DNA from: an uncultured Paraprevotella sp.
GTDB lineage: Bacteria; Bacteroidota; Bacteroidia; Bacteroidales; Bacteroidaceae
NCBI GenBank assembly: GCA_944321565.1
Contig: CALULT010000024.1
Coordinates: 1-43,626, forward strand
Reading direction: 5' to 3'
DNA length: 43,626 nucleotides
Of the stretch, positions 1-43,626 are shown one piece after another. Numbering within the stretch: the stretch's first letter is position 1; every line of letters begins with the position of its first letter. The notes under the pieces are model-generated. The model had not been told where the DNA came from. It worked only from the letters and a program-made list of their open reading frames with translations, and ran no database searches. The position numbers and the translations under genes were made by a program.

Positions 1-84
1 TCCGCGATACGCGGAAATACTCAAAGCCTTTTTTATGCAATTATTTCATATCCATTCCTAAATCCGAAACTTGAGTATGGTATA

Positions 85-1152
85 ATGGTAGGAAATAGGA
101 ACAAATTCGGATTGAGGTACTTCTTGTGGGCAACGGGGCTTTGGGTAATATTTGTATTCTCCAATGTCATCTTTACCTCGCAAGGATGGAATCGGATATA
201 TAATTTCTATCCGAATTTTATCCTTATGGAATGCCTCATCCTCTTATTCGCGCTGGCATCAAAGCGAATAAGGGAAGATTTCTTGCTCTCTTTATTCTTG
301 CTTGTCATGCCCCACGTAATATACACCATATTTATCGGGGCAGGCTTGGAAGAAGAAAGAGAAGACCTTTTCAACGCCACTTGCATGGTGGCCGTTGCGG
401 CAACCGTTTATTTTTGGAATCTTTTTTCCCTGCATGGAAAACGCACTTACAGAGTCCTCATTTCAACAGGCGGAACGATCTTCCTCATCTTTATCCTCAA
501 CGGTTGGGAATCCTATTTTGGGGAAGACTTTTGGCCGGAGAGGTCGCATTTGATTTCCTATTTATGTTTACTAGTACTCGGAGGGCTGTTCGGATACCTG
601 TTTTGCCTTTGCCGTAACCTGCGGCAACAAATCATCGCCGGAGTCTTAATCCTGTCCGTTTCCACCTGGTGTGCCATCCACCTGCCCCGTGCAGTGGAGA
701 CCTTCCTTGTTTATGGAAGTCCCACAGGAGTGACGCAACGGGTAATCAATATGGAACTCTCCGATTCGGAAGGACATAAGAAATCCTTATCCGACTTCCC
801 CAACCGCTATAAAGTCTGCCTGGTTTGGAATGTGGAAATAAACAACAATTCAAAATTCTATGTCCAAGATTTCGAAAAGTTGGCCTTACGGAATCGGCAC
901 AATCCTTCACTTTCATTTATACTCTTGGGGATTGTGCCCCATGAGTACGGTGCTGGAAACAATCCTTTCGCCGTGTATGAGACGGAACATTTCACCCTTC
1001 CCTTACTGAAGGTTGACAACCCGGTCGGATTTTGGGAACAGACAAAAGCCTACCCCGAATTCGAACTGGTTTGCGTGTTTAAGAACGACACGTTGATTTT
1101 CCAAAACGATATCAAAGCAACTGCCAATTACATTAAAACGTTGAACAAATGA
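85..1152 (+). CDS. Multi-pass membrane protein with degenerate thioredoxin-like C-terminal domain
   Basis: The first ~205 residues form about seven hydrophobic segments (roughly residues 10-32, 43-60, 65-87, 97-115, 123-140, 156-178 and 185-203). They are followed by a ~145-residue soluble domain. That domain has the outline of a thioredoxin/AhpC fold: a strand at YKVCLVWNVEI, a helix, then LSFILLGIVP. The position where a CxxC would sit lacks it, so redox activity is unlikely. The reading frame is open back to base 1 without a stop, so the true start may lie outside the window; the ATG used is only the first in-frame one. The 3' end overlaps the next gene by four bases (ATGA), which indicates an operon and a possible role linked to that sensor-regulator. 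No specific family is recognised. Confidence 0.6.
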   Translation: MVGNRNKFGLRYFLWATGLWVIFVFSNVIFTSQGWNRIYNFYPNFILMECLILLFALASKRIREDFLLSLFLLVMPHVIYTIFIGAGLEEEREDLFNATCMVAVAATVYFWNLFSLHGKRTYRVLISTGGTIFLIFILNGWESYFGEDFWPERSHLISYLCLLVLGGLFGYLFCLCRNLRQQIIAGVLILSVSTWCAIHLPRAVETFLVYGSPTGVTQRVINMELSDSEGHKKSLSDFPNRYKVCLVWNVEINNNSKFYVQDFEKLALRNRHNPSLSFILLGIVPHEYGAGNNPFAVYETEHFTLPLLKVDNPVGFWEQTKAYPEFELVCVFKNDTLIFQNDIKATANYIKTLNK

Positions 1153-2603
1153 CGGGTTATAAACAAATAGGTACCAGCCTTTTGATTGCCGTTGCCATAA
1201 CGGGGTGCACAACAGACAAAGCATCGTGGGCTGCGGAAACTTATACCTACGCAGAAGAATGCATGGGGCGGGGAGACATCACACAAGCCCTCTTGTATTA
1301 TAATATCTCCTCAGGGTCGGCATTTGAGGCCGACAGCGTCCCCTACTGGTGGAAGGCCATGTACGGTGAAGGAAAAATTTATTTCATGGACCATAGGCCG
1401 CAAGATGCAAAAGAGAACTTTGAAAAAATATGGGATTTCGCCCAAAGGCAATCGCTTGACACCGCCCAATTCGTGGCGTTAACAGGACTGGCCGACATCG
1501 CCTACCTAGACGGGCAATACGCCCGGGCTTCATCACTCTTGCAAAAAGCAGACTCAATAGCCATGTCAAAAGGGTTACGAAATGATTTGACCACGGGATT
1601 GGAACAAAAAATCTTGTTGGCAGCTTCGGGCAGGATATTGCAAGAAGGCATTCTGCCAGACTCCTTGTCTTTTGCCTTGGGACGGCTGGCGGAAGGTTCC
1701 ACCGGCGCATGGCAAGCCGAAGCATTAAAATGGCTGGCCGTCCAAGAAGAAAAGGAGTCGGGAAACCGATACACATATGCAGCTTTGCGGCAACGGGACA
1801 GTTTGTGGAGGCAAAATCTGGTTTCTTATACCAACCGCATGAAGCGCGAGCAGACTTTGCGCGAAGAAGAACTTAATGCCACCAAAGATTTCCAACAGCG
1901 GTCTCTTTCGGCCATTCTGATTGCATTCGCCCTCTTGCTCGGCGGCGGCATTTATGCCGCTGTCAACCATCGCCGCCGACACGAACTGGACCGCATCCGA
2001 ATCATCCTCAACCAAAAGGAACAAACCATCCAAATCCTGGAACGGGAAAAAGAAGACACCACCTCCTTGCAATACCAAATCCAAGAAAAGACCCGGCAAC
2101 TGGAGGAAATGGCGCAACAGGAACGTAAGATAAAAGAACTGAAGGAACTACAGAACGGCAAAAGCCAACAACTGGAAGAACTGTCCCGACTGACGAAAGA
2201 GTTGGCAGAACTGCGCAAACAAATCGAGCAGAAACAAAAGGAATGGGCAGAAACCGAAGCGGACATCCGCCGCAACCACCTCTACGATATGACCATCGGC
2301 CACCACTTGCCCGCTCCCGACAACCCATACAAGCCCAAGAAGGAGGACTTTGAGGGCTTACTCGTCTCCACGGACAATCAGGAAGCATTCCTGAACGAGA
2401 TGGATAGATGCTTCAACCGATTCGCCACGGGACTGATGGACATCACGCCGGGATTGACGGAAGAAGACACTGTGTATTGCTGCCTCTTCCGCTTGGAAAT
2501 CCGCACCATGGACATCGCCACCCTCATGTCGCGCACCAATAGCAGCGTTTCCAAAAGGCGTGTCCGCATCGAGCTGAAGCTAAATGGAAAAGATAGCTGT
2601 TAG
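1149..2603 (+). CDS. Transmembrane TPR / coiled-coil sensor with C-terminal HTH (one-component regulator)
   Basis: The N terminus has a lipobox-like signal (AITGC, Cys20). Residues ~25-240 are helical repeats resembling TPRs. One membrane segment lies at about 252-272 (AILIAFALLLGGGIYAA), followed by basic residues. A long Glu/Gln/Lys-rich coiled coil spans ~275-378. The last ~50 residues (DITPGLTEEDTVYCCLFRL..IATLMSRTNSSVSKRR) match the helix-turn-helix ending common in Bacteroidales membrane-anchored regulators. This layout predicts periplasmic TPRs that sense a partner and a cytoplasmic DNA-binding end. It is the last gene before the array, with 174 bp between them, so it is a candidate regulator of the array; that link is inferred from position only. 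The start overlaps the upstream stop, supporting translational coupling. Confidence 0.72.
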   Translation: MTGYKQIGTSLLIAVAITGCTTDKASWAAETYTYAEECMGRGDITQALLYYNISSGSAFEADSVPYWWKAMYGEGKIYFMDHRPQDAKENFEKIWDFAQRQSLDTAQFVALTGLADIAYLDGQYARASSLLQKADSIAMSKGLRNDLTTGLEQKILLAASGRILQEGILPDSLSFALGRLAEGSTGAWQAEALKWLAVQEEKESGNRYTYAALRQRDSLWRQNLVSYTNRMKREQTLREEELNATKDFQQRSLSAILIAFALLLGGGIYAAVNHRRRHELDRIRIILNQKEQTIQILEREKEDTTSLQYQIQEKTRQLEEMAQQERKIKELKELQNGKSQQLEELSRLTKELAELRKQIEQKQKEWAETEADIRRNHLYDMTIGHHLPAPDNPYKPKKEDFEGLLVSTDNQEAFLNEMDRCFNRFATGLMDITPGLTEEDTVYCCLFRLEIRTMDIATLMSRTNSSVSKRRVRIELKLNGKDSC

Positions 2604-2626
2604 CATGGAATACGGCGAGAAAACAA

Positions 2627-2777
2627 CTATTTACAAACGTCAAGTCAACTATTTGCCACCCATCAAAAACTCAAGCCTCTAAAATTCAAATAATTCCATT
2701 TTTCATTTGTCAACTCAAAAATTTGGAAGGAAACATCAGAAAGCCGTAACTTTGCAGCGATTAAACAATTCAATAAG
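2627..2777 (+). repeat. Type I leader module, copy 1
   Basis: This 151-bp noncoding segment before lipoprotein S1 is nearly identical to 12127-12277 before S2, which has the same length. It also matches, over about 100 bp, the segment at 25066-25165 before A2. It holds the S1 promoter and the whole 5' leader up to the ATG. Confidence 0.85.
2722..2754 (+). promoter_or_regulatory. Bacteroidales promoter of the S1-A1 unit
   Basis: A -33 TTTG (2722-2725) and a -7 TAACTTTG (2747-2754) are separated by 21 bp. This fits the Bacteroides consensus TTTG-N19-21-TAnnTTTG. The start codon lies 23 bp downstream. Confidence 0.75.
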
Positions 2778-3233
2778 ATGAAAAAGAAATTTATTATTTT
2801 GCCCGTTGTGGCAATGTTGATGGTTTGCGGTTTTTCCGCATGTTCACAAGATGACGACCTCTTCGAGTATGACTTGGGGAACGATGAAGTGGCTACCTTG
2901 GCAAAGAGAAGCATGCCAAGGAATGGAGAGACGATTACTCCTCCGAAACCACAAGACCCATCGCGTGAATATGATGAATGTGGTGTAACGTTCAAGCATG
3001 TTTCTGGAACAGGAGGTAGCATCAGCGTAACGGTTCTATATTCTTTCAGTCGTGATAAGAATGGTAAACCTACAGAAGTTAAGTGTGAATATTATTATGA
3101 ACCCATACTAGGTTTTTCTATAGAGGGTATTTCGCTTAGCGAAAGCGTAATTCCAGGACATTATACTCTTGTATGCACTGCAACAGACGGTGGTAACGAA
3201 AGTTATATTGGTACAGCTGAGGTTTTAATATAA
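2778..3233 (+). CDS. Small variable lipoprotein S1
   Basis: A 151-residue predicted lipoprotein. A basic start and hydrophobic segment end at GFSAC, giving Cys22 as the likely lipidated residue. Residues ~22-52 (SQDDDLFEYDLGNDEVATLA and the following KRSMPRNGE) are almost identical in S2, S3 and S4, also at the DNA level. After that the sequence changes to a beta-rich domain of ~95 residues. This tail resembles the S3 tail (the shared pattern includes PGHY, and both end in a similar EVL motif) but not S2 or S4. The gene lies 38 bp before A1 and shares its promoter, so the two are probably co-expressed and may form an outer-membrane pair. Function unknown. Confidence 0.8.
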   Translation: MKKKFIILPVVAMLMVCGFSACSQDDDLFEYDLGNDEVATLAKRSMPRNGETITPPKPQDPSREYDECGVTFKHVSGTGGSISVTVLYSFSRDKNGKPTEVKCEYYYEPILGFSIEGISLSESVIPGHYTLVCTATDGGNESYIGTAEVLI

Positions 3234-3271
3234 AAGCAAAAACTATAGATTAGGAACAAAATCTATCTACT

Positions 3272-5884
3272 ATGCATATCGTCCGCCTCATCATCACCAT
3301 CATCCTGTTGTTCCCCACATTCTGTTACGGGCAATCCACTTCCTCGCAAGAAGACAACAAGGAAGCGACGTTGGACAGCCTGCTCTCCTGCATGACCCGC
3401 GTGATACATGCCACGCGCAACATGTTTCAAGAGAAAGTCTATCTGCACTTCGACAACACGGGGTATTACATGGGCGAGAAGATATGGTTCAAGGCTTACG
3501 TGGTGAGGGCGGACGACCGAAGGCCCACGCCCCTGAGCCGTGTGCTCCACGTGGAGCTGGTCAACCCGGGAGGCGAGGTGGTGCAACGGCGCAAATTGAA
3601 AATCGACGGGAAGGGGCAGGCGCGAGGCGACCTGTCCCTTGACTCGCTCTATGGGACGGGATTCTACGAGGTGAGGGCTTTCACTCGCTACATGACCAAC
3701 TGGGGAGGCGAGGCCTGCTTCTCGCGCGTGTTCCCCGTGTTCCAAAGGCCGAAGGCCGAAGGGCGTTACGAGCCGCGCATAGACGAACGGAACTACCGCC
3801 ACCGACTGCCCGACACACGCGAGGAGGACACCCTGCACACGGAAAGGCTCAACGTGGCCTTCTATCCCGAGGGCGGCAACCTGGTGGAGGGGCTGCCCGG
3901 GCGCGTGGCTTTCCTGGCAAGCGACAGGGAGGGGATGCACGTGGCGGCCCGGGGAGAGGTGGTGGACAGCGAAGGACGGAAGGTATGCGCCGTCTCCTCG
4001 GACAGCCTCGGAAGAGGCCTGTTCAAGATTCCGCAGGCACACAAGGGACTGAAGCTCCGCCTGCCCGATGGAAGGGGACGGATGAGGGAGTTCGACCTCC
4101 CTGTTCCAACGACGGAAGGCTGTGCCCTGGAAGCCGGGTTGCTGGACGCCGACTCGGTGACTTTTTCCGTCCGCGCCACGGAAAGGTACAGGGGGCGGCT
4201 GCTGGCCTACGCGGTCATGAACTACGGACGGGTGTGGACGTGCGACACCTTCACCGTGGGCACAGAGTTCCGCAAGGCCTTCCCGAGGGCTAGCATACCC
4301 GAGGGAGTGAGCCAGTTCACCGTATTCGACGGGAGCGGGCGCATCCTCTGCGAGAGGCTCTTCTTCCTGCGCCCCGAACCGGAGGCCGGGGACACAATCG
4401 CCTTGTCCACCCTGGACCCGCGCCCCGTGCCCTGCGGGAAGGTACGGATTGACGTGCGCACCCGGCCCGGTGCATGCTTCTCGTTTTCCGCCATGGACCG
4501 CGCAACGCTCTGCAACGGCAAGACGGGGCAAGTGAAAACCTGGATGCTCCTATCATCGGAGGTGAGGGGGTATATCCGAAACCCGGAGTATTACTTCGAG
4601 GCGGACGACGCGGAGCACCGCCGGGAGGCCGACCTGCTGATGATGACGCAGGGATGGAGGCGTTACGACTGGGAGGAACTGTCGGGACGCCGCGCTAGAC
4701 CGGAAATGCAGCCCGTGGAGGACACCCTCCAGGTCTTCGGGAAGCTCCGGGCCACGTCCAAGTCGCTGCCCGTGGACGGCATCCCGATAAGGGCTTACCT
4801 CTATAACAAGGGCAGCCATCTCGACGGGAAAACCGTGACCGACAGCACCGGCGGCTACGCCTTCGCGGTGCCGGACATCGCCGGGGAATGGAACCTGCAG
4901 CTCAAGGCGGGCGTGGAGAAGCGCAAGAACCGCTACGTCATCGGCGTGGACCGCCGTTTCAGCCCGCCGTCCCGCAACCTTTCACCCTACGAGTGCCGGC
5001 AGATTGCGGAACCCCGCGCAAACCTCCGCTTCGCCGAGCCTGAGGAGGAATGGGAAGAGGACACCACCGCCCTGCTCCCGCTCTCGAAGCGCCTGCACAA
5101 GCTCCCCACGGTGAACGTGAAGGCCAAACGGCGGTTCACGGACGGCGCACGTGCCGCATGGCAGTCCGAACGCTCGGGACAGCATTGGGCAGACCTATTC
5201 TATGATTGTGACGAAGAAACGGACAGGATACTGGACGGAGGGGAGGAAACTCCTGAATTTCTTGACTGGCTGGAGGAAAAGAACCCGTTTGTGAAAAGTA
5301 TATCCGGAGCGTATATTTTTGACCCCGAAATGAAGACAACGAACATAGATAATAAAATAAGATTATTATTGAAACATATACAGTATAAAGGGCGGGAGGT
5401 CGTTTGGATTTTAAATAACGAATATTTTTGGTGTCATCTTGATGAGGATTTAGATTCAATCGGCAGGACATCTATTAAATTTACCATAGAACCTTTTCCG
5501 ATTTTCCTGGACGAAGTGAAATCCGTATATATTACGGAAAATCCATCGGCATATATTTCCTTCCGCCCCTATACTCCTTTTATAGAAGAAGTGGTCACCA
5601 TCTTTGTTTATACCCATTGGGGAGTCCCGCAACGGAACATGGAGAAGGGGGTGCGCCGCACCTATTTCCAAGGCTACAACGTGCCTTCGACTTTTGAGAT
5701 GGAGGACTACAGCCTCATCCCGCCCATGGAGGACTTCCGGCGAACCCTTTACTGGAACCCGGACGTGACCGCAGACGAGGAAGGCAAGGCCGTCATCGAA
5801 TTCTACAACAACTCCTCTTGCCGGGAAATCTATGTCTCTGCCGAAGGTATCACGACGGACGGGAGATGCATCTTCAACGAATAG
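3272..5884 (+). CDS. MG2/plug-like macroglobulin-family envelope protein A1
   Basis: An exported protein of 870 residues with a signal peptide ending near FCYGQ (residue ~21). In order it has: an MG2 macroglobulin domain at ~52-155 (motif NTGYYMGEKIWFKAYV); further beta-sandwich regions to ~420; a conserved helix-rich block at 423-470 (YYFEADDAEHRR..GWRRYDW); a carboxypeptidase-regulatory-like sandwich at ~485-560 (DSTGGYAF); the linker LPTVNVKAK at ~612; a TonB-plug-like region at ~625-770 (FLDEVKSVYI); and a C-terminal macroglobulin-type domain from ~795 (FRRTLYWNP). No beta-barrel follows, so it is not a TonB receptor, and no CxEQ thioester is present. This combination is a known Bacteroidota family of unclear function. 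It is nearly identical to A2 except for residues 675-704, which are replaced outright and are AT-rich. Confidence 0.85.
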   Translation: MHIVRLIITIILLFPTFCYGQSTSSQEDNKEATLDSLLSCMTRVIHATRNMFQEKVYLHFDNTGYYMGEKIWFKAYVVRADDRRPTPLSRVLHVELVNPGGEVVQRRKLKIDGKGQARGDLSLDSLYGTGFYEVRAFTRYMTNWGGEACFSRVFPVFQRPKAEGRYEPRIDERNYRHRLPDTREEDTLHTERLNVAFYPEGGNLVEGLPGRVAFLASDREGMHVAARGEVVDSEGRKVCAVSSDSLGRGLFKIPQAHKGLKLRLPDGRGRMREFDLPVPTTEGCALEAGLLDADSVTFSVRATERYRGRLLAYAVMNYGRVWTCDTFTVGTEFRKAFPRASIPEGVSQFTVFDGSGRILCERLFFLRPEPEAGDTIALSTLDPRPVPCGKVRIDVRTRPGACFSFSAMDRATLCNGKTGQVKTWMLLSSEVRGYIRNPEYYFEADDAEHRREADLLMMTQGWRRYDWEELSGRRARPEMQPVEDTLQVFGKLRATSKSLPVDGIPIRAYLYNKGSHLDGKTVTDSTGGYAFAVPDIAGEWNLQLKAGVEKRKNRYVIGVDRRFSPPSRNLSPYECRQIAEPRANLRFAEPEEEWEEDTTALLPLSKRLHKLPTVNVKAKRRFTDGARAAWQSERSGQHWADLFYDCDEETDRILDGGEETPEFLDWLEEKNPFVKSISGAYIFDPEMKTTNIDNKIRLLLKHIQYKGREVVWILNNEYFWCHLDEDLDSIGRTSIKFTIEPFPIFLDEVKSVYITENPSAYISFRPYTPFIEEVVTIFVYTHWGVPQRNMEKGVRRTYFQGYNVPSTFEMEDYSLIPPMEDFRRTLYWNPDVTADEEGKAVIEFYNNSSCREIYVSAEGITTDGRCIFNE

Positions 5885-6094
5885 AAAAACATAATATATG
5901 CGTACAAAAAAACATTCTGCCTTGATGAAGACAATCCGCAAAGCAACGGACGGTGACTCACCACTCCACATCGTGTCCCCTTGCAGGGCTCTTGAATCCA
6001 AAGAGCTACCGACCCGACTGCAACGGAAACCAGACCCATTACGACAAGAAAAATCGGACATCCTGCCAGTTTGTACCCTTTTTTTAATTTTTTC

Positions 6095-6125
6095 TTGCTG
6101 ATTCGCTTAGATTTTCGTAATTTTG
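6095..6125 (+). promoter_or_regulatory. Promoter of B1
   Basis: A -33 TTG (6095-6097) and a -7 TAATTTTG (6118-6125) are spaced by 20 bp. This is the only one of the three B-class promoters that keeps the TA of the TAnnTTTG box. The 5885-6094 part of the gap has no supported gene; it differs from the leaders of B2 and B3 until about 6080. Confidence 0.7.
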
Positions 6126-6147
6126 TAATGGACTAAAAGAAAAAGTC

Positions 6148-9000
6148 ATGAAGTTTACCCGTCAGTTTCTGCTTTTAACCGTCCTCAGCTGTGCGCAACC
6201 CATGGCCGCACAACAAGACCGGGATGCCCTTCTCCCCTTGCTGGAGAAGGCGGCATCCGTGCAGCAATTCAGCCGGACATACCCGCAGGAGAAGGCCTAC
6301 CTGCACTTCGACAACACGGGTTATTTCATCGGGGAGACAATTTGGTTCAAGGCATACGTGACACGGACGGACACCGACCGCCCGACAGACCAGAGTGGGG
6401 TGCTCTACGTGGAACTGCTCAGCCCGGCGGGCGACGTGGTGGAACGACGGAAGCTGGAGCTTAAGGACGGCCAAGGGCGCGGAGACATACGCCTCGACAA
6501 AATCCTCACTTCGGGATTCTACGAGGTGAGGGCTTACACACGGTATATGGCGAACTGGGGGACGGGCGCGTGTTTCTCGCGCGTGTTCCCCATTTTTGAC
6601 GAGCCACGGAAAGCGGGGGACTACTCAAGGGCTACCATCGACCGCTCCACACGGAAGCACCGGGTGCCCAGCGTGAGGGGAGACGCGGAAGCGGAACCGG
6701 CAAACAAGAAGCACACGGAAGAGCCTGCGGACGGGGAAAGCCCGGCAAGGCCGCGCGGGGCTTACGCCATGGAAAGCCGGGGTGTCACCCTGACGCTTTA
6801 CCCCGAAGGGGGAAACCACGTGCTGGGGCTGGAAGGGAAGGTGGCCTTCAGGTTGACGGACGAAGAAGGGAAACCCGTGACGGGCACGGCACGGCTCGAA
6901 AGCGAGGAAGGCACGGTGGAGAAGCCGGAAATCACGGTTGACAGCCTGGGACGCGGCATCTTCGTTTACACACCGTTGGACACGCCCGCAGAACTCGTAC
7001 TCTCCCGCACCAACGGCCGGACGCTCCGTTTCAACCTGCCCGTGGCGGAACGGGAAGGATGCGCCCTAAGCGTGAACACTCTGGCGGAAGACAAAATCCA
7101 CGTGGAAGCGGCCGTCTCACCCGGGCTACAAGGCCGGATGTGGGGCGTGACCCTGCAAAACGGCGGCACCGTGGTGGCCACCCATTCGTTCCGCACGGAG
7201 ACAACGCCCCAAACCTTCTTCTTCAACCGCGGCGACATGCCAGCGGGGGTGAGCCAAATCACCATCTTCGACGGCGACGGGCGGATTTGGGCAGAACGGC
7301 AGGTGTTCATACCTCCACGTCCCGCGAAAGAAGACAGCATCCGCCTGCGGGTGGAGACGGGGCAGTTGCGTCCCTGCGGCAAAGTGAAGCTGACGGCAGA
7401 AGCCACGCCGGGCTGCACCTTCTCCTTCTCCGCAAGGGACATCGCGTCCTCCACCGGGGGATGCAACGGCAATATACGTACCTGGATGCTGCTCTGTTCC
7501 GAACTGCGCGGCTATGTGCACCGCCCTGAATACTATTTCGAGGCTGACGACGCAGAGCACCGCGAGGCGGCCGACCTGCTCATGCTGACGCAGGGATGGC
7601 GGCGATATGACTGGCAAGTGATGGCGGGGGAAGAACCTTTCAAACCGGAATATCCAGCGGAAGACGGGCTTTACCTCGACGGACGGGTGTTCCCCGCCAA
7701 GCGGCGGCAACGGACGGACGGGCTGCATCTCACGGCCTATCTTTATAACCGCGCCGGGGAATCACTCAAAGGGGAGACACGCACCGACAGCGCGGGACAC
7801 TACGCCTTCTCGCTGCCCGACTGCACGGGACGATGGTCGCTCTTCCTCAAGGCCGAGGGCAGGAAGGAAAAGGAGGACTTCCGCATCGGCATCAGCCGCA
7901 ACTTCGCCCCAATGCCGCGCACTTACGATTGGGCTGAAACACGACCGGAAGCGGAAAGCCTGCACAGGCGGCTACGCTTCGGAGGATTCGAGGACACCGA
8001 CACACTCGCCCCACCGCAGGAGAAACGGCACATCCTGATGCCCACGGTGCACATCGATGAACGGTGGGCGTACGAAAATCCCCGCGTGGCCTGGGAAACC
8101 GAAGCCGTGGGGCGGCAGAAATCCTACCTCTACTACGACTGCGACGCAGCCGTGGATCTGATTTCCGACAAAGGGGAGGAAATCCCCACCTTCGAAGACT
8201 GGCTGAAGGAACGGAACGAATTCTTCACGGGAGATACATACATTGTGCGCGATGAAACCACGGAGGAGGATTGGAAAGAAAGCCTGAAACTGATGTTCCA
8301 CATTGGAGGTGAAAGCGGGATACCTGAAAAACTTCTCATTGACGGTCTGAATAAAGGGAAACAAATCCTCAGCAAAGAATACAACATCTACAAGGACGGA
8401 TTGAAATACGACGGCCGTCCCATCGTGTGGGTCATTGACAATGCCTACAATTCTATCTCGGGAATAAACTATAACCACCAATTCAAACAAGAAAAGCCAT
8501 ATAAGGATCCGTTTAAAGAGCCAGACGAAGCAAAAAAAAATGAAATATGGGATTTCACTGTACCGAAAATGGAAGTGACTTTTGTCAACTCCACCACATA
8601 TAACACCGTGGAGATGCCGCTCTTCCTGGACGAAGTGAAGTCGGTCTATGTGGCCGATGACCAATCGACCTGGCGGAAGTTCATCCAATTCAAAAATGAA
8701 AACATGCAGCCGCCCGTGACGGTGTTCGTCTATACGCACCACTCTTTCTTTGGCAACGTCAAAGGGTTACGCCGCACCTATTTCCAAGGCTACAACGTGC
8801 CTTCGACTTTCGAGATGAACGACTACAGCCTCCTGCCACCCATGGGGGACTTCCGACGCACATTGTATTGGAACCCGGACGTGACCACGGACAAGGACGG
8901 AAAGGCCGTCATTGAGTTCTACAACAACTCGACCTGCCGCGAGATACAAGTCTCCGCCGAAGGCATCACGCCGGACGGAAGGTGCATCTTCAATGAATAA
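6148..9000 (+). CDS. MG2/plug-like macroglobulin-family envelope protein B1
   Basis: A class B member of 950 residues. The signal peptide probably ends at PMAAQ (~21). The MG2 domain starts at ~47 (NTGYFIGETIWFKAYV). A polar, Glu/Ala/Pro-rich insertion at ~175-210, absent from classes A and C, separates MG2 from the next sandwich domain, which opens with LTLYPEGGNHV. The EADDAEH/GWRRYDW block lies at ~460-490, the regulatory-like sandwich at 508-571 and the plug-like region at ~660-850. The common tail, ending DGRCIFNE, occupies ~875-950. Compared with B2 and B3, the changes cluster in residues ~700-815, inside the plug-like region. Class B genes have their own promoters and no small lipoprotein gene in front, unlike A1, A3 and the C class. 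Confidence 0.85.
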   Translation: MKFTRQFLLLTVLSCAQPMAAQQDRDALLPLLEKAASVQQFSRTYPQEKAYLHFDNTGYFIGETIWFKAYVTRTDTDRPTDQSGVLYVELLSPAGDVVERRKLELKDGQGRGDIRLDKILTSGFYEVRAYTRYMANWGTGACFSRVFPIFDEPRKAGDYSRATIDRSTRKHRVPSVRGDAEAEPANKKHTEEPADGESPARPRGAYAMESRGVTLTLYPEGGNHVLGLEGKVAFRLTDEEGKPVTGTARLESEEGTVEKPEITVDSLGRGIFVYTPLDTPAELVLSRTNGRTLRFNLPVAEREGCALSVNTLAEDKIHVEAAVSPGLQGRMWGVTLQNGGTVVATHSFRTETTPQTFFFNRGDMPAGVSQITIFDGDGRIWAERQVFIPPRPAKEDSIRLRVETGQLRPCGKVKLTAEATPGCTFSFSARDIASSTGGCNGNIRTWMLLCSELRGYVHRPEYYFEADDAEHREAADLLMLTQGWRRYDWQVMAGEEPFKPEYPAEDGLYLDGRVFPAKRRQRTDGLHLTAYLYNRAGESLKGETRTDSAGHYAFSLPDCTGRWSLFLKAEGRKEKEDFRIGISRNFAPMPRTYDWAETRPEAESLHRRLRFGGFEDTDTLAPPQEKRHILMPTVHIDERWAYENPRVAWETEAVGRQKSYLYYDCDAAVDLISDKGEEIPTFEDWLKERNEFFTGDTYIVRDETTEEDWKESLKLMFHIGGESGIPEKLLIDGLNKGKQILSKEYNIYKDGLKYDGRPIVWVIDNAYNSISGINYNHQFKQEKPYKDPFKEPDEAKKNEIWDFTVPKMEVTFVNSTTYNTVEMPLFLDEVKSVYVADDQSTWRKFIQFKNENMQPPVTVFVYTHHSFFGNVKGLRRTYFQGYNVPSTFEMNDYSLLPPMGDFRRTLYWNPDVTTDKDGKAVIEFYNNSTCREIQVSAEGITPDGRCIFNE

Positions 9001-9070
9001 AAGACATGATGAATATGTACAAGACAGACAGCCCTGCTTTGCATGGGGATGAACCGAGAAACAGTGAGCG

Positions 9071-9097
9071 GGGGCACACCTCCATGCGTTGTGCCCC
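9071..9097 (+). terminator. Hairpin in type II leader, possible terminator of B1
   Basis: A perfect 8-bp stem GGGGCACA/TGTGCCCC with an 11-base loop is followed only by TTT. In the second copy one stem base differs but still pairs (G-U), which suggests the RNA structure is kept. The weak T tract leaves open an attenuator or mRNA-end role. Confidence 0.5.
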
Positions 9098-9177
9098 TTT
9101 AGGCTTGCGGCTTTTGGGCATCACAGGTTTAACTGTGACAGGTGCTCATCAAATTACACCATAATTTTAATTTTTTC

Positions 9178-9208
9178 TTGCTAATTCGCTTATATTTTCG
9201 CAATTTTG
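9178..9208 (+). promoter_or_regulatory. Promoter of B2 (variant -7)
   Basis: A -33 TTG (9178-9180) and CAATTTTG (9201-9208) are spaced by 20 bp. The first base of the -7 box is C instead of T, compared with TAATTTTG before B1. Confidence 0.6.
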
Positions 9209-9230
9209 TAATGGACTAAAAGAAAAAGTC

Positions 9231-12080
9231 ATGAGGTTTACCCGTCAGTTTCTGCTTTTAACCGTCCTCAGCTGTGCGCAGCCCATGGCCGCACAACAAG
9301 ACGGGGATGCCCTTCTCCCCTTGCTGGAGAAGGCTGCATCCGTGCAGCAATTCAGCCGGACATACCCGCAGGAGAAGGCTTACCTGCACTTCGACAACAC
9401 GGGTTACTTCATCGGGGAGACGATTTGGTTCAAGGCATACGTGACACGGACGGACACCGACAGCCCGACAGACCTGAGCGGGGTGCTCTACGTGGAACTG
9501 CTCAGCCCGGCGGGCGACGTGGTGGAACGTCGCAAGCTGGAACTCAAGGACGGCCAAGGGCGCGGAGACATACGCCTCGACAAAATCCTCACTTCGGGAT
9601 TCTACGAGGTGAGGGCTTACACACGGTATATGGCGAACTGGGGGACGGGCGCGTGTTTCTCGCGCGTGTTCCCCATTTTTGACGAGCCACGGAAAGCGGG
9701 GGACTACTCAAGGGCTACCATCGACCGCTCCACACGGAAGCACCGGGTGCCCAGCGTGAGGGGAGACGCGGAAGCGGAACCGGCAAACAAGAAGCACACG
9801 GAAGAGCCTGCGGACGGGGAAAGCCCGGCAAGGCCGCGCGGGGCTTACGCCATGGAAAGCCGGGGTGTCACCCTGACGCTTTACCCCGAAGGGGGAAACC
9901 ACGTGCTGGGGCTGGAAGGGAAGGTGGCCTTCAGGTTGACGGACGAAGAAGGGAGGCCCGTGACGGGCACGGCACAGCTTGAGAATGGGGAAGGCACGGC
10001 AAAAACACCGGGGATAACGGTTGACAGCCTGGGACGCGGCATCTTCGTTTACACGCCTCAGGACACGCCCGCCAAACTCGTACTCTCCCGCACCAACGGC
10101 CGGACGCTCCGTTTCAACCTGCCAGTGGCGGAACGGGAAGGATGCGCCCTGCGCGTGAACACCCTGGCGAAAGATAAGATTCACGTGGAAGCGGCCGTCT
10201 CACCCGGGCTACAAGGCCGGCTGTGGGGAATGACCCTGCAGAACAGCGGCACTGTGGTGGCCACCCATTCGTTCCGCACGGAGACAACGCCCCAAACCTT
10301 CTTCTTCAACCGCGGCGACATGCCGCCAGGGGTGAGCCAAATCACCATCTTTGATGGCAACGGGCGGATATGGGCAGAACGGCAGGTGTTCATACCTCCG
10401 CATCCAGTGAAGGAGGACAGCATCCGCCTGCGGGTAGAGACGGGGATGCTGCGCCCCTGCGGCAAAGTGAAGCTGACAGCGGAAGCCGCGCCAGGCAGCA
10501 CATTCTCCTTCTCCGCAAGGGACATCGCGTCCTCCACCGGGGGATACAACGGCGATATACGTACTTGGATGCTGCTCTGTTCCGAACTGCGCGGCTACGT
10601 GCACCGCCCTGAATACTATTTCGAGGCCGATGACGCGGAGCATCGCGAGGCGGCCGACCTGCTCATGCTCACCCAAGGCTGGCGACGATATGACTGGCAA
10701 GTGATGACGCGGACGGAACCTTTTGAATTGGAATATCCGGCGGAAGACGGGCTTTACCTCGACGGACGGGTGTACCCCGCCAAGCGGCGGCAACGGACGG
10801 ACGGGCTGCATCTCACGGCCTATCTTTATAACCGCGCCGGGGAATCCCTCAAGGGGGAGGTACGCACCGACAGCGCGGGACACTACGCCTTCTCGCTGCC
10901 CGACTGCACGGGACGATGGTCACTCTTCCTCAAGGCCGAGGGCAAGAAGGAAAAGGAGGATTTCCGCATCGGCATCAGCCGCAACTTCGCCCCCATGCCG
11001 CGCACTTACGATTGGGCTGAGACACGACCGGAAGCGGAAAACCTGCACGGGCGGCTGCGCTTCGGCGGTTTCGAGGATACAGACACACTCGCCCCGCCGC
11101 AGGAGAAACGGCACATCCTGATGCCCACGGTACACGTCGATGAACGGTGGGCTTACGAAAATCCCCGCGTGGCCTGGGAAACCGAAGCCGTGGGGCGGCA
11201 GAAATCCTACCTCTACTACGACTGCGACGCAGCCGTGGATCTGATTTCCGACAAAGGGGAGGAAATCCCCACCTTCGAAGACTGGCTGAAGGAACGGAAC
11301 GAATTCTTCACGGGAGATACATACATTGTGCGCGATGAAACCACGGAGGAGGATTGGAAAGAAAGCCTGAAACTGATGTTTCACATAGGAGGTAAAGACG
11401 GTTTACCTGAAGATCTTCTCATAGATGCCTTGAACAAAGGGAACCCGGTCCTCAGCAAAGAATACAACATTTACAAAGACGGATTGAAATACGACGGCCG
11501 TCCCATCGTGTGGGTCATCGACAATGCCTACAACTCTATCTCGGGAATAAACTATAACCACCAAATCAAACAAGAAAAGCCATATAAGGATCCGGAAAAA
11601 GAGCAAGATGATGCTATAAAACAAAGAACTAGACTCGGTTTACCGAAAATGGAAGTGACTTTTGTCAACTCCACCACATATAACACCGTGGAGATGCCGC
11701 TCTTCCTAGACGAAGTGAAGTCGGTCTATGTGGCCGATGACCAATCAACCTGGCGGAAGTTCATCCAATTCAAAAATGAAAACATGCAGCCGCCCGTGAC
11801 GGTGTTCGTCTATACGCACCACTCTTTCTTTGGCAACGTCAAAGGGTTACGCCGCACCTATTTCCAAGGCTACAACGTGCCTTCAACTTTCGAGATGAAC
11901 GACTACAGCCTCCTGCCGCCCATGGAGGACTTCCGGCGAACCCTTTACTGGAACCCGGACGTGACCGCAGACGGGGAAGGCAAGGCCGTCATCGAGTTCT
12001 ACAACAACTCCACCTGTCGCGAGATACAAGTCTCAGCCGAAGGTATCACGCCGGACGGAAGGTGCATCTTCAACGAATAA
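9231..12080 (+). CDS. MG2/plug-like macroglobulin-family envelope protein B2
   Basis: At 949 residues this is the closest relative of B1. The two are nearly identical through the signal peptide, MG2 domain, polar insertion and most of the plug-like region. Differences concentrate at ~245-275 and at ~720-810, where B2 has for example IGGKDGLPEDLL for B1 IGGESGIPEKLL and KQRTRLGLP for B1 NEIWDFTVP. Polymorphism in the second patch includes a change of length. The gene has its own promoter. Its 3' end is followed by a type I leader leading to S2. The near-identity suggests recent duplication followed by gene conversion. Confidence 0.85.
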   Translation: MRFTRQFLLLTVLSCAQPMAAQQDGDALLPLLEKAASVQQFSRTYPQEKAYLHFDNTGYFIGETIWFKAYVTRTDTDSPTDLSGVLYVELLSPAGDVVERRKLELKDGQGRGDIRLDKILTSGFYEVRAYTRYMANWGTGACFSRVFPIFDEPRKAGDYSRATIDRSTRKHRVPSVRGDAEAEPANKKHTEEPADGESPARPRGAYAMESRGVTLTLYPEGGNHVLGLEGKVAFRLTDEEGRPVTGTAQLENGEGTAKTPGITVDSLGRGIFVYTPQDTPAKLVLSRTNGRTLRFNLPVAEREGCALRVNTLAKDKIHVEAAVSPGLQGRLWGMTLQNSGTVVATHSFRTETTPQTFFFNRGDMPPGVSQITIFDGNGRIWAERQVFIPPHPVKEDSIRLRVETGMLRPCGKVKLTAEAAPGSTFSFSARDIASSTGGYNGDIRTWMLLCSELRGYVHRPEYYFEADDAEHREAADLLMLTQGWRRYDWQVMTRTEPFELEYPAEDGLYLDGRVYPAKRRQRTDGLHLTAYLYNRAGESLKGEVRTDSAGHYAFSLPDCTGRWSLFLKAEGKKEKEDFRIGISRNFAPMPRTYDWAETRPEAENLHGRLRFGGFEDTDTLAPPQEKRHILMPTVHVDERWAYENPRVAWETEAVGRQKSYLYYDCDAAVDLISDKGEEIPTFEDWLKERNEFFTGDTYIVRDETTEEDWKESLKLMFHIGGKDGLPEDLLIDALNKGNPVLSKEYNIYKDGLKYDGRPIVWVIDNAYNSISGINYNHQIKQEKPYKDPEKEQDDAIKQRTRLGLPKMEVTFVNSTTYNTVEMPLFLDEVKSVYVADDQSTWRKFIQFKNENMQPPVTVFVYTHHSFFGNVKGLRRTYFQGYNVPSTFEMNDYSLLPPMEDFRRTLYWNPDVTADGEGKAVIEFYNNSTCREIQVSAEGITPDGRCIFNE

Positions 12081-12126
12081 AAGACATGATGAAACAGAAA
12101 ATGCAGGCATCACAAGCCAATATAGA

Positions 12127-12277
12127 CTATTTACAAATGTTAAGTCAACTATTTGTCACCCATCAAAAACTCAAGCCTCTAAAACTCAAATAATTCCATT
12201 TTACATTTGTCAACTCAAAAATTTGGAAGGAAACATCAGAAAGCCGTAACTTTGCAGCGAACAAACAATTCACTAAG
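12127..12277 (+). repeat. Type I leader module, copy 2
   Basis: A near-identical 151-bp copy of 2627-2777. Here it precedes S2, whose C-terminal tail and downstream partner differ from those behind copy 1. Confidence 0.85.
12222..12254 (+). promoter_or_regulatory. Promoter of the S2-C1 unit
   Basis: TTTG (12222-12225) and TAACTTTG (12247-12254) with a 21-bp spacer, the same as the S1 promoter. Confidence 0.75.
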
Positions 12278-12748
12278 ATGAAAAAGAAATTTATTATTTT
12301 GCCCGTTATGGCAATGTTGATGGTTTGCGTTTTTTCCGCATGTTCACAAGATGACGACCTCTTCGAGTATGACTTGGGAAAAGATGAAGCGGCTACTTTG
12401 GCAAAGAGAAGTATGCCAAGGAACGGGGAAGTGATAACTCCTCCTACGCATTCAGATTCAGAAATTTCCATCTTGTTAACATCAGTTCTTCCAGACTCAT
12501 TGGGTAATCACGATTCATTTAGTGCATTTATAAACTTCTCACTAAAATGGACGCGCGATGGGCCAACAGTAAAGCTAATTACAGCAAAACCATCAAAGGA
12601 AGAATACCACGTTAAGGATTTTGGAATCAGAAAAGGCGATGTAGATAATCACTATTTTTACACATGCAATGGTTACAGAACTGACACGACCGGCTATGAT
12701 ATCCTTTATTATGGTGAAGTAGAAGCCATACTTTCTCCATCAAATTAA
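12278..12748 (+). CDS. Small variable lipoprotein S2
   Basis: A 156-residue predicted lipoprotein with a lipobox at VFSAC. The start of the mature protein is the shared block DDDLFEYDLGKDEAATLAKR (E-to-A and N-to-K changes relative to S1). From about residue 55 it is unlike S1 and S3: a ~100-residue, aromatic- and charged-rich, probably beta-structured tail (SFSAFINFSLKWTRDG). Its TAA stop overlaps the ATG of C1 by one base (TAATG), a strong sign of translational coupling and of a working pair with C1. Function unknown. Confidence 0.8.
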   Translation: MKKKFIILPVMAMLMVCVFSACSQDDDLFEYDLGKDEAATLAKRSMPRNGEVITPPTHSDSEISILLTSVLPDSLGNHDSFSAFINFSLKWTRDGPTVKLITAKPSKEEYHVKDFGIRKGDVDNHYFYTCNGYRTDTTGYDILYYGEVEAILSPSN

Positions 12749-15414
12749 TGAGAGCATACAAATATTGGATACAACGTTTTCTACTTTCCACGTTATGGTT
12801 GACACTATGCATGGGAAGTTTTGCGGCAACAGGCGGTGACACGACGGATGTCGTGTCCCGCCTTCGCGGCTACATGCGCAACGTGGAGGCCTTCAACGCA
12901 CTTTTCCCGCAGGAAAAAGTCTATCTGCACCTGGACAACACGGGCTACTTCGCGGGGGAGACGATATGGTTCAAGGCTTACGTGGTGAGGGCGGACAAAA
13001 CGGTGGCGACGGACATCAGCCGGGTGCTCTACGTGGAACTGGTGCATTCGAGCGGCGAAGTGCTCAAGAGCTGCAAGGTGCGCATCGAAAACGGACAGGC
13101 ATCGGGTTGCCTCAAGCTGGACGATGCCTTCCTGTTGTCGGGCTTTTATGAAATCAGGGCTTACACGCGCTACATGGCCAACTGGGATTACCGGGGCGTG
13201 TTTTCCCGCGTGATACCGGTTTTTAGGGAACCGGAAAAGAGAGGCGACTACAGCCAAAAGAAAATAGACCTCTTCAGCTACAAGCTGCGCCTGCCGAACT
13301 ATCGCGAACAAGACAGTACGTTCGAGGAAGGCATCGGCATCAAGTTCTATCCCGAAGGCGGGAAGGCTGTGCGGGGGCTTCCTTGCCGCATGGCCTTCAG
13401 GGTGTCGGAAGCCGACGGTACGCCGGTGGACACGGTGGTTTACCTGATGGACGGCGAGGGAAAGGTGGAAGACACGTTGGCCACGGTGCGCGAAGGGTGC
13501 GGGATGTTCCGCTACCTGCCCGACGGGCGGGAGCTTTACCTGTCCCTCCGTCCCCGGTTCCGGAAAAGGGATTGTTTCCCGCTTCCCGCGGCCTCGGAAT
13601 CGGGCGGGTCAATATATGTGGACGCGGTATCGAGTTCCGACACTGTCCGCCTGCGCGTCCGCATTCTGCGGCCTGACACATTGGGGCTGGCCCTGACACA
13701 TAACGGGAATATCCTTTGGGGTGAAGTGGCCGCGGTGTCGCAGTCGGGTGTTGCCTATTCTTTCCCCCGCACATCGCTTCCAGGCGGGGTGAGCCGTTTC
13801 ACGTTGTTTGACCGCAAGGGGGAAATCCTGGCCGACCGGCTGGTGTTCACCCGCCCCGCGCCGTCGCCTGCGGACACCATCCGCATCGCTCCGCTCAGCG
13901 GGCAGCTTTCGCCCTGTTGCCCCGTGCGTCTTTCCGTTTCCGCCCCACCGAATGCGACCTTCTCGTTCTCGGCGATGGACGTGGGCAGCTCCACGGGCGG
14001 ATGCCATATGAACCCGCAGGTGTGGCTACTTCTCGCCTCGGAAGTGGGCGGTTACATCTCCCGCCCGGAATACTACTTCGAGTCCGGCGACCTGGAACAC
14101 CGCCGCGCGGCCGACCTGCTGATGATGGTGCAGGGATGGCGGCGTTACGACTGGGAGGTGATGAGCGGCGGTGCGCCCTTCGAGGCGAAACAGCCCGTGG
14201 AAGACAGCCTATACCTCTTCGGACGGCTTCACCGCAAGTGGCGTTGGAACCCGGTGGGCGGCGTGAAGCTTTCGGCCTACCTATATAATAAGGATGGATT
14301 CAGCCTGACAGGGCACACTGTGACGGACAGTACTGGATATTACGCTTTCAGCCTGCCCGACATTTACGGCGAATGGAACATGGTGCTCAAGACACAACGC
14401 GAGGGCAAGGCCAAAAGCTACTATGTGGCTGTGGACCGCCACTTCCGTCCCCTCCTACGCCGCCTGGTCTCCCCCGAGATGTCCGACTTTCCCGATGTGG
14501 AGCCAAACTTGTCCTTCGGAATGAGTCCGGAAGGAGACAGCACGGTCGTCGTACTGCCACGCAAAGTCATCGCCCTTCCGGAAGTGGAAGTGAAGAAGAA
14601 ACGCTTCACGGATAACGCCCGGGCAGCTTGGGAAAACGAGATTAACGGGGCGCATGTGTCAAACATCTATTACAACTGCGACAAGATATGTGACGAGATT
14701 GCCGACCGGGGAGAGGAGATTCCGGGATTCGATGATTGGCTGGACGAAAAAAATCCGTTCTTTGAATACAGTTATGGTATGGCAGGAAACCGCATTTGGC
14801 GCTACAAAGGCCATCCGGTGAGATGGGTGCTCAACAATAACAGTTCCGCCCATGATGCGATGCCGATATTTTTGGATGAATTAAAGTCGATTTACATTTG
14901 CGAGGATTTTGCAACCCGGCGCAGGTATGGCCGTAGCAATAATATTCACTATGGTTCCGCAGGCATCTCGGATGGGGCATCCAGCACTTATGCTGAAAAC
15001 AACAACGGAACTGCGGACTTCGGTACAAGTGGCCATAACAGTTACGACTATGGCTATAATGATTACAACCAATTCTATAACAGCCATTCCACTTCAAGTT
15101 CCGACAGAGCCATCAACGGAAATTCCAATGTGACGGTGTTCCTTTACACCCATCACAAATTCCTGCCTAATGTGAAAGGGGTTCGCCGTACCCATTTCGA
15201 AGGTTACAACAAGCCTTCTGTTTTCGAGATGGATGATTACAGTGTGCTCCCACCCATGGAGGACTTCCGCCGCACATTGTATTGGAATCCGAACGTGACC
15301 ACGAACAAGGACGGGAAAGCCGTCATTGAGTTCTACAACAATTCAACCTGCCGCGAGATACAAGTCTCAGCCGAAGGTATCACGCCGGACGGAAGGTGCA
15401 TCTTCAACGAATAG
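12748..15414 (+). CDS. MG2/plug-like macroglobulin-family envelope protein C1
   Basis: A class C member of 888 residues, with a signal peptide ending near SFAATGG (~30). The MG2 domain starts at ~54 (NTGYFAGETIWFKAYV) and lacks the class B polar insertion. The helical block with MMVQGWRRYDW lies at ~460 and the regulatory-like sandwich at ~490-560. The plug-like region reads FLDELKSIYICED at ~708. It is followed by an unusual Ser/Asn/Gly/Tyr-rich segment at about 717-793 that is some 50 residues longer than in C2. The C-terminal domain is partly divergent (THFEGYNKPSVFEMDDYSVL) but converges on the common last ~50 residues. It is coupled to S2. Confidence 0.85.
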   Translation: MRAYKYWIQRFLLSTLWLTLCMGSFAATGGDTTDVVSRLRGYMRNVEAFNALFPQEKVYLHLDNTGYFAGETIWFKAYVVRADKTVATDISRVLYVELVHSSGEVLKSCKVRIENGQASGCLKLDDAFLLSGFYEIRAYTRYMANWDYRGVFSRVIPVFREPEKRGDYSQKKIDLFSYKLRLPNYREQDSTFEEGIGIKFYPEGGKAVRGLPCRMAFRVSEADGTPVDTVVYLMDGEGKVEDTLATVREGCGMFRYLPDGRELYLSLRPRFRKRDCFPLPAASESGGSIYVDAVSSSDTVRLRVRILRPDTLGLALTHNGNILWGEVAAVSQSGVAYSFPRTSLPGGVSRFTLFDRKGEILADRLVFTRPAPSPADTIRIAPLSGQLSPCCPVRLSVSAPPNATFSFSAMDVGSSTGGCHMNPQVWLLLASEVGGYISRPEYYFESGDLEHRRAADLLMMVQGWRRYDWEVMSGGAPFEAKQPVEDSLYLFGRLHRKWRWNPVGGVKLSAYLYNKDGFSLTGHTVTDSTGYYAFSLPDIYGEWNMVLKTQREGKAKSYYVAVDRHFRPLLRRLVSPEMSDFPDVEPNLSFGMSPEGDSTVVVLPRKVIALPEVEVKKKRFTDNARAAWENEINGAHVSNIYYNCDKICDEIADRGEEIPGFDDWLDEKNPFFEYSYGMAGNRIWRYKGHPVRWVLNNNSSAHDAMPIFLDELKSIYICEDFATRRRYGRSNNIHYGSAGISDGASSTYAENNNGTADFGTSGHNSYDYGYNDYNQFYNSHSTSSSDRAINGNSNVTVFLYTHHKFLPNVKGVRRTHFEGYNKPSVFEMDDYSVLPPMEDFRRTLYWNPNVTTNKDGKAVIEFYNNSTCREIQVSAEGITPDGRCIFNE

Positions 15415-15420
15415 AAAAAC

Positions 15421-15699
15421 ATGATGGATGTGTATTGGACAGTCAACAGATGGTGCATTCATAAGCCCATTCTGTCACGCCATGGTCGGATTCATTCGTT
15501 TCAATTAAGCGAGTTACAAGCACTGTACAACAAGGTACATGGAGGAAAAAACGGTAAAACTTTGGACAATGTTTTTGCCTATGTAACAAAATGTTCCGAT
15601 TTTGTAACACCACGCATTTTTTCCTCTTGCGGGGATGGATTTTTTTTCATAGCTTTGCACCGATTTCAAAAAACAAAAAAATTGAAAGCAATTAAAAGA
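15421..15699 (+). repeat. Type III leader module, copy 1
   Basis: This noncoding 279-bp segment after C1 is clearly similar to 21755-22030 after B3. An open frame runs through this copy, but the other copy has an early stop in the same frame, so it is not treated as coding. It ends in the S3 promoter. Confidence 0.75.
15627..15657 (+). promoter_or_regulatory. Promoter of the S3-A3 unit
   Basis: TTG (15627-15629) and TAGCTTTG (15650-15657) with a 20-bp spacer, fitting the Bacteroidales consensus. Confidence 0.7.
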
Positions 15700-16119
15700 A
15701 TGTTTGCATTACCCATCGTGGCAATGCTGTTAGTAGGCGGTTTTTCCGCATGTTCACAAGATGACGACCTCTTCGAGTATGACTTGGGGAACGACGAAGT
15801 GGCCACTTTGGCAAAGAGAAGCATGCCTAGAAACGGAGAATCAATAGTGCCAAGTGGACAACGAGATGAAGTTAGTGTCACTTTTGTTCCTGAGGATCCA
15901 AATTATGGTAGCATGACTGTGAGTGTAAGCTATTCATACAAAAAGGTGAATGGAGTATGGGTCGCATCTTTCATTACTTATACACCTTATATACCAGATT
16001 TTTCTGTTGACGAAGTTAGCATCGGCGCTGAAATAACTCCGGGACATTATTGGCTGAATTGCAAAGGCAGCAATGCTGCCGGTGTGAAGTATTATGGTTC
16101 TTCAGAAGTTTTATTATAG
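15700..16119 (+). CDS. Small variable lipoprotein S3
   Basis: About 139 residues from the ATG at MFALPIVAMLL. A TTG 18 bases upstream (15682) would add MKAIKR and give a better basic signal-peptide start, so the start is uncertain. The lipobox is GGFSAC, followed by the invariant DDDLFEYDLGNDEVATLAKR block. The tail (~85 residues) is beta-rich and resembles that of S1: both contain a VTF strand, a Y-rich centre, PGHY, and a similar EVL ending. S1 and S3 both precede class A proteins. The 3' end overlaps A3 by 26 bases. Confidence 0.78.
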   Translation: MFALPIVAMLLVGGFSACSQDDDLFEYDLGNDEVATLAKRSMPRNGESIVPSGQRDEVSVTFVPEDPNYGSMTVSVSYSYKKVNGVWVASFITYTPYIPDFSVDEVSIGAEITPGHYWLNCKGSNAAGVKYYGSSEVLL

Positions 16120-18685
16120 CATAACCTTTTGTCGTTTTTTTACAATTTGCTTGTTCTGTTGGTTATGGGGAGGCTTGGTGCCAAGAAGTATGGCCATATC
16201 TTGTATAAACTTGGACAGCCTGCTAGGCCATACGAGCCGTGCCGTGGCCGCCAGCCGCGCCATAGTGCAAGAGAAGGTCTATCTTCACTTCGACAACACG
16301 GGCTACTACATGGGTGAGAAAATTTGGTTCAAGGCTTATGTGGTGCGAGCCGACAACGGACACCCGACAGACAAGAGCCGTGTGCTCTATGTGGAACTCC
16401 TAGATGCCAAGGGCGACGTGATAGAACAACGGAAACTGAAGATAGACGAGAAGGGGCAGGCGCGGGGCGACCTGCCCTTGGACAATCTTTTAAGGACGGG
16501 CTTCTACGAGGTGCGCGCCTACACGCGTTACATGACCAATTGGGGAAGCCACGCGGCTTTTTCCCGGGTATTTCCTGTGTTCCGCAATTCAAAAACAACA
16601 GGGCAAGATTCGTTGAAGGGCGAAACGGATAATCATCGCCATCGCTTGCCGGACTTGCGTGGCAAAGACACGCTGTACAGGGAAAGGCTCAACGTGACCT
16701 TTTATCCCGAAGGCGGCCGTTTGGTAAAGGGGCTGAAGAGCCGGGTGGCCTTTCAGGTGTATGACAATGATGGGAGACACGTGAAAGTGTCCGGTGAAGT
16801 AAAGGATAAAAGGGACACAACGGTATGCCATGTGGTGTCCGACTCGTTGGGGTGCGGAATTTTCGAGATAGAACCAGATGGGAGTCCGCTCCGCCTATGC
16901 TTGGAGGACGGCAGAGGAAAAGAGCGGGATTTTCCTCTGCCCGCACCACGGACGGACGGTTGCGTCCTTTCATTGGACATGTTGCAGGATGACACTGTAG
17001 ATTTTTCCGTGTGCGGCACCGAGGGGATTCGGCATGAATTGCTGGGCTATGTGCTGATGAACTACGGGCGGGTGCTTACCTGCGACACGTTCACAATCGG
17101 AAGTGGGTTCCGCAAATCCTTCTGTCGCGAAACCCTTCCCGAGGGTGTAAACCAGCTGACAGTGTTCGACGGTACTGGACGGGTGTGGGCGGAACGCCTT
17201 TTCTTTATCTGTCCGGATGCCGCTCCGGAGGAGCGCATTCACATAGAGCCACAAACTCCGGCTCCGTCGCCATACGACAAAGTGAAGCTGGAGGTGCACA
17301 CCTTGCCGGGAACCACTTTTTCCTTTTCCGCCATGGATGCCAACGCTTTGACAAACGGAAAGAGCGGGAACGTGAAAACGTGGTTACTGCTTTCTTCCGA
17401 ATTAAAAGGTTACATCGCCCGTCCGGAATATTATTTTGAAGCCGATGACGCGGAACATCGTCGTGCGGCAGACCTTCTGATGATGACGCAGGGCTGGAGG
17501 CGTTACGATTGGGAACAGCTGTCGGGGTACCATCCCATGGCATTGACGCAGCCAGCGGAGAATCGGCTTTACCTGTTCGGCAGGCTGAAGGGCACCGGGC
17601 GCGGCACTTTACCGGTGGGCGATTTGCCGGTGAAGGCCGACCTCTATGCCGGCGGAAATGCGTTGGACGGAGAGGCTACGACCGACAGCACGGGACGCTA
17701 TGTGTTTGCCCTTCCGGATGTGTATGGGCGTTGGAACCTGCAAATCAAGGTGAAAGCCAAAAAGCGGAGAAATCGCTACATCGTGGGTATTGACCGTAAT
17801 TTCAGCCCGCCCCCACGCATGCTTTCCCCATACGAGCTTCGCACCTGTCTGGTGTCTAGCAGGAACCTTTCTTTTCCTTTGCAAGCGTCACATGCCAAAA
17901 CCGATACGGACACTGTCCCCTTACCCCTCACGGAACGCCTGCACGAGTTGCCCACCGTGGAAGTTGAACATCGCTATTGGGAAGGTGCACGGGCTGCATG
18001 GCAATCCGAGAATCAAGGACGCTATTGGGCGAACCTATACTATGACTGCGACCGAGAGGCAGACCGGATACTGGACGAAGGGAAAGAATTGCCGGGGTTT
18101 GAGGATTGGCTCTTGGACAAGAATCCATTTTTTGCAGGTACGCCGGGAAGATTGTCGGGAGAATACTCGAACGAGTCGGACTTGACATACAAGGGGCGTC
18201 ATGTGGTGTGGATACTCAACAACAGTTTTTACGAAATCACGCCGCGTTTGTCAGGTTTTGACGTGAAACTGGATTCATCCATGATAAGGCACGTGGAAGA
18301 TTTCCCCATATTTTTGGACGAAGTGAAATCCGTATATATTTCAGAAGCTCCGAGTGCCTTCCAATCTTATATCTCGATTCCCGGGGCGCGGGATATGGTC
18401 ACGGTGTTTGTCTATGCTCCGTGGGCTTCGTCCCGGAAAATGGAGAAGGGGGTGCGCCGCACTTATTTCCAAAGCTACGACGTGCCCTCCACCTTCGAAA
18501 TGAACGACTACAGCCTCATGCCGCCGGAGGAGGACTTCCGCCGCACCCTTTATTGGAACCCAGACGTGACCACGGACAAGGACGGGAAAGCCGTCATTGA
18601 GTTCTACAACAATTCCTCTTGCCGGGAAATCTATGTCTCCGCCGAAGGCATCACGCCGGACGGAAGGTGCATCTTCAACGAATAA
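16094..18685 (+). CDS. MG2/plug-like macroglobulin-family envelope protein A3
   Basis: An 863-residue class A protein, more divergent from A1 and A2 than these are from each other. The start overlaps S3; the N terminus has K5 and R14 before a hydrophobic run (FFTICLFCWLWGG), with likely cleavage after RSMA. Class A hallmarks are NTGYYMGEKIWFKAYV in MG2, MNYGRV in the central sandwiches, and a NALTNGKSGNVKTW segment. The plug-like region has its own variable stretch (GTPGRLSGEYSNESDLT, then YEITPRLSGFDVKLD) before FLDEVKSVYI. Codon choice is less GC-rich than in A1, suggesting an older or separately acquired copy. The tail ends CREIYVSAEGITPDGRCIFN. Confidence 0.83.
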   Translation: MVLQKFYYSITFCRFFTICLFCWLWGGLVPRSMAISCINLDSLLGHTSRAVAASRAIVQEKVYLHFDNTGYYMGEKIWFKAYVVRADNGHPTDKSRVLYVELLDAKGDVIEQRKLKIDEKGQARGDLPLDNLLRTGFYEVRAYTRYMTNWGSHAAFSRVFPVFRNSKTTGQDSLKGETDNHRHRLPDLRGKDTLYRERLNVTFYPEGGRLVKGLKSRVAFQVYDNDGRHVKVSGEVKDKRDTTVCHVVSDSLGCGIFEIEPDGSPLRLCLEDGRGKERDFPLPAPRTDGCVLSLDMLQDDTVDFSVCGTEGIRHELLGYVLMNYGRVLTCDTFTIGSGFRKSFCRETLPEGVNQLTVFDGTGRVWAERLFFICPDAAPEERIHIEPQTPAPSPYDKVKLEVHTLPGTTFSFSAMDANALTNGKSGNVKTWLLLSSELKGYIARPEYYFEADDAEHRRAADLLMMTQGWRRYDWEQLSGYHPMALTQPAENRLYLFGRLKGTGRGTLPVGDLPVKADLYAGGNALDGEATTDSTGRYVFALPDVYGRWNLQIKVKAKKRRNRYIVGIDRNFSPPPRMLSPYELRTCLVSSRNLSFPLQASHAKTDTDTVPLPLTERLHELPTVEVEHRYWEGARAAWQSENQGRYWANLYYDCDREADRILDEGKELPGFEDWLLDKNPFFAGTPGRLSGEYSNESDLTYKGRHVVWILNNSFYEITPRLSGFDVKLDSSMIRHVEDFPIFLDEVKSVYISEAPSAFQSYISIPGARDMVTVFVYAPWASSRKMEKGVRRTYFQSYDVPSTFEMNDYSLMPPEEDFRRTLYWNPDVTTDKDGKAVIEFYNNSSCREIYVSAEGITPDGRCIFNE

Positions 18686-18755
18686 AAGACATGATGAATA
18701 TGTACAAAACAGACAGCCTTGCTTTGCATGGGGATGAACCGAGAAGCAGTGAGCG

Positions 18756-18782
18756 GGGGCGCACCTCCATGCGTTGTGCCCC
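18756..18782 (+). terminator. Hairpin in type II leader, possible terminator of A3
   Basis: The stem GGGGCGCA/TGTGCCCC includes one G-U pair, with the same 11-base loop size as the copy at 9071 and the same short T run after it. Confidence 0.45.
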
Positions 18783-18862
18783 TTTAGGCTTGCGGCTTTT
18801 GGGCATCACAAGTTTAACTGCGAAAGGTGTTCATCAAATTATGCCATAATTTTATTTTTTTC

Positions 18863-18893
18863 TTGCTAATTCGATTATATTTTCGCATTTTTG
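18863..18893 (+). promoter_or_regulatory. Promoter of B3 (variant -7)
   Basis: TTG (18863-18865) and CATTTTTG (18886-18893) with a 20-bp spacer. Both leading bases of the -7 box context differ from the B1 promoter, so strength may differ. Confidence 0.55.
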
Positions 18894-18913
18894 TAATGGA
18901 CTAAAAAAAAGTC

Positions 18914-21748
18914 ATGAGGTTTACCCGTCAGTTTCTGCTTTTAACCGTCCTTAGCTGTGCGCAACCCATGGCCGCACAACAAGACCGGGATGCCCTTCTC
19001 CCCTTGCTGGAGAAGGCGGCATCCGTGCAGCAATTCAGCCGGACATACCCGCAGGAGAAGGCCTACCTGCACTTCGACAACACGGGGTACTTCATCGGGG
19101 AGACGATTTGGTTCAAAGCCTACGTGACACGGACGGACACCGACAGCCCGACAGACCTGAGCAGGGTGCTCTACGTGGAACTGCTCAGCCCGGCGGGAGA
19201 CGTGGTGGAACGACGGAAGCTGGAGCTTAAGGACGGCCAAGGGCGCGGAGGCATCCGCCTCGACAAAATCCTCACTTCGGGATTCTACGAGGTGAGGGCT
19301 TACACACGGTATATGGCGAACTGGGGGACGGGCGCGTGTTTCTCGCGCGTGTTCCCCATTTTTGACGAGCCACGGAAAGCGGGGGACTACTCAAGGGCTA
19401 CCATCGACCGCTCCACACGGAAGCACCGGGTGCCCAGCGTGAGGGGAGACGCGGAAGCGGAACCGGCAAACAAGAAGCACACGGAAGAGCCTGCGGACGG
19501 GGAAAGCCCGGCAAGGCCGCGCGGGGCTTACGCCATGGAAAGCCGGGGTGTCACCCTGACGCTTTACCCCGAAGGGGGAAACCACGTGCTGGGGCTGAAA
19601 GGGAAGGTGGCCTTCAGGCTGACGGACGAAGAAGGGAAACCCGTGGCGGGCACGGCACGGCTCGAAAGCGGGGAAGGCACGGCGGAGAAACCGGAAATCA
19701 CGGTTGACAGCCTGGGACGCGGCATCTTCGTTTACACGCCGAAGGACACGCCCGCAGAACTCGTACTCTCCCGCACCAACGGCCGGATGCTCCGTTTCAC
19801 CCTGCCCGTGGCGGAACGGGAAGGATGCGCCCTAAGCGTGAACACCATGGCGGAGAACAAAATCCACGTGGAAGCGGAAGTCTCACCCGGGTTACAAGGC
19901 CGGCTGTGGGGAATGACCCTGCAGAACGGCGGCACCATAATAGGTGCTCATTCGTTCCGCACCGGTGCGACTCCACAAACCTTCTTCTTCAACCGCGGCG
20001 ACATGCCTCCGGGAGTGAGCCAAATCACCATCTTCGATGGAGACGGGCGGATATGGGCAGAACGGCAGGTGTTCATACCTCCACGCCCTTCAAAAAAGGA
20101 TAGCATCCGCTTGCGGGTGGAAACGGGGCAGTTGCGCCCCTGCGGAAAGGTGAGGCTGACAGCGGAAGCCGCGCCGGGAAGCACCTTTTCCTTCTCCGCA
20201 AGGGACATCGCGTCCTCCACCGGGGGATACAACGGCGATATACGTACTTGGATGCTGCTCTGTTCCGAACTGCGCGGCTACGTGCACCGCCCTGAATACT
20301 ATTTCGAGGCCGACGACGCGGAGCACCGCGAGGCGGCCGACCTGCTCATGCTCACCCAGGGATGGCGACGGTATGACTGGCAAGTGATGGCAGGGGAAGA
20401 ACCTTTCAAACCGGAATATCCGGCGGAAGACGGGCTTTACCTCGACGGACGGGTGTACCCCGCCAAGCGGCGGCAACGGACGGATGGGGTGCGACTCACG
20501 TCCTATCTTTATAACCGCGCCGGGGAATCCCTCAAAGGGGAGACACGCACCGACAGCGCGGGACACTATGCCTTCTCGCTGCCCGACTGCACGGGACGAT
20601 GGTCGCTCTTCCTCAAGGCCGAGGGAAGGAAGGAAAAGGAGGACTTCCGCATCGGTATCAGCCGCAACTTCGCCCCCATGCCGCGCACTTACGATTGGGC
20701 TGAGACACAGCCGGAAGCGGAAAGCCTGCACGGGCGGCTGCGCTTCGGCGGTTTCGAGGATACAGACACACTCGCCCCGCCGCAGGAGAAACGGCACATC
20801 CTGATGCCCACGGTACACGTCGATGAACGGTGGGCTTACGAAAATCCCCGCGTGGCCTGGGAAACCGAAGCCGTGGGGCGGCAGAAATCCTACCTCTACT
20901 ACGACTGCGACGCAGCCGTGGACCTGATTTCCGACAAGGGGGAGGAAATCCCCACCTTCGAAGACTGGCTGAAGGAACGAAACGAATATTTCACGGGACA
21001 AACCTACGTTGTGCATGATGAAACACCGGAGGAAGACTTGGAGGAAGAGATAAAACTAATGAATCCGGAATATTCCCCTGATAATGGCGGAGATGAAAAA
21101 AGATTCAACCTCCTGCTTGAACAAATGAAAATTGGTTCCACGGTGATTGATAAAGAATACAACATCTATAAGGACGGGTTGATGTATGACAACCGCCCTA
21201 TCGTGTGGGTCATAGACAACTCCTACCATTCCCTTACAGGAACGAATTATAACTTCCCGCCTAATCCTAACACGACACCCAGCCTCATAGACCCAGACTT
21301 GACCCCACGTCCGATGATGCAAGTAATCTTTACTAACTCAACCACACACAACACCGTGGAGATGCCAATTTTCCTAGACGAGGTGAAATCGGTCTATGTA
21401 GCCGATGACCAATCGACCTGGCGGAAGTTCATCCGCTTCAAAAACGAGAACATCCAAATGCCCGTGACGGTGTTCGTCTATACGCACCACTCTTTCTTTG
21501 GCAACGTCAAAGGGTTACGTCGCACCTATTTCCAAGGCTACAACGTGCCCTCAACTTTCGAGATGAACGACTACAGCCTCCTGCCACCCATGGAGGACTT
21601 CCGGCGAACCCTTTACTGGAACCCGGACGTGACCACGGACAAGAACGGAAAGGCCGTCATCGAATTCTACAACAACTCCTCCTGCCGGGAAATCTATGTC
21701 TCAGCCGAAGGCATCACGCCGGACGGAAAGTGCATCTTCAACGAATAA
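18914..21748 (+). CDS. MG2/plug-like macroglobulin-family envelope protein B3
   Basis: A 944-residue class B protein, almost identical to B1 and B2 over the N-terminal two thirds. The stretch between about residues 700 and 800 is strongly replaced: MNPEYSPDNGGDEKRFNLLL and NFPPNPNTTPSLIDPD stand where B1 and B2 have other sequences. Its C-terminal end is mosaic. It reads SSCREIYVSAEGITPDGK, the form seen in class A, where B1 and B2 read STCREIQVSAEGITPDGR. It is followed by a type III leader leading to S4. Confidence 0.85.
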   Translation: MRFTRQFLLLTVLSCAQPMAAQQDRDALLPLLEKAASVQQFSRTYPQEKAYLHFDNTGYFIGETIWFKAYVTRTDTDSPTDLSRVLYVELLSPAGDVVERRKLELKDGQGRGGIRLDKILTSGFYEVRAYTRYMANWGTGACFSRVFPIFDEPRKAGDYSRATIDRSTRKHRVPSVRGDAEAEPANKKHTEEPADGESPARPRGAYAMESRGVTLTLYPEGGNHVLGLKGKVAFRLTDEEGKPVAGTARLESGEGTAEKPEITVDSLGRGIFVYTPKDTPAELVLSRTNGRMLRFTLPVAEREGCALSVNTMAENKIHVEAEVSPGLQGRLWGMTLQNGGTIIGAHSFRTGATPQTFFFNRGDMPPGVSQITIFDGDGRIWAERQVFIPPRPSKKDSIRLRVETGQLRPCGKVRLTAEAAPGSTFSFSARDIASSTGGYNGDIRTWMLLCSELRGYVHRPEYYFEADDAEHREAADLLMLTQGWRRYDWQVMAGEEPFKPEYPAEDGLYLDGRVYPAKRRQRTDGVRLTSYLYNRAGESLKGETRTDSAGHYAFSLPDCTGRWSLFLKAEGRKEKEDFRIGISRNFAPMPRTYDWAETQPEAESLHGRLRFGGFEDTDTLAPPQEKRHILMPTVHVDERWAYENPRVAWETEAVGRQKSYLYYDCDAAVDLISDKGEEIPTFEDWLKERNEYFTGQTYVVHDETPEEDLEEEIKLMNPEYSPDNGGDEKRFNLLLEQMKIGSTVIDKEYNIYKDGLMYDNRPIVWVIDNSYHSLTGTNYNFPPNPNTTPSLIDPDLTPRPMMQVIFTNSTTHNTVEMPIFLDEVKSVYVADDQSTWRKFIRFKNENIQMPVTVFVYTHHSFFGNVKGLRRTYFQGYNVPSTFEMNDYSLLPPMEDFRRTLYWNPDVTTDKNGKAVIEFYNNSSCREIYVSAEGITPDGKCIFNE

Positions 21749-21754
21749 AAGACA

Positions 21755-22030
21755 TGATGGATGTGTATTGAACAGTCTACAGATAGGTCATTCATAAGCC
21801 CATCTTGACATACCATGGTCGGATTCTTTCCTTCAATTAGCGGGTTACAAGCACTATATAATAAGGGTACATGGAGAAAAAAACGGTAGAAATTTGGGTA
21901 ATGCTTTTGCTTATGTAACAAGATGTTTCGTTTTTGTAACATCAGGCTTTTTTCCTCTTGCGAGGATGGATTTTATTTCATAACTTTGCAGCGATTTCAA
22001 AAAAAACAAAAAAATGAGCACATTAAAAAA
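21755..22030 (+). repeat. Type III leader module, copy 2
   Basis: Similar to 15421-15699 with scattered substitutions and small gaps. It precedes S4. Confidence 0.72.
21958..21988 (+). promoter_or_regulatory. Promoter of the S4-C2 unit
   Basis: TTG (21958-21960) and TAACTTTG (21981-21988) with a 20-bp spacer. Confidence 0.7.
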
Positions 22031-22516
22031 ATGTTTGCATTGCCTGTTGTGGCGATGCTGTTGGTAGGCGGTTTTTCCGCATGTTCACAAGATGACGACC
22101 TCTTCGAGTATGACTTGGGGAACGACGAAGTGGCCACTTTGGCAAAGAGAAGCATGCCGAGGAACGGGGAAGCGATAATTCCACCAATAACTTCAAATAC
22201 TGTTGGGCAATTTGAAATGGAACCTAGCTTCCACTTTGTATATACCGAATATATCGGGAATGATATTGTAACATTAGACACCACACTTGTTGCCAAAGTA
22301 GTAGTGACGGTAATTAAAACCTATTCAACAGACACTCCACACATGGCATCTTATACGGGGATTCTTTCGGAACTGGAATGCCCTATGGAATTGGACATTG
22401 ATGATAAACCTTCAATTACTTTGAACGGAGATAATAATGTAAAAATAACCTTGAGAGCAAATTTTAGGAATGCAAGCCAAAAAGAGTATTCAGAGTCATT
22501 CACAATCGGAGAATAG
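22031..22516 (+). CDS. Small variable lipoprotein S4
   Basis: 161 residues from MFALPVVAMLL, with lipobox GGFSAC and the invariant DDDLFEYDLGNDEVATLAKR block. The ~105-residue tail (starting near ITSNTVGQFEME, ending SESFTIGE) is unlike S1-S3 at the sequence level and appears beta-rich. Another ATG 17 bases upstream (22014) is out of frame by one base across a run of seven A's; one more A would join it to this gene and give a basic signal-peptide start. The 3' end overlaps C2 by 47 bases if the C2 start given here is right. Confidence 0.76.
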   Translation: MFALPVVAMLLVGGFSACSQDDDLFEYDLGNDEVATLAKRSMPRNGEAIIPPITSNTVGQFEMEPSFHFVYTEYIGNDIVTLDTTLVAKVVVTVIKTYSTDTPHMASYTGILSELECPMELDIDDKPSITLNGDNNVKITLRANFRNASQKEYSESFTIGE

Positions 22517-25019
22517 AAGAATTCTTCTATTTCGCATGGTGCTGTGCGCCAGTTTCAGCTTCATGCCCGCATCGGGCATGTGGGCGGCACAAGAGACGGA
22601 GGTTTCCGGAGATTCCATAGGAATTACCGAAAGGCTCCGTGCCTTCATGAACAACATAGAGACGTTCAACAACGTGTTCCCGCAGGAGAAAGTATATCTG
22701 CATTTCGACAACACCGGTTACTTTGCGGGAGAGACGATATGGTTCAAGGCGTATGTCACAAGAATGGACTGCAGCCGGGCCACCGACATCAGCCGGGTGC
22801 TCTACGTGGAACTGGTGCATTCCGAAGGGGAGGTGATGGAGACCTGCAAGCTTCGCATAGAAAACGGACAGGCAGAAGGGTGCTTCAAGCTCAACGACAA
22901 CCTCCTTTCCGGATTCTACGAGGTGCGGGCCTACACCCGCTACATGCTGAATTGGGACTACCGGGGCCTGTTCTCCCGCGTGTTCCCCATTTACAAGCAA
23001 CCGGAAAAGAACGGGGATTACGCTCAGAAGCTCATGGACACCTTGAGCTATGACAAGCGATTGCCCAACTACCGGGAAAAGGACAGCGCGTCGTGGACAG
23101 CTGGCAGTACCCACGTCACGTTCTATCCCGAAGGCGGGAAGGCCGTACTCGGTTTGCCCTGCCAAGTCGCCTTCCAAATCACGGACGCGAAAGGCGCACC
23201 GATGGATGCCACGGCCTACCTCGTTGACGAAGACGGGAACGTGGAATCCACGATGCGCACACACCGCCAGGGGCGCGGGCTGTTCCGCTACGTGCCGGAC
23301 GGAAGCGCGAAATTCTTCACGCTTTCCCCCTCGGGAAGGAAGCGAGAACGTTTCCCGTTGCCCGAGGCTTCAGCCGACGGCTGCGTGATGAGCCTTGATG
23401 CCGTGTCGCCAAGAGATTCCGTGACGCTGGACATACGCGCCACGAATCCGGACACCCTCGGGCTGACCCTCATGCACGACGGCAACCTCGTGTTTGGCGA
23501 TGTGGTTCACGTCCCCGCGCAAGGTTTCCGGCTGGCGTTCGGGCGTGACAAGCTCCCCGAAGGCGTCAGCACGTTCACACTTTTCGACCATAAGGGGGAA
23601 ATCCTGGCCGAGAGAATGTTCTTCGTGTGCCCCAAGGCCGATGCCGGCGACAGCATACGGATAGCGGCTGCCAGCAATCGGCTCACTCCTTACGGAAAAG
23701 TGCGGATTACCATGGAAACGTTGCCCCACACGACATTCTCCTTTTCCGCCATCGACGTGACCACCTCGACAGGGGCGGATGCCATGAATCCCAAGACGTG
23801 GATGCTGCTCTCCTCTGAACTGGCCGGGTACGTGGCAGACCCGGGATATTATTTCGAGGCCGACGACGAACGGCACCGCAAAGACGCGGACTTGCTGATG
23901 AGGGTGCAGGGCTGGCGGCGGTATGACTGGAAGACGATGAGCGGGAATGCCCCCTTCACTGTCACCCAGCCCCTTGAGGACGGGCTTTACCTGACCGGGA
24001 AGCTCCACCGGAAATGGAAGCGTAACCCCGTGGCAGGAGTCGATTTGACCGCCTACCTCTATAACGAAAAGGGGGAGAGCTACACCGGGCGAACCGTGAC
24101 CGACAGCACGGGTTACTATTCCTTCAGCCTGCCCGAACTGCGCGGGGAATGGAACATGGTGCTCAAGACCAGCGTGGAGGGAAAGGCCAAAGGCTATTAC
24201 GTTGCGATACACCGCCAGTTCTCGCCGCGCCAAAGGTTCCTCTCCCCGGGAGAGATGGTGCCTTCCGGGAAGATGGCGGCCAACCTCAAATTCGAGGAAG
24301 GGTTCGCGGTGCAGGATTCGTCCGTCGTGCCGGCCATGAAAACAATCCCCCTTCCGGAAACACAGGTGGAAAGGGAACGGATTTATGAAAATGCGAGGGC
24401 TGCCTGGGAGACAGAACGGAGCGGGGCTTACAAGGCCTGCATCTACTACAACTGCGACAAGGCCTGCGACGAAATCGCGGACCGCGGGGAGGAAATTCCG
24501 GAGTTCACGGAGTGGCTGGTGGACAAGAACCCATTCTTCAGATACACGGAGGGGAGGAACATCGGCGGCATCAAGTATAAACAGTATCCCGTACTATGGG
24601 TGCTCAACAACAACAGTTCGGACAGCGAAGAAATGCCAGTATTCCTTGACGAGCTCAAATCCATTTACATCTGCGAGGACTTGACGGAGTATTTCAGGTA
24701 CAGCCAAGACGACCGGTACAAGAAAGACCCTCCGGTAACGGTATTTCTCTACACGCACCACAAATTCTTGCCCAATGTGAAAGGCGTGCGTCGCACCTAT
24801 TTCCAAGGCTACAACGTGCCTTCGACTTTCGAGATGAACGACTACAGCCTCCTGCCACCCATGGAGGACTTCCGCCGCACATTGTATTGGAATCCGGACG
24901 TGACCACGGACAAGGACGGGAAAGCCGTCATCGAGTTCTACAACAACTCCTCCTGCCGCGAGATACAAGTCTCCGCCGAAGGTATCACGACGGACGGAAG
25001 GTGCATCTTCAACGAATAA
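22470..25019 (+). CDS. MG2/plug-like macroglobulin-family envelope protein C2
   Basis: 849 residues from the first ATG. A shorter form from the ATG at 22536 (MVLCASFSFMPASG) would lack the basic residues (RRILLFR) in front of the hydrophobic core, so the longer or an intermediate start is preferred. Class C marks match C1: NTGYFAGETIWFKAYV, MRVQGWRRYDW and FLDELKSIYICED. The plug-like region is compact, with about 25 residues between ICED and VTVFLYTHH where C1 has about 75. The last ~80 residues are class B-like at DNA level (YFQGYNVPSTFEMNDYSLLP) rather than C1-like, which points to gene conversion of the 3' end. It is linked to S4. Confidence 0.83.
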   Translation: MQAKKSIQSHSQSENRRILLFRMVLCASFSFMPASGMWAAQETEVSGDSIGITERLRAFMNNIETFNNVFPQEKVYLHFDNTGYFAGETIWFKAYVTRMDCSRATDISRVLYVELVHSEGEVMETCKLRIENGQAEGCFKLNDNLLSGFYEVRAYTRYMLNWDYRGLFSRVFPIYKQPEKNGDYAQKLMDTLSYDKRLPNYREKDSASWTAGSTHVTFYPEGGKAVLGLPCQVAFQITDAKGAPMDATAYLVDEDGNVESTMRTHRQGRGLFRYVPDGSAKFFTLSPSGRKRERFPLPEASADGCVMSLDAVSPRDSVTLDIRATNPDTLGLTLMHDGNLVFGDVVHVPAQGFRLAFGRDKLPEGVSTFTLFDHKGEILAERMFFVCPKADAGDSIRIAAASNRLTPYGKVRITMETLPHTTFSFSAIDVTTSTGADAMNPKTWMLLSSELAGYVADPGYYFEADDERHRKDADLLMRVQGWRRYDWKTMSGNAPFTVTQPLEDGLYLTGKLHRKWKRNPVAGVDLTAYLYNEKGESYTGRTVTDSTGYYSFSLPELRGEWNMVLKTSVEGKAKGYYVAIHRQFSPRQRFLSPGEMVPSGKMAANLKFEEGFAVQDSSVVPAMKTIPLPETQVERERIYENARAAWETERSGAYKACIYYNCDKACDEIADRGEEIPEFTEWLVDKNPFFRYTEGRNIGGIKYKQYPVLWVLNNNSSDSEEMPVFLDELKSIYICEDLTEYFRYSQDDRYKKDPPVTVFLYTHHKFLPNVKGVRRTYFQGYNVPSTFEMNDYSLLPPMEDFRRTLYWNPDVTTDKDGKAVIEFYNNSSCREIQVSAEGITTDGRCIFNE

Positions 25020-25065
25020 AAGAAATGATGAAACAGAAAATGCAGGCATCACAAGCCAATATAGA

Positions 25066-25165
25066 CTGTTTACAAACGTTAAGTCAACTATTTGCCACCC
25101 ATCAAAAACTCAAGCCTCTAAAATTCAAATAATTCCATTTTTCATTTGTCAACTCAAAAATTTGG
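25066..25165 (+). repeat. Type I leader module, partial copy 3
   Basis: The first ~100 bp match the other two type I leaders; similarity breaks just after the -33 TTTGG. No lipoprotein gene follows here. Confidence 0.8.
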
Positions 25166-25192
25166 AGAAAACATATGATTGGCGTAACTTTG
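25161..25192 (+). promoter_or_regulatory. Promoter of A2 and probably the two downstream genes
   Basis: TTTG (25161-25164) and TAACTTTG (25185-25192) with a 20-bp spacer. The start codon is 32 bp downstream. Confidence 0.72.
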
Positions 25193-25224
25193 TAACAAAG
25201 TCTAAAACCATAACTCTATCTGCC

Positions 25225-27786
25225 ATGCACATCGTCCGCCTCACCATTACAATCATCCTGTTGTTCCCCACATTCTGTTACGGGCAATCCACTTCCTCGC
25301 AAGAAGACAACAAGGAATCGACGTTGGACAGCCTGCTCTCCTGCATGACCCGTGCCATACATGCCACGCGCAACATGTTTCAAGAGAAGGTCTATCTGCA
25401 CTTCGACAACACGGGGTATTACATGGGCGAGAAGATATGGTTCAAGGCTTACGTGGTGAGGGCGGACGACCGCAGGCCCACCCCCCTGAGCCGTGTGCTC
25501 CACGTGGAGCTGGTCAACCCTGGCGGGGAGGTGGTGCAGCGGCGCAAATTGAAAATTGACGGAAAGGGGCAGGCGCGAGGCGACCTGTCCCTTGATTCGC
25601 TCTATGGGACGGGATTCTACGAGGTGAGGGCCTTCACGCGCTACATGACCAACTGGGGAGGCGAGGCCTGTTTCTCGCGCGTGTTCCCCGTGTTCCAAAG
25701 GCCAAAGGCCGAAGGGCGTTACGAGCCGCGCATAGACGAACGGAACTACCGCCACCGGCTGCCCGACACCCGCGAGGAGGACACCTTGCATACGGAAAGG
25801 CTCAACGTGGCCTTCTATCCCGAGGGCGGCGACCTGGTGGAGGGGCTGCCAGGGCGCGTGGCCTTCCTGGCGGGAGACAGGGAGGGGATGCACGTGGCGG
25901 CCCGGGGTGAGGTGGTGGACGGCGGAGGGCGGAAGGTGTGCACCGTCTCCTCGGACAGCCTCGGGCGCGGCCTGTTCGCCCTCCCGCAGGCACACAAGGG
26001 GCTGAAGCTCCGCCTGCCCGATGGAAGGGGACGGATGAGGGAGTTCGACCTCCCCGTTCCGGTAACGGAAGGTTGCACATTGGAAGCCGGGCTGCTAGAC
26101 GGCGACTCGGTGACTTTTTCCGTCCGTGCCACGGAAGGGTACAGGGGGCGGCTGCTGGCCTACGCGGTCATGAACTACGGAAGGGTGTGGACGTGCGACA
26201 CCTTCACCGTGGGCACAGGGTTCCGAAAGGCCTTCCCGAGGGCAAGCATGCCTGAGGGTGTGGGCCAGTTCACCGTCTTCGACGGGGGCGGGCGCATACT
26301 CTGCGAGAGGCTCTTCTTTCTGCGCCCGGAACCGGATGCCGGGGACACGATTGTCTTGTCCACCCAAGACCCACGTCCCGTGCCCTGCGGGAAGGTGCGA
26401 ATCGATGTGCACACCCGACCCGGAACATGCTTCTCGTTTTCCGCCATGGACCGCGCGACGCTCTGCAACGGGAAAAACGGGCAGGTGAAAACCTGGATGC
26501 TCCTATCCTCGGAAGTAAAGGGGTATATCCGCAACCCGGAGTATTACTTCGAGGCGGACGACGCGGAGCACCGCAGGGCGGCCGACCTGCTGATGCTGAC
26601 GCAGGGATGGAGGCGTTACGACTGGGAGGAACTGTCGGGACGCCGCGCTAGACCGGAAATGCAGCCCGTGGAAGACACCCTCCAGGTTTTCGGGAAGCTC
26701 CGGGCCACGTCCAAGTCGCTGCCCGTGGACGGCATCCCGATAAGGGCTTACCTCTATAACAAGGGCAGCCATCTCGACGGGAAAACCGTGACCGACAGCA
26801 CCGGCGGCTACGCCTTCGCGGTGCCGGACATCGCCGGGGAATGGAACCTGCAGCTCAAGGCGGGCGTGGAGAAGCGAAAGAACCGCTACGTCATCGGCGT
26901 GGACCGCCGTTTCAGCCCGCCGTCCCGCAACCTTTCACCCTACGAGTGCCAACAGGTTGCGGAACCCCGCGCGAACCTCCGCTTCGCCGAGCCTGAGGAG
27001 GAATGGGAGGAGGACACCACCGCCCTGCTCCCGCTCTCGAAGCGCCTGCACAAGCTCCCCACGGTGAACGTGAAGGCCAAGCGGCGGTTCACGGACGGCG
27101 CACGTGCCGCATGGCAGTCCGAACGCTCGGGACAACGTTGGGCTGACCTCTTCTATGACTGTGACGAGGAGACGGACAGGATGCTGGACGGAGGAGAGGA
27201 AACTCCGGCTTTCCTTGACTGGCTGGAAGAAAAAAACCCGTTTGTGTCAAGACTCTCCATGTCAGATAACGGAGGTGGGGTACGATACAAAGGACACTAT
27301 GTCGTATGGATTCTGAACAACGAATACTTTTGGTGCGACCTTGATAATGTGCAAGACACAGTCTTAATGACCACCATCAAACTTAGCATCGAACCTTTTC
27401 CTATTTTCCTGGACGAGGTGAAATCCGTATATATCACGGAAAATCCCTCGGCATATATTTTCTTCCGCCCCTATACTCCTTTCTCTAAGGAAGTGGTCAC
27501 CATCTTCGTTTATACCCATTGGGGAGTCCCGCAACGGAACATGGAGAAGGGGGTTCGCCGCACCTATTTCCAAGGCTACAACGTGCCATCAACTTTTGAG
27601 ATGGAGGACTACAGCCTCATCCCGCCCATGGAAGACTTCCGGAGAACCCTTTACTGGAACCCGGACGTGACCGCAGACGAGGAAGGCAAGGCCGTCATCG
27701 AGTTCTACAACAACTCCTCTTGCCGGGAAATCTATGTCTCAGCCGAGGGCATCACACCGGACGGGAGATGCATCTTCAACGAATAG
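25225..27786 (+). CDS. MG2/plug-like macroglobulin-family envelope protein A2
   Basis: 853 residues. The start is set at MHIVRL by alignment to A1, rather than at an in-frame ATG 63 bases upstream that overlaps the promoter. The protein is almost identical to A1 except for scattered changes and one sharp replacement after EEKNPFV. There, 13 residues (SRLSMSDNGGGVR) stand in place of 30 in A1, and the following ~20 residues also differ before rejoining at IEPFPIFLDEVKSVYI. Unlike A1 and A3 it has no lipoprotein gene in front. Its stop is six bases from the next start codon, so it probably leads an operon with the transglutaminase-like lipoprotein. Confidence 0.85.
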   Translation: MHIVRLTITIILLFPTFCYGQSTSSQEDNKESTLDSLLSCMTRAIHATRNMFQEKVYLHFDNTGYYMGEKIWFKAYVVRADDRRPTPLSRVLHVELVNPGGEVVQRRKLKIDGKGQARGDLSLDSLYGTGFYEVRAFTRYMTNWGGEACFSRVFPVFQRPKAEGRYEPRIDERNYRHRLPDTREEDTLHTERLNVAFYPEGGDLVEGLPGRVAFLAGDREGMHVAARGEVVDGGGRKVCTVSSDSLGRGLFALPQAHKGLKLRLPDGRGRMREFDLPVPVTEGCTLEAGLLDGDSVTFSVRATEGYRGRLLAYAVMNYGRVWTCDTFTVGTGFRKAFPRASMPEGVGQFTVFDGGGRILCERLFFLRPEPDAGDTIVLSTQDPRPVPCGKVRIDVHTRPGTCFSFSAMDRATLCNGKNGQVKTWMLLSSEVKGYIRNPEYYFEADDAEHRRAADLLMLTQGWRRYDWEELSGRRARPEMQPVEDTLQVFGKLRATSKSLPVDGIPIRAYLYNKGSHLDGKTVTDSTGGYAFAVPDIAGEWNLQLKAGVEKRKNRYVIGVDRRFSPPSRNLSPYECQQVAEPRANLRFAEPEEEWEEDTTALLPLSKRLHKLPTVNVKAKRRFTDGARAAWQSERSGQRWADLFYDCDEETDRMLDGGEETPAFLDWLEEKNPFVSRLSMSDNGGGVRYKGHYVVWILNNEYFWCDLDNVQDTVLMTTIKLSIEPFPIFLDEVKSVYITENPSAYIFFRPYTPFSKEVVTIFVYTHWGVPQRNMEKGVRRTYFQGYNVPSTFEMEDYSLIPPMEDFRRTLYWNPDVTADEEGKAVIEFYNNSSCREIYVSAEGITPDGRCIFNE

Positions 27787-27792
27787 AAAAAC

Positions 27793-29751
27793 ATGAAACG
27801 AAAAAGCATTTACGTCATCCTCCTGGCGACGGCCTGTTGCTGGACGGCCTGCCGCCCGCAACCGACACCGCTCGAGGCCGCGCTGGAAGCGGCGGGCACG
27901 AACCGCCCCGAGCTGGAAAAGGTGCTGGCGCACTACCAAGGCGACAGCCTGAAACTCCGCGCGGCGGAGTTCCTGATTGAAAACATGCCCTGCCACTACG
28001 CCTATTCGGGGAAGGAACTCAGGAAATACCACGCCTACTTCGAACGTTTCGCGGCAAGCGCGTGGCGGGGGCCGGGATTCGTCCTCGACTCGCTGCTGGA
28101 AGCGGACGGGGCATTCGTCCCGGATTCGTTGCACAAAGTCCCTGACCTGCAGGCCGTGAAAGCGGATTTCCTCATTCGCCACATTGATTTCGCGTTCAAG
28201 GTGTGGCGCGGACAGCCTTGGGGACGGAACGTGACGTTTGACGACTTCCTGGAATTCATCCTGCCCTACCGCGTGGGGACGGAAGAGCTTTCCTGCTGGC
28301 GCGAGGACATTTACAATCGCTACAATCCTATGCTGGACAGCGTCCGGGCTTCGGCGGACAGTGCCGACGTGCTGGCCGTGGCACAGGTGCTGATGGACTC
28401 CCTTTCCACCGGCACCATCTGCTTCACGGGGATGTTCCCCTCCGGCATCACGGTGGGGCCGGACTTGGTGAAATGGCGTTCGGGCAACTGCCGCGAGCTG
28501 ACCGACCTAGTGACCTACGTGTTCCGCGCGGTCGGCCTCCCCGGCGGATGCGACAAGATGCTGGTGCGCGGGGACAAGAACGTGGCACACTATTGGAACT
28601 TCGTGGTGGACGGGGAGGATTCCACCTATTTCGCCTCCATCGGTCCCTCGTCGAAACAGTTCGCCAAGGCCGAAACCTACTGGGATCCCAAGGGGAAGGT
28701 CTATCGTGAGACATTCAGCCTGAACCGCACGATATGCAACGACTTGAAGAGGGACTCCACCAACGTGCCCCCGGCGTTCCGACAGCCGCTGATGCGCGAC
28801 GTCACGGCCGCCTACGCGGGGAGCATCAACCGTTTCCCGCGTATCCCCGCCGACAGCCTTTCCGTTGTTCCCCGCGAAGGCGAGGCGGTCTATCTCTGCC
28901 TGGCCTCGCGCGAGTCGTGGGTGCCGGTGGGCTACGGACGTTTTTTGGACGACACGGTACGTTTCGACAACGTGCAAGGGGCGGTGGTGTTCCGGATGGT
29001 CATTTACCGTGACGGCCGGATGATATCCCTCGGCGAACCGTTCGAGCTGAACAAGCAAAGCGGCGCCCTTCGCTTTTTCCGCGCCTCGGACGTGCGGCAA
29101 AAAGCCGTCTTCCTGCAGAAATTCAAGGAGGATTTCCAGGCGCACATGGTGGGCGGCGTGTTCGAAGCGGACAACCGCGCGGACTTCCGCAACCCCGACA
29201 CCCTCCACGTCATCACGGGACGCCCGCCAAGGCTGATGAACGTGGTGCGCCTCCCGGATGACACCAAAGCCTACCGCTACGTCCGTTACTACGGGCCGCC
29301 CACACGCCACTGCAACATTTCCGAGCTGGCTTTTTTCGCCCCCGGCGCGGAAGGCGACACGCTGCGCGGGCGCGTTATCAGCCCGCCGGGCGTGAACGAG
29401 GGGCGCATCGTGAACCAGTTCCACAACGTGTTCGATGGCGACCCCTACACGTCCATGGACTACCGCGAGCCGTCCGGCGGATGGGTAGGCTTGGATTTCG
29501 GCCATCCGGTGAGAATCGGGAAAATCGTCTATACGCCACGCAACCGCGACAACTTCATCCGCAAGGGCGACTGCTACGAACTGTTCTATGCTACGGCCGG
29601 CGGATGGACCTCGTTGGGCAAACAGGTGGCAGTGTCCGACTCGCTGGCCTATGACGTGCCAAAGGGCGCACTGCTTTACCTGCGCGACCACACACGGGGC
29701 GTGGACGACCGCATATTCGAGATGGTGGACGGGAAACAAAAACTATGGTAA
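27793..29751 (+). CDS. Transglutaminase-like lipoprotein with C-terminal discoidin-like domain
   Basis: 652 residues. The signal peptide carries lipobox-like cysteines (LLATAC, WTAC), so the protein is probably lipid-anchored. A transglutaminase/protease-like core lies around 215-285, with the likely catalytic Cys233 in SGNCRELTDLV and His266 in VAHYWNFVVDG; the third residue is not certain. The last ~160 residues match the F5/8-type discoidin-like fold of Bacteroidota proteins (VFDGDPYTSMDY, WVGLDFGHPVRIGKIVYTPR). The family is known; its substrate is not. Six bases separate it from A2, and its stop overlaps the next start, so the three genes probably share one transcript. A link to maturation or crosslinking of the macroglobulin-like proteins is inferred from this arrangement only. 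Confidence 0.75.
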   Translation: MKRKSIYVILLATACCWTACRPQPTPLEAALEAAGTNRPELEKVLAHYQGDSLKLRAAEFLIENMPCHYAYSGKELRKYHAYFERFAASAWRGPGFVLDSLLEADGAFVPDSLHKVPDLQAVKADFLIRHIDFAFKVWRGQPWGRNVTFDDFLEFILPYRVGTEELSCWREDIYNRYNPMLDSVRASADSADVLAVAQVLMDSLSTGTICFTGMFPSGITVGPDLVKWRSGNCRELTDLVTYVFRAVGLPGGCDKMLVRGDKNVAHYWNFVVDGEDSTYFASIGPSSKQFAKAETYWDPKGKVYRETFSLNRTICNDLKRDSTNVPPAFRQPLMRDVTAAYAGSINRFPRIPADSLSVVPREGEAVYLCLASRESWVPVGYGRFLDDTVRFDNVQGAVVFRMVIYRDGRMISLGEPFELNKQSGALRFFRASDVRQKAVFLQKFKEDFQAHMVGGVFEADNRADFRNPDTLHVITGRPPRLMNVVRLPDDTKAYRYVRYYGPPTRHCNISELAFFAPGAEGDTLRGRVISPPGVNEGRIVNQFHNVFDGDPYTSMDYREPSGGWVGLDFGHPVRIGKIVYTPRNRDNFIRKGDCYELFYATAGGWTSLGKQVAVSDSLAYDVPKGALLYLRDHTRGVDDRIFEMVDGKQKLW

Positions 29752-31355
29752 ACGACGGACGAACCTTCGCAATGTCCTGCGGCAAGGCCGACGCACTCCT
29801 CTTCGGGCTGTACCTGTGCCTGTGTGCGGCCTGCTTTTTCCCAAGGACGGCAGGTTTCTCCGACGAATGGCTGTTGCCGAAATGGTATCTTGCCCTGGCC
29901 GTGACAGCCGTCCTTGCCATGGCGGAAGGCTACCTTTTCTATATAAAGGGTAGCAATGGGCAAGCAGGGTGCCGGAAGGGACATTCCGAAGTCCCGAGAA
30001 GCATGCTGTTTTCCGCGGCCCTTTCCATTGTCGCCACCTTGGAAAGCCTCTACGCCCTGGGGCTTTTCTTCCTCCAAGGCGATGCCGGAGGCATTGGTGC
30101 CATGGGCCCGTTTGACAACCCGGCGGGGCTGGCCTTGTGCCTTTGCCTGAGCCTGCCATTCATGTACCACTTTGCACGGCACAGCCGCAGCGGCACTTTG
30201 CAGCTGGCGGCATACGCCGCGATGTGCCTTGCAGTGACGACAGTATGCCTGTCCCGTTCGCGGACGGGAATACTTTGTTTGGCCGCTTTTCTGTGCGTAA
30301 TACTTTTTGTGCGTTTGAAAATCCGCTGGTGGCTGAAGGCTGCATGTGTGGCGACGGTGTGCCTCGGTGCCGCCGTGTTCGCCATGACCCGGAAAGCGGA
30401 CTCCTCCAGCGGGCGGCGGTTCATCCTCGAACGCAGCTGGGAACTCATCGTCCAAAAGCCTTGGACGGGACACGGGAGGGGCGGATTCGAACGGGAATAC
30501 ATGCAGATACAGGGGCAATATTTCGCCCGACATCCCGAAAGCGGATATGCCTGGCTGGCCGACGAGGTGCGCCACCCGCTCAACGAGTTCGTCCTTGCGT
30601 GGGTGGACTACGGCGTGGCCGCGCCCTGCCTGCTCGCGCTGTGTTTCGCGGTTGCCGTTTACCGCCTGGGCAGGCGGAAGGAAGATTTCTCCCCCACCCT
30701 GGCCTGTTCTCTTTCCGCCTTGTTCGTCTTCGCCTGTTTCTCTTACCCGTCCAAATACCCTCTGGCCTGGCTGGTGGCGGCATTGGCTTTGGTCAGCCTG
30801 GCACGGCGACACCTGCCTGCTAATAAGCGAGGCCGCTTTTGGCAGGTTTTTCCCGTGGCCTTGTGGGCGGCCGCTGCTACCCTGCTGGCGGGAATCGGCG
30901 TGGAATACCATTACGAAAGGACATGGAGCCGCGCCGCACGGCGTTGCCTGTACGGGCATTCGGAGCGGATGATGCCGGTATATGCACGACTGCACCGACA
31001 TTATGCCCGAAACCCTTACTTTCTCTACAACTATGCTGCCGAACAGTTCTACGCGGAAAGGTTTGCCCCCGCGCTGGAAACCGCGAAGGAGTGCCGCGCC
31101 TATTGGTCGTCCTACAACCTGGAACTGCTCACGGGCGACATCTGCCGCCACCTGGGACGCCATGAAGAAGCCATCGCCCATTACCGCCAAGCCGGGCACA
31201 TGTGCCCGGTGCGCTTCGCCCCGCTCGAAGGGCTGTATCATGCTTATAAGGACAGCGGGCAAACGGACAAGGCCGATTCCATCTCCGCCGTCATCCGTGG
31301 AAAGAAAGCCAAGGTGCTTTCGCCAGAGGTGGCTAGAATAAAGAAAAATTTTTAA
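29745..31355 (+). CDS. O-antigen ligase/Wzy_C-like membrane protein with C-terminal TPR
   Basis: 536 residues. About ten membrane segments occupy residues ~15-370, followed by a soluble, repeat-rich tail at ~390-530 (YNYAAEQFYAERFAPALE, LGRHEEAIAHYRQAG) that looks like TPRs. The loop and motifs RSRTGILCLAAF, ILERSWELIVQKPWTGHGRG and HPLNEFVLAWVDYG are typical of the Wzy_C/WaaL superfamily. That superfamily transfers lipid-linked glycans to lipid A, or to protein in PglL-type enzymes. The start ATGGTAA overlaps the preceding stop. Context with secreted envelope proteins rather than sugar-synthesis genes makes a protein O-glycosyltransferase role thinkable, but this is not shown. Confidence 0.72.
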   Translation: MVNDGRTFAMSCGKADALLFGLYLCLCAACFFPRTAGFSDEWLLPKWYLALAVTAVLAMAEGYLFYIKGSNGQAGCRKGHSEVPRSMLFSAALSIVATLESLYALGLFFLQGDAGGIGAMGPFDNPAGLALCLCLSLPFMYHFARHSRSGTLQLAAYAAMCLAVTTVCLSRSRTGILCLAAFLCVILFVRLKIRWWLKAACVATVCLGAAVFAMTRKADSSSGRRFILERSWELIVQKPWTGHGRGGFEREYMQIQGQYFARHPESGYAWLADEVRHPLNEFVLAWVDYGVAAPCLLALCFAVAVYRLGRRKEDFSPTLACSLSALFVFACFSYPSKYPLAWLVAALALVSLARRHLPANKRGRFWQVFPVALWAAAATLLAGIGVEYHYERTWSRAARRCLYGHSERMMPVYARLHRHYARNPYFLYNYAAEQFYAERFAPALETAKECRAYWSSYNLELLTGDICRHLGRHEEAIAHYRQAGHMCPVRFAPLEGLYHAYKDSGQTDKADSISAVIRGKKAKVLSPEVARIKKNF

Positions 31356-31462
31356 TCCTCTCCAAAAGTTTTTCCGCCCCACACCTGCAACTATTGTTGT
31401 ATATAAAGATTTAAAACTTGTTGTTTAGAATGCTTCCTTCGTCTTTCAAAAGGCTTTGATGC

Positions 31463-31501
31463 AAAAAGCCGCCCCAAGAAATATTACATTCCCGGGGCGG
31501 C
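31463..31501 (-). terminator. Intrinsic terminator of the ilv operon
   Basis: On the minus strand, downstream of ilvC, GCCGCCCC/GGGGCGGC form an 8-bp GC stem (31468-31475 with 31494-31501). The loop is 18 bases, and TTTTT follows directly. On the plus strand there is no T tract, so it serves mainly the ilv operon. The rest of 31356-31528 holds nothing recognisable. Confidence 0.85.
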
Positions 31502-31528
31502 CCATTCCCATAAGATGCCTTATACGTC

Positions 31529-32572
31529 TTAGTTGTTTTCCGGACGGAGTTTGCGGACGGTCTCAGCCGTGCGCCACATTTCGCTATCGTGCAAAGCCTT
31601 CAATTCGGCCTGCAACTTCTCACGGTAGTCGGGTTTCGAGTTGGAGTCAATGGAAATCTGCGCCTCGTTGCCCGTCACCACGCTGTGGTACAACTTCTGC
31701 ATTACCGGCTTGATGGCATCGTGGAACGGCCCCATCCAGTCAAGTGCGCCGCGCTGTGCCGTCGTGGAGCAGTTGGCATACATCCAGTCCATGCCGTTCT
31801 TGGCGAACAAAGGCATCAAAGACTGGGTGAGCTCTTCCACCGTCTCGTTGAAGGCTTCAGAGGGAGTATGGCCGTTTTCACGCAACACCTCATACTGCGC
31901 CAAGAGCAAACCTTGGATAGCACCCATCAACGAACCACGTTCGCCCGTCAGGTCGGAAGTAGCCTCGCGCTTGAAAGTTGTTTCGAACAAATAACCCGAA
32001 CCGATACCGATGCCGAACGCCAACACTTTGTCCAGTGCCTTGCCGCTGGCATCCTGATAGACGGCATATGAAGAGTTCAAGCCACGGCCTTCGAGGAACA
32101 TCGTGCGGAGCGACGTGCCCGACCCCTTCGGAGCCACCATGATGACATCAATATCCTTGGGAGGCACCACGCCGGTGCGGTCGTTCCAGTTGATGGCGAA
32201 GCCGTGGGAGAAATACAACGTTTTGCCCGCAGTGAGGTAGGGCTTGATTTTCGGCCACAGCTGCATCTGCGCGGCATCGGAAAGCAACATGCACACGATT
32301 GTGCCCTTCTCGGCAGCTTCCTCGATGGAGAACAGCGTCTCGCCCGGCACCCATCCGTCGGCCACAGCCTTGTCGTATGTTTTGCCCTGACGCTGGCCTA
32401 CGATGACATTGAACCCATTGTCACGCAAGTTGCAAGCCTGACCGGGACCTTGTACGCCATAGCCCAACACTGCAATCGTCTCGTCTTTCAGAATCTCACG
32501 AGCCTTCTCCAAAGGAAACTCCTCGCGGGTCATTACATTCTCAATGACACCGCCAAAATTCATTTCTGCCAT
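31529..32572 (-). CDS. ilvC: Ketol-acid reductoisomerase (NADP+)
   Basis: 347 residues, a class I KARI. It converts acetolactate or acetohydroxybutyrate to the dihydroxy acids of valine, isoleucine and leucine synthesis. The N-terminal Rossmann domain has LGYGVQGPGQACNL. The acidic Mg-binding region includes TSDLTGERGSLMGAIQG, and the C-terminal knotted helical domain follows. It is the last gene of the operon, separated from the thioesterase gene by 119 bp. That gap holds a possible -7 box and a GCGGC/GCCGC hairpin, so it may also be transcribed separately. Confidence 0.97.
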   Translation of the reverse strand: MAEMNFGGVIENVMTREEFPLEKAREILKDETIAVLGYGVQGPGQACNLRDNGFNVIVGQRQGKTYDKAVADGWVPGETLFSIEEAAEKGTIVCMLLSDAAQMQLWPKIKPYLTAGKTLYFSHGFAINWNDRTGVVPPKDIDVIMVAPKGSGTSLRTMFLEGRGLNSSYAVYQDASGKALDKVLAFGIGIGSGYLFETTFKREATSDLTGERGSLMGAIQGLLLAQYEVLRENGHTPSEAFNETVEELTQSLMPLFAKNGMDWMYANCSTTAQRGALDWMGPFHDAIKPVMQKLYHSVVTGNEAQISIDSNSKPDYREKLQAELKALHDSEMWRTAETVRKLRPENN

Positions 32573-32651
32573 TTTCTGTTTTCTTGTTTTTATGCGGCTG
32601 ATGCCGCGTCCTTAATGATTAAACTATCTTTTTCCTTATTATATCCACGCG

Positions 32652-32659
32652 CAAAGTTA
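32652..32659 (-). promoter_or_regulatory. Possible internal -7 box before ilvC
   Basis: On the minus strand it reads TAACTTTG, 80 bases before the start codon. No good -33 TTTG lies at the proper distance, so support is moderate. Confidence 0.4.
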
Positions 32660-32691
32660 GCAAATTATTCCATATTGCGCGAAAATAAATG

Positions 32692-33459
32692 CTATTTGTT
32701 AGCAAATTTAATTTTGCTGCGACAAACCACTTCGCCTTCCGCGTTGTCGCCGCCCACGTTCTTGCGCACTTCGATGTCGATTGTGCCGTCGGCATTCTCC
32801 TCGCGGAAGAAACTCAGCACGTCGCCAAAGTAGCTCTCGGCCACGTAGGCCATCTCGAACCGGCGGATGACATGCCCGGCATACCATTCCTTCGGGAAAA
32901 GGTCCAGCACATGTTCCATGTACTTGATGCTGTTCACATGCCCGTTGATGTCTATGTCGTTATAATACATCTCCACGGAGCGCACGGGCATGCAGGAGCC
33001 TACTTTGATGCGCCCGGGCTTTTCAATCGGGCAAGGCTTCTCCGTCTCGATGTAATCCACGATGCGGTCGCCATGCAACGTCAACAGGTCGGCGGGCTTC
33101 CGCGTGTCCAGGTTAATCATGGCCCACACGGAGCGGGCATAGCCATATACTTTGCCGTCCTTGCCATAAATGGCGAAGTTGCGGTCGGTGAACAACCGAT
33201 ATACATTCTCCACCCATGTGTCCACGGAGAACGTTTCATACTGCGCGGGCATCTCTTCCATTTCCACGGCCAGCCGGGAGAGCACCCACGTGTAATTGCT
33301 CTCGTTCAGTTCGGAAATGCCGAAACCGCGTTCCGAGGCATGGAAGCCCGCGCAGTTCAGCAAATGGTTTCCCAATACGCCCATGAACAACCGCCCTGTG
33401 AAATCCACATGGAACGGTTCGGCCACAAAAGAATACGTGCCTATTTTGTTATCTTTCAT
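32692..33459 (-). CDS. Acyl-ACP thioesterase (FatA/FatB type)
   Basis: 255 residues with the double hot-dog fold of bacterial relatives of plant acyl-ACP thioesterases. The second domain has the characteristic DIDINGHVNSIKYMEHVLDL, in which Asn and His belong to the active site. The first domain shows AEPFHVDFTGRLFMGVLGNH. The enzyme releases fatty acids from acyl carrier protein. Its place between ilvN and ilvC is a recurrent arrangement in Bacteroidales and ties it to branched-chain precursor metabolism. Its ATG overlaps the ilvN stop by four bases. Confidence 0.9.
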   Translation of the reverse strand: MKDNKIGTYSFVAEPFHVDFTGRLFMGVLGNHLLNCAGFHASERGFGISELNESNYTWVLSRLAVEMEEMPAQYETFSVDTWVENVYRLFTDRNFAIYGKDGKVYGYARSVWAMINLDTRKPADLLTLHGDRIVDYIETEKPCPIEKPGRIKVGSCMPVRSVEMYYNDIDINGHVNSIKYMEHVLDLFPKEWYAGHVIRRFEMAYVAESYFGDVLSFFREENADGTIDIEVRKNVGGDNAEGEVVCRSKIKFANK

Positions 33460-34037
33460 TTGCCATTCTCCTGATTGCCGTTCTGCTGTGCCTCATACGT
33501 GCGCCGCCTTTCTTCCAAGAACGCGTCGAGATATTCCGTGCGGCTCTTGGTGATGGCAATGCGCCCCGAACGCACATACTGCAACACACATTGGTATTCG
33601 TTCAACGCATAATAAAGGGACATGATGTCTTCCGTCAGCCCTTTCTTGCTCACCACGGTGTAGGTGGGGTTAACTTCCACGATTTGCGCTCCGTGGTGGC
33701 GCACGGCCGACGAAATGGCCGGATTCTCCAGCACGACAGGCGTGGAAAGCTTGTAGAGCGCCACTTCCTGGATGAAAATCTCATCGTCCGTGAAGTAGTG
33801 CGCCTGAAGCACGTCGATGCGCTTCTCAATTTGCTTCGTGATGATTTGTATCTGCTCTTCCGTGCTCCAGCACGTGATGGTATATTTGTGTACTCCCTTG
33901 ATGCTGGATGCCGACACGTTCAGGCTCTCGATGTTTACTTGGCGGCGGGTGAACACCGCCGTCACCTGGTTCAGCAATCCGGCAAAGTTCTCGGAAAACA
34001 CAATCAACGTATAGAATGTCTTCTTTTCCTGTTCCAT
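33456..34037 (-). CDS. ilvN: Acetolactate synthase small (regulatory) subunit
   Basis: 193 residues, longer than the 163-residue E. coli IlvH. An N-terminal ACT domain (YTLIVFSENFAGLLNQVTAV followed by RRQVNIESLNVS) binds branched-chain amino acids. A second ACT-like half follows, with a charged C-terminal extension (LEERRRTYEAQQNG). It activates the large subunit and confers feedback control. It lies 18 bp after ilvB. Confidence 0.93.
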   Translation of the reverse strand: MEQEKKTFYTLIVFSENFAGLLNQVTAVFTRRQVNIESLNVSASSIKGVHKYTITCWSTEEQIQIITKQIEKRIDVLQAHYFTDDEIFIQEVALYKLSTPVVLENPAISSAVRHHGAQIVEVNPTYTVVSKKGLTEDIMSLYYALNEYQCVLQYVRSGRIAITKSRTEYLDAFLEERRRTYEAQQNGNQENGK

Positions 34038-34055
34038 GTCTCTTAAACTCCGCTT

Positions 34056-35753
34056 TTAATAGTCCAACACCATGTCGTCCACGTCGTTGCCCGGGCAACA
34101 CATCGGGAGGACGCGCCCCTCTTCGATGACGGCCACCTGCAACAGGTAAGGCCCCTCCGTGTCAATCATTTCCTGGATGGCGCGTTCCAAGTCGCCGCGC
34201 TCAACCACCGTGCGGTTGGGTATGCCGTAGGCCGATGCGATCATGTTGTAGTCCGGGTTCATCATCGGCGTGAAAGAATAACGTTTCCCGAAGAACATTT
34301 CCTGCCACTGGCGCACGTTGCCCAGATAGTTGTTGTTGAGCAGGATGATTTTCACCGGGCTGTGCTGTTCCATGATGGTCCCGAACTCTTGCAACGTCAT
34401 CTGTATGCCGCCGTCGCCCACAAAGAGGCAGACCATGCGTTCAGGCGCACCGAACGTGGCACCGATGGCCGCCGGAAGCCCGAAGCCCATCGTGCCCATG
34501 CCGCCGGAAGTGACGATGCTGCGCTTTTGGGAAAACTTGAAATAGCGTGCGGACAACATCTGGTTCTGTCCCACATCGGTCACTAGAACAGCTTTGTTGT
34601 CCGTCATTTCCGTCACCTTGCGCACCACTTCGCCCATCTTGATGGGGCCTTCGCCCGGATGAATCTCCGGTTCGATGACCACTCTTTTCTCTTCGTCCAA
34701 GTGCTTCTGGAAACTCCCGACCCACTCCTTGTGGTCGTTGGGCTCCACCAACGCCAGCACTTCGGCCAGCGTCTGCTTGCAGTCGCCCAACACGGCCACA
34801 TCCACCGGCACGTTCTTGTTGATTTCCGCCGGGTCGATTTCAAAATGAATCTTTTTGGCTTGTGTGGCATATGTGCTCAACTTGCCCGTGATGCGGTCGT
34901 CGAAACGCATGCCCACGGCAATCAGCACGTCGCATTCCTGCGTCTTCACGCTGTTGGCCACGCTGCCGTGCATCCCCAGCATGCCCATGTTCAGCGGATG
35001 GTCGGAAGGCAGGGCCGAAAGCCCCAGCAACGTGCATCCTGCGGGAATGTCGGCACGTTCAATCAACGTCCGCAGTTCTTCCTGCGCGCCGCCGATTTCC
35101 ACGCCTTGGCCCACCAGGATGAACGGGCGCTTGGCCCCGTTGATCAATTCGGCCGCCTGGCGCACTGACTCCGGGTCGGTCTTCGGCACCGGCACATAGC
35201 TGCGGATAAAATCAATGTGGCACGGCTCGTAGTCCACCATGCCCACTTGGGCATTCTTGGCAAAGTCCAGCACCACGGGGCCCGGACGTCCGCTCTTCGC
35301 GATGTAAAATGCCCGGCTCACCGCCCAAGCCACGTCTTCCGGACGGCGAATCTGATAGGCCCACTTGCTGATGGGCTGGGTCACGCCGACCAGGTCGCAT
35401 TCCTGAAATGCGTCAGAACCCAGCATCGACGTGCCGACTTGTCCGGCAATCACCACGATGGGCGTACTGTCCATCATGGCATCCGCGATGCCGGTCACCG
35501 TGTTCGTGGCTCCCGGCCCGCTGGTCACCAGGCAGACGCCGACTTTCCCCGACACGCGGGCATAGCCTTCGGCCGCATGGGTCGCCGCCTGTTCGTGGCG
35601 CACCAAAACATGATTCAATTTGTCCCTATATCCATACAAGGCATCATAAACCGGCATGATGGCCCCGCCGGGGTAGCCGAAAAGGGTGGTCACCCCTTCG
35701 TGCTCCAGCGAGCGCATCAGAGCCTCAGAGCCTGTGATTCTTTCTTTTGCCAT
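34056..35753 (-). CDS. ilvB: Acetolactate synthase large (catalytic) subunit
   Basis: 565 residues. A thiamine-diphosphate enzyme that condenses pyruvate with pyruvate or 2-oxobutyrate. The N-terminal ThDP domain carries the activating glutamate in VRHEQAATHAAEGYAR (Glu54). A central FAD-type domain follows. The C-terminal domain holds the metal/ThDP motif starting FVGDGGIQMTLQE and closing at LLNNNYLGNVRQW. Length and motifs are standard. It lies 25 bp after ilvD and 18 bp before ilvN. Confidence 0.96.
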   Translation of the reverse strand: MAKERITGSEALMRSLEHEGVTTLFGYPGGAIMPVYDALYGYRDKLNHVLVRHEQAATHAAEGYARVSGKVGVCLVTSGPGATNTVTGIADAMMDSTPIVVIAGQVGTSMLGSDAFQECDLVGVTQPISKWAYQIRRPEDVAWAVSRAFYIAKSGRPGPVVLDFAKNAQVGMVDYEPCHIDFIRSYVPVPKTDPESVRQAAELINGAKRPFILVGQGVEIGGAQEELRTLIERADIPAGCTLLGLSALPSDHPLNMGMLGMHGSVANSVKTQECDVLIAVGMRFDDRITGKLSTYATQAKKIHFEIDPAEINKNVPVDVAVLGDCKQTLAEVLALVEPNDHKEWVGSFQKHLDEEKRVVIEPEIHPGEGPIKMGEVVRKVTEMTDNKAVLVTDVGQNQMLSARYFKFSQKRSIVTSGGMGTMGFGLPAAIGATFGAPERMVCLFVGDGGIQMTLQEFGTIMEQHSPVKIILLNNNYLGNVRQWQEMFFGKRYSFTPMMNPDYNMIASAYGIPNRTVVERGDLERAIQEMIDTEGPYLLQVAVIEEGRVLPMCCPGNDVDDMVLDY

Positions 35754-35778
35754 ACACCTTTTATTATATATGTGTGTG

Positions 35779-37581
35779 TTAATCTATGATACGTACCCCT
35801 CCCTTGTCGGCCGAGCTTACCATTGAGGCGTAAGCCTTCAGCGACTTCGGCACAACACGCTTGCGCGTCATCGGCCTTTGCGGACGGGCGGCCAATTCCT
35901 CATCACTCAGTTTCACGTTGATGCTCCGGTTCGGGATGTCAATCTCGATAATGTCGCCATCCACGATTTTCCCGATGTTGCCTCCGGCTGCGGCTTCCGG
36001 CGAAATGTGCCCGATGCTCAGTCCCGACGTGCCGCCCGAGAAACGCCCGTCGGTAATCAGTGCGCATTCCTTACCCAGGTGGCGGCTCTTCAGGTACGAA
36101 GTCGGGTAAAGCATTTCCTGCATGCCCGGGCCGCCTTTCGGACCTTCGTGGGTGATGACCACCACGTCGCCGCTCACCACGCTGCCGTTCAGGATGCCCT
36201 CGCAGGCGTCTTCCTGCGAGTCGAACACCTTGGCCGGCCCGCTGAAATGCCAGATGCTTTCGTCCACTCCGGCGGTTTTCACCACGCAACCGTCCTGGGC
36301 GATGTTGCCGAACAGCACGGCCAGTCCGCCGTCTTTGCTGTAGGCGTGCGCCACGTCGCGGATGCATCCCGCCGCGCGGTCGGTGTCCAAGGTTTCGTAG
36401 GTTTTGTCCTGGGAGCCCATCTTGTTGCTGAACACGCCGCCGGGCGCGCTGCTGTAAATCCGCCGCGCTTCGGGGTCGATGCCGGCTTTCATGATGCTGT
36501 ATTTCTCGATGTCTTCGCCCAAGGTGTGTCCGTTGACCCGTTTGCACGACAAGTCCAGCAAGTCCGCCTTGGCCAGTTCGCCCAGGATGTTCAGGATGCC
36601 CCCCGCGCGGTTGCATTCCTGGATGGAAAATTTCTGTGTGTTGGGGGCCAGCTTGCACAGGCAAGGCACCTTGCGGCTCAGCGCGTCGATGTCGGCCATC
36701 TTGAAGTCCACGCCCGCTTCGTTGGCCACGGCCAGCAGGTGGAGCACCGTGTTCGACGAGCCTCCCATGGCGATGTCCAGCGTCATGGCGTTGAGGAAAG
36801 CCTGCCGCGTGGCGATGCTTCGCGGCAACACGCTCTCGTCGCCTTCCTCATAGTATTTCAGCGCGTTTTCCACGATGAGTTTCGCCGCGTCGCGGAACAG
36901 TTGGATGCGGTTCACGTGCGTGGCCAGCACCGTGCCGTTGCCCGGCAAGGAAAGGCCGATGGCTTCCGTCAGGCTGTTCATCGAATTGGCCGTGAACATC
37001 CCCGAGCAGCTTCCGCAGCCCGGACATGCGCATGCCTCTATCTTCTGCATCTCCTCGTCCGAAACGGAAGTGTCGGCGGCTTTGATCATCGCCGTAATCA
37101 AATCCGCATTCTCGCCGTTGATTTTATGCGCTTCCATCGGGCCGCCCGACACGAACACCGCAGGGATGTTCAGCCGCATGGCCGCCATAAGCATGCCCGG
37201 CGTGATTTTGTCGCAATTGGAGATGCAAATCATGGCATCGGCCTTATGGGCGTTGACCATGTATTCCACGCTGTCGGCGATGATGTCGCGCGAAGGCAGG
37301 GAATAGAGCATTCCGTCGTGCCCCATGGCGATGCCGTCGTCAATGGCTATCGTGTTGAATTCCGCCGCATAACAGCCCAGGTTCTCGATTTCCGCCTTCA
37401 CCAGCTGGCCGATTTCGTGCAGGTGCGTGTGTCCCGGCACGAACTGGGTGAATGAATTGACGATGGCGATAATGGGTTTGCCAAACTGTTCACGTTTCAT
37501 CCCGTTGGCCACCCACAAGGCGCGGGCTCCCGCCATACGGCGTCCTTCTGTGCTTTGCGCACTACGTAGCTTGTGTTTCAT
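35779..37581 (-). CDS. ilvD: Dihydroxy-acid dehydratase
   Basis: 600 residues. It dehydrates 2,3-dihydroxy-isovalerate and 2,3-dihydroxy-3-methylvalerate to the 2-oxo acids, using an Fe-S cluster. Signature stretches are [20 protein letters not shown] and the cysteine motif [17 protein letters not shown]. It is the first gene of the operon and lies just behind a good promoter. Length is normal for the long, IlvD-type enzymes. Confidence 0.96.
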
Positions 37582-37626
37582 CTCTTTATTTCGTTTTTAT
37601 CCTTTTCCTATAATCTTCCAAGCCTG

Positions 37627-37658
37627 CAAATTTAACCTCTTTTTTCATATTAGGCAAA
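37627..37658 (-). promoter_or_regulatory. Promoter of the ilv operon
   Basis: Read on the minus strand: -33 TTTG (37655-37658), 20-bp spacer, -7 TAAATTTG (37627-37634), with the ilvD ATG about 45 bases further on. The short leader leaves no room for a long attenuator. Nothing else was recognised in 37582-37780. Confidence 0.75.
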
Positions 37659-37780
37659 AGTTTGGGGGATTATTTTGTAGGGACGATTGGAAATAATCAA
37701 AAACGGCGCACCTCATCCGGAAAATCGTAACCAATCACACGGGTTTAATTTAAGACTGTTATATCCCGGCAGTTCTTATG

Positions 37781-40192
37781 CTATCGGCTTCCTTCTATTT
37801 CCCATTCATAAATACCCGCCGAATTGTCCGCCGGAAGCGTCACCTCCAGTTTCATGGCCGAAGTTTCCACAGGAGCGAAACGCACCGTGTTGCCCACGCC
37901 CTTTTCCATGCCATACGCCCCTTCCGCTTCCACGGGCATCCACCGCCCCCGGCTGTCTTTGTAATAGAGATTCCACGCTTGTGGCACCCGGCAACCGCCC
38001 CAGGGGGCGTCGTCAAACCAATACACCGTGGAAGAAACGGCTTTCACCGGCTTCGGGAATTCATACGAAAGCCATTCCGTCGTTCCTTTCCTGGGCCACC
38101 AATGGTAGTAAGGCACGGAACGGTCGTTGGCATCCGCAGGCACCAGCCGGTCATTCACCGCCGGCAGTGCCGCCGTCTTGTAAGAAGCATCCACCTTGCT
38201 TTGGGAAGCCGGTGTCGGGGGGAGTGCGGGCGAGCTAGCCTCTACGTCCTGTGGCAACCACACCATCATGTTGCCTGCTCCACGGTGCGCCCAGGCATAA
38301 TATGGAATCAATGTCAGCTTCACGTCCTTGGCCGTCAGTTTGCCTTCTGCATCGTAAGCCAGGATTTGTGCTTCCGTCTGCATTTCCGTCAGGCCATAGA
38401 GCAAGTCTGGTCTTTCCACCGCCTCGAGCTCCGGTTGCCGGTTCAGCAGGATGTTCCTGATGTTGAAGTCGTTGTCCGGCCATTCAGCGCAATAGACCAA
38501 CGGGCCGCGCTCCACGGCCACCCGTCCACGGTCGGCAACCACTTTCGTGTTTGCCTTCACCACGCGCGGTTCCATGTCGAAATGCACGTCCACGCGGTCG
38601 CCGGCCTTCCATTTGCGTTCGATAGTGAAATATCCTCCCTGCAATTCGCCTTCCACCGGCCTGCCGTTGAGTGCCACGGTATAGCCCAAACGCTTGCCGT
38701 CGGCATAGCGGTACAAGTCGCTCGGCACGACTTGTCCGCGCACCCATCCTGGGATGCGGATTTTCAGCGCAAATGTTCCCGCACGGTTTTTCTTCACGAC
38801 CACCGACACGTTACCATTCCAAGGATAGCGCGTGTCTTGCGCCAGGACGACGTTTTTGTTCCCCACTTCCACCTCGGCTTCATTCGCCATGAACAGGTTC
38901 ACGTACAGGCTGTCATCCCTCACGGCGTACACATAACCCGGAAGCGAGGGAATAAAGCGGCAGATGTTCGACGGGCAGCAAGCGCAGCCGAACCAGGCTT
39001 GACGTTGGTGTTGTCCCATGCTCTCCAACGGGTTGGGATAGAAAAAGCTGCCACCGTCCAGCGAAACGCCGGAAAGCAAGCCGTTATATAAGGTGCGCTC
39101 CAGCACGTCGTAGTATTTGGACTCGCCATGCAGGAGAAACAAGCGGTGGTTGACATACACGTTGCCGATGGCCGCGCAGGTCTCGCAATAGGCCGACATG
39201 TTGGGCAATTCGTAGTTCGCCCCGAACGCCTCGCCGTCGGATGTCGCCCCGATGCCGCCGGTGATGTAATACTTCTTTCCCACGATGTTCTCCCAAATCC
39301 GGTCAATGGCATGCACGTAAGCCGTGTCGCCCGTCAAGGCCGCCACGTCGGCCATGCCTGCATACATGTAAGTGGCCCGCACGGCATGCCCCACGGCCTC
39401 ATCCTGTTCCACCACCGGCTTGTGCGCCTGACTGTAAGCATCGCGCCGTGACGTATGCCCGCGTTCGTCCAGGAAAAACTTGGCTTCATCCAAATATTTC
39501 TTGTCTCCTGTCGCCAGGTAAAGCCGTGCCAAAGCCATCTCGGCAATCTGATGTCCGGGTACGCGCACCAGCTGTCCTTCGTCCGGGCCGATTTCGCGGC
39601 ACACGCAGTCGGCATAACGGATGGCGATGTCCAGGAAGTTGCGCTTCCCTGTGGCTTGGTAATGTGCCACGGCGCCTTCCACCATGTGGCCAAGGTTGTA
39701 GAACTCATGGCTCAGTTCCTCCACTTTCTCCCAACGTTTTCCACCTGCCCATTCGTGGGGGTGGCGGGGATTCATCGTGCGGGCGGTGTAGAGGTAACCG
39801 TCCGGCTCCTGCGCGGCGGCCACAAGCTCCAACACGCTGTCGATATACGCCTCCAACTTCTTGTCGGGGTAAGTTTGCAACAAATAGCTCGCCCCTTCGA
39901 TGGTCTTATACACGTCAGTGTCGTCGAACGGCAGGCCTCCCACCTTGTATTCCTCGCTGGGATGGGCCGCTTTGACGAAGTTCTCGTAACGCCCGGTCTC
40001 CTCGCATTTGCTGAAAGCCAACGGAATCGTCACTTCCCGGCTCGCCTTGATCCGTTGACCCCAAAATCCGTCGGTCACCTTCACCGAAGTGAAAGGCACC
40101 GGCGAATAGGGATAACCGTGGCGCACGTCCTGCGCCTGCACCTCTCCGAATGCCAAACCTGCCCATAAGGCAAACCATACTTGTGTTTTCAT
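37781..40192 (-). CDS. Secreted GH127 beta-L-arabinofuranosidase-type enzyme
   Basis: 803 residues with a signal peptide ending near VQAQD (~21). The (alpha/alpha)6-type catalytic domain spans ~35-430. Key GH127 residues known from HypBA1 (Glu322, Glu338, Cys340, Cys417, Cys418) are matched here by Glu321 in EAFGANYELP, Glu337 and Cys339 in YCETCAAIG, and Cys405-Cys406 in FGCACCPSN. These provide the acid/base, Zn ligands and cysteine nucleophile. Beta-sandwich regions follow. The last ~140 residues (from YYHWWPRKGTTEWLSYEF) look like an F5/8-type carbohydrate-binding module. No SusC/SusD pair or other glycoside hydrolase is adjacent, so it is not part of an obvious utilisation locus here. 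Confidence 0.88.
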   Translation of the reverse strand: MKTQVWFALWAGLAFGEVQAQDVRHGYPYSPVPFTSVKVTDGFWGQRIKASREVTIPLAFSKCEETGRYENFVKAAHPSEEYKVGGLPFDDTDVYKTIEGASYLLQTYPDKKLEAYIDSVLELVAAAQEPDGYLYTARTMNPRHPHEWAGGKRWEKVEELSHEFYNLGHMVEGAVAHYQATGKRNFLDIAIRYADCVCREIGPDEGQLVRVPGHQIAEMALARLYLATGDKKYLDEAKFFLDERGHTSRRDAYSQAHKPVVEQDEAVGHAVRATYMYAGMADVAALTGDTAYVHAIDRIWENIVGKKYYITGGIGATSDGEAFGANYELPNMSAYCETCAAIGNVYVNHRLFLLHGESKYYDVLERTLYNGLLSGVSLDGGSFFYPNPLESMGQHQRQAWFGCACCPSNICRFIPSLPGYVYAVRDDSLYVNLFMANEAEVEVGNKNVVLAQDTRYPWNGNVSVVVKKNRAGTFALKIRIPGWVRGQVVPSDLYRYADGKRLGYTVALNGRPVEGELQGGYFTIERKWKAGDRVDVHFDMEPRVVKANTKVVADRGRVAVERGPLVYCAEWPDNDFNIRNILLNRQPELEAVERPDLLYGLTEMQTEAQILAYDAEGKLTAKDVKLTLIPYYAWAHRGAGNMMVWLPQDVEASSPALPPTPASQSKVDASYKTAALPAVNDRLVPADANDRSVPYYHWWPRKGTTEWLSYEFPKPVKAVSSTVYWFDDAPWGGCRVPQAWNLYYKDSRGRWMPVEAEGAYGMEKGVGNTVRFAPVETSAMKLEVTLPADNSAGIYEWEIEGSR

Positions 40193-40226
40193 GTCTTTTA
40201 GTTTTTCCTTTTCTCATCTTAATCTA

Positions 40227-40234
40227 CAAAGGTA
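40227..40234 (-). promoter_or_regulatory. Possible -7 box of the GH127 gene
   Basis: Minus-strand TACCTTTG, 34 bases before the start codon. It fits TAnnTTTG, but no clear -33 element is seen. Confidence 0.45.
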
Positions 40235-40356
40235 TATCATTTCTTAGCAATCCTCTCCGTGTATTCCATCTTTTTTTACCATTCCTGACGTTTTTCCACA
40301 AATAGACAGGAGCCATTTCCGTACACCAACAGCAAACAGAACACCCTCCAGTAAAC

Positions 40357-40364
40357 TATATTTG
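40357..40364 (+). promoter_or_regulatory. Possible -7 box of xth
   Basis: TATATTTG, about 63 bases before the start codon, fits TAnnTTTG. No convincing -33 element is seen. Confidence 0.45.
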
Positions 40365-40427
40365 TGCATACGACAGAAAAACACTACCTTTGGAGACAAA
40401 AGAAAAAACAATAGCAACTCATACACA

Positions 40428-41183
40428 ATGATGAAATTCATCTCATGGAACGTCAACGGGCTGCGGGCTTGTTGCGAAAAAGGATTCAAAGACACATTCG
40501 CCACGCTGGATGCGGACTTCTTCTGCCTGCAGGAGACCAAAATGCAGGCCGGGCAGCTCGACCTGGAATTCGAAGGCTACCGGGCTTATTGGAATTACGC
40601 AGAAAAGAAAGGCTATTCCGGCACGGCCATCTTCACCCGCCACGAGCCTCTCAGCGTGGCTTACGGCATCGGGCAAGAGGCACACGACAAAGAGGGACGG
40701 GTCATCACCCTCGAAATGCCCGGTTTCTACCTTGTCACCGTCTATACGCCCAATTCACAGGACGGCCTGAAACGGCTGGACTACCGCATGGAATGGGAAG
40801 ACGAGTTCCGCGCCTATCTTCTCGGGCTGGACGCACGGAAACCTGTCATCGTCTGTGGCGACCTCAACGTGGCACACAAGGAAATCGACCTGAAAAACCC
40901 GAAAAGCAACCGCAAGAACGCGGGCTTCACCGACGAGGAAAGGGCGAAATTCGGCATCCTGCTGGACAGCGGCTTCACCGACACTTTCCGCTACTTTTAT
41001 CCCGAACAAGAAGGCATTTACTCTTGGTGGTCCTACCGTTTCAAAGCGAGAGAAAAGAACGCGGGGTGGCGCATCGACTATTTCCTCGTGTCGAAACGCC
41101 TGGAACAGGAACTCAAAAGTGCCGCCATCCATACGGACATCTTCGGCTCAGACCACTGCCCCGTGGAAGTGGATTTGTTCTAA
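40428..41183 (+). CDS. xth: Exodeoxyribonuclease III (AP endonuclease)
   Basis: About 251 residues from the paired ATGATG. An in-frame upstream ATG at 40362 is rejected because it falls inside the promoter and adds a non-conserved stretch. Family motifs are all present: [20 protein letters not shown] (metal-binding Glu), [16 protein letters not shown] (catalytic Asp and Asn), [12 protein letters not shown] and the terminal SDHCPVEVD (Asp-His). It repairs abasic sites and trims 3' ends in base excision repair. It is divergent from the GH127 gene and appears monocistronic. Confidence 0.95.
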
Positions 41184-41185
41184 GA

Positions 41186-41212
41186 CCTGTCCCGCCTACC
41201 CGGCGGAACAGG
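41186..41212 (+). terminator. Strong hairpin right after xth
   Basis: CCTGTCCCGCC pairs with GGCGGAACAGG (11 bp with one C/A mismatch, 5-base loop), starting two bases after the stop codon. There is no T tract, so it may be an mRNA-end hairpin or a REP-related palindrome rather than a classical terminator. Confidence 0.5.
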
Positions 41213-41325
41213 CCTGAAATCGGGGCAGTAGAAAATTAGTGGGGAAGAACGGTTTCATGCTCCCCCGTTGATATGCTGCGACAGATTTGAAATCAAGCAA
41301 GCAAAGAGTTTGTCCGTCCGGAGGC

Positions 41326-41375
41326 AAAACTCCTCCGCCTTGCAGGGGAGGTGGCCCGCAGGGCCGGAGGGGTTT
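41326..41375 (-). repeat. REP-like palindromic element, copy 1
   Basis: Read on the minus strand it runs CCCCTCCGGCCCTGCGGGCC, then CACCTCCCCTGCAAGGCGGA, then GGAGTTTT. It matches copy 2 with a few changes. Each copy contains a short GC-rich hairpin (GGCCCTGCGGGCC). It lies in the 482-bp gap between convergent genes, which has no supported coding region. Confidence 0.65.
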
Positions 41376-41461
41376 CCCATGCACAAGAGTGACTTCTCCC
41401 CTTTTTCCGACCCGTTCATGTTGTCCGTGGATGCGTCCGGTGTTGTTCCCGTGGGCGTGAG

Positions 41462-41512
41462 ACCCCCTCCGCCCCTTCGGGGCTCGTCCCCCTGCGAGGC
41501 GGGACAGTTTTT
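41462..41512 (+). repeat. REP-like palindromic element, copy 2
   Basis: The plus strand reads CCCCCTCCGCCCCTTCGGGG, then CTCGTCCCCCTGCGAGGCGG, then GACAGTTTTT. It is the same element as copy 1 in the opposite orientation, 86 bp away. Its internal hairpin (GCCCCTTCGGGGC) shows paired changes relative to copy 1. Confidence 0.65.
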
Positions 41513-41665
41513 CATGGCCATCCGCATGGAGAGCAGAAGGGGCGTTACGTCCCGCGCAGATTTTATTAAATCCCCACTATATTTCGACTGCGCCGGTATC
41601 CGCCGGTGTGGACTTGATATAAGGTCCGCCGTCATATACTGGGATGACGATGGAAACTGTTGGTT

Positions 41666-43561
41666 TCATGGCATATCCTCCGATTGTGCGCGAATATATT
41701 TCACCGCTTCTTCCAGCATGGCATCTTTTCCTTGGCGGATGGCTTCCGGGTCGGGATAGACGTACTGGTCAATCTTCACCCCGCCGGGATAGGTGCATGT
41801 CCCGTCCGGCCAATAGACACCTTGCCCGGTGATTCGGGTTGCTACTCCTGACACGAAGGGGACGTACAGGACAAGCCCTAGGGTTCCACACGTAGGCTCG
41901 CCGATGACGTGTCCCTTGGGGGCGTTTCCTATTACCGTGGCCACACGTTCCGCCGCACTCATGGCCAACCCGTTGACCAACACCACAGCCGTACCTTTAT
42001 AATAATCCGGATTTTCAGTTCCGAACAGTTCCACATTGGGATTCTTCCGGAAGATGCCCGGTTGCCAGTAGTCGGCATAGGTGTAATAGAATACGGCTTT
42101 AGGGTGAGGATACAGGAAAGAGGCAATGGTGTTCGAGCAGGTCCATTCCTTGGGATAACCCCTCATGTCGAAGATGATGCCCTTGCAATTTTCCGCCCTT
42201 TTCATGTGTGTCCGGAGTTCTTCCGAATTCAACAGGGTGATGTCAAGATACAGGATGCTGTCCTTCAGCATGCGGGACGGTTCATGAATGGGTGTTTCCA
42301 CGTTCTTCCCTTTTTCCCAATAACGCTCATTGACATTGTGGATGGCCACGTCCATGCTTTCGTTTCCACGCTCTATGGTATAGATTACGGAATCCCCGTC
42401 GAAACCGACATAATATATGGCATATTGGTCGGCGGAGCCGTCGCCGAGATTATTGTAAATGCGTTTTTCTTTCCTGATTTCCGCAATGGACTTATGGTTG
42501 ACGGCCACAATCACATCCCCTTCTTGCAACTCGCAACTGTCCACGGGCTGGCGAAAGATATCTGTGATGACGACCTTGTCGTCCTTAAGAACGCAGTCAA
42601 ATGGCAGCCATGTGGTAGATTCTCCCCGCATGGCATCGGCAGCCTTCTTTTTCTTGAAACCATAAAAATCACTGTGCGTGTCCCTCAATTCGCAGGTAAT
42701 CCTGACACAGGCTTCCTCGAACGCCTCCCGGTCGCGCGCGGCGGCGAAGAGGCGGATGTAATCCGGCAGAATCCGTTCCCATTTCTCTTCCATCTGGTAC
42801 ATGTAGGGATGGAAATAGTACATCATGTTCCAAAATCGGAACAGCCCCAGCATGCGGTAGCCGTCATCGGAAGGGGGGATGCTGTCGTAGCAGGTCTCAT
42901 TATAGAAATAGGTGTGCCGTACTATGTCCTGCATGTATCCGAGATAGTAACACGGTTCCCCGCTACTGTTTTCCTGCAGGTCCACCAGACGGCGGTACAG
43001 CCTCCTTTCCTTTTTGTATGGCCTTATCCAGTTGAAATGCACCTGCGCCACAATGGAATCCGCCATCGGGGTGAAACGTTCCTCCTTGCCGCGTTCCGGC
43101 AACCACTGCATCAGTTCTTTTACGAACTCCCTGTCGTTTCTTGTGGACAATGCGGCGGGTAGCATCCTGAAGAGTTGGTAGTTCCAGTCGTATTGTCCGG
43201 AACGGACTGCCGGATGGCGGTATTTATACAGACCCCACACTTTGCAGATTAGAACCAGACGCTCAACCTCCACGTCCGTCAGAGGCTGGTCCCGGAAACT
43301 GAACATGGAAGAGGTGTCGAACTCGTGATCGGTATTGGCCGGCGGCAAGGGACAGCATTCATCCATCGGTTTGCCATCCAGTAATACATTGATGTTCCTC
43401 AGGTATGTTGCCCCCCTTTGGCTACCTTGTACTGTGATGCGAAACATCAACGACAATTTATCCATAGACTTGACAAACGGCCGTGTGATGTTAATCCGTT
43501 GCCATTCAGAAGAGGGGCCGACATAGACCGGATTGTCCGTAGCTTTCTGTCTTATAGTCAA
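41666..43561 (-). CDS. S41-family peptidase, N terminus probably missing
   Basis: A 631-codon frame beginning at a TTG, with a stop seven codons upstream (43580-43582). No signal peptide is present, though the family is normally exported. It opens inside a jelly-roll-like domain (~10-60, SSEWQRINITRPF). Then come a helical region, a PDZ-like segment near 330 (LQEGDVIVAVNHKSI) and the S41 core, with DMRGYP, a nucleophile candidate Ser535 in NGLAMSAAER, and IGEPTCGTLG. The lysine of the CtpA-type Ser/Lys dyad is absent from the last motif, suggesting a tricorn- or IRBP-like S41 type. The missing start suggests a frameshift, truncation or an unusual start beyond the stop; the window edge prevents a decision. 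Confidence 0.7.
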   Translation of the reverse strand: MTIRQKATDNPVYVGPSSEWQRINITRPFVKSMDKLSLMFRITVQGSQRGATYLRNINVLLDGKPMDECCPLPPANTDHEFDTSSMFSFRDQPLTDVEVERLVLICKVWGLYKYRHPAVRSGQYDWNYQLFRMLPAALSTRNDREFVKELMQWLPERGKEERFTPMADSIVAQVHFNWIRPYKKERRLYRRLVDLQENSSGEPCYYLGYMQDIVRHTYFYNETCYDSIPPSDDGYRMLGLFRFWNMMYYFHPYMYQMEEKWERILPDYIRLFAAARDREAFEEACVRITCELRDTHSDFYGFKKKKAADAMRGESTTWLPFDCVLKDDKVVITDIFRQPVDSCELQEGDVIVAVNHKSIAEIRKEKRIYNNLGDGSADQYAIYYVGFDGDSVIYTIERGNESMDVAIHNVNERYWEKGKNVETPIHEPSRMLKDSILYLDITLLNSEELRTHMKRAENCKGIIFDMRGYPKEWTCSNTIASFLYPHPKAVFYYTYADYWQPGIFRKNPNVELFGTENPDYYKGTAVVLVNGLAMSAAERVATVIGNAPKGHVIGEPTCGTLGLVLYVPFVSGVATRITGQGVYWPDGTCTYPGGVKIDQYVYPDPEAIRQGKDAMLEEAVKYIRAQSEDMP

Positions 43562-43598
43562 AAAGAAATGGTTTGCGAATTACACAAACGGAACTTGA

Positions 43599-43620
43599 GA
43601 GTTAGAAGTGACTCTAACTC
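43599..43620. repeat. Short perfect inverted repeat at the window edge
   Basis: GAGTTAGA and TCTAACTC form an 8-bp stem around AGTGAC, followed by TTCTTT on the plus strand. It could be a weak terminator for a plus-strand transcript or part of a mobile-element end. The window stops here. Confidence 0.35.
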
Positions 43621-43626
43621 TTCTTT

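Follow-up and report, generated by a model that had tools for sequence, protein, structure and literature searches.

A tandem array of eight genes for predicted macroglobulin-type proteins with plug-like inserts and a shared 3′ tail in an uncultured Paraprevotella sp.

The DNA analysed here (the window) is a whole stretch of 43,626 nt from an uncultured Paraprevotella sp. (Bacteroidaceae), corresponding to positions 1–43,626 of the forward strand of contig CALULT010000024.1 (assembly GCA_944321565.1). An array at positions 2627–27786 holds eight ORFs of 849–950 aa, all on the + strand in the order A1-B1-B2-C1-A3-B3-C2-A2 (Table 1). A first-pass annotation had described eight full-length paralogs in this order on one strand, separated only by leaders and small lipoprotein genes. 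The ORF coordinates confirm this description: none of the eight genes carries an internal stop, the window contains no N, and the intergenic content is limited to leaders and four small lipoprotein genes. Protein identity to A1 is 93% for A2, 58% for A3 and 46–48% for the other five, which is far beyond chance. The final 76 codons (~230 bp) form a tail shared by all eight genes, and the bodies differ. The three interleaved classes proposed earlier also hold, as A, B and C each form a single clade in a careful tree of the bodies, with A3 and C2 branching deep; a quick FastTree instead placed C2 and the C gene of genome G015 outside the remaining C genes.

Table 1. Features of the array and its flanks (window coordinates)
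Feature	Position	Strand	Remarks
TPR/coiled-coil regulator-like protein, left of array	1149..2603	+	TPR matches below cut-off
Type I promoter/leader of lip1-A1	2604..2777	+	aligned with 12081-12277 and 25020-25224; TTG-N-TAnnTTTG motif at 2723
lip1, small lipoprotein	2778..3233	+	constant stalk to 2930, then variable C-terminal part; C-S-Q-D-D-D after lipobox
A1, MG/plug-like protein	3272..5884	+	variable plug region 5267-5503; shared tail 5654-5884
Type II promoter/leader of B1	5885..6147	+	alignment and motif match
B1	6148..9000	+	variable plug region 8200-8622; shared tail 8770-9000
Type II leader of B2	9001..9230	+	-7 element departs from TAnnTTTG; no motif match
B2	9231..12080	+	variable plug region 11283-11702; shared tail 11850-12080
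Type I promoter/leader of lip2-C1	12081..12277	+	alignment and motif match
lip2, small lipoprotein	12278..12748	+	constant stalk to 12430
C1	12748..15414	+	variable plug region 14737-14868; shared tail 15184-15414
Type III promoter/leader of lip3-A3	15415..15681	+	alignment and motif match
lip3, small lipoprotein	15700..16119	+	probable start (listed ORF 15421-16119); constant stalk to 15840
A3	16094..18685	+	variable plug region 18107-18310; shared tail 18455-18685
Type II leader of B3	18686..18913	+	-7 element deviates; no motif match
B3	18914..21748	+	variable plug region 20966-21370; shared tail 21518-21748
Type III promoter/leader of lip4-C2	21749..22010	+	alignment and motif match
lip4, small lipoprotein	22031..22516	+	probable start (listed ORF 21923-22516); constant stalk to 22171
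C2 (protein modelled)	22470..25019	+	variable plug region 24513-24641; shared tail 24789-25019
Type I promoter/leader of A2, no lipoprotein gene	25020..25224	+	alignment and motif match
A2	25225..27786	+	start at ATG 25225 by choice (listed ORF begins at TTG 25162); variable plug region 27220-27405; shared tail 27556-27786
Transglutaminase-like lipoprotein, carbohydrate-binding-like C-terminal part	27793..29751	+	begins 6 bases past A2
Wzy_C (O-antigen ligase family) membrane protein with TPR	29745..31355	+	PF04932, E 5e-18

The array is flanked, as first proposed, by a regulator-like gene on one side and by transglutaminase-like and Wzy_C genes on the other. The TPR protein gave a weak match to the BT3442 family, far below cut-off, and its homologues lie within ~5 kb of family genes on G007:C26 (77.6% identity) and G017:C82. 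The transglutaminase-like lipoprotein and the Wzy_C protein are recurrent neighbours of the family. In this copy of the lipoprotein, F5_F8_type_C is below cut-off and Transglut_core is unmatched, the latter domain being above cut-off in homologues L168 and L174; for residues 446–524, the PDB matches are chains that carry the name carbohydrate binding family 6. An anti-phage system was considered and set aside, since seven of the eight proteins queried with PADLOC (E up to 0.01) gave no match and the three weak matches of the TPR protein, all within residues 274–374, were taken for coiled coil. The five proteins queried against phage families had no match, and Rfam gave nothing over gathering score in the window.

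Each of the eight units has its own leader. Alignment sorts the leaders into three types (I, II and III), and the promoter-like motif TTG-N-TAnnTTTG is present in six of them, the search giving no match in those of B2 and B3. In nine stretches searched for invertible promoters, only short or imperfect inverted repeats (10–18 nt) were found. All four small lipoproteins carry C-S-Q-D-D-D after the lipobox cysteine, a predicted signal of the lipoprotein export signal (LES) type. In the accessible part of PMC5080379, this Bacteroidota signal is given as one or more polar residues followed by acids at +2 to +6 past the lipid cysteine, and lip1–4 share the polar-then-acidic pattern. Unlike the LES surface lipoproteins in that part of the source, lip1–4 combine a stalk common to the four copies with C-terminal parts that differ, and each adjoins a different MG/plug gene.

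The domain set assigned on the first pass, MG2 plus Plug, was recovered by sequence for MG2 and by predicted structure for Plug. MG2 is the sole domain detectable by Pfam in all eight proteins, above cut-off in C2 (33.2 bits versus 32.8) and below it in the other seven (18.0–30.3 bits). Pfam Plug had no match in the eight proteins, Pfam returned nothing for four isolated insert domains at E up to 10, and PF07715 matched none of 60 isolated inserts at E up to 0.1. A search of the own genome with the Plug family gave 20 places, none of them in the window, and a PDB sequence search with a 60-row profile gave no match at E up to 1. The AlphaFold2 model of C2 (pLDDT 84, pTM 0.83) is nonetheless an MG-domain chain of the alpha-2-macroglobulin/complement type, whose strand order yields three whole MG domains and one split one. 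The isolated insert folds like a plug: by title, TonB-dependent transporters account for 20 of the 28 Foldseek rows listed, including the first 15, and in a second look for all 50 rows among the matches listed. That no TonB transporter stands among the structures listed for the whole model is uninformative, since matches to the large MG part take up the rows. In the C2 model, the chain runs on for just 87 residues past the final plug strand, and hence there is no beta-barrel. Structure prediction, which the first-pass annotation had proposed as a check, thus bears out its barrel-less plug-like domain.

In alpha-2-macroglobulin, the bait region occupies the position of an insert in a split MG domain. 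From the model, we infer that the barrel-less plug-like domain sits at this same position inside the split MG domain. The alignment of C2 to macroglobulins reaches residue 849 and so includes the tail, which consists of strands only in the model and would complete the split domain. The alignment to C3 stops at C3 residue 819, and the array proteins lack the C-terminal half of macroglobulins (CUB, thioester domain and last MG). By fold, the array proteins resemble the alpha-2-macroglobulin/C3–C5 superfamily, which has bacterial members in the A2M proteins of E. coli and Salmonella. They differ from it in having three whole and one split MG domain without that C-terminal half or a thioester motif, and in housing a plug-like domain in the insert. 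Likewise, the insert shares its fold with the plug of TonB-dependent/SusC-type transporters, but the array proteins have neither the barrel nor a Pfam Plug match.

A macroglobulin-type fold with an insert at the probable bait position could belong to a set of protease-trapping inhibitors like alpha-2-macroglobulin, in which the insert or the preceding linker is the bait; the stretch 611–650 of C2, which directly precedes the plug-like domain, has block pLDDT values of only 44–55 and could be a flexible bait. We regard this as most improbable. No C-(1-2)-[EQ]-Q motif occurs in any of the eight proteins, and the half that would hold a thioester domain is missing. Most of the insert is also a folded domain, with block pLDDT 82–97 over residues 71–180 of the isolated model and 74–94 in the whole model. 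The thioester motif is also absent from some known members of the alpha-2-macroglobulin superfamily.

The subfamily was found in 6 of 18 genomes of the genus, with eight copies here and two, two, one, one and at least one in the five others. Class order in the two relatives with two genes is B-C in one and C-B in the other. A contig scan with a single protein query recovered no relative, and a second scan used an alignment query. Because the array is not common to relatives (eight copies versus one or two), it looks like a lineage-specific expansion. The local expansion to eight had been called unusual, and the relatives available (the five other genomes with the subfamily) lack it and differ in class order; the count of copies and order at the locus, set beforehand as a test and made against other species, did not find eight fixed genes in the genus. 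In the wider search, 161 of 301 family genomes had the family (E <= 1e-100, at most three candidates scored per genome), which is widespread in gut and rumen Bacteroidales. No report on MG/plug proteins or such an array stood among the literature matches listed, subscription journals lying outside the search. The Bacteroidota BAM complex was rejected as a home for such proteins, there being no macroglobulin, MG2 or carboxypeptidase in the accessible parts of PMC12611786 and PMC12578637.

In the two-gene relatives, bodies cluster by class across species and tails cluster by genome. Specifically, within-genome paralogues of G007 and G011 are closer than orthologues in their tails, at synonymous sites too, and not in their bodies. 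Between neighbouring genes of several arrays, tails much more alike than bodies, at synonymous sites too, together with heads that descend within classes, argue for repeated tail exchange. In a full count, this tail pattern was shown by 11 of the 24 pairs within a locus, by 2 of the 28 pairs that share a genome and lie on other contigs, and by none of the 80 between-record pairs, after removal of L051, L067, L068, L072 and L080 (on the contigs of named loci) and of L056–L058 and L061. An earlier, smaller count gave 8 of 16 chosen same-locus pairs against 1 of 12 and 0 of 8 controls (Fisher one-sided p 0.003). By locus, the pattern is present at 9 of 16 loci with at least two family genes, in several genera. 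Marseilla massiliensis An819 (L138), which is in culture, has a tandem pair whose tails are homogenised. Stronger protein constraint was rejected as its cause, since the tail protein is no more conserved than the MG2 region, which was not homogenised in G007, G011, L141 or L135. We therefore read the tail as undergoing recurrent exchange at one 3′ block between neighbouring genes. Silent cassettes were also discarded as a source: a search of the own genome with C2 plug and tail DNA gave nine places, all in the array, and thus no orphan tail. The accessible portion of PMC6053082 describes long-lasting concerted evolution of bacterial paralogues, in which same-genome paralogues are likewise closer than orthologues; here, in contrast, the process would concern one 3′ block of ~76 codons, and the bodies have diverged.

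Misassembly across repeats might have produced the copy number or order, as exact repeats of up to 409 nt lie inside the array and the G007 and G013 contigs end within family genes. This is very unlikely, because all eight genes are distinct and intact, each with its own leader in a window without N, and the tail pattern recurs at two- and three-gene loci of other genomes.

A constant tail behind variable cargo could also reflect a T9SS translocon that reads it, a reading we consider unlikely. All 18 genus genomes have the translocon protein SprA (TIGR04189) above cut-off, and the tail, being C-terminal and made of strands, would suit the Ig-like beta-sandwiches reported for T9SS C-terminal domains in the accessible part of PMC11285876. 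However, four isolated tails had no NCBIfam T9SS C-terminal match at E up to 10, nor had four whole family proteins at 0.05, and the macroglobulin alignment takes in the tail.

Divergence peaks in the plug-domain loops in three of four close same-class pairs. The analysis did not bear out the diversifying selection suggested on the first pass: dN/dS was 0.00–0.39 in all 42 computable cells (11 pairs, four regions; another two were saturated), and synonymous sites in the loops are likewise strongly diverged. These two observations point to recombination or escape from conversion as the origin of loop divergence. A repertoire reading of the eight genes is plausible, and the ligand-, protease- or antibody-facing roles offered for it on the first pass are putative.

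The genes may alternatively be ordinary tandem paralogues, their heads old duplicates with separate jobs and their tail the last stretch whose similarity still permits RecA-dependent conversion, an island that maintains itself and has no functional meaning. The low dN/dS fits such an account, as does the upstream edge of the tail block, which falls where similarity is lost. Furthermore, exact runs of 188–409 nt among A1-A2 and among the B copies point to recent homologous exchange beyond the tail. We hold this to be possible but doubtful, because the tail pattern recurs at multi-gene loci of several genera and the equally conserved MG2 region escaped homogenisation.

On balance we lean, by a little, towards a family of exported envelope proteins, encoded in tandem, that join variable heads to a shared tail. 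A unit would consist of its own leader, mostly with the promoter-like motif, in four cases a lipoprotein gene with a surface-export-type signal, and a head that combines MG domains with a carboxypeptidase-regulatory-like and a TonB-plug-like domain, followed by the 76-residue tail. The tail could supply homology for duplication, loss and reordering of units, and such events may account for eight copies in this genome against one or two in the relatives. The plug loops, most different within a class, may contact ligands or partners that differ between copies, and the tail, which is constant, may dock to a common partner, perhaps the linked transglutaminase-like lipoprotein or Wzy_C protein. A bolder version, which we think has little chance of being right, is that a complement-like scaffold serves as a bacterial variable-head/constant-tail system. 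Its tail of 230 bp would then act as a hub of recombination whose likeness is maintained between neighbours, so that heads could be added, lost and reordered without frame damage, and each would offer a different plug-type ligand surface. The linked transglutaminase-like lipoprotein and Wzy_C protein would fix or decorate heads at the cell surface, covalent attachment coming from a separate protein and not from a built-in thioester.

Beyond the first-pass annotation, the analysis adds the exchange confined to the tail, the promoter types and the macroglobulin-type fold. These results link a family widespread in gut and rumen Bacteroidales with a concrete fold and a testable evolutionary process, and they raise the structural question of what role a barrel-less TonB-plug fold has inside a macroglobulin-type scaffold. 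If the tail is an exchange hub, copy number and head repertoire should vary between strains of one species.

The eight-gene array is real and apparently lineage-specific, and it encodes macroglobulin-type proteins with a plug-like insert that appear to have been moulded by the repeated swapping of one fixed 3′ block. All eight genes described in the first-pass annotation are present, intact and on a single strand, in the order A1, B1, B2, C1, A3, B3, C2, A2. Relative to A1, A2 is 93% identical, A3 58% and the other copies 46-48%. In a careful tree of gene bodies (each gene without its tail, the last 76 codons), classes A, B and C each form a single clade, with A3 and C2 branching deep. Pfam MG2 exceeds its cut-off in C2 alone among the eight. 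A family-profile search of the same genome (E ≤ 1e-5) returned 10 matches, corresponding to the eight array genes and one distant gene on another contig with two matches. The B copies have exact runs of 342-409 nt in common (alignment columns 134-272), which points to recent exchange beyond the tail as well.

Coordinates of the array's B genes, neighbouring genes and related loci
Feature	Location	Strand
TPR regulator-like gene	window 1149-2603	
B copies	window 6148-9000, 9231-12080, 18914-21748	+
Transglutaminase-like lipoprotein gene (TG)	window 27793-29751	
Wzy_C gene	window 29745-31355	
ilvC/acyl-ACP thioesterase/ilvH/ilvB/ilvD set	window 31529-37581	-
Second TG-like homologue, same genome	L172:549-3350 (G000:C50)	
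Lipoprotein gene before B	L047:12810-12995 (G007:C20)	
Fused double copy	L060:2832-8180 (G012:C49)	
Longer family form	L138:11645-15520; L112:8786-12433	
Marseilla tandem pair	L138:8834-15520	

Some family member occurs in all 18 genomes of the genus (11 at least 90% complete; E ≤ 1e-10), and the A/B/C subfamily in only six (E ≤ 1.3e-298); the next best genus matches, outside this subfamily, lie at 4.5e-220 and 5.7e-215 and are 35-37% identical. The first-pass annotation had regarded the same eight genes in fixed order in close relatives as a sign against a diversifying repertoire. Against the eight A/B/C genes of this genome, the other five show B-C adjoining TG and Wzy_C genes in G007, C-B in G011, one A in G017, one C in G015 and at least one B, truncated by a contig end, in G013. 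The class order is therefore not fixed, as the first two show.

Across 79 loci with named records (flanks up to 10 kb) there are at most three family genes per locus, and in 17 family genomes with every candidate scored the longest run among the matches listed is four (G193:C14). Also among the matches listed, a 12-kb contig from within the genus (G012:C49) holds fragments of some six genes belonging to another subfamily. The local expansion had been called unusual; this holds for its size, since the eight intact genes are the largest array among those examined, but not for tandem growth itself, to which the family as a whole is prone. Two tandem genes on the 12-kb contig are fused in one ORF of 1782 aa, and a nearby copy is broken by a single TAA. 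A longer family form (~1200-1340 aa) has an N-terminal carboxypeptidase-regulatory domain ahead of the MG part, accompanied in L138 by a weak DUF5686 match.

Between lineages in the window, DNA identity is 0.80-0.94 in columns 1001-1050 versus 0.21-0.77 elsewhere (11 pairs listed), and identity at four-fold sites is 0.41 for the body (3853 sites) versus 0.65 for the tail (688 sites). The corresponding values are 0.49 and 0.91 for B-C of G011, and 0.42 and 0.79 for B-C of G007; tails of pair sets differing in species and lineage reach 0.30, 0.47 and 0.53. Within one class, G007 B and window B are 0.68 identical in the body and only 0.42 in the tail, a contrary case being G011 B with window B (0.49 and 0.61). 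In the body tree the B genes of different species cluster together, as do the C genes; the tail tree groups by genome (G011 B+C, 100/100; G007 B+C, 92/73) and has little resolution otherwise (of its 12 inner branches, one is starred). AU tests, on groups picked after an earlier FastTree tree, rejected by-genome grouping for the body and by-class grouping for the tail. Constraint by itself does not account for the tail pattern, since, between genomes, tail protein identity is no higher than that of the MG2 region.

Counted from the stop, identity drops between codons -60 and -90 in ten pairs, mostly near -75 to -80; in L053 it drops at about -90. At G017:C82 identity climbs back to 0.80-0.90 farther upstream, and one body stretch reaches 0.84. 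The Marseilla tandem pair has a second 76-codon stretch, of 0.99 DNA identity, within the body; this may be another tract of conversion.

Four-fold-site identity of at least 0.70 in the tail and at least 0.15 above the body, a criterion fixed after an earlier pair count and applied with some genes cut at the 5′ side by contig ends, was found in 11 of 24 same-locus pairs (4 of 24 with too few sites), drawn from 9 of 16 loci. Among pairs from one genome but different contigs the figure was 2 of 28 (Fisher one-sided p 0.0016 against the same-locus pairs; pairs not independent), and among random between-record pairs 0 of 80. Both other-contig exceptions join L113 with L103 genes, which lie near contig ends and therefore may be neighbours; two more pairs, L135 with L149, narrowly miss.

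Type I leaders lie upstream of lip1-A1, lip2-C1 and A2, type II of B1, B2 and B3, and type III of lip3-A3 and lip4-C2 (lip1-lip4 being small lipoprotein genes); A-type and C-type bodies are both found behind type I leaders and likewise behind type III. The motif TTG-N17-23-TAnnTTTG, which we take to be the Bacteroidota promoter type, is present in six of the eight leaders, with two more matches, both intragenic, on the + strand of the first 32 kb; the -7 element of the B2 and B3 leaders departs from TAnnTTTG. With this distribution, most or all of the eight genes could have their own promoter.

The MG/plug proteins have signal-peptide-like N-terminal stretches, and in the B copies a cysteine behind V-L-S could form a lipobox. 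Products of lip1-lip4 have a common stalk starting C-S-Q-D-D-D and diverge beyond it. This start fits the Bacteroidota lipoprotein export signal (SDDDD, QKDDE in an excerpt of PMC5080379), from which surface exposure is predicted. In G007 the lipoprotein encoded upstream of B retains the lipobox and stalk but stops ~33 residues past the lipid cysteine, without the variable C-terminal part.

Across the 18 genus genomes, a TG homologue (E ≤ 1e-20) occurs at 23 places; within the stretch fetched, a family gene accompanies 11 of these, and a Wzy_C homologue, weak in three cases, accompanies 10. Transglut_core scores over its cut-off in two TG homologues (L168 and L174) and gave no match in the window copy, whose residues 446-524 give hits to PDB chains labelled carbohydrate binding family 6. 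A TPR regulator homologue lies near family genes at G007:C26 and G017:C82. TG, Wzy_C and the regulator are likely partners, in putative roles. The second TG-like homologue of this genome comprises ORFs of 648 and 243 aa, both matching window TG. The ilv set (ilvH, ilvB and ilvD assigned by reading of translations, ilvC and the thioesterase by domain search) faces the Wzy_C gene, and the type IX secretion system protein SprA is encoded in all 18 of the 18 genus genomes.

In the plug-like domain, the segment bounded by the WLxxxN and FLDE motifs presumably forms, by FhuA topology, the apical, ligand-side plug loops. The bodies of A1-A2, B1-B3 and B2-B3 are close (pS 0.15-0.19), and their loop segments are divergent (pS 0.62-0.68, pN 0.23-0.27); B1 and B2 are close there too (pS 0.20). 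The loop segment of G013 B is like that of B1 (pS 0.23) and unlike that of B3 (0.68), and therefore at least one loop type is common to different species. Because dN/dS, computable for 42 of 44 cells, lies between 0.00 and 0.39, the loop divergence is ascribed not to positive selection but to mosaic exchange or to escape from conversion. The proposal that eight intact genes reflect selection for a repertoire is plausible and has become more precise: a repertoire of heads, built of MG, carboxypeptidase-regulatory-like and plug-like domains, for putative ligands.
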